Of a stretch of 64,000 nucleotides of DNA, positions 1 to 64,000 are shown piece by piece. Position numbers and translations under genes: made by a program. This stretch comes from Caenorhabditis remanei (lineage: Eukaryota; Nematoda; Chromadorea; Rhabditida; Rhabditidae): positions 18,848,001 through 18,912,000 of the forward strand of contig NC_071331.1 in assembly GCF_010183535.1 (NCBI RefSeq), given 5' to 3'. A model generated the notes under the pieces. That model had not been told where the DNA came from, ran no database searches, and worked only from the letters and a program-made list of their open reading frames with translations. The first letter of the stretch is position 1; every line of letters begins with the position of its first letter.

Positions 1-931
1 CAAATTTTTCGTTTCATGAGGGTAGATCAAAAATTTCCTTGCAGTTCTTACTCGGAGTCTGGGAGACTGTGCACAGTGCTGTTAGGTGATTTATTTTTCT
101 CCATCTTTTATATGTCTTTCAGAAATTTCCCTTTCCTTTCAAATTCAGTTAAATTTCCTTCTGTTTCAAAAGTTGTTTAATGGATGTTAACTGGTTTTGA
201 CACTGCTCTAGAAATTTTCAATTTTTCAAACTTTTGAATTTTGTTTGGTAGGGAATTCAAAAATTTCACTGTTTCCAGAAAATCTCAAAACTAGTATTTT
301 GGTTTTCACATCGCTGAAAGTTGGGTCCTCTGATTGTGTTTCCAAATATATTTTGAGTTCAACCACAATTTTTATTACTGTTTCAGTGTTTTTATTTGTT
401 TTCAAGATGTATTATTCAAACCAATAGAATTGAAGAAAGCATACTTATTTGATTGAATCAAAATGATATAGGATTATTACTGTTTCAATTGGCATTTGTT
501 ATAATTCGTCGTGTCGAACTAGGTTGTTAATTGGAGAAATTCGTTCATATTTTCTACATTTATGGTCCAGAATGCCTTAAACTTAATGAATTAATAGTTT
601 CTAAGATTCCGATCCATTGCCTCAAAATTTTTTAAGAAAAAATTCACCTAAAGAAATACCGTAAATTCATTATTTGTCATCAGCTGCTTCCACTGAGATT
701 AGTACTGTTTCAAACGGTTCCAATATTTTACACAATATTTTTTAGCAACATTACTCTCTTGCTACAATGCTTTACTAAAATCTTATTTTACTGTTTCATT
801 CCCATTATCTGACACGCTCTTGAATTTTTCTTCTCAGTTCCGCTAATTTTGCATTATTTTCCCCTACCCTCATCAAATTCCATATTTTCAGGGTCCCCAG
901 TTTTCTCCACACATCTCTTCTTCACCAGAAC
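1..931. other. Intergenic, no gene seen
   Basis: I see no convincing coding exon here. The stretch is AT-rich and carries scattered copies of ACTGTTTCA and its complement, which recur through the first 16 kb. The last 100 bases before position 932 are likely promoter and 5' UTR of the next gene. Confidence 0.5.
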
Positions 932-1886
932 ATGTCTTCTACCTCCTCCTCCTCATCTACTGTCTCATTCTTCTTCATCACACTGATTCTCGTGTCAGTA
1001 TGTACTGCAAATTTGGCCACAGGAAGGTAAGACTTTTTCTCTGTTTCAAAACTTTTCCATATATTTTAGTGAATTAGATCTTCTTAGTTTGTGGTGGAAT
1101 TCGCTACATAAAGTTGAAGTTTCAAAACAGTAAGTATTTTCACATTTTCAGAGCGTCGCTCCGCCCATCAGCTGGAAAACGGAGTGCAGCTGTTTTGGTG
1201 GGAAGAACACCTGCACACTACTATCAATTGGCAACTGCAAAGAGATTCGAGAATGGTTAGTCATAGAAAAAGGGGATTGAAGATTGGAAGGGTAGTCTGA
1301 AACAGTGGAATGAACCATTTATCAGCTCGGCACTGTTCTGACAACTGCGCTCCACCGAAATGTCCTTGAGGAATGTACCTTTTTCTCTGAGTCTCTCTAT
1401 TTCGCACACAATTTCTTTCGGTTTCTGTAGAGCGCGGTTGTGAGAAGCGTGGCGTGCTGATATGTTTCAAATGGGAACATAAATCTAAAATAGGGAGTAA
1501 TGTCCCTAATTGTTTTCAAGAGATTATAAACTGGGTTTGATTAATGATGTTACTGAAAATACACAGACTGAAAATGACTTCAACTGATCAAAAATGATTT
1601 TACTTGCATTGCACCATTTATTCCGCTTTATTTCAACTTTTAGTATTAACAACAAACTAGTTTTCTTCTGTTTCAAAAAAAAAGATATATTTATTGATTC
1701 TATCAAAAGATCAGTTTGTAGATGTTTGCAAAATCTCCATTTTCCATATAAAAATGAATTTCAGAACTAACATGCAACATGCACACAATGTCCATCCTGG
1801 ATGCCCGTTACCAACAACTTCAAGAGGAAATCGAAGAAATTATTGAGTTGATGGAGGCATGTCAGACGATTCGAGCAGTCAATTAA
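932..1886 (+). CDS. Secreted neuropeptide-like precursor, 106 aa
   Basis: Exons 932-1026, 1152-1255 and 1765-1886 join in frame through GT/TTTCAG introns to give 106 aa. The protein starts with a Ser-rich stretch and a hydrophobic signal peptide (about residues 11-26, FFFITLILVSV). It then has Arg32 and two dibasic KR sites (41-42 and 62-63). Gly40 before the first KR is the usual donor for C-terminal amidation, so a short peptide ending in PSA-amide and a 19-residue peptide (43-61) could be released. The C-terminal third (about 75-102) is rich in Glu, Leu and Gln and could form a helix or coiled coil. This layout fits a small neuropeptide or peptide-hormone precursor, but I do not recognise a named nlp or flp family. 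Intron 2 holds a 139-bp MITE. The gene's 3' end is partly duplicated downstream. Confidence 0.62.
1322..1460. mobile_element. Palindromic MITE family 1, copy 1
   Basis: A 139-bp foldback element begins TCAGCTCGGCACTGTTCTGA and ends with the inverted complement (...GGCGTGCTGA). TA dinucleotides flank it at 1320-1321 and 1461-1462, consistent with TA target duplication as in Tc1/mariner-driven MITEs. It lies in intron 2 of the peptide-precursor gene. Related copies are at 7738-7875 and 61438-61576. Confidence 0.8.
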
Positions 1887-2129
1887 TTGTAATTAATACC
1901 GATGTAAAAAGATTCCAAGAAAATCCATGAGAGAGAAATCAAAAAGTACAAGGTTCATTTTGTGTCACAGTTTCATATTTTAAATGTCAATGAATAATTC
2001 AATTTGTCTGTCTGTGTGTCCGTATGATCCAGAAGTGAAAACTCAAATTTTGTTTGTGTTCAAAAAACGTTTTAAGATAAAAATGCTTCGAAACGGAACG
2101 AAAATTTATAGAGTTTGCCTAAGAAATAA

Positions 2130-2416
2130 CTCATCCAGATTCTGAAGCATTCCGGATAATTTTTTTTTCAAAAGATCAGCATTTCAATTACTCAAAAAAA
2201 GTTTGTTTGAAATAATTAAAACATCAGAAACAGCAAAAATTGCAAATGTTTCCAAGGTTTTTGTTTCGACCTCGCAACACGAACAACGAATACTCTGAAA
2301 TTAATTTCAATTTCTGAAACAGTGAAATTTTTCTTTATTGGATGCGAACAGTGGGGTTTATAGAATTGATCACTGTTTCAAACTCTATCCATATAAATAA
2401 TTTCTTTTTTCCCGCA
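2130..2416. repeat. Duplicated segment, copy 1 (second at 3850-4190)
   Basis: The block with CAGATTCTGAAGCATTCCGG, CGCAACACGAACAA and TTCAAACTCTATCCATATAAA recurs in the same order at about 3850-4190. Both copies end in CCCGCAG. The foldback minisatellite at 2690-3655 lies between them, so it was either inserted into or grew inside a local duplication. Confidence 0.7.
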
Positions 2417-2417
2417 G

Positions 2418-2570
2418 TTGGAGGCATGTCAGACGATTCGAGCAGCCAATTCATTGTAATTAATACCGATGTAAAAAGATTCCAAGAAAATCCATGAGAG
2501 AGAAATCAAAAAGTACAAGGTTCATTTTGTGTCACAGTTTCATATTTCAAATTTCAATGAACAATTCAAT
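2418..2570 (+). pseudogene. Duplicated 3' end of the peptide-precursor gene
   Basis: This segment repeats 1853-2005 almost exactly. It covers the last coding bases of exon 3 (GGAGGCATGTCAGACGATTC), the stop region and the 3' flank. The stop codon TAA is changed (AATTAATT becomes AATTCATT). It follows a CCCGCAG acceptor-like site. No upstream exons accompany it, so it is probably a dead partial duplicate, though use as an alternative last exon cannot be excluded. Confidence 0.7.
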
Positions 2571-2689
2571 TTGTCTGTCTGTGTGTCCGTTTGTCCGGGG
2601 GATGATCCAGACGTTTTAAGATAAAACGTTTTAAGATAAAAATGCTTTGAAACGGAATGAAATTCATAGAAAAAAAAGGCTCTATTACA

Positions 2690-3655
2690 GTTTAGAAGTC
2701 CTTTGAAAACTTGAACGTCCCTTAAAACACTTAGACGTCCCTTAAAACACTTAGACGTCCCTTGAAACACTTAGACGTCCCTTAAAACACTTAGACGTCC
2801 CTTAAAACACTTAGACGTCCCTTAAAACACTTAGACGTCCCTTAAAACACTTAGACGTCCCTTAAAACACTTAGACGTCCCTTAAAACACTTAGACGTCC
2901 CTTAAAACATTTAGACGTCCTTTGAGGCCCAAATTTTTTTCCTGTAAATTGAAACGTCCTTTGGAATGTTTAAACGTCCCAAAAAACATTTAGACGTCCC
3001 AAAAAACATTTAAACGTCCTTTGAAATCCGAAAAATTGTCGGAAAAATTAAGACGTCCCAAAAATTATTTAGACGTCCCAAAAAATGTTTAGACGTCCCA
3101 AAAAATATTTAGACGTCCCAAAAAAAATTTAGACGTCCCTTTAAATCCCAAAATTTGGTGTTAAATATTTAGACGTCCCAAAAAATGTTTAGACGTCCCA
3201 AAAAATAATTAGACGTCCCAAAAAATGTTTAGACGTCCCTTCAACACTAAAAGCCACTGAAAGTGTTCGAGGGACGTCTAAACATTTTTTGGGACGTCTA
3301 ATTATTTTTTGGGACGTCTAAATATTTAAAACCAAATTTTGGGATATCAAAGGACGTCTAAATTTTTTTTGGGACGTCTAAATTTTTTTTGGGACGTCTA
3401 AACATTTTTTGGGACGTCTAAATGTTTTTTGGGACGTCTAAATATTATTTATCATAATGTGGGATATCAAAGGACGTCTAAACTATTTTTGGGACGTCTA
3501 AACATTTTTTGGGACGTCTAAATAATTTTTGGGACGTCCAATTATTCGAAACCTAATTCTGGGACGTCAAAGGACGTCTAAATGTTTTAAGGGACGTCTA
3601 TATGTTTTTTGGGACGTCTAAACATTTTTTGGGACGTCTAAACATTTCGGACGAC
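2690..3655. repeat. Foldback minisatellite built on GACGTCCC
   Basis: The left half (2690-3240) is a tandem array of about 20-bp units with GACGTCCC, first CTTAAAACACTTAGACGTCC and then AGACGTCCCAAAAAATNTTT. The right half (3260-3655) carries the reverse complement (GGGACGTCTAAACATTTTTT). The whole forms a roughly 1-kb imperfect palindrome around 3250. No transposase is encoded. Confidence 0.92.
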
Positions 3656-3849
3656 TTTTGGGTCCCCTTGGGAGTTCTTTGGAGACGTCACTTTCAAACA
3701 CCCTATAAATTTGCTCATAGGTACTTTCGACTACACAGATTCCATTTCTGCAGTCCAAACCTGCTAAATGTCTCTGCGAACCGAGTTATGAGCTCTCAAA
3801 CTTTTCATATGGCTTTGAAAGCGGCGCTTTTAAAGACTTCCCTTGTGAG

Positions 3850-4190
3850 AAATGACTCATTCAGATTCTGAAGCATTCCGGGTAAAATTAATTTTTTACT
3901 GCTTCAAAGGATTTTGGACTTTTTTATAGAAAATAAAGTGATAATTTGGCGATCATCTTTTTTCTAGGTTTATTAATATTGATAGCATTTTTGTTTAAAA
4001 AATCTAAATCAGTTCAATTGTTTGTTGAAGAAGACGATCTCGCAACACGAACAATGAATACTCTGGAATTAATTTCATTTTCTGAAACAGTGATATTTTT
4101 CTTTATTAGATTATTCGAACAGTGGGGTTTATAGAATTGTTCACTGTTTCAAACTCTATCCATATAAATCATTTCTTGTTTCCCGCAGTG
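3850..4190. repeat. Duplicated segment, copy 2
   Basis: Second copy of the block at 2130-2416, with scattered substitutions. It ends with TTTCCCGCAG at about 4188. No coding sequence follows this acceptor-like site. Confidence 0.7.
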
Positions 4191-5122
4191 GAAGCCCACC
4201 ATTATCTTCTAAACTTACAACATTTGGTTTTCCTAATTAGAAAATGTAGGCCAGTTCCTTAATCAAGTTATGAAAAATTACATCACCTAGATAAGATTTT
4301 AGAAACAGTAAAAGTATTGCTTTAGAAACAACTTTCACATCTGCTCGGTTTTTTGAAGCGCAGGTTCTGAAACATTAGTTTTCTGCTTCGAAAAAAAACC
4401 ATTAATTTATGGCATTCTTGTGATTGACGGGCGGGCCCGGATGGAATTTTTTTTTGAATTTTAATACTCCAAAAATAATTTTCAAGCAGTTTTTATCACT
4501 TAAATTCGCTGTCGATCTACTTTAAATTTTTCGAAATTAAGCTCAAAATGCCCCCAAAACTCCTTTTTCAAAAATTACTTCTGAAAAACAATGTTTTTCG
4601 GGAAAAATCGATGTTTGCTTGGGAAATTCGAATTTTGATGGACGGCTGTACGACTACTTGAGATAAGAAAAACATTAAAAAATGTTTAAAAACTGGACAA
4701 TCTATTGGGAGATCGTCAGTAAAATTATAGTTTTCTGAAGAAGCAACTCTCCGAAAAATTATTTTCTGTTTCACACACTCAGCATGTAAACGTATATTTG
4801 TTTGCAATAGTTCTTCGTCCATTGGAAGGTCAAAATTTAAAATTATGTTTATTTTCTAAATAAGAATAGATTTTAACTTTCTTTCAGACGTCAAATAATA
4901 AAAAAGGAACGAATATTTTTTACTGTTTCTCCGAATACACAAGAGAATTAAAACATATGTGAAAAGCAACCTGTAGGATCTTCATATTTATTACAAATTC
5001 AAAAACAAGTTTCTTTTTAAAAATACAACAAAATGTACACAAGAAATCCCGTATCAACAATGCTCTCTACCAGCTTTTTTCAGACTAGATTTTTCAGTTG
5101 TTCCCTTCCAAAAACTACATTT
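4191..5122. other. Intergenic, 3' flank of the CDC50 gene
   Basis: No supported gene. It probably holds the 3' UTR of the minus-strand CDC50-family gene near 4980-5122. The GGGCGGGCCCGG at 4429-4440 is an isolated GC-rich patch in AT-rich sequence. Confidence 0.45.
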
Positions 5123-8100
5123 TCAAGTGGGATGAACTCTAGAAAGTCTCTGTTTCAACCACATTAGAATGAACAGAATAGTGACTAGAAGGAGGAAAGT
5201 TCCAACGACCAAATAGATGACAGGAAGGAATAGATTACGAGGGCCAACCCAGTTTTCAGAAGCAATTATGAATGATTTGTCTCCGTCGTACATGTCCACT
5301 GGGTAGTCTGAAAATTAAAGAATTTTGGAAACAAATAAGGTTTTTCTAGGTTACAGTAACCCAGAAGGATATTGTTTTGGCTGGATTTTTTTTGGGAAAT
5401 TACGCTGCGTGGCGAATGTCCACGACGCCGCAGCAAATTTGAAATTAAAAAAATGGGCGGAGTTTTAAGTTGCAACTCCGCCTCAAACTTTTTTTTAAAA
5501 AATTTTTTCACAGGTTGCTTAATTTTGTGATCATTTTTTTGGGTAGAGAGAGCCGGCTTTTATGTCTTTTTAAAATCATACCAAAGCAAAAACTTCGAAA
5601 AATAAACGGATTCGGGACTTATATATTTCAGAAAAGATTGTGCGGCGGAGTTGCTTGTCTTGAAACTCCGCCCATTTCCCATCGAAAATTTTTCCATCGA
5701 AAATTTCTTCCGCGGAATCGGTGTTGACTCTCCACATGACCTGTGCCGGGATTACTGTAGGACTATACCATCCGAAAATTGTAAAAGATGAGGACTTTGC
5801 CTGTCCAATTAACACATGAGATTCCAATTCGTGTTAAAAATTGTTTGAAACAGAATTAATAAAGAAATCAAAACTCACTATAATTAATGACCAATTGATA
5901 GGTTCCTCTCGGCAACCCGTTACTGAACATATCTACCTGAAACAGAATAATTTACCCTTTCAAATCTTTCCTATCTCCTTTCGTACCTGTTTATTCAACA
6001 CTCGATACAATTTTCTAAACTTTGGAAGGGCCGCCACTTTCATCCAAACCATAAAATCGATATTCTCAAAGCCAATACCAACGTCAGGATCAGTACTATT
6101 TACTCCCAGTTGACATATTGGATATCTCCATGCCGGGGGTTGGATTGTGCCCTGAAATTTTGAATGCATTGATGGGGAAAATTGCAGTGACTTTTCTGTG
6201 ATACAGAAACTTTTAGAACTGCTTTGAAACAGAACTTATTGTTTTCTGTTTCAATACTTCTATAAATTTTTTATCTCACTGTCAGATCTGGTAACTAGTA
6301 GATTTCGAATGCAAAATGCAACCACCTACCTGAAAAACATCGCAAAGTGTCTGATTGGCAGCTCTCACTGGATTTCGAAACTTTCGTTTCATTTCGGTTT
6401 CTCCTAGTACTCCACGTGTAGTCCACGGTACTCGAGTCGTTCCATTTGTAGTGCCATTCATGTAGAATAGTTGGAAAGTGTCTGAAATGATTATATTATT
6501 TGAGTGAGTGGTTAGCCATCGGCCGAAGGGTAATAGAGAAAATAAACAAGACAACTATGTACAAAACATTCGAATTCAAAAAGTGGGTGTTGACGATTTG
6601 ATGGATTAACTATACGTATCAGTTTCTATGAAAGAAATATTTTTGAAACGGTACATTTTAATAAATATAGAATTGAAGGGATAACGTGATTATTAAAAGA
6701 AAAATATTTTGAACCTGTAAGAAGTTCAATTTTTTTGTTTGAGAATTCCAAGTAGAATGTAATCAATAAACAAACTACTATTAGTATTTTCTCTGAAACA
6801 GCAAGTTTCTGAATTTCGATAGCAAATAGCGTAAAACCTGTATTATAACGGCATGCCGTTGTTTTTTCAACTGACTTCCTGAAAATTTTTTGGGTTTTTG
6901 AGATCGTTACAATACGGTTGCAGTTCTATTAGAGGTGCCGCTATAATACAGTTTATACGGTATCTGATTCGAACAAAATTCCATTGTCCCGTTTTTTTCT
7001 ATATTTCTGTGAAACTGTAACTTTTTTGAGATTAGTCACTGATAGAAAAACTAAAAATGTCAACTATGGAAAGAAAACAAATTCAAAAAGTGGGGATGGA
7101 CAATTTGGTAGATTAACTATACGTACCAGTTTCTTTGAAAGAAATATTCTTGAAACGGTACATTTTTAAAAATCCTGTGACAATGATATAATTGAAGAAG
7201 GGACAGCGTGCAAATTGTTAGAAAAAATGTTTGAAACTGTAAGTCACTAGACAAAATACCATGCTTCGCTTTGAGTAGTCTCTCTGAAACAGAAAATTTC
7301 TGGAAAAAGCGAAATTAAAAAATGTCCCCGAACACGTTTTATTTTTATAAGGTTTTGAAACCCGGAAACCGTAAAGTCTATTAGCTAATCAAAATCAATT
7401 TAGGCACCCAATTTTTACCTTTTCCCTTCTAAATCCTCACCATTAAACATGGAATTCGCAACAAATCCACATGGAGCAATCGGAACTTTTGTCCCATTCA
7501 CATCCACGTATTGCAATGGATCACATCCATCTATTTCATTTATTTTCCCTCTCAACTGCTGATCGTTTCGAGAATTAAAGTACAATCGATTGTTCTGGTA
7601 GAACTTGTTGAGTCCGTAGTAGAATTTTATGTCGCCCTGAAAAGATGGATTGTTAATTATTTCGGAAATTATGTCAGCTTCTAAACTTTCTATATTATTC
7701 TTTTTTATTTTATCTGAAACAGTATAAAACTGATTTATTCGCTCGACATAATTCTTACAACTGCGCTCCACCAAAATGCCCTGAAAAGTGTCTCTTAATC
7801 TCTGAGTCTCTCAATTCCGCACAAATTTTTTTTTGTATTCGGTAGAGCGTGGTTGTAAGAACCGTGTCGTGAGAATATAATCCTGTAAGCTGAAAAACTA
7901 ACGTTCCAGAAATTACGTCGGAATTTCCAGAATATTTAATTACCTGACAGTATAGATACCAGAAATGCGGACATAATAAAAATAGATGTACAGATATTTT
8001 ACTTACATCCAAAACAATTGTTTTCCTAATTCTCAAAATATTCTGGAAACAGAAAAAAAATGATACTGCTTCACAACTAAGACTAAGAGAAACAAGATAT

Positions 8101-8618
8101 CCCCTCAAACCGTTATCTGAGTCGTCTATATATCTTTTCATTTCTACAGTAACCCACCGTATAATCCTGATCCAGAATAATATTATACGCGCATTGGAAT
8201 GTCTCATTTCTCATTTCACTTCTCAAAACTCTCTCTACTTGAGTTCCATTCGGAAGGGTGCAATTCGTGTAGAGTACCTCTTGTTCCAAAGCTGAAAATT
8301 GCATGGGTCTGGCGCACCTCTGCCGCGTTTCTCACTTACACCCCTGATGTCCGAAAAAGAGTGCAATTCCCATTGCCAGTGTGGCTAATCCTGTGATTAG
8401 AGTAACCGGAATGGCAGATGTGATACTGTAGTGGGGGCGGAGTGCAGGCAGTTTTTGCTGCTTCCATGCTGTGTCTGTAATCTTTTTTAATTTCAGAACT
8501 CAGAGTATTGAAAGATCATCCAATCACTCTGAAATACATGTTTCTAGTTCCAAAACGTACCCTTTGGTTGATTTTTCTTTCCACGCTGTCTCGGAAGTTT
8601 TGGAATATCATCTGGCAT
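5123..8618 (-). CDS. CDC50/TMEM30-family P4-ATPase flippase subunit, 360 aa
   Basis: Eight exons, 8618-8561, 8474-8340, 8291-8158, 7636-7441, 6481-6330, 6151-5987, 5936-5879 and 5307-5123, join in frame from ATG to TGA. CDC50 proteins escort P4-type lipid flippases from the ER and are needed for aminophospholipid flipping. Family marks are the N-terminal DTAWKQQKLPA, a first membrane segment at about residues 38-62, FYYGLNKFYQNNRLY, APCGFVANSMFN, FENIDFMVWMKVAALP, FRKLYR, WVGPRNLFLP and a last membrane segment (YLVVGTFLLLVTILF) before a short cytosolic tail. NCT and NET sites in the lumenal loop could be glycosylated. Length matches the family. C. elegans has several paralogues (chat-1 and relatives) and I cannot say which is closest. 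Introns carry a MITE (7738-7875), a duplicated block (6541-7230) and an inverted repeat (5448-5677). Confidence 0.93.
5448..5677. repeat. Inverted repeat in last CDC50 intron
   Basis: AATGGGCGGAGTTTT at the left and AAACTCCGCCCATTT at the right form terminal inverted repeats. Inner copies of GGCGGAGTT and AACTCCGCC make further hairpins. It looks like a small foldback element wholly within the intron at 5308-5878. Confidence 0.7.
6541..7230. repeat. Local duplication in CDC50 intron 4
   Basis: The segment with AATTCAAAAAGTGGG, GATTAACTATACGTA and TGAAACGGTACATTTT occurs near 6570-6660 and again near 7080-7170, with mismatches. It lies within intron 6482-7440. I see no exon in it. Confidence 0.65.
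7738..7875. mobile_element. Palindromic MITE family 1, copy 2
   Basis: A 138-bp element related to the copies at 1322-1460 and 61438-61576. It shares CTTACAACTGCGCTCCACC near the left end and GAGCGTGGTTGTAAGAACCG near the right. TA flanks it on both sides (7736-7737, 7876-7877). It lies in the CDC50 intron 7637-8157. Confidence 0.75.
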
Positions 8619-9239
8619 TTTTTGGAGGTTACTGAAAATAAAAATGAGCCCAAAAATAATATGACATAATAATTATGAAACAAGAACGACAAGAATGACG
8701 AATACACTAGTATAACAAAAAGTCATTTTGGTAATCTACAACTTATGAAACACGAAAAAAATTGTGAGTTCAAATTTTCAGGAAAATTAATTGATTTACG
8801 GTTTCAGATTATTTTTTTAACAAATGTTAGGAAAATCTCACCAATGCAGTTTTTGAAAAAATAAAATAAAATTGGAAATTTACTGTTTTCAGTATTATTA
8901 AAAACTCGGCGATTTGAACAGGAAATTGTTCTGGAACTGTGAGAAAGTTAAAATTTGTGAGCTTTCTTACTACATGTGTTATTTAAATTTCTCTAATATT
9001 GAATGGAATTAACTATTTGATGAGACAAATGTTTGTTTCTGATGAGGTATGATATCAAAAACACAATTAGTATTGCTGTTCTATACGCCTAATTGTTTTT
9101 GATTAAAAATTTTTATGTTGAAATGTTTCTGAAACAGGAACAAAATGGAAAGATTTTCACTGTTTCAGTGAGTTGATATAAGTATTCACGAATATATCAA
9201 AATTCATATTTTAGAAAAAGAGCATATCTTTTTCGAAAA
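8619..9239. repeat. CDC50 upstream region, tandem copy A
   Basis: This is the probable promoter and 5' UTR of the CDC50-family gene. Blocks such as TTTTTTGGAGGTTAC, GTAATCTACAACTT and GTGAGTTGATATAAGTATT recur in the same order at about 12545-13230 and 13240-13990. Copy A is cut by the LINE inserted at 9240. Confidence 0.75.
9227..9239 (+). repeat. Left target-site duplication of the LINE
   Basis: TCTTTTTCGAAAA here is repeated exactly at 12499-12511. The two copies bracket the LINE and fix its ends. Confidence 0.82.
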
Positions 9240-9240
9240 A

Positions 9241-9474
9241 AAACGCAAGGCGGAGGTAACATTCTGCAAAAATGCCTCCATTCGACCGGATCTGTCAAAG
9301 CCGGAATTGATCAAGTATCGGAATGCTTGGAAGAAAGCCATCGAACTGAACAATCAGGAAAAGCAAAGAATTTACACCGTTCGAAATCTGGAAGTTGTCA
9401 AGATAACCTACAAAAAAGATCAGGTGCCATGGGCTTGGGAAATCAGAGAGCAAAAGGCAAGCCCTGCTCATTAG
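9241..9474 (+). pseudogene. LINE ORF1, C-terminal remnant
   Basis: The frame starting at 9241 is open to TAG at 9472-9474 and encodes about 77 hydrophilic residues with RPDLSKPELIKYRNAWKKAI. This resembles the C-terminal tail of LINE ORF1 proteins. It has no start codon because the element is truncated just upstream. It overlaps ORF2, which lies in the -1 frame, so in a full-length element ORF2 might be reached by frameshift or re-initiation. Confidence 0.6.
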
Positions 9475-12227
9475 CTTATGCCAACTGCTTCGCTATCTCC
9501 AATAAAATATCCTATCTGGATTATCTTGCTTCTTTCTATTCATTTGACGTCATTGCACTCACAGAAACCAAACTGAACGATACCTTTCCCGATGCTATTT
9601 TGTCCCTTGACAACATGTTCACCGTTTTCCGCAAAGATAGAACACGACATGGTGGTGGCGTGGCCCTACTTATATCAAAATCTGTGAGATGCTCTCTTAT
9701 TACTATTCCAGAAGCCTTAAGTGCTGTCGAAATTATCGCTGTGGATATATTTATCAATGGGAAGTCAACCCGTATTATATCATGTTATCACGCCAATCAT
9801 AGTTCTGATATCGGTCCAATCATTGAAGCGCTGGAGTTCTTATTGTTTACCCACAAACAGACTATTATTACTGGTGACTTTAATATGCCTCACATTGATT
9901 GGTCGAGTATGACGGCATCGGACAGTAAGTGTAATGAGTTTTTAAGCTTTGTACTTCGGAATGGATTATGTCAACACGTCCTCTCTCCCACACGCCTCAA
10001 TCCAGACCATATACTTGACTTATTGCTCACAAATACTCCGAGTGTACGTGAAGTGGTGGTAGGAGAATTATTCAGCGATCACAAGTTGATAAGAGCAACC
10101 CTGAATTTATCGCTAAAGAAACAACCCAATCATAAAACCTTGCTTAATTTCCGGAAAGCGGATTATGATAGTATCAACTTTGAACTGAGCAATATGAACT
10201 GGAACTCTATATTTCGGGAACTATCGGTCGAGGAGATGTACAGTCAATTACTGGAGGTCACCACTAACCTTGTCAATACTTATGTACCTACTGTCACCCG
10301 AAATGTCTTACTGAAGAAGTATCCTGCTGAAGTTAGACGGTTACAAAAGTTGAAGCTATATATATGGAGGAATGAGGGTAACACTGAACGTTACAAGGCC
10401 ATTAGTGCGTTATTGAAAAAATCCCTCACTGATTATGATACATCGGAACTCGAGAAAAAGCTTACTACTGGTTCATCTAAAACCTTCTTCAGATTTATGA
10501 AAGACCACATGAAACCGTTTCATGAGGTCGGTATCATCAAGAACAATGGCGAAATTATCTGTGATGACATAACCAAAGCGGAGCTGTTTGCTGACAGGTT
10601 TTCGGAAGTGTTTACGCATGATGATGGCAATGTTCCATTCTTCAAACCAAGGTCCAACTCTATTATCGATGGCTACGAATTCGAACCGTATATAGTGGAA
10701 GCCGTGTTGGCAAAGCTCAAGCCCAGACATAATCGAACTCCGGACCAGATTCCTGCTATATTTCTGAAGAGAGTTGCCACTGCCATCGCGTTCCCACTCA
10801 CTCTAATTTACAACAAATCACTGTCAACTGGCAACATACCTCATATCTGGAAAAAAGCCATTGTTGTACCGTTGCACAAAAAAGGTCTTAGATCAGACTG
10901 TAACAACTACAGGCCAATTGCACTTACGTCCAGTGTCTGCAAAACTATGGAAACCATTCTGAGAAGAGTTTTGGTCCAACACCTGAATGTCAACGGCCTA
11001 TTGAATGGGAGTCAATACGGTTTTCGCGCTTACCGTAGTTGCGAATCTCAACTTATTCATTATCAAGGCTCTCTATTACAAGATCTGGAAAGGCACAAAG
11101 CCAACTTTGCCATCTATATAGACTTCAGTAAAGCCTTTGACAAAGTACCGCACAACAAATTGTTGACCAAACTCGAAGGATATGGTGTTCAAGGAAACCT
11201 TCTTCGTTGGTTATCTACGTTTCTGACTAATCGTATTCAGGTAATTTCTCTAAATGGAATTTACTCAAAACCTATGGATGTTATTAGTGGAGTGCCACAA
11301 GGCTCTGTCCTTGGTCCTCTTCTCTTCCTCCTATACATCAACGATATTAGTGACAACGTGGAATCCAATATATTAATGTTTGCGGATGATTTAAAACTAT
11401 TCTCTCCTCATGCCAATCTATTGCAAAATGATTTAGCTACTATATCCGATTGGTGCTCCCAGTGGCAAATGACAGTCGCACCAAACAAATGTGAAGTTAT
11501 TGCGTTCAGACTCTCGACACGCAACCTCAAAAGCAAAACTTCCCCGGATTTCCATATCTCAGGTTTGAAACTCCCTTTTGTCAGGCATATTCGAGATTTA
11601 GGAATATTCTTTTCGGACGACCTGTCATTTACACATCATGTCAATATTATTTTAAGGAGATCTCAATTCAGAGTGAATATGCTTTTCAATATTCTCAAGA
11701 ATTCGACTATGGAAGTGTTTATTAGATGTTATATTATATATATTCGACCTATCTTGGAGTATGGATGTACCATTTTCTCGCCCTATCTCAAACTTCACAT
11801 TCGGAAGATTGAATCTATTCAGAAGTCATTTGTTCATCGAATTTTCAAAAAGTTTGGAATAGAATATACATCCTATTTCAACGCTCTGGATATATGTGGA
11901 CTGGACTCTCTGGAGCTCAGAAGATTAGTTTTCGATTTGGTATTCATATATAAATCAATTATCAGCAGAGAGATCTATTGTGCAAATGCCTTATTTACAT
12001 TTATTCCATCTGTTAAATCTCTAAGAAGACACCCATTTTATTTGCGTTGTAATATCAAAAATAGTAACAAATCCAGCTCCCAGTTCTTGACCAACCGTAC
12101 TTTAAACTGTTGGAACTCTCTACCCGTTTCTTCTTTCCCGGTTAAATCCTCCTCCCGTTCGTTTAAAACTAACTTGAAACATGTTGATTTGTCTAAGTAT
12201 CTAACTCTTTCTCCCCTCAACTATTAA
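9429..12227 (+). CDS. LINE ORF2: endonuclease and reverse transcriptase
   Basis: From the first in-frame ATG (9429) the ORF is 932 aa; the frame is open further upstream, to 9327 or beyond. The N-terminal third is an APE-type endonuclease with a start like LAYANCFAISNKI, then LTETKLN, GDFNMPHIDW, LDLLLT and SDHKLI. The middle is a reverse transcriptase with VPLHKKG, NYRPIALTS, GFRAYRSCESQL, YIDFSKAFDKVPH, GVPQGSVLGPLLF and the catalytic FADDLKLF. A long C-terminal extension with many aromatic and basic residues follows. The protein nicks genomic DNA and copies the element RNA into the site. No stop or frameshift interrupts the ORF. Motif spacing suits the CR1/jockey group; RTE is less likely. 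Confidence 0.93.
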   Translation: MGLGNQRAKGKPCSLAYANCFAISNKISYLDYLASFYSFDVIALTETKLNDTFPDAILSLDNMFTVFRKDRTRHGGGVALLISKSVRCSLITIPEALSAVEIIAVDIFINGKSTRIISCYHANHSSDIGPIIEALEFLLFTHKQTIITGDFNMPHIDWSSMTASDSKCNEFLSFVLRNGLCQHVLSPTRLNPDHILDLLLTNTPSVREVVVGELFSDHKLIRATLNLSLKKQPNHKTLLNFRKADYDSINFELSNMNWNSIFRELSVEEMYSQLLEVTTNLVNTYVPTVTRNVLLKKYPAEVRRLQKLKLYIWRNEGNTERYKAISALLKKSLTDYDTSELEKKLTTGSSKTFFRFMKDHMKPFHEVGIIKNNGEIICDDITKAELFADRFSEVFTHDDGNVPFFKPRSNSIIDGYEFEPYIVEAVLAKLKPRHNRTPDQIPAIFLKRVATAIAFPLTLIYNKSLSTGNIPHIWKKAIVVPLHKKGLRSDCNNYRPIALTSSVCKTMETILRRVLVQHLNVNGLLNGSQYGFRAYRSCESQLIHYQGSLLQDLERHKANFAIYIDFSKAFDKVPHNKLLTKLEGYGVQGNLLRWLSTFLTNRIQVISLNGIYSKPMDVISGVPQGSVLGPLLFLLYINDISDNVESNILMFADDLKLFSPHANLLQNDLATISDWCSQWQMTVAPNKCEVIAFRLSTRNLKSKTSPDFHISGLKLPFVRHIRDLGIFFSDDLSFTHHVNIILRRSQFRVNMLFNILKNSTMEVFIRCYIIYIRPILEYGCTIFSPYLKLHIRKIESIQKSFVHRIFKKFGIEYTSYFNALDICGLDSLELRRLVFDLVFIYKSIISREIYCANALFTFIPSVKSLRRHPFYLRCNIKNSNKSSSQFLTNRTLNCWNSLPVSSFPVKSSSRSFKTNLKHVDLSKYLTLSPLNY

Positions 12228-12470
12228 TGTTTCTACTTGTCTCCCCCCTCCCTCTCTTGTTTTTGGCCTATTCACGAGGTAGCAAAAAAAAGGCAAAACT
12301 ATTTTTCTCTTTTTTACTACTTCCAAAGGGAAAAATAGTTTTTTACCACCTAATTTTGCGTCCTCCAGAATCGGCCCATCAAATATTTATTTATCTTTTT
12401 GAATCCACTTCGGTTGTATCAGTGGCTCCTTGCCCTTCATATCGAATTAAAATAAATAAAATAAAAAAAA

Positions 12471-12500
12471 GAAACTTTGATGTATTAAGATCAAAGTTTC
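12471..12500 (+). other. 3'-terminal stem-loop of the LINE
   Basis: GAAACTTTGAT pairs with ATCAAAGTTTC around a short loop, directly after the A-rich tail. Its last two bases overlap the start of the right target-site duplication (12499-12511). CR1-group LINEs are known to use 3' UTR hairpins for reverse transcriptase recognition, so this may be the element's own priming signal. Confidence 0.55.
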
Positions 12501-12511
12501 TTTTTCGAAAA

Positions 12512-13990
12512 TTTTATACTTATTTTGAAACTGTGGTAATTTTTTGGAGGTTACAGTAACTGATAGTGAGCACAACGATAATAAAACGAAATAATTATTC
12601 TGAAACAATAATGATTTATGCTCACTTCTTAATAAACATTTTGAGTGTCAATATTGTAATCTACAACTTGTGAAACACGAAAAATTGTGAGTTCTGAAAG
12701 AAACTTTTTTATGGTTTCAGATTATTTTTTAAACAAGTGTTAGGAAAATGTCACTAGTGCGGAAAAAACTCGGCAATTTGAACAGGAAGTTGTTTTGAAA
12801 CAGTGAACAATTTCGAATTTGTGAGTTTTCTTACTACATGTGCTGTTTAAATTTCTCAAAACTCGAATTGAACATTTAAGGAGACAGATATTTGTTTCAG
12901 GTGAAGGGTGATATCAGAGATCGAAAATTACTTTCATTACACAATCATACACATTTTATTGTGGTTTTTTTCCAACCGTACAATTGCTTTTGACTAAACA
13001 GATGTTATATTGAAATGTTACTGAAACAGGAGAAAAATAAATTCAAATAATGAGATTTTTTACTGTGTCAGTGAGTTGATATAAGTATTGAGAAATTGAT
13101 TAAAACAATGATCTCATGGATATATTAACTTAAAATCAGAATTTTTTCGAAATAAAAGCTATGATGTAGAATGACAAACATGTAACATTATTATTTATTC
13201 AAAATGAAAATTTTCTGAAACAGTGGATTTTCGAATATTTTCAGTTACTAGAGTTTCGTTTTCGAGATTCATATTAAACAATTTTGAGTGTCACTTTTGT
13301 AATCTACAACTTGTGAAACACGAAAAAATTGTGAGTTCAGATTTTCAGGAAAATTAATTGATTTACTGTTTCAGATTGTCTTTTTTCAATAAATGTTAGG
13401 AAAATCTAACTAGTAAAGTATCTGTTTCAGTTTTTGAAGAAAAAATTAAATCAAACAATTTTTTTGTAGGAAATTTACTGTTTGTGACATCATGTGACAT
13501 GGCTCGGCGATTTGAACAGAAAATTGTTTTGAAACAGTGAGAAATTTGTGAGCTTTCTTACTACATGTGTTATTTAAATTTCTCCAAAATGGAATTGAAT
13601 TGACTATTTGATAAGACAGATATTGGTTTCTGATGAGGGATGATTACAGAGATCGAAAGTTACTTTTATTACGCGATTATTCACATTTTATTGTGGTTTT
13701 TTCCAACGTTTAATTGCTTTTGACTAAACAGATATTATGTTGAAATGTTACTGAAACAGGAGAAAAATGAATTCAAATGATGAGATTTCTTACTGTTTCA
13801 GTGAGTTGATATAAGTATTGAGAAATTGATTAAAAGAATGACCTCATGGAAATTTTAACTTGAAATCAGAATTTTTTGTAGCAAAAGTCATGATGTAGAA
13901 CGATGAACATGTTACATTATTATTTATTCAAAATATAAATTTTCTGAAACAGTGGATTTTCGAATATTTTCAGATGCTAGAGTTTCAATT
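12512..13990. repeat. CDC50 upstream region, tandem copies B and C
   Basis: Two further copies (about 12545-13230 and 13240-13990) of the segment upstream of the CDC50-family gene. They share AATCTACAACTTGTGAAACACG, TTAGGAAAATCTAAC-type blocks, CTTTCTTACTACATGTG and GTGAGTTGATATAAGTATTG. No exon 1 copy is seen. They may be duplicated regulatory sequence or simply a decayed tandem repeat. Confidence 0.75.
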
Positions 13991-16019
13991 TTGAGATTGA
14001 TATTTTTAGTTTAAATCTTTTTAAACGCAAGAAGTGAGAACTGGTAGGCACATTGACTTTTAAATTTTTTTGAAACTGTAGTAATTTGATTGAAAAGTTT
14101 GACTAAGTATAGAAAAATGTATAGAAAGTAATCAAATTCTCATAAAATTCAATCGAAACAGTAAATATTTTTCATGAAAATACAGCAAAAACCTAGAAAA
14201 ATAGAAAAAAACCTTCTCAAGTAACCGAAATTCAACAAAATCGAAAAAGAAAATCGAGTTCTTCCCCCATACAACCGAAAAGTAAATACTCTAAAAGCGA
14301 GGGAGTATTCAAATAGAAGAGACGGAGAGACAAAAAAGAAAAGATGGTAAAAATAAAACAAGTGTGCCAAACTGTGTGTGCAAATAATGTAAATGTAGTC
14401 TGTGACTTTGGAATTGATTAGGAAGGAAACGGGTGAACGGAACACATATTTGAAATAAAAATAAAGAAGAAAATAACGAAAATAGTGACCGGAAAACGAG
14501 GGGAAAGAAGTGATGTTTGTTCAGTTGATGAGTCAGTGATATTGAATGATAATGGTTGTGTTATTAGTCATGATAACAACATTCGAGGGAAATATTGAAA
14601 GAACTTACTGATTTAAACGTGAATATCTTAGAGACCGGTGAATTTTACTGTTTCAAAATTAATTGATCTACCGAAATGTTATCACTTATCACTATCAACT
14701 GTGAACAAAATTTTAATAATTATATTTTTCGAATCTAATGAAGTTTCCAGTCACCTTTTTTCCGGCAGTAACATAGATTAACTCATTTAGAGAAGGGCGT
14801 CAGGAAGGGTGGAAGGTGGAAGGTGGAAAGCGGAAAGAAAAAAAGCCTCACATTGCTGTAAAAATTCCATAAAAATGATTATATTTTTATTAAATTTCGT
14901 TTTTTTGGGAAAAAAACTTATAGCTTTAAAACCTTTAAAAATCAGTAGGTTTGAGTATCCGAACAAACTTTTAAAGCTGATATCGTCTAGGCGAAAGGCA
15001 GAAAAATCTTGAAATGGCGGATGGCAGAAAACGGAATTCAACCCTGGTTCGACGGTTCACAAAGTACTGAATCCAAAAATCAAAATTTACTGTTTCACTG
15101 AAAAACTGAAGCAAATGCGTTTTTATTGAAGCTAATGCGTTACCTTCAAAGTTATTGCTTTTAAACATTTTTCTGAAACAGTAGACACTTTTCAAATGCC
15201 TACTGTTTCAGGAAAGCCATTAAAATGTTAGAAATTTGTTGGATTACTATTTCTTTTGAGATGCTCACATTGGGAGAAATCATTCGAAATGTATCACTAA
15301 CTGGAAGAAGCTAACTGTAAGAAGTAAGAAAATTTTTAAATAGTTTCGAAGAAGATTTCAAATAGTTTCGAAATAGAGATGACTCGAAACAGTGAAAAGA
15401 ATTCAAATGTAAAAATGCATCGGAACGAAAAAGTAACAGTTAAAGAAAGAGGAATTATTTTCAACACTTCTGAAACAGTAAATCATTTTGACTCTGGAAA
15501 ATATTCAGTCGTAGGAAAAGCCGACTTAATTGAAAAGTGTCTCATATACTTTCGGAGCCAATCGGGGTAAGACTGTTTATAAAAAAAGGCAGCTCACAGT
15601 TTGAGTTTCGAAGTAATTAGTTTCTGGTCTACGACTAGAACTTGCTGGTTGTGAATCCTTTCAAAATCGACGGTTCATAAAATACTGAATTCAAGAATCA
15701 AAACTTACTGTTTCACTGAAAAACTGAAGCTAATGAGTTTCTAACTGGTTACTGTTGCAATTGTGAAAACTAGGTGGCCTAATATATAATGAACTTCCAT
15801 GAACTTGTTAGATTTTTAAAATATTTAAAGCAGTAATGCTCTAGACTCAATAACCTTGAAGATAATTGTTTTGAACATTTCTTCTGAAACAGTCAATTTT
15901 CAAATGTCTACTGTTTCAGGAAAGTTTATAAATGTTAGAGAATTGTTGGATTACGATAACTTATTCTTAAAGAAAAAGTGACAGTAAAAAAAAGGGAATT
16001 ATTTTTAATACTGCTGAAA
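13991..16019. other. Intergenic with a local duplication
   Basis: No supported gene. A segment at about 15040-15240 (CGACGGTTCA, TTACTGTTTCACTGAAAAACTG, TACTGTTTCAGGAAAG) recurs at about 15660-15930 in the same order. ACTGTTTCA and TGAAACAGT motifs are frequent. Confidence 0.5.
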
Positions 16020-16434
16020 CGGCTCCGCGACAATTCGCAACTGCGACATTCCGCAACTGCGACATTTCGCAACTCACGTAGGTTTCGCAACTGCGACACT
16101 TCGCAACTGTTCATTTCGCAACCATAGAACTAGCAATAGTTTAACCTAGTTTTGTCTAAAAATGGGTCAGATAACTTTTTCTTCTATTTAATGTTTTCAA
16201 ATATGTTCCCAGACCCTTCGGTTTCAACATTCTCAACTGACCTAAAGATGCAAATGCGGTGTGGTTGCGAAACGCCGTGGTTGCGAAACGTCGTGGTTGC
16301 GAAATGTCGTAGTTGCGGAATGTCGCTGTTGCGAAATGGCTAGTTGCGAAATGTCGCAGTTGCGAAACGTACGTGAGTTGCGAAATGTTGCAGTTGTGGA
16401 ATGTCGCAGTTGCGAATTGTCGCGGAGCCGCTGA
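16020..16434. mobile_element. Foldback element with internal GCGACATTCCGCAACT-type repeats
   Basis: The left end GGCTCCGCGACAATTCGCAA is matched by the right end TTGCGAATTGTCGCGGAGCC. Each arm is made of near-tandem 15-20 bp units (GCGACATTTCGCAACT on the left, AGTTGCGAAATGTCGC on the right), around an AT-rich centre at about 16131-16260. There is no coding capacity. Confidence 0.88.
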
Positions 16435-16793
16435 AACAGTAATTTTTTTGCAATCATTAGTTTGGTATACGACTGAAACTCAATGGCTGCGCTTTGAAAC
16501 AGTAAGATTGCGTGAAATTTTTAGTCTATCAAATGCGCTCTACCGCTAATTTCTTTATATTTTTAGTTTTGTTCGGTGGAGCACATTTGCTTCATTGTTT
16601 TGAATTTAAAATTCTTGTCGAAAAAAAAACAAACAAAATTTTATTTTTCACGTGACACTCCGAAAAATTGTTTTTTCCAACGTCAAATATTCCACGAAGC
16701 GCCAGCTAATCCACCAAATCGATTATTTCCTCCTCTTCGCCTCTCTTCTTCGTTGCTTCCAAAAAACAAAAATCAAAAAAGAAGCAGTGAAGA

Positions 16794-19632
16794 ATGGAAG
16801 ACGAAGAAGACGACAAGCCAGATCGACAAGTTGAGAGTGTTCGATTGACAATTGGTGAGGATGTGGTGGATAAAGATGATAAGGAGAAGAAAAGAGTGTG
16901 GACAACTGGAAGAGTGCTGGGAAAAGGTGCATTCGGAACAGTTTATCATGTCATCGAGAAGACGACGAAGCAGGAAGCGGCTCTTAAGGTTAGTGTACAT
17001 GGGTGACGTACAGTACCGGTCAAAAGATTGAAAACTTTGTCCGTTTTCAGTGAAAAATGCCAACTTTGAGAGTGTGCCGTGGTGTAGATTTTTTATGGAT
17101 CAAACAGATCAAAAGTAGATCTTAATTTTTTTAGTTGACCACTTTTTTGTACGAGGGCTCCCTAGAGAGTTATGGCCATTTTAACACGACAGCTCAAAAA
17201 TCGCACTATTTTGCACTGAAATATGACGATTTGAAGGAGAAATTACTTGGTCGATTTGTAACTCTCCAGAGCGTGCACGTAAAAAAAGTTGTCAACTACA
17301 AGAATGGAGATCTATTCTCGGTCTGTTTGATCCCATAAAAAGTTAATTTGTGGGACAGTTAGTTTTACCATGACACACTGTCAAAGTTGATCATTTTCCA
17401 CTGAAAACGGCCAAAGTTTGCAACCTTTTGACCGGTACTGTAGATTCAGTTTCCATCTAAAATCAACAAATTTTAGATCGAGCGCATGACTGCCGGTGAC
17501 AATCTCCTGAAAATCGAGCGTGAAATCATGCAAGCGATGAAAGAAGAACCCACTGCGATCCATATCTTTGATGATGGCATCTACAACGACTACCGCTTCA
17601 TTGTGATGACTCTCTGTGGACCGGATCTACAGAAAATTGCTGAAATGGTAGGGTCTCCAATGCATGTTTCATAAAACTAAAAGTGAATTTTCAGATGAAC
17701 AACACATTCTCCCCGGAAACCATCATCCGCGTGAGCATTCGAACTCTGTTGGCAGTCAAGACATTCCATGAATACGAGTATGTCCATCGTGATTTGAAAC
17801 CATGCAACTTTGCTGTTGACTATGATCCAAACTCTCTTCACGTCTACATATTCGATTATGGAATGGCGAGAAGATATGCAAGAACTGACAAGAGTCGCTG
17901 GTATTTGAGACGTCCCAGAGATAATGTAGGTGGTTTGAAATTGAGTGTTTTAAGTAGATCAAATATTGATCTTCATTTTTGTAGTTGGAAGTTTTTTCAT
18001 TGGAGCAAACCCTGACTAGATACGCTCCCTGGAAGTTTGAAAGAAAAGAGGGAGAGACGCAGAGAAACGAGAACGTCTATGTGTCCGCGTCTCTCACATA
18101 AACTTCAACTGCAAATATCTCCTCGGTGTTTGCTCTGATCATAAAGTTGTCAACTACAAAAATTTAGAGCTTAAAATTTTGCACATTTTTGTAGTTGACA
18201 GCTTTTTGATTGGAAGAAACGTTGAGGAGATATAAACGGTTGAAGTTTCTCTGCGTCTCGATAGTTTTTCTTGTTTTCGAGATATAAGTCTCTCAACACT
18301 CATATCTCAAAAACTTCAGAAGCTAGAAAAAAGTTGTCAACTACAAAAATGAAGATCTAGTTTTGATCTACAAAATGCATACATAAAATTTCAGGTTCAA
18401 TTCCGTGGCACTGCTCGTTACTGTTCTGTGAACATGCACAAACGAAAGGAGTTGGGTCGTGTCGACGACGTCTGGTCGTGGTTCTTCATGATGATGGAAA
18501 TGCATAAGCAGCTCCCTTGGAATGATGTCCAAAATCAGGATAAGATTGAAGCGATCAAGGAATTCCAGCTTCCCGAGTATATCTCCAAGGATCCGTGAGT
18601 TAACACGACGTCACTGGTCTCAACTTCTCAACTCTTTGTCTTCAGATTCTACAGCTCATTCAAGCCGATTCTTGATATTCTCAACGGAGCTGGGTACTCT
18701 GATCGACCGGATTACACTAAAATCTTTGAGATTCTTCTTGCGAAACTCGAAGAGATTGGTGGAAAGCTGTCGGGCCCAATGGAATATGATGCGGCTCGGA
18801 TCAATGCGATGGAGCCGAAACCTGGAGAGAGTGGTGAATGAAACTTTGAGAATCTGTCCTCTAGTCAGGAAGAATTCGGTTGTTTTGAATTAACATGTCC
18901 TAGATAGATCTGATGTAGATCTATCATTTTGTAATTGCTAACCTTTTATAGCTCATCAAGTTTTTGAGATACACGTGTTTTAAAATTGGTCACTTGTTGG
19001 TTAGAAGGACTGGTATCCCATTTTTAAATGCTCATATCTCAAACGTCGGATGAATATCAAAAGGTTATCATTCTCAAAAATGGAGATTTAGATTTGATCT
19101 ATCTGAAAAACGTTAACTTGACAAAATTTATTGGTTCCTAACTCTGTGACAACTTATTGAAAGTAGCCCAGGAAATACAAAAACGTACTATTTTCAGTTA
19201 GACAACAAGTTGAGTCGGTGAGAATGGATGAGCCAACAACGAAGGTATAGTGACTCCAAGTTTTAAATCCACTGAATAAGTTTTCATTTCAGCAGTACTT
19301 GACGGATGCATTCAACAAAGTGGTGATTCCCGGTGGCAGTCAATATGTCATCCCCGAATGGGTCGATTTTTTCGGAAACTTGAATCCAAAAAAGCCGGAA
19401 AAGGAAAAGACGGAAGAACATAAGAAGCGTATTCCAGTGAGTTTTGAATTTTCAATAATAGGTTTTCCAACCAAAAAATTTTTAGAAGTCCCCGCAGTCT
19501 CGCACGAAAACTAAGAAGACCGCCGCCACCGGAAAAGCGAATCTTCCAACTTCTTCAGTTGAGAAAAAGGATGTGACCCAGGGGACCGTCCCAAGAAAGG
19601 ACAAGAACAGTAAGCAGAAGCCGAAAAAGTAG
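16794..19632 (+). CDS. CK1/TTBK-like protein kinase, 440 aa
   Basis: Eight exons, 16794-16988, 17477-17647, 17695-17925, 18395-18594, 18646-18833, 19198-19244, 19293-19436 and 19486-19632, join in frame. The kinase domain has a glycine loop (GKGAFGTVYHV, residues 43-53), the ATP lysine at the end of exon 1 (EAALK, Lys65), hinge VMTLCGPDL, catalytic loop HRDLKPCNF, DYG in place of DFG (FDYGMARRY) and the CK1-group activation segment FRGTARYCSVNMHKRKELG followed by DDVWSWFFMMMEM. The C-terminal tail is Lys-rich with runs such as KKPEKEK and KQKPKK. It should phosphorylate Ser/Thr in the cytoplasm or nucleus. Caenorhabditis has a large expansion of such kinases, many sperm-enriched. All catalytic residues seem intact. 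AATAAA at 19662-19667 is a likely polyadenylation signal. Confidence 0.93.
17011..17440. mobile_element. Palindromic MITE family 2, copy 1 (in kinase intron 1)
   Basis: A 430-bp element with termini CAGTACCGGTCAAAAG and CTTTTGACCGGTACTG. TA lies on both sides (17009-17010 and 17441-17442). The arms continue with CCGTTTTCAGT and ACTGAAAACGG and with AACTTTGAGAGTGTGCC-type sequence. The CAGT-starting ends resemble Tc1-group termini. Confidence 0.87.
17953..18371. repeat. Inverted repeat in kinase intron 3
   Basis: The left arm has GTAGATCAAATATTGATCTTC and ATTTTTGTAGTTGG. The right arm has CAACTACAAAAATGAAGATC and TTTTGATCTAC. Inner blocks (GTCTCTC, AACTTCAAC) also pair. It fills most of the intron 17926-18394 and looks like a foldback MITE. 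Confidence 0.65.
18905..19112. repeat. Inverted repeat in kinase intron 5
   Basis: AGATCTGATGTAGATCTATC at the left faces ATTTAGATTTGATCTATCT at the right, with AACCTTTTA and AAAAGGTTA inside. It is a small foldback element within intron 18834-19197. Confidence 0.5.
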
Positions 19633-19699
19633 AGATTCACTTCTACTCGTTTATTATTTTCAATAAAGATTTGTTTCAGAACTCGCTGTTTTTTACTTT

Positions 19700-20038
19700 A
19701 ACTTTTGATAGACAAGTTGTAGAAAATCGTATTCAACTGTAACAACAAAAAGCTAGAAAATTTTAAAGTTTTAAATCTAAATTAAAAATTTTATCCGTTT
19801 TTAATAAATTTGTCATTTTCTTGATTGAAGTCTATGAGATTGGACTTCGAATAGAAAAATCTCGTCCAGTTTTACGAGAGCCAACTGTTCGAGTCAATAT
19901 GTCGGGTTAATTCGTTTCGATTGATGGATTGATGACAGGAGATAAGCACAACGTGTTTATGTTTCCACAGAAAAAAGAGAATTTCAAAGATCATAAAGAC
20001 ATCGTATTGGACTGACTTTAATGAAAATGTTCATAATA
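19700..20038. other. Intergenic, 3' flank of the kinase gene
   Basis: I see no gene or clear repeat in this AT-rich stretch between the kinase polyadenylation site and the next MITE. Confidence 0.4.
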
Positions 20039-20505
20039 CAGTACCGGTCAAAAGGCTGTAAACTTCAGCCGTTTTCAGTTTAAATTGTCTAACTTTGAGA
20101 GTGTGCCATGCTAATTCTGATTGTCACACCCAGTAGGTTTTTAATGAATCCTACAGATCAAAAGTAGAGCTTTATTTTTGTAGTTGACAACTTTTTTGTA
20201 CGGACACTCCCTAACAAGTTACATATCGACAAAATAATTGTCTCCCTCAAATCGTCTCATTTCAGTGCAAAATAGTGCGATTTTGGAGCTGTCGTCTTAA
20301 AATGACCATAACTCTCTAGGGAGTGTATGTACAGAAAAGATGTTAACTACCAAAATGAAGTTCTACTCTTAGTCTGTTTGATCACATAAAAATGTATTAT
20401 GTGGGACAGTTAGCTTTACTATGACACACTCTCAAAGTTAGGCATTTTCAACTGAAAAAGACAAAATAATATTTTCATATTATGATATATTTTTGGCCGG
20501 TACTG
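20039..20505. mobile_element. Palindromic MITE family 2, copy 2
   Basis: A 467-bp element with CAGTACCGGTCAAAAG at the left and GGCCGGTACTG at the right, flanked by TA (20037-20038 and 20506-20507). It shares AACTTTGAGAGTGTGCCATG and ATGACACACTCTCAAAGTTA arms with the copy in kinase intron 1. Confidence 0.85.
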
Positions 20506-20984
20506 TATATAGAAGTTTGAAGACAACAGTTATATTAATTAATCTCCGGTCAATATTGTAGTGGTTTTCGGGATCTTATTTCGCAGAACGAATAGCAGGG
20601 GAGACTTAACAGGTTAAAAACGTAGTTTAGATTAGATTTACAAATGGCGGCTCGTCGTTTTTGCACAGATATCCACGAATGATCAGTTCCCTCATTTGAT
20701 GCGTTACTGATTAATTTTGACTTCACTTGCCGAAAGAATTTCAAAAAGGTTTATAGGATTCAAGTTGGTTTCATTGTTGTTATTGAACAGTTTCTGATGA
20801 TTTCAGAGAGCGAAAGAATTTGGAGAGAGAGTTTACGGGTGCAATTTGAGAAGTGTTTTAGCTTTTCCAATCCGGTCTAATCATTGGCAATTGACGAAAA
20901 AAAATATTTATTTTATTTGTAAAAATTTTGCTGTTTTAATAAATGTTTTATGATAACTGCAATGGTTTCTGATCATGATCATCT

Positions 20985-21723
20985 TCAAACGATTCCCTTG
21001 AAATCGCATTTCTTGACGCGGTCATTCAGAGAAAGAAGATGCTGAAAACAAGTTGTTACTCTCTGAAAATATAAATATTCTCACCTCTTTAAGCTTCTCC
21101 CATTCGTTGACACCACATGCATCAGTGACGTCTTTCTTCAAACAATTATCCTTTCCAAAATAGTTACTGCACACTTCCGTGATATCTGTTTTTTGAGACA
21201 AGTCCGTTTGAGTCTGGAAGGGGTTCCAATCCTCATTACATTTAGACTTGGCTTCATCTAGCTTCTTATCACAACTCCTAAACTGGGTGGTCGCAAACTC
21301 AATGAGAGCGCATGTCGATTTCATTAAGGCGAACGCTGTCTTCGTGTCTTCATCTTGCATTGGTTCACAGTGTCCAAGAATACGAGTGCAGTCATCAAGA
21401 GCAGCTCATGATCTTTTAAATTCTTTCATCTCATCATTGTTGTCAAAATCCAGATGTCCAAGTTTCTCTCCAAACTCCTTGATTCGCTGGAAACATACTT
21501 CTATTCTGTTGTAATGAAAAACTGGCTTCGAAAAAGTATTTAGGCATGTTTAGGCAGAAACATAATAACCCTTGTCTGTTCAGGCAAGCTTTTTACTTAC
21601 AAATCCACACGAAGCTCCGAGGTAACTATCCGCCAGTGAGAGATTCCCACAAGCCACGCTTGCTCCATGAGCACTGACTATGAATGTAACTCCTATGAAA
21701 ACAAATTTGAGTAAATTAGTCAT
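20985..21723 (-). pseudogene. DUF19 (T20D4.11-like) secreted protein gene with in-frame stop
   Basis: Exons 21723-21601, 21486-21085 and 21041-20985 give a 193-codon frame. It starts with a signal peptide (MTNLLKFVFIGVTFIVSAHG) and carries the Cys-rich pattern of nematode DUF19 proteins: ACGNLSLADS, SCGF, LDDCTRILGHC, KSTCALIEF, SCDKKLDEAKSKC, VCSNYFGKDNC, DACGVNEW and a final KKCDF. A TGA at 21408-21406 interrupts exon 2 just before AALDDC. Splice sites and downstream frame are otherwise intact, so the stop is recent, polymorphic or a sequence error. DUF19 proteins are small secreted proteins of unknown role, often in local clusters. Confidence 0.75.
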
Positions 21724-22293
21724 TATCTGAAAGAAAAAAAAACGAATATAACGCAGAAAATAAGAGCGAAAAGAAGAAGGTTGTTTGAAGAAATCTAACT
21801 GCCAAGACATTCTATCAAACGCGTGACACCGGAGTGTCCGAGAAGTGAAAGACAATTGTTCAGTTGGAAGCTCAACCGACATGTTTTCGGTTTTATAGGT
21901 CAACAGTTGGCACCATTAATTGTCAAGTTGACCCGGGGTTCAAAAATCAAAAATTTTTTGAACTAAATTTTGATTTTTTTTCCGGAAATGTCGAATTTTC
22001 GACTATAGTCATGCCGGGCCGGGCCTATATTTGACATGTTTGATATTCTGAGTAGACGTGTCAGAACTAGTTTGAACTAAGTAGATTTATATCAGGACAG
22101 TGATATAAATCTAGTTAGTGTAGTAGTAAGTGAGGAGTTCTCATGTGTTATACAGATATTGCTTGCGCGAGGGAATGTAAAGTTTATGTTTTTTATGCTT
22201 TCCCTTTTTCAGCCATTTTTAGCCGCAGAAGGAGTCACACAAAAAAAAAATATTTGAACAAGTCTATTGGAAAAAATAACAATTTTAATTAGT
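21724..22293. other. Intergenic with short hairpins
   Basis: No gene seen. GATTTATATCA and TGATATAAATC near 22083-22112 form a hairpin, and GCCGGGCCGGGCC at 22013-22025 resembles the GC-rich ends of the hAT-like MITEs elsewhere in the window. Confidence 0.45.
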
Positions 22294-24694
22294 TCATGTA
22301 TGGAAAACAGCACCTTGGGAAATCTGATAGAGTTCTTCATAGCGTTTCTGGCGCTCCTCGTATATCCTGGTGCAGTGTTGACACCACTCTTCTGTGTCTG
22401 TGAAGAAGCATGGAGGGGATCTGGTTATCGTGACGACTTGCTTTGTGACCTTGCAAATTGGACCGTCTTCCAGAGGGATGAGAGGTGCTGAGGATGTGGG
22501 ATGATCCACCATGTCTGAAACAGAATTATAGTTAGCTCAAGTAGACAAACTTGATATTTACCGGCAACTGGTTCGGAATGGCGTGAGCTGCCGTGAGCAG
22601 CAGGAAACTCTGGAAGTGGGCGATTGTTTGCGGGAGGATCTTCAGATTCCACGTCTTCTTCGCCGCCTCTAGCATTGTGAGCTGACGATGCTGGAGTTGG
22701 GTTCAAAAAAGCATCTGCCACGTCGTCAGTCCCATTTTCTTCATCATCACGCGAAGATTCTGAATTTCGTCCGTTAACAACTGGAGGCATAGACGCTAGA
22801 ACTCTAGTTGCTTACCATTATTAACTGATTCCAGATTGTCCTCTTCGTTCACAACTGAAATTCTATAATTGTCAGGAGAGCGGCGCTCTGAATCTGCTAC
22901 GTTGGAATCTGAAACAGAAATAGGATTACTATGTCATAGTCAGAGAAATTTCGTCTCTCTCAGCATACATACACGCCGAATCTACGCCAAAATTTCTCTT
23001 TGCAGAAAAAAAAAAGAGACGCTTTTGATTACCAGTGTCATGAGTGGAAGACGATTTCGAAGCTTCCATGTTTCCTTTATTTGAACTTGACGGTGCCGCA
23101 AAATCAACAACATCTTCCTCGTCCTCCAGCGGGGATTCTGAATCCTTCTGGTTAGGAGCTGTGAATCTCGACGAGACCGTTGAAGGTAAGGTAGGAGATG
23201 CATGGTCCAATTCGTCTTGGATAGAGTCATCTGAAATTGAAATGAAATTGTCTTAAGAAAAATAAGAGTTGTTGGATTACCTGTTCTATTTTGAATCGGT
23301 TCCTGACCTTCCACGTCTGGTATAAATTGCTCCTCGCTTTCAACAGAAGACTCATTATTTCTTTCCTCAATGATTGGAGACTGTGACGTCGATTGAGAAG
23401 CATTTATGTTTGACGTGAGTTGTTCTGAAGAAGAAGCTGCTTCATTTGAAGATCCTGACGACGTCGCTTCAGCAGAGCACATCTGTTTGAAGAGAGGTTC
23501 CGACATCCTGATATTTTCTACTGGAATTTCAGAGCTGTTTCCTTTTTGATTTGCTTCAAACCATTCCATTATCTGAAACAATGTTAATCAATTTATATAT
23601 ACTGTTTCAAGATTTCAAAGTCTCACCGAAGGCGCTGACACTTCCATTTTCTCTGATAGAAAACGGATATTGGCCAATATTATACGAGAGCCTTTGTACA
23701 ACTTAGGAAATTCGGTGTGTATATAATCAAGAATATTCACATTTCTATAGTTTACATTTTCTCTTATGTATTCATTGAACAACACTTTCACCAGATGATT
23801 CCTGCTGGGGCATTTTGGCTGAAACAATAGTTTTTAAGCTCATGTTTTAGAAAATTCAAGCATACCAGTTGAAAGGGTTTTGGATTTTCTAGCGATTCTT
23901 CGTCTAAAATTGCTTCATTGATAACTTGTTCCAGGAATTTATCTTTTGTTACTCCATCAATCGGTTCGGGAATTTCTATGTGGGCGTATATCTGTGAATC
24001 TCGTTTCTCGGTGAACCAGTTTTTGATCTGAAATTATATTTTGACATATTTTTTCTGAAGAAAAAATCATTAACCTCTTCCTCAGTGAGTCCAATGTTTT
24101 TCGCCAAGTTTCTTAAGCTAGCATCATATAAATATGGTCCATTTTTCGAAAACAGAAGATTATAATAAAGGAATTTCAGAGTTTTATCGGCATTTGAGTT
24201 GATTTCTTCTGGTTTTTGAAGTCGTGATCTTTTTGGTGCCGGTTCGGAAGGACCTTCTTCCAATGAATCTTTGGGGATTGCTCTCGGTTTCTGAATTTGT
24301 ATTTTTAAATTAATGTTTCAAAAATAAAAACTTACGTTGCGTTCGAATTCTATCTCTTCAATACATTCGATAGCATATTCGATGCAATCCGTTACTGTAT
24401 TGTTTAATTCATCGGAGGCTTCTTTGGGAGTAAATATAAGTTTCCATCTGTCATCATGCTTCCATCTATCAGAATTGCGTGTTTTCTCAAACCAATTTCT
24501 AATCTGAAAACAAAAAGTTTTTAGAACTTTTATTAAAATTAAACGGATTCACTTACATAGTCCACCGATTTATTTATTTTATTCGCTAATCGTGTTAAAC
24601 TGGCTTCGTATAAATATGGACCAGTAGGTCTTTCCCGAAGAAGGGCATAAATGACTTGTAATAACACATCAGCCGTTTGATCATCGAAAACCAT
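22294..24694 (-). CDS. Triple homeodomain-like (HOCHOB-type) protein with C-terminal four-Cys module, 632 aa
   Basis: Ten exons, 24694-24557, 24503-24336, 24290-24075, 24027-23866, 23818-23627, 23572-23281, 23230-23033, 22908-22816, 22780-22562 and 22514-22294, join in frame. Three divergent homeodomain-like repeats occupy residues 1-60, about 130-190 and 229-300. Each has GPYLYEASLTRLA or a similar helix and a recognition-helix-like WF (NWFEKTR at 50, NWFTEKR at 178, EWFEANQ at 296). In all three a phase-0 intron falls just before the WF helix. Residues 300-555 are acidic and Ser-rich. The C-terminus has a four-Cys module: Cys580, PPC595, Cys604, Cys607, then a basic-acidic helix. A nuclear DNA-binding role is inferred. 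It resembles the nematode HOCHOB/ceh-91-type group; this is recall, not a search. Confidence 0.82.
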
Positions 24695-24996
24695 TTTTGA
24701 TGTGAAATCTGAAAATAAAAGATTTATTGAAAATTATTATTGAAATTAAAAAAAAAAACTAAATTAAAAATGAAATGAGAACTTTTTAATATCGAAAACT
24801 GAACAAATTCCCCGATACCAAATAAACAACCAAACGGAGTCTCATCGTCGGTCACTCTCTCCCTTCCGCATGCTCTCTCGTCTCCTTTTTCTTTTCCACC
24901 TCTCCATCTGTTTCGGACCTCCCCCCTTCTCGATGGCAATCTCTCTCGCCGTCTCTCGTCTTCCTATGATCTCTCGTCTTATTTTCGTAAATGAGA
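24695..24996. promoter_or_regulatory. Conserved upstream region of the 22-kb HOCHOB gene
   Basis: The pyrimidine-rich block with CTCATCGTCGGTCACTCTCTC and ATGCTCTCTCGTCTCC recurs at the same distance upstream of the 25.9-29.6 kb paralogue. Retention of order and spacing suggests a shared promoter or a recent duplication. Confidence 0.55.
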
Positions 24997-25009
24997 TTTG
25001 CGCGCGAAA
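24997..25009. promoter_or_regulatory. E2F-like palindrome TTTGCGCGCGAAA
   Basis: TTTGCGCGCGAAA is a near-perfect palindrome containing GCGCGAAA, the core bound by E2F/DP. It lies 303 bp upstream of the ATG at 24694. The same motif occurs 300 bp upstream of the neighbouring paralogue (29947-29959). Function is inferred only. Confidence 0.45.
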
Positions 25010-25334
25010 TTTGAAAAATAAAGGTTTTGTTGTTTCCAGAGATTGAAGAATTTTTATTCAAAAAAGTTATTGGAAAAGGTTGAAACAGTACTTTTTTGAG
25101 GATAATATCATAAATATTATTTCTGATGTTTTATAAATTTTCGAGATGAACGAAAATTCCGTTTCAGGTGGTTTCTAGACGAATATTGAACCCAAAACAC
25201 ATGAAACCAATAAGTTTAAATGAAAATGGTAACAAAAACCTAGGAACTGAAACTTTTTGAGAAAACTGAAAACCCCGAATCCAAAATTTTCTGAGAAATG
25301 ACAGGAATGGTTATATTTTTGTTAACGATTGCTT
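25010..25334. other. Intergenic, nothing recognised
   Basis: No gene or clear repeat beyond sequence shared with the upstream region of the 29.6-kb gene. Confidence 0.4.
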
Positions 25335-25452
25335 TCTACAAACCTCTTCTTTCGCAAGAAAAATTTCAAAGATCGTTGCGTAATTCGGTCGATCCGTATA
25401 CCCAACACCGTTGAGAATATCAAGAATAATCGGTTTGAATGAGCTGTAGAAT
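25335..25452 (-). pseudogene. Fragment of a CK1-like kinase exon
   Basis: From 25452 downward the sequence is closely related to kinase exon 5 at 18646: ATTCTACAGCTCATTCAA, then ATATTCTCAACGG, GATCGACCG and TCTTGCGAAA. It is preceded by the same TTTCAG-type acceptor (GTGTTTTCAG). Small differences (an extra codon near its start, then early loss of homology) and the lack of other kinase exons mark it as a dead fragment. A 99-base open stretch rich in Lys lies just upstream (25560-25462). Confidence 0.75.
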
Positions 25453-25908
25453 CTGAAAACACCTGGTGTGAAATCTTTTTTCCTTTTGAATCATCTTGAG
25501 TAAAAATGACTGGCTTTTTTCCTAGTTTTTCTTCTGCTTTATATTTTTTAACCATTTTTATCTGCAGAAGAAGTCACAATACAAAAAATTTATATGAGCA
25601 AGTGTATGGAATTGAAGAAAATGTACATAAATCACAATTTTAATTCGTTAATATGTAAGAAAAACGGCAGGAGGGAAAGGGTTGAGAAGAAATGAATCGG
25701 GGGAGAGAAGGAATGAAACATGAAAATATGGTTTTCATCAGAACAAAAAAGGTGTTATTAGGAATCAACATACTTAATTTATTTGAATTAGTTTGAAAGA
25801 CTTTAAAAAGTCCCTCACAAGACAATTTCGAGTGAAAAATGAGGAGGGCAAGAAAGATAGAAAAAGAGAGGGAATGTAGAAACGATAGAACGTAGGGTAA
25901 TGGGTCTT
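25453..25908. other. 3' flank of the 29.6-kb gene
   Basis: No supported gene besides the kinase fragment. The strand and position make it the likely 3' UTR and downstream region of the minus-strand HOCHOB gene. Confidence 0.4.
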
Positions 25909-28900
25909 CTAGAACTTGAACTTTGAAATAATCTGATACAGTTCTTCATGGCGTTTCTGGCGCTCCTCGTATATCCTGGCGCAGTGTTGACACCACTCTT
26001 CTGTGTCTGTGAAGAAGCATGGCGGGGATCTGGTTATCGTGACGACTTGCTTTGTGACCTTGCAAACTGGACTGTCTTCCAGAGGGACGAGAGGTGCTGG
26101 GGAGGTGGAATAATCCACATTGTCTGAAACAGAATTATAGTTAGCTCAAGTAGACAAACTTGATATTTACCGTCTAGTCCCCAATTTCTGACGTAGTCAG
26201 TAGGCTCGGGTTCTTCAACAAAGTGGTCATCTTCCTTTCCATTTTCTGAAATAAATATTGGATTGTTGCAAAAAAATATGTGGTTAGATTACCAGAAACT
26301 GATCCTGTTGCTGGAAGTGGACTATTGTTTGCTGGTGGCTCTTTAGATTCAACGTCTTCATCGTCATCGAACGCATCGTGGGCTGACGATGCTGGTTCAG
26401 AAATTGATTGTGGAGAACCAGAAGAGGATGACGTCGGAGGCGCAGAACATGATTCTGGAGCTCTCGGATCGATGCTGACCAAAGAATCTGAACCAGAAGT
26501 ACAATTATCTAGACAAAGCAGTTCCTTCCCATTACGAACTGATTCCTGGTTGTCCTCTTCGTCTGTATCTGATATGAGCTCATTAATTCCAGGTCCTTCA
26601 CCCTCGACGTCATTCCTCGATTCTTCGTCATCAGACTCCTCCTCGTCCTCAACTGAAGCTCCATTGTCTACTCCGTCGGAATCTGAAACAAGCATCAGAC
26701 TACGATCTCATAGTCAGAGAAATGTTTGGTGCTCCTGGCATTCACTCCCAACTTACTCCAATATTTCTCATTGCAGAAAAAAATACGAGACGGTGTTCGA
26801 TTACCAGTGTCATGAGTGGAAAACGACTTTGAAGTTTCCACAAAATCAACAACATCTTCCTCGTCTTCAAAAGGGGATTCTGAATCCTTCTGGATAGGAG
26901 CTGTGAATCCAGACATGGATAGGGATGTTTCTGAAGACTCGAGAGCTGCCTCGTCTTCAACTGGAGACTCAACATCCGGAAATTGTAATTGTGAAGATCT
27001 CTCGTTGGCAGAGATTCGCTCACGAGGATCAGATTCATTAGCTGGTGATTTCGGAGGTGTATCGTTATCAGATGGCCCTTCTTCTTCCATAGTTGTTCTA
27101 TGCTTGTCGCTTTCTGAAGACGCTACTCTAGCCATCGTGCTATTCTCTGGAACAGAAATGTGATTAATTGATAGAAACGGAATTGTTTTAAATTACCGAA
27201 GTGGTGAACTCCTGTTGTTGGAATGGTCTCGTGATCAAAAGCAGCCACTCTTCCATCGTCATTTGGAACAAGTTCTGAACCTGCGATCAATTTATACATC
27301 TTCATTACAGCAGCGGCAGTAGTTGAAATTGGTTTTTTATTTGAACTAGTTGAGATCACTCCACCATTGGAACTCCCCGCGAAAGAAGAAGAAGCTGCTT
27401 CAACAGAGCGCATTTGTTTGAAGATAGCTTCCGACATTCTGATATTTTCGACTGGTATTTCCGAGGTGATCCTTTTTTGATTTGCTTCAAACCATTCCAT
27501 TATCTGAAACAATAGAAATTAATTTATATACTATTTCAAAATTTCAAAGTCTCACCGAAGGCGCCGACACTTCCATTTTCTCTGATAGAAAACGTATGGC
27601 CCCCAAACTTATACGGGTACCTTTGAACAGCTCAGGTAATTTGGTGTGTATATAATCGAGAATATACACTCTTCTGGTGTTATAATTCTCACTTCCATAT
27701 ATTAAACAAGCGGATTCGAACATCACTTCAAAATGAAAAGTACTGCTGGAGGTTTTTGGCTGAAACAGTAATTTTTAAGCTCAAGTTTTTAAAAATTTAA
27801 GCATACCAGTTGAAAGGGTTTCGGATGTTCTATCGATTCTTCGTCCAAAATTGCTTCCGCGATAATTTGTTCCAGCAATTCATCTTTTGTTACTCCATCA
27901 ATCGGTTCGGGAATTTCCAGGAGGGAGCATTTCTGTGAATCTCGTTTTTCCATGAACCATTTTTTGATCTGAAATCATATTTTGACATATTTTTCTGAAG
28001 AAAAAAGACTAACCTCTTCCTCAGTGAGTCCAATTTTCTTAGCCAAGTTTTTTAAGCAAGCATCATATAAATATGGACCATTTTCCGAACACAGAAGATT
28101 ATAATAAATGAATTTCAGAGTTTTCTCCGCGTTTAAGTGGATTTTTTCTGGTTTTTCAAGCCGTGGTCTTTTTGGTTCCGGCTCGGAAATTTTGGTTCTT
28201 CTCGTTGGAATGGTCTCGCGATCAAGGACAGCCATTCTTCCATCGGGATTCGGAACAAGTTCTGGAGCTGCTATCATTTCATAGTTCTTCTCAGAAGCGG
28301 CAGTAGTTGATATTGGTCTTCTAGTTGAACTAGTTGAGATCACTCCACCATTGGAACTCCCAGCAAAAGAAGAAGAAGCTGCTCCAGTTGAAGATCCTGA
28401 CGGCGTCGCTTCAGCAGAGCGCATTTGTTTGAAGATAGCTTCCGACATCCTGATATTTTCTACTGGTATTTCCGTGGTGATCCTTTTTTGATTTGCTTCA
28501 AACCATTCCATTAACTGAAACGATGGTCCTCAATTTAAATACTATTTCAAGATTTAAAAGTCTCACCGAAGGCGCCGACACTTCCATTTTCTCTGATAGA
28601 AAACGGATATCGGTCAAACTTAAGGGGGTACATTTTGATAGATTAGGCAATGTGGTGTGTATATGATTGAGAATCTTCACATTTCTGGTGTCCTCTTTAT
28701 CTCTTCTATATAGTAAACGAGCTATTTTAAACATCCCTTCCACCTGTACATCACTGCTGTGTATGTTTGGCTGAAACAATTCTTATATTCATGCTTAAAA
28801 AAATTTAAGCATACCAGTTGAAAGGGTTTTGGATTTTCAATCAATTCTTCGTCCAAAATTGCTTCATTGATAATTTGTTCCAGGAATTCATCTTTTGATA

Positions 28901-29647
28901 CTCCATCAATCGCTTCGGGAATTTCTATGTGGGCGTATTTCTGTGCATATCGTTTCTCAGTGAACCAGTTTTTGATCTGAAATTATATTTTGACATCTTT
29001 TTTCTGAAGAAAAAACTAACCTCTTCCTCAGTGAGTCCAATTTTCTTAGCCAAGTTTTTTAAGCAAGCATCATATAAATATGGTCCATTTTCCGAACACA
29101 GAAGATTATAATAAATGAATTTCAGAGTTTTCTCCGCGTTTAAGTTGATTTTTTCCGGTTTTTCAAGCCGTGGTCTTTTTTGTTTTGGCTCAAAAGGTCC
29201 TTCTTCCGATGCCACTTGGATGTTGGTTTGTTTTGGGCATTTGGGGATTGTTCTCGATTTCTGAATTTGTATTTTTAAATAAATTTCTCAAAATATAAAA
29301 ACATACTTTGTATTTTAAAACTTTCTTTTCAAACGTTTCGATAACAAATTGGATGTGTCTCGTTACTATTGTGCTTAATTTATCTGAGTATTCTATCGGA
29401 CGAACTTCATGTTTCCTTGGATCAGACTCGCGTCTTGCTTCAAACCAATTTCTAATCTGAAAACAATAAATTTTTAGAACTTTTATTAAAATTAAACGGA
29501 TTCTCTTACATAGTCCACCGATTTATTTGTTTTTGTCGCTAATCGTGTTAAACTGGCTTCGTATAAATACGGGCCAGTAGGTTTTTTCAGAAGAACGTCA
29601 TAAACTAATTGTAATAAGTACTCAGCTTTTCTATCCTCCATATTCAT
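25909..29647 (-). CDS. Five-repeat homeodomain-like (HOCHOB-type) protein with C-terminal four-Cys module, 1029 aa
   Basis: Thirteen exons, 29647-29510, 29456-29307, 29260-29021, 28976-28815, 28770-28567, 28514-28014, 27968-27807, 27759-27556, 27503-27197, 27146-26805, 26682-26293, 26245-26171 and 26123-25909, join in frame. Five homeodomain-like repeats have their WF motifs at residues 50, 180, 302, 469 and 591. Repeats 4 and 5 are an internal tandem copy of repeats 2 and 3, with the whole exon set duplicated; exon 6 (28514-28014) is a fusion of two ancestral exons. A long acidic, Ser-rich middle follows, then the four-Cys module (Cys979, PPC994, Cys1003, Cys1006), nearly identical to that of the 22.3-kb gene. 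A 48-bp in-frame stretch within 26682-26293 has splice-like ends and may be an optional intron. Probably nuclear. Confidence 0.8.
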
Positions 29648-29946
29648 TCTGATATGAAATCTGAAAATAAAAGATTTATTTAAAAGTGTCATTGAAATTT
29701 AAAAAAAAAAAAACAAAATTAAAACTGAAATGATAACTTTTTAATCTGGAAAACTGATTAAATTCCGACTCCAAGGTAACCAAGTGGTGTCTCATCGTCG
29801 GTCACTCTCTCCGTTTCTCATGCTCTCTCGTCTCCTTTTTCTTTTCCACCTCTCCATCTGTTTCAAACCTCCCCCTTTCTCGATAGCAATCTCCCTCGCC
29901 GTCTCTCGTCTTCCTATGGTCTCTCGTCTCATTATCGTAAATGAGA
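29648..29946. promoter_or_regulatory. Conserved upstream region of the 29.6-kb HOCHOB gene
   Basis: It matches 24695-24996 in order and spacing, including CTCATCGTCGGTCACTCTCTC and CGCCGTCTCTCGTCTTCCTA, so the two genes were duplicated with their promoters. Confidence 0.55.
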
Positions 29947-29959
29947 TTTGCGCGCGAAA
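29947..29959. promoter_or_regulatory. E2F-like palindrome TTTGCGCGCGAAA
   Basis: Identical to the site at 24997-25009 and 300 bp upstream of the ATG at 29647, inside ATGAGATTTGCGCGCGAAAT. Binding by an E2F/DP complex is inferred from the motif only. Confidence 0.45.
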
Positions 29960-30297
29960 TTTGAATAATAATAGTATTGTTTCCTATAGAGATTGGAGCA
30001 TTTTGTACCAAATTTTGAAACTAACACACATAAAACCAATAGTTTTAAAGAAAAACGGGAACATAAACCTAGGAACTGAAAGCTTCATAAAAAACTGAAA
30101 ACTTATATCAAAAATTTTGACAAAAATCCTCTATTTTTCGTTAACCGTTGATACAGAGAAAAGTACTAGAAATGACAATGTGGTAAATAACGGGGGAGAA
30201 AATGGAATGAGTTCAGAAATTAAATGACACTTGAAAATTGAGATGGGGGTAAAGCAGATTGTACAGTATTTTTTGAACATCAGAATAAACATTCTCT

Positions 30298-32269
30298 TCA
30301 CTCAGACGGCATCACTTTTGACGACGGTCCAGCCACACCATCCTGATGAGTTCGTTTCTTTCCGGAGGGACGCATCAGAATCTGTTCAAGTTCGTGGTAA
30401 AGTTGTTGACGTCTATCGAAGATTATTTGACAACTCTCACAGAGAACATTGGTTGATTTTTCCATTAGACAAGGTGGGGTTCTATCCAATTGGACATATC
30501 TTCGAATGAGTGTACAGAAAAGTTTTGGAGGAAGTGGAGGAGCTGGGGTGGGAATTGCTTCGTTGGAAGATTCTGGAGCTGAGTGAGCGGCTACATCCTC
30601 AATTATTGGTTCTGTAGCGTTCACGGGACCAGAAGATGTTTCTGGAAGGGGAACATCTTTTGGAGTCGCCACGTTTTCTGTAGATTTAGCTGGAGGATTG
30701 CTTTCAGATGATTCTTCCGGAGCTTCAATTTCTTCTTTGATTTCTTTAATCGGGTCAACTTGGTGTGCTTCCTTTTCAGATGGCATTACTTGAGTAGTGG
30801 ATGTGGAGGCATCGCATGGCTGAAAAACAGAAAATAATTGCTGTTTTTACAAAGAAATATACATGCTTGCGAAACGGGCCGGCACGTAACTCGCTTAAAA
30901 CTCAATATTATGAGTTGAAAAATATACCAAAATGTGGATCTCGGCGAGCTCTATATCCGTGACCTACTGCGGGTCGGGCTAGAATGGCTTTTTTGGTCAT
31001 TTTTGCGTTTTTTGGCCATTTTTCTCGGCCCATAGAACTCGTCGAGATCTACATGTTTGTATTTTTTTCAACTCATAATATTAAGTTTTAAGCGATTTAC
31101 GCTTGGGCCCGTGTTGGCCCTATTTGCAAGTAGGGAAATATCGAAGAGACTCACTTGCTGAGAAACACTCTTCTTCCTATCCATCAATGCAATAGCCTCC
31201 TCTATAATTTTCGAAACGAAACTGCCACTCGTCGCACCGGGAACCTCTTCGGGAACGGGAACACCTTGCTTCTTTTCTATATTTCTTTTTGCGGAGAACC
31301 AGTCGTGTATCTGATGATTGGATAGTCCGATTCTCTGTCCTAGCAGTTCAAGGTCTGCGTCATAGAGGTACGGACCGTTTGGAGTGTCCGATAGTTGTTT
31401 GTAGATATGTTCCAGAGCAAGTTTGTTATAGTTTTGATCCACTTCCGTTCCTGATTTGATCTGAAATTATTTTTTTATATTTGAAGATTCATAGTTTTAG
31501 ACTAAAAAGCTTAAAATCTCAAACTAGTTTTGAGGAGTTTTCTAAATTTTATGAGCATTCTTTTTTTCTCTGACAGACCAAAATCGGAGCTAGCAGACCA
31601 AAATCTGAGCTAGAAGACCAAAATGGAACTAGCAGACCAAAATAAGAGGGAATTTTTTCAATTTTTCAGCAAAAGTTTGAACATTTTTGATGATTTTTCA
31701 AAATTTCTTCGAATTCTGAATGAAACTAAAGTAGCAGACCAAAATCGGAGCTAGCAGACCAAAATTAGAGCAATTTTTTTAAAATGTGCACATTATTTGA
31801 TGATTGTTCAGAATTTCTTCAAATTCTGAATGATAGTCCAAAATGTGACTTTTTCATGATAAAAAATGCGAACATTTTTGAATTTTAAACTTTGGCGCCA
31901 AGTACCCGTACCAGCCTCAACAAGTATGAATTTTCTCATCCCTCTAGATAAAAAAAGACATACCACTTTGTCTATTTCCTGATTTATAACTATCGTTACA
32001 AAATTATCAGGTTCGGTTCCCGAATCAACTTTTCCAGGTACAGGTCCCTTTGAATTCCGTTGTTCCCACCGTGTTCTTCGGAACCAACGTCGAATCTGAA
32101 ACGGTAAATGAAAAATATTTACAGAAAAGAAACCAATTACCTCAATCTCTGATTGTTTCGTGATTTGTGACAATCTCGTCAGACTCGCATCATATAAATA
32201 TGGACCGACTGAGGAGTCATAGAGACTTTTGTAAATTTCCTCTAACAGTTTATTGGCGTTCTCTTCCAT
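30298..32269 (-). CDS. Double homeodomain-like (HOCHOB-type) protein with four-Cys module, 362 aa
   Basis: Exons 32269-32141, 32095-31964, 31460-31155 and 30819-30298 join in frame. Repeat 1 spans residues 1-55 with GPYLYDASLTRL and RRWFRRTRWEQR (WF at 47). Repeat 2 lies in exon 3 with GPYLYDADLELLGQRIGL and HDWFSAKRN (WF at 141). The intron that splits the recognition helix elsewhere is kept in repeat 1 but absent in repeat 2. A Pro/Glu/Ser-rich linker leads to the four-Cys module: Cys291, TPPC306, Cys316, Cys319. Cys319 is followed by an amphipathic helix like those of its neighbours, and the protein ends in a short Lys-containing tail. It is the most divergent member of the three-gene tandem cluster. 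Its upstream region lacks the E2F-like palindrome. Intron 3 carries a hAT-like MITE and intron 2 a tandem repeat. Confidence 0.82.
30862..31134. mobile_element. hAT-like foldback MITE in intron 3 of the 30.3-kb gene
   Basis: Ends CATGCTTGCGAAACGGGCC and GGGCCC...TTGCAAGTAG are inverted relatives. Longer arms include ACTCAATATTATGAGTTG, CTCGGCGAGCTC and TCAACTCATAATATTAAG. Flanks GAAATATA and GAAATATC are near-identical 8-mers, as expected for hAT-type target duplication. Confidence 0.68.
31575..31770. repeat. AGCAGACCAAAATCGGAGCT tandem repeats
   Basis: Five to six imperfect units of about 20 bp (GCAGACCAAAATCGGAGCTA and variants) lie in two groups, 31575-31645 and 31732-31768. They sit inside intron 31461-31963 of the HOCHOB gene, separated by an AT-rich spacer. 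Confidence 0.75.
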
Positions 32270-32429
32270 TTTTTGAAATCTGAAACTTCTTTTATAGGTT
32301 AACTGGAAATGATGAAATGAAATAGAAAAAATCAAGCCACAAGTCGATGGCGCCCGCTCCCCCTCTTCTTCTAAATTCTCTGTGCCCTCTCCATTCTCCA
32401 TGCTCTCTCATTCCTCTTTTTTCTTCTCC

Positions 32430-34560
32430 CTACTCGCAAAAAAAGGCACAGAGAGAGCCTTCTGACTCTGCGTCTCCGGTTTCCCAGTAATCTCTCGTTT
32501 GATTGCTATCGGACAGTGAGAAAACCAAGGCAGAGAGAGGTCAATTAGATAGAGAGTGTTGAGGGGGAAAAAGCGCATTTATCTGACTGGGTGGTCTTTT
32601 AATGGTGGCTCGATGGTATACAGGAATAGGAAAAAAGGTATATTAAAGTATGGAGAATGAATATAACTTGATGAAATGAAGAATGGTCATGTGGGAGATG
32701 AAACTGTTCCATTATCGGAATAAAAAAGTTTCGACAGTTTCAGTTCTAATTACATATATTTCGCGGGGAGGGAAAACATATCAATTTTGATGAAAAAAGA
32801 AGATATTTTTAAATTTTTACCCGCAAAACAAATGTAATTAGAACTTGACAAAAAACTTGAGGAGATGATCCAGTAGATTATAGGTTGTTTAGGTTGTTTG
32901 CGGGTCGTTGAAAAATGGCGGAACTTTTTTTTTTTTAAAGTTACTAAGCGCGCTTTTTTAATCAGAATCAAGAAAGAAATCGGGTTAATCACATTCATTA
33001 ATTCTGAGTATTGATGGGGGTGCCGTTATGATACAGGTACCGTTATAATACCGTTTTTACGGTATGTTCTAATGTACATTCGGAACATCGACATGACTTT
33101 AGAAAGGATCAATTGAAACATTCACTAGATAAGGTTTTATGTAGTTTAATTGAAAAAAAGATGAAATTGTGATAGATGACTTTAAAATTTTTTCACAGCT
33201 TCAGATGATACTCAAGTCGTTTGGTTCTTGTCGGACAGTAAGGAAACGAAGGCAAGGAGGTCTCTATTAGATAGGGGGTGCTTAGGGGGACAGGTGCATT
33301 TATCTGACTGGGTGGTCTTTTATGAGGGATAGGAAAAAGGGTGTTTTAAAGTATGGAGGGTAAATAGAAATTGATAAAATGAAAACTGGTTATAAAGGAA
33401 ATGAAATTGAAACAGTGTTATATTATCGGAATAAAAGCGTTTAGATAGTTTCAGTTCTAATTACATTGATTTCGCGGATAAAAATTTGAAAAATAACACT
33501 TTTTATCTATTTTCCCTGAAATTTCATTTCAATTATAGAAGTTTCAAGGAAAACAAAGCAAATTTGATGGATAAGTGGTAATTTTCAAGTTTTTCAGTCA
33601 CGAAATCAATGCAATTACTAATTAGAATTTTCAAAAAAACTTGAGGAGATTATCCCGTAGATCAAAGGCAATCAGAGGCCTGTCCAATACAAGTTTTTTT
33701 GTAACTTTTATGTGTTCTAATGTATATTCAAAACCTTGATATAAATTCAGGAATAATCAATTCAAAAATTCACCAGGAAAGGAATTTGAAAGCAAAAACT
33801 ATGAAATTGTGAGAAAACGAATGCAAAGGGGTCTCAATTAGATAGAGAGTGTTGAGGGGGAAAAAGGTGCATTTATCTGACTGGGTGGTCTTGTAATGGA
33901 GATACTCTTACCAGTTAGGTAGACATGTGAGAGGGAATAGTGATAGTGATAGAATAGGAGAAAAGATTTTTTATGGGTTCGAAATGAAAATGAATGAGCT
34001 GGAGATCGATATTGGAAAAGAAGCGGAACTGTAAAACATTTGAACAATTTTCGGTTTCAGTAATTTTTCTAAAAGTTGCCATGTTTTTGCTTTTCTTAAT
34101 TATTCATCTCTTATCGTAATACAGTTCTCAGAAAACTTTTAGGAGAGTTGTTTCCCAATTTCAGAAGATCTGAAAGGTAAAAATGAAATTATTATTGTGT
34201 TGTATAATGTATTCCTAACTTTTTGATTAGATGTTTTGTAACTTTCAGAACTTTCTAATTTGTATTCAAAAAGTTGATATGGCTTGAAAATAATTATTTG
34301 TTCAAAGGATTCAATATAAATTGAAATATTCATTTTAATCGAAAAAACGATTAAAATTGTGATATAACACTTCAAAAATTTCAAGAAACACATACTAAAT
34401 AATCATTTTTGGTTCTTGTTGGTCTTGTGGGAAAACGAAGGCAAAGGTGTCTCAATTAGATAGAGAGTGCTGAGGGGGGGGGGGGGGGGGGGGGGGGAAA
34501 GGTGCATTTATCTGACTGGGTGGTCTGGTAATGTACATGCTCTTAGGAAGAGAGGGAATA
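32430..34560. repeat. Four tandem upstream modules of about 600-700 bp
   Basis: TAGATAGAGAGTGTTGAGGG followed by GCATTTATCTGACTGGGTGG recurs at about 32545, 33258, 33837 and 34457. Each copy is trailed by degenerate AT-rich sequence with AACTGAAAC-type motifs. No reading frame is conserved between copies. The first lies next to the HOCHOB gene start, so they may be duplicated promoter pieces or an unclassified repeat. Confidence 0.75.
34474..34497 (+). repeat. Poly-G tract (24 G)
   Basis: An uninterrupted run of 24 G in the fourth upstream module, where the other copies have only 4-5 G. Such runs can form G-quadruplexes and are deletion hotspots in Caenorhabditis lacking the DOG-1 helicase. 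Confidence 0.9.
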
Positions 34561-35354
34561 ATCGGAGAAGGGAAAAGTAAAAAAGGTTTTTTAATGAGTT
34601 AGGAGTGGGAAGCTACTAACATTTTCCTTGAAAATTGAAATTCGGCATTTCAAAATTTCACTGTTTCTAATAATTATCAAGTTTTTGGTTCTTGTTGGTC
34701 TTGTTACTTACTCTAGTGGAATGAATGAGACATATTTCTTTCAAATCAATATTCTGAACTATACTGTTTCAAAGAATTTCTAAAGTGTTCCGTTGAACGA
34801 ATTCCAAACATTTCTTGTGTTTTCAATTAGTTTTGCTTCAAAATTAGTAGAAAGCCTCTTGTTGGTGATTTGAGGCATGCATTCTCATCCAAATGTGATA
34901 TAGGGAGCTTATTAGACTAAATAACTATTTGAAAGACCAAAGGGAACTCATTGAAACAGGATTTTAGGTTTACTTATTCAGAAAAATGTGAAGTAATTTG
35001 TGCCAGGCAGATCTTGCCCGCCTCAATTGAGAAATCGTTCCCTTTATTTTTTTGCTGAAAGAGTAGAGACTATAGTTAAATTTTGTTTTATTCATTCCAC
35101 AGTAAAAACGTTATTCATAAATATCTCGTGGGGGTGATGAAACAGAATTAAAATCGGAATTTCGGAAAAGTACGAAAACTGAAACAGAGATAACTTATTT
35201 GCAAACATCTGAATTCACTGTTGAGTTTTAAAACAATTTGTAAAATTAAACGTTATTTTTATTACAAATTAAATTTACGTACTTGAAATGGTTTCAAAAG
35301 ATCATTTCCACGAGAATACGCCATAAAACCGCTCATTTCAAATTTCTTACCGAA
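34561..35354. other. Intergenic, 5' flank of the MATH-BTB gene
   Basis: No gene or clear repeat seen. A promoter for the plus-strand gene starting at 35355 is expected here. Confidence 0.4.
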
Positions 35355-36487
35355 ATGGTTGATGAACGAGAAAATTGTGAGTACAGTAATGTTCTTTTTC
35401 AATCTCAAATCCCTTGTTCAGACTCAATAAATGGAATATGTCGATTCGAAAACTTCGCTGACAGCTTCAGAAACAGTGACTTTCCCAATTTTCCGATTGG
35501 TTTTATATGCGGTTTCGATGAATGGTAGGGATAGACAGGAGAGAAAGAATAATATGAGAATATTCCAGGCGTTTGACATTGAAAATAAAAGAGATAAACG
35601 GTAACTCTTATGTTCATCCATCTGTAAGATCTTACTGGCGGAGTCAACTGCATTCAATCAGAGTTCGATTTTTCATTGCTATTCTCGATGGAGATGGATC
35701 ACAAAGGCTTGTGATGGGAAGAAGATGTCATTTGACTCCAAGGAAACTGCCAGCAGGAATCTACTTGAAACTGGAAAGTCTATTGGATGAAGGGAATGGA
35801 TGGTTGGATAATGGAGCACTGGTAATTGAGTATGGATTTCATGTGGAATCCATTGTAGTCCCCGACGTCATTTGGGAGTTTCAATTCCATGAAAAACTAA
35901 TGCGATGTGATAAAGAAAGAGATTTAATTAGATTCAAGTGCTCAGAGGATCCTGGAATATTCCTTCATGCTCACAGAATGGTTAGTACCTGTCAAAACTG
36001 TTAATTATACAATAATTTCAGCTGCTAGCCTTCCACTCTTCATATCTCAAATTGACTTGTGAAGTTGAGTGTAACACTTTCTGTCGGGAAACTGTCGAAT
36101 GTGTTCAGATTGCATTTGGAGTGAAAATTCAGTCGAAAGGTGAGACAAGCATTTAAATTTTGAGTTATAATACTTGGTATCTCAGAATCCAATCCAATCG
36201 TAATTCTTGACATGGCGAGAGAACTTGGGTTAACGAATGTTATCAGATATTGTGAGAGATTTCTGATTGAGGAAAGAGATCTGGATAGTCTGTTATTTGA
36301 GTTCAAATTGGCGGCGGATTACAAATTGAATCACTACTTGACTTATTTGTTGAAAAGTTTTGGAGGGAAAAATCAGAGGAAACTGGCCGGAATTCTGAAG
36401 AAAATCGGAGTAGAGAACATGTCATTGGAATACATGAAACAGTGCACCAAGTATTTCTTTGACAACTCAAAAACTAGATTTCTGTAA
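35355..36487 (+). CDS. MATH-BTB domain protein, 318 aa
   Basis: Exons 35355-35376, 35422-35524, 35569-35980, 36022-36139 and 36186-36487 join in frame. Residues 8-150 look like a divergent MATH domain (GICRFENFADSF, GFICGFDEWRLTLKI, FFIAILDGDGS, GRRCHLTPRKLP). A BTB/POZ domain follows, with DLIRFKCSEDPGIFLHAHRM and LLAFHSSYLKLT, then ILDMARELGLTNVIRYCERF and a helical tail. MATH-BTB proteins act as substrate adaptors of Cullin-3 ubiquitin ligases, with MATH holding the substrate and BTB holding the cullin. The family is greatly expanded and fast-evolving in Caenorhabditis. AATAAA at 36509-36514 is a likely polyadenylation signal. The MATH assignment is weaker than the BTB one. Confidence 0.8.
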
Positions 36488-36946
36488 ACTCGATGAGATT
36501 TTTTTCGAATAAAACTTGTTTTTGTTGTTCGTTTTAAAAAAATATCATGCTTGTAAAGAAGATGTGATCGGCAATGAATTCTAAAAAACATTCACTTTTC
36601 AAAAGTATGGTGTTCTTTTTCAGTGTCTCTGAATAGTGTCGTACTCTCTCTCTCTCCGAAATTGATACTATCTTATCTTTTTTTCTCTAATGCCGCAATA
36701 TGTTTCAGAATTTATTGGAAACGAAGAGGATTATACATGTATGAACAGACAAGTAACATCATAATATCTTTGAAAATAATTCTGAAGTTATTAAATGCTA
36801 AAAGAGTTTTATATTGCTTAAAAATATACTTTCAACCAATGACCAAATTTCAAATTAATACACGTCTTTCACAGTATTTTTTTTTGCTAATTTATTAATC
36901 TTATTAACTTCGGTAGATTATTTTCGTTTGCTGAACAAACATTCTA
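36488..36946. repeat. 3' flank shared with the second SUN gene
   Basis: TGTTTCAGAATTTATTGGAAACGAAG, ATGAACAGACAAGT and CTTTCAACCAATGA recur at about 41818-41940 beside the second SUN-domain gene. This is the displaced 3' flank of the first SUN gene, cut off from it by the mariner at 36947. Confidence 0.75.
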
Positions 36947-38195
36947 TTAGGGTGTTTCATAAGTCTTTGCACTTTTTCTATCAGTTTTTCATCAAATTTT
37001 TCTTAATGAGAAAGGAGTTCTAATAAGTTATATGCTGTCCATGAGTACTGATAACATCTTGCCAACATTATGGTAGTTGGGCTATTCCGGCCGCGTAGAA
37101 CTCTGGCGGCTGTGAGCTCAAGAAGTGATCAAGGTAAGATTTCACTTGCATTCGATCCTCAAATTTTTGACCAGCAAACGAGTTTTGCCATGATTTAAAA
37201 AGATGATATTCAGTTGGAGGAAGGTCTGAAAAATACGGCGGGTAAAGTAGAACTTCAACTCCCTGAGCCTGTAAGAAGTTGCGACTCTTGGTAGCAGAGT
37301 GTGAGCGAGCATTGTAATGCAACAAAACTAAATGATCGATTTCCGGCCGTAATGAGCGATGGGATTGGATCATTTTTTGGAGTAGTTGACAGTATAAGTT
37401 GACTGTTATTGTAGCACGATCCGGAAGAAGTTCGTAACAAATGACCCCGTTTCTGTCCCACCAAACTGAGAGCATCATTTTTTTCTCATGCATATCTCTT
37501 TTCTGGTCCGTCAACGGCTCGTCATTATCCAAAACTCCCTGCTTTTCACTGTCTGGTATACATAGAGACCCCATTTTTCATTTCCCGTAATAATATCGAG
37601 AATCCAATCGAAACTACGCTTCCAACTGAGCAAAGACTGCGACAGGTCGCAACTGAGCTTCATCTATGCATCAGTCAGTTCATGAGAAACAACTTGTCGG
37701 TATTTTGCTATTCTTCCAGATTCTTTTAGAAGTCTGAATATTGTTGCGGACGAAGGTCCAGTATGTGAAGATACTTCACGTACACTTGATCTATGCTCAT
37801 CCTCTAGGACATCAGAGATATCATCGTCGATATCTAAACGAGGCCGACCAGAATGGGACTTATCATCAAGATTGTAGTTTTCTTCTTTGAAGTTTTTGAA
37901 CCAAGTTGCTGCTGTTTTATAAGATATGATGTCCACACCAACGGTTTCGCTTATATTTCGATAAGTTTTCATTTCGCTCAATCCTGGGAGGTATCCCAAC
38001 AAAAAACACCTTTTTAGAGCATTGCGATCTTTGGCGAGTACTTCTGCCGTGGTACGCTGTTCTGGGGACTTGCAAAACAGAAATTTTTCTTGAGGGTAAC
38101 AGTACAAGTTAATAATAAAAAAAGGTCAAAAAAATGTCATGGGGTCACAGCGCAGTACGTTGAAAAAAAGTGTAAAGACTTATGAAACACCCTAA
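36947..38195 (-). mobile_element. Decayed mariner transposon
   Basis: A 1249-bp element with termini TTAGGGTGTTTCATAAGTCT and the exact inverse, flanked by TA (36945-36946 and 38196-38197). It is inserted in the last coding exon of a SUN-domain gene. The transposase on the minus strand is dead, but the terminal repeats are nearly perfect, so the element could still be mobilised in trans. Confidence 0.92.
37068..38107 (-). pseudogene. Mariner transposase remnant
   Basis: The N-terminal part (38107-37664) keeps a helix-turn-helix region with AATWFKNFKEENYNLDD and SGRPRLD. It ends in an in-frame TAG after SHELTDA. A frame change follows before the catalytic part (about 37620-37068). There the usual TGDEKW is TGNEKW, the HDNARPH site is HYNARSHSA and the third catalytic site reads PPTEYHLF. 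Two acidic catalytic residues are thus replaced. The element cannot encode active transposase. Confidence 0.9.
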
Positions 38196-39658
38196 TATTA
38201 TCAATGCTATAGGGATACCGATCAGAAGGATAAGGATTAAAAGGAAACCGATAAAAAGAGGAGAACAGAGTATAAGTAGGAAGCAGATAAAAATTGTGTC
38301 AGAGTTGATATCTTCAATAACACATTCATTACAGCATTCCGGACATTCAGTGCAGCAGTCATTCGAGTAAAGTACCGTACAATTCTTGAAGTCAATCTAG
38401 AAAAAATTTTAATTATTGCTGGTTTAATATTTAGAAAACAAACCATATTGTAAGTCCACGATTTATGATGGTAGTCATAAGTGAGCTTAGAACAAGTTTC
38501 AGCCTGTTTCAGAGTCATCTCTTTAACTTTTGAAACTTCTTTCGTCTCTCCGTAAACTCGAATCGTATGAGCACAAGTTTTCAAAACATTTCCATGATTT
38601 TGACGGAAATGGAATTGAACTTTTCCAATTGAAGAATGATTTGAATTGAATGGAATTGAGCAGAATTGTTCTTGTTTGTTGTCTCCAGTTGCTATATATT
38701 CACAATTTGAGACAAGTGGTTCTAGATTGTTACAGTAGTAATCGAGACAAGCCTGAAAGAATAGAAATAAATTGAATACTCACTAGATAATGAATAAACT
38801 CACAAGTACATCATATCTTCTCGGTGCACCATCTGGAACCATTCCTGACCATTTCGAGTGTTGATAAGACACTGAAATTGGTCTGATATACTTTGCCAAA
38901 TCAATAGTCAGAATTGGATTCTCCTCATTTGAACACCATGCTTTATCTGATGGTGGATCAGATCTATCAATCAATACATAACCACTTTGATCTCTTCCAA
39001 TTAACGGATTATTGTCTGACTTGGATGATCGACTTGAATCAACTGTTGCTCCGAGAATAAGACTTGCTGCATTTATATGGAAAACTGAGTTATTCGAAGA
39101 TGAATTATCTTTAGTTGGGGTGGTTTGTTTCGGATATTCTTTCGATTTCTGATTATTCTCAATCGATGGATTCTTGATATCTTTTATCACTTGTTCTACA
39201 AATTCTTCTATTTTCTTATTTCCTCCGTCCAGATTCGTAGTGTCCGTTGGTTTGGAAGCTCGATTAGATTCAATATCTATTTTGAAGTTTCGGAATTCCG
39301 ATTGAATACTTGAAATCTGAAATCAACTCAATCATAAATCAGTTTCTGTTTGATATTCCATTACCAATTCGAGAGTTTTATCATTTTGAGATGAAATATG
39401 GCATAGTTTCCATAGAATCAAAACGAGACAAATCGAAAACAAAAATTCCAGAATCAAATAATGGCGAAGTCTGTGTCTGATCCATTCATACCTAAATATT
39501 CTTTGTTTTTCAAATTTAAAATGATTCCAGACTTACCATATTTCTTTTTTGGTTGTCGATTCTTCGATTTGAAATCTATCTTTTTGAAGTTTGGCATTTG
39601 AAGATTCTTTAAAACCATTTGCTGACTCGATATCTTTTCCAAATGTTGCTTGAACCAT
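38145..39658 (-). CDS. SUN-domain membrane protein 1, tail disrupted by mariner
   Basis: Exons 39658-39537, 39491-39365, 39316-38804, 38752-38444 and 38396-38145 give 440 codons. A transmembrane segment (about residues 52-72, FLFSICLVLILWKL) is followed by a polar stalk and a SUN-like domain with AASLILGATVDSS, GYVLIDRSDPPSDKAWC, ILTIDLAKYIRPISVSYQHS, DGAPRRYDVL, VQFHFRQNHGNVLKTC and IRVYGET. A Cys cluster (CCTECPECC) and a second hydrophobic stretch follow. SUN domains of LINC complexes bind KASH peptides in the perinuclear space. The last exon reads into a mariner at 38195 and stops 17 codons later at 38147-38145. The native tail, ending in a basic SKRK, lies beyond the transposon at about 36917-36944. 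An extra short exon segment before the stalk is absent from its two paralogues. Confidence 0.82.
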
Positions 39659-40121
39659 TTTAATTGATATTGTCAGTATTCATTAGCTACCTAAAAGTAT
39701 AAATTGAATTTTACATGCATATAACAATGTTAAAGAAATTGACTCACCTACTAGGGACGCGAACAGAGAAAGTAGTGACCACTCCAACTGCTGGGGGACC
39801 ATGTGAGTCTCCTCATTGTAAATAAAGGGTATTTGCATACTTCTCCCTGCCTCTTCTATTGGCGTATTCTATTTGAACGTCTTTAGGTTTGCCCTAGAAG
39901 ACAAATACTTGTTCAAATAGTAAAGGTTCCTGACTTTGTTAGAATCTGTTTTTTTTTGATTAACTGATTTTTTTATCAAAATGATTTAGGAAACGTTTTG
40001 TGAAACTGTCAGCTTTTTTAACTCGACATCAAATAACTGGAAGTAACACAATATACATAATTGAGCAGAAGAAAAAATAGTAGTTTCGGAAAAAGCAATT
40101 AACTTTCTCTGAAGGTAATCA
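39659..40121. promoter_or_regulatory. Upstream region of SUN gene 1
   Basis: About 39770-39870 matches, in inverse orientation, 44080-44210 upstream of SUN gene 3, including AATACGCCAATAGAAGAGGC and GTATTTGCATAC. The rest is intergenic between SUN gene 1 and the F-box pseudogene. Confidence 0.5.
39829..39840. promoter_or_regulatory. Octamer-containing block GTATTTGCATAC (SUN gene 1)
   Basis: The octamer ATTTGCAT (complement ATGCAAAT), a classic POU-protein site, lies 171 bp upstream of the ATG at 39658. The same 12-mer is at a similar distance upstream of the other two SUN genes. Regulation by a POU factor is inference. Confidence 0.5.
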
Positions 40122-41288
40122 TTATTGAAACATATTATTTGCATGTTTCTCCAGAAAATCTTTCTCGTTCATATTCCACGCTGTGAAAAATATTGAATTC
40201 GATTGAACTTTGAATGATGCGACGTATCCATCTGATTCCCATACTATATAGTATTGACTCGAGAATTGAAGAGACTTGAACACGTTGGGATGAATCTTAT
40301 TTCTGAAAGATACATTTTGAATTTACGATTGTGGTGAAAAGTGAAAATGGAGAGCTAACCTTTGTTTATAATGAAAAATTGGAAGATTTTCCATTGAATC
40401 GAAAGTTTTGAAATTGCATTGACTAATGATGATATCATGATGCAACTCGTATGATTCATTAACAATCATATTAACAACCTTCAAGTTTAGATATCCATGA
40501 TTCGATTTCGAGTCATTCAAAAACTTGATCACTGTAGAATCGTTTAGTTCTCCTTTGTATACGTATAACTCTCTTCCTTTGAAATTAGCCAAAAAAATAT
40601 CTCCCTTGCCACCAGTCCAGTAATACAAAACCTGCGTCTCTGCAAGTCCTGGAACTTTCTCAGTGTTCGACCCTCTCCATTCAATTAAACAGAGGTATTC
40701 TGGAACAGGAGAGTAACTCAGAAACGATGTCAACTGTGATGCCGCTGTCTTAGAGTCCAAAAGCTAAATCTGACTGCTTGTTATGTTTGTCATTCTTGGT
40801 ATATAGTAACAGCTATTCAATTCGTATTTGATATTCGATCCGATCCAACTAAGGAAAAAGTTATGAATTGTTCGTAAAACTGGTTCTACTTCTCCTTCGT
40901 CGCAACAAATAATAAACTCTTCGCTCTCCGTTGGAATACTGAAATTGATGATATTCATTTACAAGTGGATACGATACAGTATAACTCACCAACACTGTAA
41001 ATCCATTCCCATAAAATTCGTTTGAATTGGAATTCAATCACATATTTCTGATTTCAATCTTATTGTAAGAAAAAACTCTCCTCCTTTGTAATTAGAAGCA
41101 ATTTTAGTATAATCCGGTGAGTAGCAATGATAAAAAAATGTTTCGAGTTTACTTGATTCCCATTTCATAATGTTTACCACAAATTTTCGTAATTTTCTCG
41201 AACAGAATGACATGAAATTCAGCTCAATCAGATTCATGCTTCTCATAATTTATTTTTGAACAACCCAAGGAAACTTTGAAATTTTCAT
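40122..41288 (-). pseudogene. F-box/FBA_2 gene with three in-frame stops
   Basis: The frame from ATG 41288 encodes a worm F-box (SKFPWVV, SMNLIELNFMSFCSRKLRKF) interrupted by TAA right after FPWVVQK. A second stop, TGA, follows at 41036-41034; the related sequence at 41523 keeps a sense codon there. A third stop, TAG at 40766-40764, comes before LDSKTAASQLTSFL. Introns at about 40985-40935 and 40357-40313 still have good splice sites. The C-terminal part looks like an FBA_2 domain (PEYLCLIEWRG, NLKVVNMIVNESYELHHDI) ending near 40122. F-box/FBA proteins are ubiquitin-ligase adaptors, hugely expanded in Caenorhabditis. Three stops make a functional product unlikely. Confidence 0.8.
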
Positions 41289-41522
41289 CCTGAAAAACAA
41301 ATGAGGTCTGGAAAAAAGTGATGTGAGTACAAAACAAAACGAAAGAAACTCCGTTTTGTATTCAGATGATGTGGACCAAATGGCAAAAGAAGAAGAAGAC
41401 GAATGTCAGCTGTCGGATAATCTGAGAAACATTTGCGGTGAGTTGACCCCCAGAGGGTACAGTCATATGGGTCAGACGAGGAGAAGTGTAATCCTCGTCT
41501 TCTTTTTTTACGCAAAGAAACC
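41289..41522. other. Spacer between inverted F-box fragments
   Basis: A plus-strand open stretch here (DVDQMAKEEEDECQLSDN) is hydrophilic and could be an orphan exon, but I find no partner exons. It is not called as a gene. Confidence 0.35.
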
Positions 41523-41690
41523 AGAATTACGAAATCATTTTTTTATCATTGCTACTCACCGGATTATACTAAAATTGCATCTAATTACAAAGGAGGAGAA
41601 TTTTTTCTAACAATAAAATTAAAGTCAGAAATAGGTTATCAAATTCCAATTCGAATGAACTTTATGGGAATGGATTTACAGTGCAGGTGA
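41523..41690 (+). pseudogene. Inverted fragment of the F-box gene
   Basis: It copies 41240-40990 in inverse orientation (ATCATTGCTACTCACCGG, AATTACAAAGGAGGAGA, GGAATGGATTTACAGTG). Here the codons that became TGA in the minus-strand copy still read GGT TAT CAA, so this fragment keeps the older state. It ends with a good donor (CAGGTGAGC). Confidence 0.75.
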
Positions 41691-42011
41691 GCTATACCGT
41701 ATATAAATAAATATAAACAATTCAAGTGTGCCAACGGGCATGACTCGGGCCGAGGCTTTCCAATGCTACACCAAAATTGATACTCTCTTATCTTTTTTCT
41801 GTAATGCCACAGCATGTTTCAGAATTTATTGGAAACGAAGGGGATTATACATATATGAACAGACAAGTTACGCTATAATATACATATTTGTATTTAACTC
41901 TGAATTATCAATGACTTACAAACAAACTTTCAACCAATGAGCCAATTCCAATTTAATACATATTCTTTCAGAGTATTCGTTTCGTTTTCTGAGTTATTAC
42001 TCTATCTAAAC

Positions 42012-43441
42012 TTAGGTAGATTGTTTTCGTTTGCAAAGCAAACTATCTATTTTCTGTTTTAGAACTTTCATCAATTCTATACTGGCAGCGATAACAAGGA
42101 TTAAAGTAATACCGGTAAGAAAGATAGGAAGGATAACGATAAGAAGGATAAAAATAGGAACAAGCATCATAAATACGAAGCAGAAAGCAACTGTGTCAAA
42201 GTTGGTGTCTTTAATAACACATTCGTCACAGCATTCCGGACATTCAGTACAGCAGTCATTCGAGTAAAGTACCGTGCAATTCTTGTAGTCAAACTGTAAA
42301 TAATATAAATTATTGCTGGTTTAATATTCAGAAAACAAACTATTTTGTAAATCCACGGGTTATGATGATAGTCATAAGTGAGTTCAGAACAAGTTTCAGC
42401 CCGTTTCAGAGTCATCTCTTTAACTTTTGGAACGTCTTTCGTCTCTCCGTAGACTCGAATCGTATGAGCACAAGTTTTCATGACATTTCCATGATTTTGA
42501 CGGAAATGAAATTGAACTTTTCCAATTGAAGAAAGATTTGAATCGAATGGAATTGAGCAGAATTGTTCTTGTTTGTTTTCTCTAGTTGCTCTATATTCAC
42601 AATTTGTGACAAGTGGTTCTAGATTGTTACAGTAGTAATCGAGGCAAGCCTAAATGAATCAAAATGAATTGAATACTCACGAGATAATGAATAAACTCAC
42701 AAGTACATCATATCTGCTCGGTGCACCATCTGGAACCATTCCTGACCATTTCGAGTGTTGATAAGACACTGAAATTGGTCTGATATACTTTGCCAAATCA
42801 ATAGTCAGAATTGGATTCTCCTCATTTGAACACCATGCTTTATCTGATGGTGGATCAGATCTATCAATCAATACATAACCACTTTGGTCTCTTCCAAATA
42901 ATGGATTATTGTCTGAACTGGATGATCGACTCGAATCAACTGTTGCTCCGAGAATAAGACTTGCTGCATTTATTTGGAAAACTGAGTTATTTGTAGATGA
43001 ATTATCTCGGGTTAGGATGACTTGTTTAGGATATTCTTTCGATGGATTCTTGATATCTTTCATCACTTGTTCTACAAATTCTTCTATTTTCTTATTTCCT
43101 CCGTTCAGATTAATAGTGTCCGTTGGTTTGGAAACTCTATTAGATTCAATATCTAGTCTGAAGTCTCGGAATTCGGAATGAATACTTGAAATCTGAGATG
43201 AAATATGGCATAGTTTCCATAGAATCAAAACGAGACAAATCGAAAACAACAATTCCAGAATCATATAATGGCGAAGTCTATTTCTGATCCATTCATACCT
43301 GAATATTCTTTGTTTTTCAAATTTAAAATGATTCCGGACTTACCATATTTCCTTTTTTGTTTTCGGTTCTTCAATGGCATTTGAAGATACTTTTGAACCA
43401 TTTGCTGACTCGAGATCTTTTCCAATCGACGGTTGAACCAT
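42012..43441 (-). CDS. SUN-domain membrane protein 2, 428 aa
   Basis: Exons 43441-43344, 43298-42701, 42649-42341 and 42293-42012 join in frame. It has an N-terminal cytosolic or nuclear tail, a membrane segment (ELLFSICLVLILWKL), a polar stalk, a SUN-like domain (GYVLIDRSDPPSDKAWC, YQHSKWSGMVPDGAP, NHGNVMKTCAHTIRVYGET) and a Cys-rich motif (NDCCTECPECCDECV). A long second hydrophobic region (about residues 360-400) and a basic tail (CKRKQST) complete it. This is the only full-length tail among the three copies and shows a TM-SUN-Cys-TM layout unlike classical SUN proteins, which end at the SUN domain. If it acts like other SUN proteins, it would sit in the nuclear envelope. Head-to-head with SUN gene 3. 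Confidence 0.85.
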
Positions 43442-43616
43442 TTTAATTGATATTGTCAGTCAGTATTCATTAGCTACCTAAAAGTACAACTTGAATGGCT
43501 CTAACAATTTCAAAGAATTGGCTCAGCTACCAAGGAATCGAGCAGAGAAAGTAGTATCTACTTCACCTGCTTTTTGCTGAGGGCCAAGGTAGTCTCACCA
43601 TTGAGTAAATAAAGAA

Positions 43617-43628
43617 GTATTTGCATAC
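43617..43628. promoter_or_regulatory. Octamer-containing block GTATTTGCATAC (SUN gene 2)
   Basis: 176 bp upstream of the ATG at 43441, on the same strand relation as in the other two copies. Confidence 0.5.
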
Positions 43629-44102
43629 TTCTTCTCCGTACCTCTTCTATTGACTTATTCATTCTGTAGACTTGTCCAAGAAGACAAATATTTCATTATT
43701 ACCGAATGGATTAATTTTTTTCAAATAGTAAAGGTTCCTGACTTCTTTTCTGAATTCGTTAGAATCAAAACTTATTTTTCTGATTCTTTTCTTTTTCAGT
43801 CTCTCTTCATGGTAGTCGATAGTAATTCAACTTTTCAAATTCTCAGTATCGAAATGGGCATAAACGAAAAGAACTGGAGAATGACTCACACAATGTTTGC
43901 CTCCTGATTCCGAACCTATATTCAGTTTTTGCATTCTCCCTCCCAATTTTGAGAAATTCAACTCCAAAGTTTGGGGAAGTTTTAGTGCTCAAACACATGT
44001 TGCCACTCTGCGTGTCGAACCCTCGAATCGGTAGGTATCGATTATTTCGCACCGCTAAAGTACAAAGTATAAAGAATACGCCAATAGAAGAGGCAGGGAG
44101 AA

Positions 44103-44114
44103 GTATGCAAATAC
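44103..44114. promoter_or_regulatory. Octamer-containing block GTATGCAAATAC (SUN gene 3)
   Basis: 174 bp upstream of the ATG at 44288; inverse complement of the blocks upstream of SUN genes 1 and 2, as expected for the opposite gene orientation. Confidence 0.5.
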
Positions 44115-44287
44115 CCTTTATTTACAATGAGGAGACTCACATGGTCCCCTAGCAGTTGGAGTGGTCACTTCTTTCTCTGTTCCATTCCCTGGTAGGTGAG
44201 TAAATTCTTTGGCACTGTTATAGACATGTAAAATGCAAGTTGTACTTTTAGGTAGCCAATGAATACTGACTGACAATATCAATTAAA

Positions 44288-45666
44288 ATGGTTCAAGCAT
44301 CATTTGGAAAAGATATCGAGTCAGCAAATGGTTCAAAGGAATCTTCAAATACCAAACTTCAAAAAGGTGGATTTCAAATCGAAGAATCGACAACCAAAAA
44401 AGAAATATGGTAAGTCTGGAATCATTTTAAATTCGAAAAACAAAGAATATTCAGGTATGAATGGATCAGAAGTAGGCTTCGTTATTATATGATTCTGGAA
44501 TTGTTGTTTTCGATTTGTCTCGTGTTGATTCTATGGAAACTATGCTATATTTCATCTCAGATTTCAAGTATTCATTCCGAATTCCGAGATTTCAAACTAG
44601 ATATTGAATCTAATAGAGCTTCCAAACCAACGGACACTATTAATCTGGATGGAGGAAATAAGAAAATAGAAAAATTTGTAGAACAAGTGATAAAAGATAT
44701 CAAGAATCCATCGATTGAGAATAAACAGAAATCAAAAGAATATCCAAAACAAACTACCCCAACTAAAGATAATTCATCTTCGAATAACTCGGTATCCCAA
44801 ATAAATGCAGCAAGTCTTATTCTCGGAGCAAAAGTTGATTCAAGTCGATCATCCAATTCAGACAATAATCCATCAATCGGAAGAGATCAAAGTGGTTATG
44901 TATTGATTGATAGATCTGATCCACCATCAGATAAAGCATGGTGTTCGAATGAGAAGAATCCAATTTTGACTATTGATTTGGCAAAGTACGTCAGACCAAT
45001 TTCAGTGTCTTATCAACACTCGAAATGGTCTGGAATGGTTCCAGATGGTGCACCGAGAAGATATGATGTACTTGTGAGTTTATTCATTATCTCGAGAGTA
45101 TTCAATTCATTTTTATTCGTTCAGGCTTGCCTCGATTACTACTGTAACAATCTAGAACCTCTTGTCTCAAATTGTGAATATAGAGCAACTGGAGACAACA
45201 AACAAGAACAATTCTGCTCAATTCCATTCAATCGAAATCATTCTTCAATTGGAAAAGTTCAATTTCATTTCCGTCAAAATCATGGAAATGTCATTAAAAC
45301 TTGTGCTCATACGATTCGAGTCTACGGAGAGACGAAAGTTAAAGAGATGACTCGGAAACAGGCAACTTGTTCTGAACTCACTTATGACTACCATCATAAC
45401 CCGTGGATTTACAAAATAGTTTGTTTTCTGAATATTAAACCAGCAATAATTTATATTATTTTCAGTTGGACAACAAGAATTGCAAGGTACTTTACTCGAA
45501 TGACTGCTGTACTGAATGTCCGGAATGCTGCGATGAATGTGTTATTAAAGATATCAACTTTGACGTAATTTATTTTTACTCCGCACTTATAATCTTTTCT
45601 CCTTTTTTAATCGCTATTCTTTTTCTCAGTATTGCATTAACAATACAACATTATTTCAGCAAATGA
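44288..45666 (+). CDS. SUN-domain membrane protein 3, 411 aa
   Basis: Exons 44288-44409, 44455-45073, 45125-45418 and 45466-45666 join in frame. Very similar to SUN genes 1 and 2: membrane segment ELLFSICLVLILWKL, SUN-like domain with GYVLIDRSDPPSDKAWC and ILTIDLAKYVRPISV, and the Cys cluster CCTECPECCDEC. It has lost five codons after the VYGETK motif and has a shorter hydrophobic C-terminus ending HYFSK. Like gene 2 it lacks the short extra exon segment of gene 1. Its 5' flank is closest to that of gene 1, so genes 1 and 3 look like an inverted pair flanking gene 2. The role is inferred from the SUN domain: linking membrane to KASH-type partners at the nuclear envelope. Confidence 0.85.
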
Positions 45667-45841
45667 AAGTAATCTAATTAAGTTTTGAAGAGTAATAACT
45701 CAGAAAAACGAATATTGTTAGAGACGAATATGTATTGAATTGAAATTGGCACATTGGATGAAAGTTTATTTTGTAAGCAAAATAAAACTACTTTAGGATT
45801 GAATCATTGATAATTCAGATTTAAATCCAAATATATTATGG

Positions 45842-46060
45842 AGACTGCTGTACTGAATTCCGGGAATGTTGTAATGAATGTCTTATTAAAGACACCAACT
45901 TTGAGACAATTCTTTTCTGCGTCGGATTAATAATCGTTGTTTCTATTCTATTCCTTCTGGGCGTTATCCTTCCTATCTTAGTTTCAGTATCTTTTTAATC
46001 TTGACTATCACTATCGGTATAGATTTGATAGAAGTTTTAAAACAGAAAATAAATAGTTTT
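45842..46060 (+). pseudogene. Last-exon fragment of a fourth SUN gene
   Basis: GACTGCTGTACTGAATTCCG and ATGAATGTCTTATTAAAGAC match the Cys-cluster exon of the SUN genes. The rest follows the gene 2 tail (ATTCTATTCCTTCTGGGCGT, AGTTTTAAAACAGAAAATAA) to near CAAACGAAAAAAATC. Cys codons are lost (ECPECC became EFRECC) and a stop interrupts it. No upstream exons are present. Confidence 0.8.
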
Positions 46061-46176
46061 CTGTGCAAACGAAAAAAATCTAATTAAGTTTAGAAGAGTA
46101 ATAACTCAGAAAACAAAACGAATACTGTGAAAGTGAATACATAAAAATTCAGCAATTGATTATCAATTTATTCTTA

Positions 46177-46299
46177 TCACCCTTTCTTCGCCTCTGGGTC
46201 TTCTTCTTGTTCCTCCTGTCTCGGCACTCTACGAATTGTACGAGCATAAATTTCATCATCATCGTCTGGTTCGTATCGCGCTGGCTGTCCGACTACCAT
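46177..46299 (-). CDS. Possible small ORF or last exon, 40 aa
   Basis: ATG 46299 to TGA 46177 encodes an acidic then basic peptide with GQPARYEPDDDDEIYAR and TIRRVPRQEEQEED. Codon use and composition look coding, and it resembles the tail of a larger protein, but I find no clear acceptor or upstream exon before the palindrome at 46354. It may be the last exon of a gene broken by that insertion. I do not recognise a family. Confidence 0.35.
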   Translation of the reverse strand: MVVGQPARYEPDDDDEIYARTIRRVPRQEEQEEDPEAKKG

Positions 46300-46353
46300 C
46301 AGGTCACTACTTCTCACGAGAAATCTTGGGAATAAGCCTTCTTTTCTTTTTTT

Positions 46354-48012
46354 CTATTATCGAAACAAAAAAGTTCCGACATTTTTTTCCGACGCACGAG
46401 AAATGCGCCTTGAGCTTTTGGCAACGCCCACTTTTGCAACATGCGGCGCGCGCTTTTCGCAAGGTGTGGGCGCACAAGGTTGGTTTGCTGTCGACAGACT
46501 ATTTTTTAATGATTTTATTCGCAAAAACTCTATTTTTCCATCAAATTTCTTTATTTTTTCAATGAAATGTTACTTAAAAACGCTGTATTGACAAGGTTTG
46601 AATGTGATTTATACAATTTTATCTGTTTTTGTGTTGAAATCGTTTGATTTTCGCCGTTTCCTTTTCCGTTCTGTTTTTTTCCCATTTATTGCATGATTTT
46701 TGTTTTATTTCAGATTCAAAAAGGCCCACATCCATTCTCCGAACAATCGAGTCTCAAGGATTCTTAGTTTTTGTGTTAGTTTGTCTCGAAACTTTTGTTT
46801 TCTCTCCGCCCAGTTTTAGTTTCAGAACCGCCGATTCATTCGAATAACCATCGGGCACTCTTGGAAACTCTTAGTCAACGACAGTCCTCAAAAACGAAAG
46901 ATAAGGGATTTTAGTCGTGTTAGTTGAAGAAGAAACTATTGTTTTTCTCTCCGCCAATAATTTACAGGTCCACGTGGCGAATCGACAGAGAAGACAATCT
47001 GAACAGGAAAGAGGAAATGATTTCAGTATGAAAGGAGATGAAAGCGAAAAGGAAAACGAGAAGAATGAAGGGAGGATAGGAGGAAAGAATATGGAAAGTA
47101 AAGGTGGAGAACAGAAAGACACAAAGAAGAGATGAAGGACAAAACACTTCCTTTGTAAATGTAAAATATCCGCTTAAAGATTCAAATATATTTGTGCGAA
47201 ATGACAATAAATGTTGTTCTCTTTTCATTTAAATTGTTAAACAATTGGGTGGCTGGAAGATGACGTTTCAGATGCAGAAGACATCAGCGATGATGAGATT
47301 CTGAATGGAGTTCTCGAGGAACGTGACGGTTCTGCTGGCTATGAGCTCTTCGATTAGAATTCTTGTTTTTTCATTTCACTGTCGATTCGCCACGTGGACC
47401 TGTAAATTATTGGCGGAGAGAAAAACAATAGTTTCTTCTTCAACTAACACGACTAAAATCCCTTATCTTTCGTTTTTGAGGACTGTCGTTGACTAAGAGT
47501 TTCCAAGAGTGCCCGATGGTTATTCGAATGAATCGGCGGTTCTGAAACTAAAACTGGGCGGAGAGAAAACAAAAGTTTCGAGACAAACTAACACAAAAAC
47601 TAAGAATCCTTGAGACTCGATTGTTCGGAGAATGGATGTGGGCCTTTTTGAATCTGAAATAAAACAAAAATCATGCAATAAATGGGAAAAAACAGAACGG
47701 AAAAGGAAACGGCGAAAATCAAACGATTTCAACACAAAAACAGATAAAATTGTATAAATCACATTCAAACCTTGTCAATACAGCGTTTTTAAGTAACATT
47801 TCATTGAAAAAATAAAGAAATTTGATGGAAAAATAGAGTTTTTGCGAATAAAATCATTAAAAAATAGTCTGTCGACAGCAAACCAACCTTGTGCGCCCAC
47901 ACCTTGCGAAAAGCGCGCGCCGCATGTTGCAAAAGTGGGCGTTGCCAAAAGCTCAAGGCGCATTTCTCGTGCGTCGGAAAAAAATGTCGGAACTTTTTTG
48001 TTTCGATAATAG
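46354..48012. repeat. Long palindrome: 635-bp arms, nearly identical
   Basis: Left arm 46354-46988 and right arm 47379-48012 are inverse complements with one length difference and otherwise no mismatch that I can see. Example blocks: CTTTTGGCAACGCCCAC, GTGGGCGCACAAGGTTGG, TTCTCCGAACAATCGAG, CCACGTGGCGAATCGACAG. The 390-bp spacer holds two plus-strand coding-like tails. The arms contain GCGCGC-rich sequence related to 50.9-51.1 kb. Near identity implies recent origin or gene conversion. Confidence 0.9.
46989..47378 (+). other. Palindrome spacer with two coding-like 3' ends
   Basis: One frame ends at TGA 47133-47135 with a Lys/Glu-rich tail (SEKENEKNEGRIGGKN), followed by AATAAA near 47208. 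A second ends at TAG near 47356-47358 with acidic DAEDISDDEILNGVLEERDG. Each could be the last exon of a gene or a relic of an element's own gene. Neither has a confirmed 5' part, so they are not called as CDS. Confidence 0.35.
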
Positions 48013-48120
48013 TAACGGGGATTGCGGTAAACCAACGGTCTGATCACTAATGTTAAGTTCTTGCATATCGAGAGAGAGATAGTGTTTCAGTGGAGGGTGG
48101 GGACGAGTCTTCTGAAGTTG

Positions 48121-48762
48121 TTACGTCATCAAAAGCAGATTCTGAAACGGTGCGCCATGCATCCACGTGTATTGTCCTATGAACGCGGGAGGGCATTGGG
48201 TTGGGCGGAATGACAGTTGTCGGTGAAATACCATACTTGCAAAATATCGGCCGGGCCGGCCCGGCCCGGCCCGGTCCGGCCCGGAGTCAAATAATGAGCA
48301 CAATTTTTTCACAACATTTTCCGAAATTTTTTAAAATTTCCATCAAAAATAGTCAAAAATCCTATGTACACTTGAGTTTTACCGATATGTAAAAACATAG
48401 TCGAAATTTCGACTTTTTTGCGTAAAAATAAAAAAAAATTTCAAAAAAATTCAAATTTTTGTACTGTGACCCGGGCCGACCGGGCCGGTGAAAATTCTCA
48501 AATCGGCCCGGCCCGGCCCGTTGCAAGTATGTGAAATACTAGTTTTCGGTTTCGGCGCTCGAGATGTTTCCTGAAAATGTTACAAAGATAGGGATTGCGG
48601 CTTACTTTAATATTGTTACAGCCTTGCACGCAAAACATTTTAATATATCCGCGAACAAGACTGTAAACTGAGAAAGAAACAGGCCGCACAGCTCAAGGGT
48701 TTTTTCAGTTTAATTACCTTCCCCGTCTTGTATTTGTGCTTCATCGGTTTATCGCGTCCCAT
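48121..48762 (-). pseudogene. Small three-exon gene split by a hAT-like MITE
   Basis: Exons 48762-48718 (MGRDKPMKHKYKTGK), 48667-48606 (FTVLFADILKCFACKAVTIL) and 48570-48121 join with good splice sites and matching phases. The third exon is interrupted at 48531-48232 by a MITE that brings a stop. Leaving out the element and one 8-bp duplication gives exactly 83 codons in frame to TAA at 48123-48121. That arithmetic is the main support. I recognise no domain. It may instead be a non-coding segment with lucky frames. Confidence 0.4.
48232..48531. mobile_element. hAT-like MITE with GGCCCGG-rich ends
   Basis: A 300-bp element with 11-bp ends CATACTTGCAA and TTGCAAGTATG. Repeats of GGCCCGG follow at both inner ends around an AT-rich core. 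Flanking TGAAATAC at 48224-48231 and 48532-48539 is an exact 8-bp target duplication, as in hAT elements. Related ends occur at 30862-31134 and possibly 21990-22060. Confidence 0.88.
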
Positions 48763-49046
48763 GCTTACTGAAAGCAATGGGTTCTGTAAAATGAGCAATT
48801 TCGATAAAGAAAATCGAGAGATCAGCGTTTTGACAAAAGAAATAAGATTATGACCGCACAACAACTTACCCTATTGAATTTTCAATAAAATGATTTTATA
48901 CCGACTTATTGAATGAGTGAAGATAGAGAGAAACGTCTTTGAATATCAAAATACGAATGGATTATGAGAATAATTAAAGTTAGGCTTACAATTAATCAAC
49001 AGAAATAACTGAAAATAAATAAACAAGTTGACATTTAATTATCGAT
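48763..49046. other. Intergenic
   Basis: Short spacer between two minus-strand models; contains the 3' flank of the 49-kb gene. Nothing else recognised. Confidence 0.4.
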
Positions 49047-50025
49047 TTATTTAGTGCCCTCAAGTCTCTTGCTTCTCCGTTTCATATCCTTTGGAGCTTC
49101 CTCATCGCCTTCGCACGGGTTTTCTCGTCTTCTAGATGTATTACTCGAGGATTTCGAAGACGTCGATGGCATGGGTTCATCACTTGGACGTTGACTGTAA
49201 CTTGGTTCATCGAGTGGTATTGAACCGGTACCAGGTCTCGAGAAGTCTGATCCGTTGTCCGAGGTGCGACTAGATTCTCCTGAACCAGGCCTCGAACCGA
49301 ACTTGGACGAAGCTGGACTGACATTACCAGATCTCATTTCTCTTCTTTGAAAACTTTCTAGGGCTGCTGAACCACGTCTTTCTGAATTGGGATTTTGACG
49401 AACTGCCTCGTCATCTACTTCCTCTTCTTCATCAGAATTTCTGTTTCTGTTGACGATGTTGGATTCCGGGGGTTCGTCATTCGATGAAGTTAATGCCATC
49501 TGAAATCATACCAACTCAATTAAATTCCTTAATTAAAATACAAACAATCACCTCAGTGGAAGATTCTGGAACGGCATGAGAAGTGGAAGTGGATGGAGCG
49601 TTGTTTGAGCTTCTGCGTCTATTTCTCCTGACTTCTGAGTCTTCTGTTGCTTCATGTGGTGTCTGAAATGAGAATTCCATGATTTTGGTATTTTCTGAGA
49701 CCGCTTGACGAAAAGAGGAATTCTAGAATTGGAATTCAACCAATGGTCCGCAAAAGTGCGTCACGGTGTCGGTGGTGGTTGCAGACTGCGTACCGTAGTC
49801 GCGAAAGAATTAACTTATTGCCGGCAACTATTTTGAGAAATTGTCGCGAAAAGGTACAGAATTCCTCGGTAAACAAAATTTAACAAAATTAATTGACTCT
49901 ACTCGACAAATCCCACTTTTCCGCCGCTCGAGACTCACCATTTCTTCATTGTTTCCGTCTGGAACCTCGTTCTGACCCGTCTCTTGCTTCTTATTTCCAG
50001 TGCGACCCGATGTTCTGCGTGTCAT
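49047..50025 (-). CDS. Disordered Ser-rich protein, 216 aa (paralogue of 57.7-kb gene)
   Basis: Exons 50025-49939, 49662-49552 and 49499-49047 join in frame. The first exon encodes a basic start (MTRRTSGRTGNKKQ), the second has RRNRRRSSNN and a Ser/Thr tract, and the third is acidic (NSDEEEEVDDEA) then Ser/Gly-rich (FGSRPGSGESSRTSDNGSDF). It ends in a basic stretch (DMKRRSKRLEGTK). No folded domain is visible. It is about 90% identical by eye to the first three exons of the gene at 57684 but ends before the four-Cys exons, so it is either a truncated duplicate or a shorter family form. Nuclear location is plausible from the basic clusters, but function is unknown. Confidence 0.75.
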
Positions 50026-50386
50026 GGTTATTGAGACTGAAATATGCAAGTTCTAACACAAATAATGAGAAAAACTGGCAAAAAGCAGAGAGACAAAGGG
50101 AACGTGGTAAAAAAATGACAAAATCAGTAAAGAAATTACAAGATTCGCGGTTTCGCGGATCAATTTCATAAATATCATTGGTGATCTTCCACACAACAAA
50201 TTAACAAATAAAAAGTTTTAAAATAAAAATTTTGTGGGTGTGAATAATATTTATTCCGAAATATTGAATGGAGAGACATTTTTGAATGTTATGATATGAA
50301 TAGGTTATGGTATAAGTGGTTAAATTCGAGTACAAATAAATAAAAAGAAAGAAAGATACATGAGAAAATTACAAGGTATTATTAGA

Positions 50387-50859
50387 TTACTGGAGGTAAT
50401 TTATTCGCAACGCTTTTTGATCACGTTCCAACAGCCTCTGGCGATTTCTGATAGCTGGATCGGTGCGTAGTTTTTCGACAGCCGATGGCTCGGATTTTGT
50501 GTATCCAGCACACACGAATGGTCCATAGCGTTGAGGTTTTACAGAAGAGATGAGTGTATCGATGATTTCTTGACGGACATCGGAGAAGTATTTCAAGTAA
50601 TCTGGCGATGGTGGCAATGTTTTCTGAAATAATAATCAATTGAATTTGAAAATATTATTTGAAAACTCACGATTTCACGGATTCTTTTCTCGGTTCTCTT
50701 CGTTTTTCTGCTATCCGTTCTCTGCGTTTGCCTGCGTTCAGTTGCCTGTATTCTTCTCTTTTCAGTCCTATTCATGTTTTTGAACTCCTTCATCTTCGGT
50801 GTATAGCGTTCCACGATCATTGCGGCGACGAAACCTGTAAATAGGAGAAATTTCAACAT
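50387..50859 (-). CDS. Unknown small basic protein, 128-141 aa
   Basis: Exons 50859-50671 and 50623-50387 join in frame to TAA. From ATG 50859 the protein starts with a hydrophobic stretch (MLKFLLFTGFVAAMIV) like a signal peptide. However, CTATTTACAG just before the second ATG (50820) is a good acceptor, so translation may start at MIVERYTPKMKEF, with 50820 as the start of a basic protein. It is rich in Arg/Lys/Thr (TEKRRIQATERRQTQRTD) and then has YLKYFSDVRQEIIDTLI and RYGPFVCAGYTKSEPS. I recognise no family. Confidence 0.55.
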
Positions 50860-50899
50860 GAAAACAAAGTGGAAGACGGAATACGAAGAAAAGCTATTA

Positions 50900-51140
50900 A
50901 GGAAGCAGAAAACGAACAGACAAACAATGGGAATTTTTGAGATCGCACAAATCGGGAAAAACGCAAACCGTGCGGCAAAGTTGCGAAAAGCGCGCGGAGG
51001 TTGCAAATGTAGTATTTCAGAGGCCAAAGGGATATCCATGTCTCTGAAAATACTTTATTCGCAACCTGCGCGCGCGCTTTTCGCAGCTTTGCCGCTCGGT
51101 TTGCGTTCTTCCCGATTCGTTTCTTCTCGATTGGTACGGT
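50900..51140. repeat. Inverted repeat with GCGCGC-rich arms
   Basis: AAACGCAAACCGTGCGGCAA and TTGCGAAAAGCGCGCGGAGG on the left face AACCTGCGCGCGCGCTTTTC and GCCGCTCGGTTTGCGTT on the right, with a short centre at about 51020-51040. The GCGAAAAGCGCGC core resembles E2F-type and palindrome-arm sequences at 46.45 and 47.91 kb. Confidence 0.75.
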
Positions 51141-51500
51141 CTTTTGGTTGTAAAAATTATTGAAAAGTTCTGAAAAGAAGTGTTACTTCGCTACATAATG
51201 AGAATGAGCGCAGATTTATTGCAAAAACTTCCAAAAATCGCATAAGTTCGGAGGAAAAAAACGAGGTACAGTGGAAGGCGGAATACGAAGCAGAAATCGT
51301 TTTTTTGTTGTAAAAATAACAGAAAAGTACTGAAAAAGAGTGACGCTTCACTACACAATGAAAATTAGAGCGGATGTATTGTAAAAAGTTTCAAAATCGC
51401 TAACGTTTTCGGCAAAAATTGGAATCAGGAGAGCTGAAAGCTTGGCGACGGCGGAAATCAATGAAAACCCAAAAAGAAAATGACGAAACTGTGAGAAAAG
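51140..51500. repeat. Short tandem duplication
   Basis: A roughly 150-bp segment (AAAAGTTCTGAAAAG, TACATAATGAGAATGAG, AGATTTATTGCAAAAA) is followed by a diverged copy (AAAAGTACTGAAAAAG, CACAATGAAAATTAGAG, GGATGTATTGTAAAAAG). No gene is seen. Confidence 0.6.
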
Positions 51501-52231
51501 CGAAAATTATTCAGATGAATGAGAAAAAATGAACAGAAAAGACACGAAAACAATAGAAAATGGGAAGATTTGCCGCGCGGAGGTCAAATGTTGTTGGTAG
51601 GTCAAATATAATTATTTGACTGTTTTTTTTTTTAATTTTAAGTACAGAATCTTTATGAAATGAGATCAGAACTTCATTTTTTCAGCAAAACTAGTTTTAA
51701 AATTTGCATTTAAAACTTGCGCTGAAAAAAAAATTATAAAAGAAAAATAATGCAGACGCGCTTCATTGACACGCATTAGAGAGAAGAGACACAGAGATTT
51801 CAGTCATGGCGCTGCATTTTTCAAATTATTTCTCGGACGTTTCGTGCGTATTTCTCCTAAATAGTTTTCGCACAAACTTGAAGAATGTTTGTTTTTTACA
51901 ATGAGTGAACAAGGGAAAAACTGAATACTACACATTTTTAACCCAGAAGTTATCTGTTCGGGTTTATAAGCCATGGCTCTGAAGTGAGCTTTTTATAATT
52001 TTAAATGAAAGATAATTATTTATAAAAAATTTTTAGAAACTCACGGGACCACCTTCCCATCCCAGAATTAATTCTAGAATTATCATGTTCGCTCATTTTT
52101 AAGAAAATGGACAGGCACAAATTGGAATCTACAGTATTCCCCTATCCCCACCCTATAAGCCCCGCCTATTTCTCATAGTAACTATAGCGACTGGCAGAAC
52201 CCGTGAGAAGTCGGGCACATTGGTAGAGGTG

Positions 52232-52233
<2 letters not shown>

Positions 52234-52277
<44 letters not shown>
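52234..52277. repeat. (TA)22 microsatellite
   Basis: An uninterrupted TA run of 44 bases. Confidence 0.95.
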
Positions 52278-52278
<1 letters not shown>

Positions 52279-52339
52279 CTTGTCGATTCATAAATATATG
52301 TGTAGGAGTACAGAATGTTAAGCGATGAGCATCTGGTGA

Positions 52340-52510
52340 CTGGATGTTCAGCGATGAGCATCATGTCAGCACCAGAAGGATCAGCAGCCCAGAACTTGAA
52401 GAGGAGGAGTCCTCGATAACCTTAGAACCTGAGAAGGAGCTCATGAGGAGCCCGCACTTGGAGGAGTACTCCATTCTCGGAGGAACCCACAATAATTTTT
52501 TTAATTTTCT
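52340..52510 (+). other. Short coding-like fragment of unknown origin
   Basis: A frame with SPELEEEESSITLEPEKELM and GGTHNN is open for about 40 codons and is acidic with even codon use. No start, splice partner or homology is evident. Possibly a remnant of a retroelement or gene. Confidence 0.25.
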
Positions 52511-52689
52511 CCGAAACTAACTAAACAACATTCTGTCAGGAAAGTGCAATGAACAAGTGGGAAACGAGTAGTTTAAGAGAAATTAATTATGAAAGAGTAT
52601 CATTTCGGGTTAGACGAACTAATTCTTTAAAATTCATCCAGGAATAGCACCTCATTAATTTCTGTCAAGAAACTGTGTGTGTTGGGCCC

Positions 52690-53290
52690 ATAATCCAAGG
52701 GTACATCGAAAAAGGGTACATCGTGATCATAGGGTACATTGAATCGAAGGGTACAGTGAATCTTAGGGTACATCGAGGACCTATGATCATGGGGTACATC
52801 CATGGGGTTATCATAGGGTATATCGAGTCAGAATTTTCATAAAATTTCAGACGTCTTAGAACTTTCATAAATTTTTGGGAAAAGCTTTACGACGGAGTTC
52901 AATTAGCATGTTACTGATTTTTTCAAAGGGATGAAGTAACATGAAAACTATTCTAATAACCATTTGCAAGATGACCATATTGGAGCTTTCATAATTGATT
53001 CAAACATCTTCTTAAATGCTAAATCTTATTATTTCATCCCTCTGAAAAAAGCAGTGACATGTTCCTTGAACTCCCTATGTAAAGCTTTTCTCAAAAATTG
53101 ATGATAATTCTAAGACTTCTGAAATTTTATGAGAATTTTGACTCGATGTACCCTGTGATAACTCTATGGATGAACCCAATGATCATAGGTCCTCGATGTA
53201 CCCTAAGATTCAGTGTACCATCTGATTCAATGTACCCTATGATCAAAATTTTCATAGATGTCCTTTTTCGATGTACCCTTGGATTATGGG
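52690..53290. repeat. Foldback element built on GGGTACATCGA
   Basis: The left arm (52690-52860) has near-tandem GGGTACATCGA units and then TCATAAAATTTCAGACGTCTTAG. The right arm (53100-53285) carries the complement (TCGATGTACCC, CTAAGACTTCTGAAATTTTATGA). A 240-bp AT-rich centre separates them. No coding potential. Confidence 0.85.
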
Positions 53291-53401
53291 CCTGTGTGTT
53301 GTGTTCTTTCTCTGGGACTGAATTGAAGGAAAGAAATTTCAGACAATAGATGGCAAGGTGGTCCGTGAGTTTCTAAATATCGCTTTATAAGTAATTATCT
53401 T

Positions 53402-53777
53402 GGCGCTAAGTTAGTTGGGGGGGGCCACTCAAATTTTCGAAATTTTAGGCAATTTTTTTGGCTGAAGGTGAGTGGCTGGAGGCGTGGGAGAGGCACTTTT
53501 TTTGCTACCGAACCTTTCTCTTAGGCTTAGGTTTCTTAGAAATTCGGGAAAAAAATGGACAAAAACTATTAATTTGTCAATTTTTGTCGTTTTTGTCAAC
53601 TTTTTTCCGAATTTTTAAGAAACCTAAGCCTAAGAGAATGGTGAAAAGTGGTCCCCCACAAGAATCACACAGATTTTGTAAACTTTACTCCTCTTTCTGC
53701 AAACTGATTCGGAGTCCCCAAAAAAAAAATTTTTGAGTGGCCCCCCCCCCCCCCCCCCCCCCAACTAACTTAGCGCC
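53402..53777. mobile_element. hAT-like foldback MITE with poly-G/C ends
   Basis: A 376-bp element with ends GGCGCTAAGTTAGTTGGGGG and CCCCCAACTAACTTAGCGCC. The arms also pair through TCTTAGGCTTAGGTTTCTTA and TAAGAAACCTAAGCCTAAGA. Flanks ATTATCTT (53394-53401 and 53778-53785) are an exact 8-bp duplication. Confidence 0.9.
53741..53762 (+). repeat. Poly-C tract (22 C)
   Basis: Twenty-two uninterrupted C inside the right arm of the MITE; the matching left arm has only eight G, so the tract expanded after insertion. Confidence 0.92.
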
Positions 53778-53794
53778 ATTATCTTTTATTTATA

Positions 53795-55055
53795 TTAGGC
53801 TGGTGCATAAGTTTCTTTCTTTTTTTGAGGTTGAACTTTGATTCACGGTTTCTAGATACTGTGATTGTTTACCGACCCAAACTTTTTTGCATTCTAATGA
53901 CCTTCTCAGTGGCTAACAAATACAGTTTTAAGTTGGTGCCTAGACAGTCCGCTCGTGAAAACGATAGTTTTTTCGGTGGTCAACCAAATGCCTGTTTTGA
54001 AAAGTTTTTTGGTTCTAGCAGCATTGGTGTAAAAATTTGAAGATCTTTACGAGAAGTCGAATGAAATTCATAGAAAAATACTTTATCTTGTTTTCACACT
54101 TTAGTTTTCGGTCGAAATGTTAAAAACAAAAAAGTTATAATTAGACTCTCGACAACAACGAGAAATCATTGTTGAGCTAGGTTCAAACAGATTACAGAAA
54201 TAATTGAAAGCGCATTTATACCAAATTGTTTGTAAAAGTTCGAAGGTAACATGAGTAAGTTATGCCACAAAAAAAATTTATGACAAAGCCATCAAATTAA
54301 ATGATAAAACTTGGGTGATGTGTTTGCAATGGTTTTTGCGCTTTTGAAAAATTTTGTGTACTAGACCTGGGTGAAGTCAAGGTCTCTTCTCAACGCCCAC
54401 AAACAAGTCTGAATTATTTTGTGACAAGTGATTAACAGTAAATACATTGCTCAGTAATTGTGCAAAAAATCTAGTGGATTGCTTTAGAGGTACGAGCAGA
54501 AGGCTTCATCAAACTCAAAAATCATGTGAATTTGATAAAGTTGACTTCGCGCTTCTTGCAAAAAAAGACAAATGGCGTGAATATCTGAAACAAAGTAAAT
54601 TTAGAAACATCAATGTCTACTTTACTCAATAATAAACATTTCCACCAATTACCCTATCTAACGTTAAAGAAAAATCGAAAATACTCGCACATTCCTAAAT
54701 TGCTGATCTTCACCTTTCTTCAGAGGCGGGCACTGAACAAGCGTTGCTCAGTTGGAATGTCTTTTTTATTTTTTTGAACACAACTTTTCTTGCTTGTTTA
54801 AATTTTAAAAAACTGACCCTTTCTTGTCAACATTTTCTAGGAAAAAAATGGAGACGAAGAAAAAAGGGTTCCTCGAGTATTTTGACTTGTCTACGGCTGA
54901 GATTAAGCAGATGGCAGACGTCATGTCACAGGTATAATCACAATAAGTTGTAGGTACGAAATAACTATATTTCTCATTATGTGAGTTATAAGCCTTCTAG
55001 AAATTTCATGACAAAAATGATCCGAAAAAAGAAAGAAACTTATGCACCAGCCTGA
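53795..55055 (+). mobile_element. Mariner-TIR element without recognisable transposase
   Basis: A 1261-bp element begins TTAGGCTGGTGCATAAGTTT and ends with the inverse (AAACTTATGCACCAGCCTGA), flanked by TA. The size and ends fit mariner. The interior shows only broken frames, none of which I can match to mariner transposase motifs, plus an exon-like segment at 54841-54931. Confidence 0.8.
54841..54931 (+). other. Exon-like segment inside the mariner-TIR element
   Basis: It lies between an acceptor (TTTTCTAG) and a donor (CAGGTATAA). The open frame from ATG 54848 encodes 28 residues, METKKKGFLEYFDLSTAEIK followed by QMADVMSQ, with coding-like composition. It may be a captured host exon, or a piece of a transposase I do not recognise. 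Confidence 0.4.
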
Positions 55056-55579
55056 TAAATAGAACAAGCTAACTTCAGTTACTTTTAAACATGAACAAAT
55101 AACTTCTAGGTTAACACTTTTCTAATTTCTGCTTAGAAATCACTTTTTATGTCAATTTTCGTGTCAAGTTTATAAATAGTATTCCGTTCTTCCGTAGTTT
55201 ATTCAAAAAGAACAAATATTCTTTAAATTTGTGCAAAAAATATTTAGAAGAAACACGCACAAAACGGGAGAGAAATAATTTGAAAAATGCAATGCCATGA
55301 CTGAAATTTCTATGTCTCTTCTCTCTCATGCGTGTCAATGAAGCGCGTTTGCATTATTTTTCTTTAACAATTTTTTCTGCTCTGACATTAAAAGCGAATT
55401 TTAGAGCTAATTTTGCTAAAAAAAATGAAGTTCGGATCTCATTTCATAAAGTTTGTGCACTTAAAATACTTCAGAATCACTTCATAAACAATAAAATAAT
55501 TATCGTAGACCTACCATCCACATTTGATCTCCGTGCGGCAAGTCGTCTCATTTTCCCTTGTTTTCGTCTTTTCTGTTCA

Positions 55580-55652
55580 CACGGCCTCTTGCAGAGGCCC
55601 TCTCAAAGTACTGTGCGAAGTGCATTGAGAGGGCCTCCGTCGGAGGCCGTGT
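55580..55652. mobile_element. 73-bp foldback element with 5-bp target duplication
   Basis: CACGGCCTCTTGCAGAGGCC and GGCCTCCGTCGGAGGCCGTG pair into a long hairpin that also includes CCTCTCAA and TTGAGAGG. GTTCA lies on both sides (55575-55579 and 55653-55657). The homologous site in the other duplication arm (about 51530) has a single uninterrupted TTTTCTGTTCATTTTT. Confidence 0.85.
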
Positions 55653-56099
55653 GTTCATTTTTCTTCATTAATCTGAATGATTCTTGCTTCCCCACAGTTT
55701 CTCTTTTCTTCTATCAGCGTTTCCTCAATTTCAGCCTGCGCCAATCTAAAATTTGTTTCCGCTTTCAACTCTCCTCATTTCAATTAATTTGCTCCGAACT
55801 TGTGCGATCTTTGAAATATTTTGCAATACATCTGCTCTCATTCTCATCTAGCTTCTCTCTTTTTCAGTACTTTTCAATAATTTTTACAACGAAAAATCCC
55901 ATTGCTTTCTTGATCGCAAATTATAGATATATTTATCCTCGAATCCGCGAATTTTCTAATTTCCTCTTTTTTTGCTGCTGTTATTTTTCATTTTGAAATA
56001 CGATTATAGAATCGTGAAAATGTGAATAAAATCAAATACAACCGATTCTAGTTCAGAATAATCAGGGTAGATGTGTCTAGTTTTGGGTAGATCATAAAA

Positions 56100-57420
56100 C
56101 CCAAATTCCTTATAGTTTCCTCACGTCGCACTAAAGATCCATCTACGATATAGTCGAATATTTTTGGTTTGGCACCCAGCGATATCTAGGAAGTTGTATC
56201 TTTATTGAGAGCTAGCCGATGATCTTTGGACCATTTATTGATAAATTCGATGGCTCCAGGGAGAGGGCTAGCGACGGCGTCTTCTGGCAGAATCGAATAC
56301 AGTTTCAGATCATCCACAAATTGCTTACAGCGAACGTAAAGCACTCGGAATAGTGTTCACAAATAGACCAAACAGAACTGGCGAGATTACGGAGCCCTGT
56401 AGAACACCAAAGACTGCTGTTCTATCGCTAGAGAACGAAGAAACCACTTTTCAAAAATGCACTTATCCACGAGACTAAATTATTTTTATCTTCAGCTCTT
56501 GGAGTTTATCGAGCAGTTGGCAGTGGGGCACGCGATCGAAAGCTTTGGCGAAATCAAAAATCTACTTGGCATCCCTTGTCCATTCATTCATTGATTCCAA
56601 CATACAGGTTGTTGTAGATTTCCTAGGCAGAAAGCATCTTTCGAACATTCTACATATGTTAGATGTGATGCTAATGGGTCTGAAATCGGTGAGAGCTTTT
56701 GGTTTGCTGACTTTATTTAGCGGATTTGGGCTATTTGACTACATATTAGAGGAGCGATAAGCTTTACAATCTTGAAGGGGACTTCGTCGGGTGTTAGAGA
56801 GCAGGAGTTTTTTGCTTTGGAAGTCATAAATAGTGTTTCATAGTCACTGACCCACGGGATTTCTTGTTTCGGTGGTTAATTAGAGCTCAAGGAGAATGAT
56901 TTCAACGCAATGTTAGTGTATTGCAGTTCAAAATTGAGCGCTAAGGCTTCCGCTTTTTCATAATCAGTAGTTGCAGGCAATCCATCCGGATGGGTAAGGT
57001 TGGGAACGATAACAGTTTTTGGCTTTAGTAATGCTTTTGCGTGGTGGGAAAACCTGTTGCTCCCTTTTGATTCCAAATTCTTGAATTCGGCGTTTTTCGT
57101 GAATTTAAGGAGCTTTTTCCGAAACTTCCTAGCAGCTTCGACGTAGTCAAGAAAGCACCCGGCGGTTCTGGTTTTTATGTTTTTTTTTGGTAGAGGTTCT
57201 CGGCGTAGGATTTATATGATCTCAGATAGTTGGGTAGGTTAAAAAAAAATGGCACCAGTCAACCTCCTTCAAGTATTTAGTTTTGCAGGTATCCCAATCA
57301 ATTTTATTAAAACCCCAAAAGCATGATATCTCCGATTCAGTTTTGCTTAGAATATCGAAACATAATACTATTTTATTGTGGTCACTTGACCCGATTGGAG
57401 CTTGTGTTTTAGTGTGTTTG
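56100..57420 (-). pseudogene. Degraded non-LTR retrotransposon (endonuclease end and RT)
   Basis: On the minus strand, fragments appear in the expected order: the endonuclease end GSSDHNKIVLCFDIL (near 57380), linker with KNLESKGSNRFSHHAK-type sequence, FDFAKAFDRVPHCQLLDKLQ (near 56540), GVLQGSVISPVLFGLFVNTI (near 56390) and FVDDLKLYSILPEDA (near 56310). Several stops and at least one frameshift break it. It differs from the intact CR1-like LINE at 9.2 kb and is clearly old. Confidence 0.85.
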
Positions 57421-57683
57421 ATGGCAAAGTTGGTAAATGTAATGGCTAAAGTATTCAGTTTTCTTGTCGGTGGTTAAAATGGTGCTGGAAGTTTTGCACT
57501 TTACAGAAATTTATGAGAAAATACCACAGTTTTCTTTCGGTATCTTGGTTTGGTCTATTACCGTCCACTCCAGAAATTTTTAATTTAATTCATCTTTGAC
57601 GTTCCCTCACTATTTTTATCCATTTTTTCTCAGAAATTGAGTTAGAATTTTCATATTTCAGTCTCCGCCGCGTCTGTGTGACC

Positions 57684-59940
57684 ATGACACGGAGAACATC
57701 GAGTCGCACTGGAAATAAGAAGCAAGAGACGGGTCAGAACGAGGTTCCAGACGGAAACGATGAAGAAATGGTGAGTTTCCTCTTTTGCAGGGCAGCAGAA
57801 TTGGCCGAGTAGAATCTATCAATTTTGTGAACACTCTCAAAAACTTCCGCTAAAACAAAAAAACATGCATAACATCGTGGCATGCCAAAGCTTACTGTGT
57901 GACGACTTTATTTTCAAGAAAAATTGAAAATTGACTCCATATACTAAAGAATCTTGTAAATTTGTGTGTAATAGAATTCAAACTAGATAAAAAACTTCAA
58001 TTCTGAAATGCTTTCCTTCCAGAAATATAATTGTTTATTTTAAACTTTCTTCAGACAGAAAGAATAGTATAAGCTTACAAAGTGAAACAAATCTACTAGC
58101 GGCTTTTTAGGCTAGTCGAGCGTTGCAAAGCTCACAGACAATTGTAATGTCGACAATCACCTTATCCATCTTTTGTACTACATTTCAATTATTTAAATAA
58201 CGAAGAATCTCGTCATATTTCGCGACAATTTCTCGAAATAGTTGCGGCCCATTGGTTGAATTAGAATTTTAGAATTTCTCTTTTTGTTTCTAAAGACTAC
58301 TCTTCCTTCTTCACCAGCGCGCTCAGAAAATACGAAAATTACGGAATTCTCATTTCAGACACCACGTGGAGCAACAGACGACCCAGAAGTCAGGAGAAAT
58401 AGACGCAGAAGTTCAAACAACGCTCCATCCACTTCCACTTCTCATGCCGTTCCAGAATCTTCCACTGAGGTGATTGTTTGTATGTTAAGGAATTTAATTG
58501 AGTTGGTATGATTTCAGATGGCATTAACTTCATCGAATGACGAACCCCCGGCATCCAACATCGTCAACAGAAACATAAATTCTGATGAAGAAGAGGAAGT
58601 AGATGACGAGGCAGTTCCTCAAAATCCCAACGAAAAAAGTGGTTCAGCAGCCCTAGAAAGTTTTCAAAGAAGAGAGATGAAATCTGGTAATGTCAGTCCA
58701 GCTTCGTCCAAGTTCGGTTCGAGGCCTGGTTCAGGAGAATCTAGTCGCACCTCGGACAACGGATCAGACTTCTCGAGACCTGGTATCGGTTCAACACCAC
58801 TCAATGGACCAAGTTACAGTCAACGTCCAAGTGGTGAACCCATGCCATCGACGTCAGATCTGGAAATCGTTGAAAGGAAACAGACTGAACACAAGGAACG
58901 AGAAACGACGCACGATGAGGTTTCAGAAGGAGACGATGAAGAATATGTATGTTTTTATGTCGGAAATTTTAGATTTTCTTCGGGGAAAAATGGAATGGGG
59001 AGCAGAAAGCCATTATGAAGAAGACAATTTCCAAAACTAGCATTATTTTTCAGACAGCGACACCTTCAGACCCCACTTTGATATGCGAATTCGTTGGACG
59101 GTTTCTTCAAACCGCAAGAATTCCGCCGTGTTTCAAAAATGAATCAAGTGTTATCTGCTCTACCTGTCTTGATTATTTCGAGTGTTACTGGGTACCTATT
59201 CTTTCATACGGGTCAGCGAGGAGATCTCGCAGATTGAATGAACTCAAACGACCACAAGGTTATCTTCTACGGAATATTGGAATTCGACCCCTTGGCGCCT
59301 ACATTTCCGCCTCACAAGATTCGATAATATGTGACTGGACTGGGAGAAGTCTACGATTCGTTCGAAATCCACCATGTGTTCAGGGGAACCCCATCAATAT
59401 CTGCAATACATGTCGGAAGACTTTCAAAATGAAGTGGAGGCCTCCAAACAAAATCTATCAAATCGGTGTAGCTGTCCGCAAAAGTGGAGTAGTTCCAAGG
59501 TCAAGGGGCTCTGTCATGGTTGCCAAATCCAAATCTCATGCAACTCCGAAAGTCCCACTCATCTGTGAATACTCTGGTATTCATCTTCAACCCAATCAGT
59601 GGCCACCCTGTAATTTCGACTGTTCTGTTCAGACGTTATGTTCTGTTTGTCTGAAATTCCTACAAGAAAATTATGAATTCTTAAAAGCTAAAGGGTGGCC
59701 AAAAAAAGGATTTCGGAAGTTGGTAGGGATTTTCTAAAATTTTCTTTGGGTTCCAAACTTTTTCTGTTTCAGAAGAGATCGCCAACAAAACAAGATCCAA
59801 AGCGAGTTCCAGGACCAGACAGAGTTTTGAGTCCGTCCCCGTCCGAGTTAGCACCGGGGCCCAGCCAGCCAACGCAGCCGCAAATGAATCGTCCAGCACC
59901 AAAAAGACGGAGAGACGTGGATTCAGAAGAGAGCGAATGA
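57684..59940 (+). CDS. Disordered protein with three four-Cys modules, 487 aa
   Basis: Exons 57684-57770, 58359-58469, 58518-58946, 59054-59722 and 59773-59940 join in frame. Residues 1-209 are disordered: basic start, Arg-rich RRNRRRSSNN, acidic NSDEEEEVDDEA, Ser/Gly tract. Exon 4 encodes three repeats of one module with Cys at 220/235/244/247, 302/317/326/329 and 380/395/405/408. Each has Pro-Pro before the second Cys (ARIPPC, VRNPPC, NQWPPC) and a basic aromatic helix after the fourth. The tail is Pro/Lys/Arg-rich (NRPAPKRRRDVDSEESE) and looks like a nuclear localisation signal. The same module ends the HOCHOB proteins at 22-32 kb. Zinc binding and nucleic-acid contact are inferred. Its duplicate at 49.0-50.0 kb lacks exons 4 and 5. 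Confidence 0.8.
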
Positions 59941-60156
59941 GATTTCTGTTTTATTATTTGACTTTCATGAAATATTTTGTATATGTACTTATTTATCGAT
60001 CGGTGTTATTTATACTTAACCTTTGCGTAGGCTGAAAGCTTCTGAAATATAAAAGTTTTCTTTGAATCAATATTCTTTTAGTAACCTCTATCCAACTTTC
60101 CATTTGTTACGCGTTTCTTTTGATTTAACATGGAATGTACCAGTGTTGTTGGGAAT
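59941..60156. other. 3' flank of the 57.7-kb gene
   Basis: Probable 3' UTR and spacer; nothing else recognised. Confidence 0.4.
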
Positions 60157-60640
60157 TCCGACTTCCGACTTCCGACTTCCGACTTCCGGGTTTTTTTCAC
60201 TTCCAACTTCCGACTTCCGACTTCCGGATAAGAAATTTCACTTCCGACTTCCGACTTCCGACTTCCGGATAAGGAATTTTACTTCCGACTTCTGTCATTA
60301 CATAACGGTGAAATTTCGGAAAAGTAAATTTCGCAGAAATACATGGAAAAATTGTCTAGAAGGACAGAAAATAAGATTTTCTTCAGCCAAAAACTAATTT
60401 TCCACTGATTTTCGGCAATTTTATGGTTTTTCTCTTGGGGTTTTTGAATATTTGCGAAAAAATCTAATTCCTACTTCCGACTTCCGACTTCCGACTTCCG
60501 ACTTCCGGGCGTTTTTTCACTTCCGACTTCCGACTTCCGGATAAGAAATTTTACTTCCGACTTCCGACTTCCGACTTCCTGATAAGAAAAATCACTTCCA
60601 ACTTCCGACTTCCGACTTCCGGATAAGAAAATTTTCACTT
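60157..60640. repeat. CTTCCGA heptamer arrays
   Basis: Tandem (CTTCCGA)n, mostly ACTTCCGACTTCCGACTTCCG broken by GGATAAGAAATTTC spacers, occurs at 60157-60295 and again at 60470-60640 in the same orientation. A 170-bp unique-looking centre separates the blocks. Not a telomere repeat (Caenorhabditis uses TTAGGC). Confidence 0.9.
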
Positions 60641-60989
60641 CCCAACATCTCTGGAATGTACCCCACAACTTGCGAGTTTTTTGGCTCATTTGATAGATTC
60701 TGTGAGAAAATGACCAATCCAGAAGCTTTTTCGGTGAGTGGATCTAATTTTCGAGATATTGAGATTTTTAGAAAACCTATTTCATCATGTTTTTTGTACA
60801 CAATGCAGCATGGAGAGGAAATAGATAATGATTGTACTAGATAGATAAAGTCTTTGGCTACAAAAAACAAAAATTTGAATCAAAAAATTATTTTCGAAGT
60901 TTTTGAATTTTTCTAAAAACTGAACCCTCCAAAAAAACTTTTTTAGACCGGGAAGGTGTGAGAGTTATTGATTTGTAAAAAATAACAAC

Positions 60990-61710
60990 TCATTTGAAGC
61001 AGACTTGTCAGGGGCGGGGCCGAGCCGAAATTTAAAAAATCTCGGTCCGGTTGGACCCGGCCCGACCCGTTTTGAAATATGTTTTGAAAAAAAATTTGAA
61101 TTTTTGGATTTTTTTGACATTTTTTGAAATTTTTTAGGAAAAAGTATATCTCAGCGGGATGGAAGGGGATATTAAATCGCTTTTACAACTCTACCCTTCG
61201 AGAATCAACAAAGAGCAATACAAAATACATATTATTCTAATGACTGATGAACATATTCAGTATGTCAGAAAATAAAGATTTCATGTTTTCTTGTGTTTAT
61301 TTCTTTCTCTGCATCCTACAATATGATGAAGAAAGTTGTAAAAGCAATTTGAATTTTTGAAAATTTGGCAACGACACTCAGCTATACCCTTCCATCCATA
61401 AACCTTCCGGCGTCCTTCCAAACTTTCCCGCTGAGTATCAGCTCGGCCCGCTTCTTACAACCGCGCTCTACCGAAACCGAAGAAATTTGTGTGCGAAATT
61501 GAAAGACTCAGAGAAAAAGAGAAATTTTTTAAAGGCATTTCGGTGGAGCGCAGTTGTAAGAACTGTGCCGAGCTAATATGTATAAAAATTTAACATTTTC
61601 ACTTTATTTTTTCGAAAAAATTCGAAAAATTTCAAAAAACTTTGGTAAAAAATGGGTACCCACTTTAAAATCCGGGCCGACCCGATTTTTGACAAGCCTG
61701 ATTTGAAGTA
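60990..61710. mobile_element. Large foldback element with nested MITE
   Basis: Left end TTTGAAGCAGACTTGTCAGG with GGGCCGAGCC and CCCGGCCCGACCCG; right end CGGGCCGACCCG...TTTTTGACAAGCCTGATTTGAAG. They are inverted relatives. AT-rich arms flank a family 1 MITE at 61438-61576 that inserted inside it. Confidence 0.72.
61438..61576. mobile_element. Palindromic MITE family 1, copy 3
   Basis: 139 bp, ends TCAGCTCGGCCCGCTTCTTA and its inverse (AAGAACTGTGCCGAGCTAA), TA on both sides (61436-61437, 61577-61578). Same length as the copy at 1322-1460, in the opposite internal orientation. Confidence 0.85.
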
Positions 61711-62181
61711 ACTTTTCAAAAAATAATTTGGGGGTAAACGCAAAAAAAAGAAATAAATTTTGTTGAAAATTTTGGTTTCTGAAGATTTTAGTTTTAAAAA
61801 CATATAATTTTTGAAGAGCAGTAGTCATTTTTGGTTCGTTATGTGCTTTTGAGCCTGTTCGCTTCAGTTTTAGAGGAGTTATGAGCAATTGTTATGACAA
61901 GAGAAGACAACATTTATCTACTTTTTTCTTGAAAAAGGAACACATTCTGAAAATCATTATTCCTAACAGATTTTATTTGGAGCTTATTCAATGCCAGGAA
62001 TTCGAACTCATTTCCGACATGTCTCATATTTTCGAAAAATGAAAACAATCAGAGCTATTTTTCCTTAATTTTTGATCGGGAGCAACTATACTGGAGTATA
62101 GAAAAATGATACAGATGAGTTGTATTTTTTTACCACATCTAATCACCTCTGCCGTCCTTGAAAAAAATTTTTGGAGGGTGT
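61711..62181. other. Intergenic
   Basis: No gene or strong repeat recognised. Confidence 0.4.
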
Positions 62182-62655
62182 CACATTTTCAAATATTGGC
62201 TTTATTGGGTGTGGATGTGTGGATGTGAAAATGTGTTTCATATATTCCCCAAGAACTACATAAAATTTGCTACAATTATGTGTGAAGTCCATTTTTTTAA
62301 CAAACCGGGAAAGTAGACAAAAAAATTCATGAAAATATTCCATTTTTTGTAAAATCTCAATTTTGTAAAACCATGTCACGTCACAAAAAAAATTTTTGTT
62401 TCAAAACGGGCCTTTCAAATTTTGTTTCAAAACGGGCCGAGAAAAAATGTTGATTGTGGACCGGGTCCAGTAAGACCAGTTGTTATTACTGTTCAGTTTC
62501 CCAGAACCTCTCTGTCACTCAGATCCTTCTCGAACATTTTTATTCCTCCTCCTATCACACCTCTTCTTCGTACTCATTCACATTCCTATAGCTCACTTAA
62601 TTTGTTGACAGTGTAGCTAACACACATCCACACCCAATACGACCAATATTTGCCA
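62182..62655. repeat. Inverted repeat, about 470 bp
   Basis: TATTGGGTGTGGATGTGTG-type sequence at 62190-62225 faces ACACACATCCACACCCAATA at 62618-62640, extended by CAAATATTGG and CCAATATTTG. It may be a MITE just upstream of the F-box gene; no target duplication is clear. Confidence 0.5.
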
Positions 62656-62781
62656 TTCCCATAGCAATCTATTCTTGACAAGAACCTTCTCGAACGTTCT
62701 TCTCTCCTCTCCATCCTTCACTCCTACTCATTATATCTCTCTCAACCTACTATTACTCGTCTGTCGATTTCCTTCTCCAAA

Positions 62782-63714
62782 ATGAACCAACCCAAACCAC
62801 TCCCAATCCTCCGTCTACCATTTCTAGCTATTGAAGAAATCTTCAAAGCAATGCACCCAACCGAAATGTAAGTTACTTAAACTTTCTCAAATTGTAAAAA
62901 AGAATTTCTCTTCCAGAATCAATTTCTCAATGATTTCCAAACGGGCAAGATCAGTAACAAAAAATAAGACTTTCTATTCAAAATATGATATCCGTCTTTA
63001 TATAGATAAACCCTTGGGAATAGCAATTCAGGGAACAAATAATCTGGTGGTATGTCTTTATCTAATGGCATCAGGCGAAGAAATGAAGGAAAAAACTGCG
63101 GATATGATAGGTAGTGATTACATTATACGGAGGGTATTCAAGTATTCAAAAGATCCAATAGAGGATTGGAAACAATTGTGTAAACATGTATTGGAAATAT
63201 TCAAGAGAGAGGCAATCGACGTTTTATCAATGCGAATGGATGCATTCGTAGATCAAAACATTTCGATTATTGACTTTTTGAAGACTAATGTGAAATCAGT
63301 GGACAAATGCAGTGTGCGTCAGTCGGAAGAAGAGAATGACGTAGATGAACACGCCGCATATCTTCTGGATAATTTAAAAGTTAACATTGAGTTCAATTCT
63401 TATCTACATATTAAAAACGCCAATTTCTATAAGAAAATTCCAAAAAATCTGAAGGAGTTATATATTCGCAACTCGCAATGGATCAGATATGAGAGACTGC
63501 TGGAAATAGATTGTGAGCATGTATCGCTGGAAAATAATCAGTTCACAAATACAGGATGGAATATGTTTATTAAGAAATGGATAGCAATGGAGACTCATTT
63601 GAATTTGAAATGCTTGAAATTTGATTTCAAATCACTGGAAGATCTCACAGTGTTTGTGTTGCATGATATACCGCATGAAGTGGTGGACGAAAGAGTCAAA
63701 CGAACCCTGATAAC
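62782..63714 (+). CDS. F-box/FBA_2 protein, 3' end missing
   Basis: Exons 62782-62867 and 62917-63714 join in frame; AACGTGAGT at 63712-63720 is a donor in phase 2, so at least one more exon is expected beyond or near the window edge. The N-terminus is a worm F-box (LPILRLPFLAIEEIFKAMHP then EIINFSMISKRAR, residues 7-41). The rest resembles an FBA_2 domain with YKKIPKNLKELYIRNSQW and EHVSLENNQFTNTGWNMF, then KCLKFDFKSLEDL. F-box proteins bridge substrates to the Skp1-Cullin1 ubiquitin ligase. About 294 residues are visible. The frame is intact, unlike the F-box pseudogene at 40.1-41.3 kb. Confidence 0.85.
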
Positions 63715-63777
63715 GTGAGTTAATAATGGTTCAGTGTCACCTTTTTGTACAGTAGCCAGTTCGGTATATTTCCACAA

Positions 63778-64000
63778 TCGCCCCCCACTCCGGAAGGACC
63801 CCCCACGTTATGGTATCACCCCCCATCCCACAGGTTTGGGGTATGATTCCATAGTGGGGGGTTATAACAGAGCGGGGGGTGATCATGAACTTTCGACAGT
63901 CCATGATCGCCCCCCAAGAACGGGAATGGGGGGTCATTCTGAACCCTTAGGTATACTTCCACTATCACCCCCAATGAAGTTCACAATTGCCCCCCTACTT
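63778..64000. repeat. CCCCCCA/TGGGGGG foldback repeat, cut by window edge
   Basis: Units such as CGCCCCCCACTCC, CACCCCCCATCCC, GTGGGGGGTTAT and GCGGGGGGTGATC alternate in both orientations with GATCATGAAC-type spacers. It has the same design as the other foldback minisatellites in the window and interrupts the 3' part of the F-box gene, probably in an intron. Confidence 0.75.

What the first reader, a model, noticed from the sequence alone, without database searches (positions are those of the whole stretch)
22294..59940. Shared four-cysteine module links homeodomain-array genes and a distant three-repeat gene
The C-termini of the three genes at 22.3-32.3 kb and three repeats in the 57.7-kb gene share C-x12-PPC-x8/9-C-x2-C, followed by an amphipathic helix: six copies in four genes. 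In every copy the first and second Cys are separated by exactly 14 residues, the last two being Pro-Pro. Spacing conserved against otherwise unrelated sequence points to a folded, probably zinc-binding domain. I know no named domain with this spacing; GATA fingers, LIM and RING differ.
Basis: partly seen in the sequence, partly recalled or inferred. Interest (0 to 1): 0.9.

Follow-up and report, generated by a model that had tools for sequence, protein, structure and literature searches.

The report
Four-cysteine module in worm homeobox genes
Four neighbouring genes of the roundworm Caenorhabditis remanei, three of them carrying homeodomain arrays, share a small four-cysteine building block that looks like an undescribed zinc-binding domain, although metal binding is inferred here and not shown.

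Summary
C-x12-PPC-x8/9-C-x2-C occurs six times in six frames of the window, in four genes, and in none of 200 shuffles. The genome is Caenorhabditis remanei: two of the four proteins equal deposited ones. The copies are homologous, not just alike in spacing: with Cys and Pro fixed, 5 of 20,000 permutations reach the observed similarity. Seven protein searches of the whole genome returned these six copies, one apparently intact copy on contig C6 in a gene without a homeodomain anchor in the 9.9 kb read, one decayed copy and two unrelated weak hits.

Corrections: copies A and B are recent duplicates; the following helix is not detectably amphipathic, and Pro or Gly interrupts it in the repeats; zinc is inferred. 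No named family appeared in Pfam, PDB or the protein database, but the AlphaFold models are weak (pLDDT 60-62), other nematode genomes could not be searched, and the "UCM" motif of C. elegans CEH-86 could not be compared. Best reading: a zinc-stabilised mini-domain, carried on one exon, in fast-evolving, probably nuclear proteins.

The parts
22294..24694 (-). Gene A: 10 exons, 632 aa, three homeodomains by WF anchor, acidic stretch, C-terminal four-Cys module
   Evidence: Exon assembly with GT..AG introns and no internal stop; WF anchors; not itself scanned against Pfam apart from its last exon
22294..22514 (-). Gene A last exon, which carries the module (Cys core 22372-22455: C-x12-PPC-x8-C-x2-C)
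25909..29647 (-). Gene B: 13 exons, 1029 aa, five homeodomains by WF anchor, acidic stretch, C-terminal four-Cys module
   Evidence: Pfam Homeodomain E=2.6e-14; WF anchors
25909..26123 (-). Gene B last exon, which carries the module (Cys core 25981-26064: C-x12-PPC-x8-C-x2-C)
30298..32269 (-). Gene C: 4 exons, 362 aa, two homeodomains, C-terminal four-Cys module; equals GCK72_015190
   Evidence: Exons read by eye; 100% match
30298..30819 (-). Gene C last exon, which carries the module (Cys core 30430-30516: C-x12-PPC-x9-C-x2-C)
57684..59940 (+). Three-repeat gene: 5 exons, 487 aa, no Pfam match at E<=10; equals GCK72_015196
59054..59722 (+). Exon 4 of the three-repeat gene, holding all three modules
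59084..59167 (+). Module repeat 1 (x8 loop)
59330..59413 (+). Module repeat 2 (x8 loop)
59564..59650 (+). Module repeat 3 (x9 loop)
49047..50040 (-). Inverted partial duplicate of exons 1-3 of the three-repeat gene, without the module exon
   Evidence: Exon frames; arms of 92-96% over the exons; no motif match there

Best explanation
The four genes share one homologous mini-domain of about 40-50 residues. Over the seven intact copies its consensus is [I/V/F]-C-x2-[T/S/V/I]-[G/K/R]-x2-[V/L]-x3-[R/Q]-x-P-P-C-x8/9-C-x2-C followed by a helix. Most likely the four cysteines hold one zinc ion: the first Cys sits in a short beta-hairpin, the second after the Pro-Pro loop, and the C-x2-C pair in the first turns of a helix, a layout loosely like treble-clef fingers. 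The module is carried on a single exon. It sits at the C-terminus of homeodomain-array proteins, as three copies in an acidic protein without homeodomains, and as one copy in a further such gene on contig C6. It probably works as a binding surface (for protein or nucleic acid) in fast-evolving nuclear regulators. Shown: the motif, the gene models, homology, modular distribution. Inferred: zinc, fold, nuclear role, binding function.
For: Six of six window copies and the C6 copy keep all four Cys, both Pro and the 14-residue gap. Profile comparison of the three homeodomain-gene modules with the three repeats: probability 94.6, P=6.7e-8, 50 columns, partly driven by the shared Cys and Pro. With those positions held fixed, 5 of 20,000 block permutations reach the observed similarity (68 of 20,000 for the part between first and last Cys). 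Queries against the whole genome cross between the two groups: gene C module to repeat 1 E=0.003, C6 exon to repeat 2 E=0.002, repeat 1 to gene C E=0.008, gene C exon to repeat 1 E=0.008. The module is gained or lost as an exon: the 49-kb duplicate has exons 1-3 and no module, and the C6 gene has an acidic part plus module with no homeodomain anchor in the 9.9 kb read (exons read by eye). Both AlphaFold runs give hairpin, loop, helix, with C-x2-C starting 4-5 residues into the helix. A second deposited C. remanei protein (P0002, CRE_16275, 91% identical to gene C) keeps the Cys core unchanged. Four invariant Cys with a C-x2-C pair in proteins with homeodomains fits zinc better than disulphides (established knowledge).
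Against: No metal evidence at all. Model confidence is low and Foldseek finds no fold. dN/dS of the module exon among the close copies A, B and C6 is 0.5-1.4 on 66 codons, so no strong purifying selection is visible. Of the 12 homeodomain-gene-to-repeat pairs, 8 are weak on their own (k from 38 to 552 of 4000) and 4 stand out (k of 0, 1, 16 and 17). Of six single-exon or single-module genome queries, repeat 2 crossed only to the C6 copy (E=0.05) and repeat 3 returned only itself and repeat 1; the gene A exon reached repeat 2 only at E=0.8. The C3 copy has lost most of the Cys, so the module is not always kept.
Confidence: 0.66

Rival explanations
1. The module is a divergent member of a described cysteine motif of Caenorhabditis homeobox-related proteins, namely the UCM upstream of the homeodomain of C. 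elegans CEH-86 and in the C35E7 open reading frames.
For: UCM is described as a conserved-cysteine region, possibly metal-binding, linked to a divergent homeobox gene and to genes without a homeodomain in several Caenorhabditis species (passages read). The pattern of distribution is like the one here.
Against: UCM lies N-terminal to the homeodomain and is said to suggest multiple fingers; here the module is C-terminal and compact.
Confidence: 0.15
2. The module is a far-diverged member of a named zinc-finger or treble-clef family that sequence profiles no longer recognise.
For: C-x2-C near a helix start after a hairpin is typical of such folds (recalled). The best PDB profile hits are C2H2 fingers of CTCF at E of about 0.02, matching only the C-x2-C part.
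Against: No Pfam family at E<=1 for the four module-bearing exons; no best-scoring PDB stretch reaches the first Cys; no Foldseek match at E<=0.001, on a weak model.
Confidence: 0.25
3. The cysteines do not bind zinc; they form disulphides or serve as redox or Fe-S ligands.
For: No direct metal evidence; C-x14-C is unusual for classical fingers (recalled).
Against: The array proteins carry homeodomains, so are probably intracellular and nuclear; a C-x2-C pair is typical of zinc sites (recalled).
Confidence: 0.1
4. The shared spacing between the homeodomain-gene modules and the three repeats arose by convergence, not common descent.
For: The repeats are only 18-25% identical to the gene C copy, and 8 of 12 cross pairs are weak on their own.
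Against: Permutation with Cys and Pro fixed (5 of 20,000), cross-group genome hits at E 0.002-0.008, all within 38 kb of one contig, and Pro-Pro in 6 of 6.
Confidence: 0.08

Closest known systems
HOCHOB domain (CEH-91, CEH-92, CEH-93; Hench et al. 2015, PMC4448998)
   Same: Divergent multi-homeodomain proteins of Caenorhabditis combined with conserved cysteines proposed to bind metal; reported from Caenorhabditis only (passages).
   Different: HOCHOB has two invariant Cys in a linker of about 17 residues between two homeodomains. Here the stretches between WF-anchored homeodomains hold 0-2 Cys with no common pair, and the four Cys form a separate C-terminal module.
UCM, uncharacterized cysteine motif of CEH-86 and C35E7 genes (Hench et al. 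2015)
   Same: Cysteine motif joined to a homeobox gene and also found without one (passages).
   Different: N-terminal to the homeodomain, described as possibly several fingers; sequences not available here, so spacing not compared.
CEH-99 and CEH-100 multi-homeodomain genes
   Same: Arrays of divergent homeodomains without obvious orthologues in other Caenorhabditis.
   Different: The passages read mention no four-Cys module; their sequences were not compared.
Treble-clef and GATA-type zinc fingers
   Same: Hairpin followed by a helix with C-x2-C near its start (weak models).
   Different: First half is C-x14-C with Pro-Pro, not C-x2-C (recalled); no profile or fold match.

Membership tests
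HOCHOB | Two homeodomains separated by a linker of about 17 residues | tested here: inconclusive
   7 of 7 gaps between WF-anchored homeodomains are 35-108 residues. The anchor assumes a fixed length, so loop insertions shorten some gaps, and it would miss a first HOCHOB homeodomain, which is described as lacking the WF motif
HOCHOB | Two invariant Cys in that linker | tested here: not met
   The 7 gaps hold 2, 1, 1, 0, 0, 1 and 0 Cys; the one pair (gene A, first gap) is absent from the matching gap of gene B
UCM | Conserved cysteine pattern shown in S4 Fig of Hench et al. 2015 | not testable with these tools
Homeodomain proteins | Match to the Pfam homeodomain profile | tested here: met
   Gene B 53.2 bits, E=2.6e-14, cut-off 22.9. 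Gene C 22.7 bits, just below the cut-off (Homez 21.6 against 21 passes). Gene A homeodomain exons were not scanned
Homeodomain proteins | Asn at position 51, the DNA-contacting residue (recalled) | tested here: not met
   0 of 10 WF-anchored homeodomains have Asn three residues after W
Any Pfam zinc-finger family | Profile match over the four Cys | tested here: not met
   0 families at E<=1 for the four module-bearing exons; 0 at E<=10 for the three-repeat protein
Zinc-binding domain in general | Four Cys converge on one metal ion | tested here: inconclusive
   Models of pLDDT 62.1 and 59.9; coordinates not available for distances

The most novel reading that the evidence does not exclude
A previously undescribed zinc-binding mini-domain, restricted to C. 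remanei or a small group of Caenorhabditis, spreads as a single exon between homeodomain arrays and acidic proteins without homeodomains, and takes over as the working surface in proteins whose homeodomains have all lost the key DNA-contacting Asn51.
Probability: 0.3. Interest if true: 0.62.

Novelty: new variant of a known kind. Interest (0 to 1): 0.45.

Why it matters
Caenorhabditis genomes hold fast-evolving homeobox genes with no clear relatives in other species. A small domain found both with and without homeodomain arrays, carried on one exon, and recent enough that partial and decayed copies survive, would let one watch how a new domain is born and combined. If it binds zinc, C-x14-C with Pro-Pro would be an unusual finger layout.

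Tried and rejected
HOCHOB was the first idea; it is rejected on one tested feature, the Cys pair, while the linker length is inconclusive. A hit on C6:14625346 (E=0.21) lies in a frame without the motif that overlaps a much longer frame of another gene. A hit on C4:6779913 (E=0.02) has two stops, and no motif was seen in its frames. PDB profile hits to CTCF fingers cover only the C-x2-C half. Five paper searches (HOCHOB; uncharacterized cysteine motif; ceh-100/ceh-99; the gene names GCK72_015190, GCK72_015196, CRE_16275; multiple homeodomains with zinc) listed no paper on this module. Seen of papers: PMC4448998 passages, outline and section 14 part 1 of 2; PMC4901127 passages; the others as listings only. 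The protein search with the 254-aa frame found nothing, probably because the annotated 487-aa protein lies outside the length limit. Relatives in other Caenorhabditis: the two full-length searches found only C. remanei proteins (two and one), but candidates must share short exact words, so absence elsewhere is not shown. dN/dS on 66 codons is uninformative.
Full report
What is there. The window lies in a 130-Mb genome of 186 contigs. Two of its proteins equal deposited C. remanei proteins: gene C (362 aa) is GCK72_015190, named only as homeobox domain-containing, and the three-repeat protein (487 aa) is GCK72_015196, named uncharacterized. Contig sizes fit assembly PX506, with C4 as chromosome IV and C6 as X (recalled, not looked up). 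The stated pattern C-x12-PPC-x8/9-C-x2-C was found six times in six frames: one copy each at the C-termini of genes A, B and C on the minus strand, and three in one exon of the plus-strand gene at 57684-59940. In 200 block shuffles the full pattern appeared 0 times, the pattern without Pro-Pro 5 times and C-x12-PPC alone 13 times.

Gene models. Gene A has 10 exons and 632 aa, gene B 13 exons and 1029 aa, gene C 4 exons and 362 aa, the three-repeat gene 5 exons and 487 aa. Genes A, B and C hold three, five and two homeodomains by the WF anchor. Pfam supports gene B strongly (E=2.6e-14) and gene C at 22.7 bits, just under the 22.9-bit cut-off; the homeodomain exons of gene A were not scanned. 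In each gene the module lies in one exon: the last one in genes A, B and C, exon 4 of 5 in the three-repeat gene.

Is it one family? Copies A and B are recent duplicates at 93% nucleotide identity over 66 codons, so there are about five lines in the window. The repeats are 18-25% identical to the gene C copy, yet profile comparison of the two groups gives probability 94.6 and P=6.7e-8. To remove the effect of the fixed pattern I held the four Cys and two Pro in place and permuted the other columns of the repeat block against the homeodomain-gene block, the C6 copy included: 5 of 20,000 permutations reached the observed score, and 68 of 20,000 for the part between first and last Cys. One residue of the longer loop was dropped in the two copies with nine residues to bring all to one length. 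Pair by pair the signal is uneven: of 12 pairs four stand out, gene C with repeat 1 (0 of 4000), C6 with repeat 2 (1), B with repeat 2 (16) and C6 with repeat 3 (17); the other eight range from 38 to 552 of 4000.

Census in the genome. Seven protein queries with module-bearing sequences were run, six at E<=10 and one at E<=0.01, besides the first 254-aa query that found only itself at E<=0.001. Together they returned: the six window copies; one apparently intact further copy on C6:1328012-1328242 (minus); a decayed copy on C3:15157086-15157267, which in its best frame keeps only the Pro-Pro-Cys; and two unrelated weak hits, C4:6779913 with stops and C6:14625346 in a frame without the motif. 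Repeat 2 returned repeat 1 and the C6 copy besides itself; repeat 3 returned only repeat 1. The tool scores only its best candidates, so this is a lower bound.

Modularity. The C6 copy follows an acidic stretch whose exons can be read with GT..AG introns from an ATG (sequence, read by eye); no homeodomain anchor was found by regular expression in the 9.9 kb read. In the window, an inverted partial duplicate of the three-repeat gene at about 49.0-50.0 kb keeps exons 1-3 on arms of 92-96% identity but lacks the module exon. So the module is gained or lost as a unit. Which happened here is not decided.

Fold and mechanism. Two AlphaFold runs with different lead sequences both gave a hairpin, a loop and a helix that begins 4-5 residues before the third Cys, at low confidence (pLDDT 62.1 and 59.9; pTM 0.38 and 0.37). 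The amphipathic helix is not supported: in 13 of 14 tests at least 451 of 2000 shuffles had as large a hydrophobic moment (the exception, repeat 2 over 18 residues, 81 of 2000), and the first Pro or Gly after the last Cys falls at residue 10, 10 and 15 in the repeats. Zinc binding is my inference from four invariant Cys, the C-x2-C pair near a helix start, and the homeodomain context.

Comparison. Hench et al. 2015 (PMC4448998; passages and section 14 part 1 of 2 seen) describe HOCHOB and UCM in divergent Caenorhabditis homeobox proteins. HOCHOB's invariant linker Cys pair is not met: seven gaps hold 2, 1, 1, 0, 0, 1 and 0 Cys. The linker length is inconclusive, because a first HOCHOB homeodomain lacks the WF motif on which my anchor rests. 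UCM remains open, because its figure is not held. No Pfam, PDB or protein-database match names the module, and five paper searches listed no description. None of this shows absence in other nematodes: the protein search needs shared words, and this genome has no relatives in the genome tool.

Side result. In 10 of 10 homeodomains the residue three after the helix-3 Trp is not Asn (A, E, K or R instead), and in 3 of 10, the WFEANQ type, the Arg two further on is Gln. Classical homeodomains use Asn51 for DNA contact (recalled), so these arrays may bind DNA differently or not at all, which makes the C-terminal module a more likely working part (inference).

Noticed in passing
22294-32269 (genes A, B, C): None of the ten WF-anchored homeodomains has Asn at position 51, and three of ten also lack Arg53 (WFEANQ type).
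   Followed up: partly
49047-50040 (-) and 57672-58855 (+): Inverted partial gene duplicate: exons 1-3 of the three-repeat gene without its cysteine exon.
   Followed up: partly
38230-45979: Inverted and direct copies (mostly 81-95% alike) of a gene family with a SUN-like domain (name recalled by eye, not searched).
   Followed up: no
46351-48015: Nearly perfect inverted repeat (99-100% over about 650 bases) around a 382-base spacer.
   Followed up: no
9177-12227 and 56186-57473: A long LINE-like reverse transcriptase frame of 1016 aa, and a LINE-like remnant just upstream of the three-repeat gene (both by eye).
   Followed up: no
37068-38125: Mariner-like transposase pieces (by eye).
   Followed up: no
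L019:3980-5020 (-): Repeated AT-hook-like KRGRGRP segments upstream of the C6 module gene.
   Followed up: no
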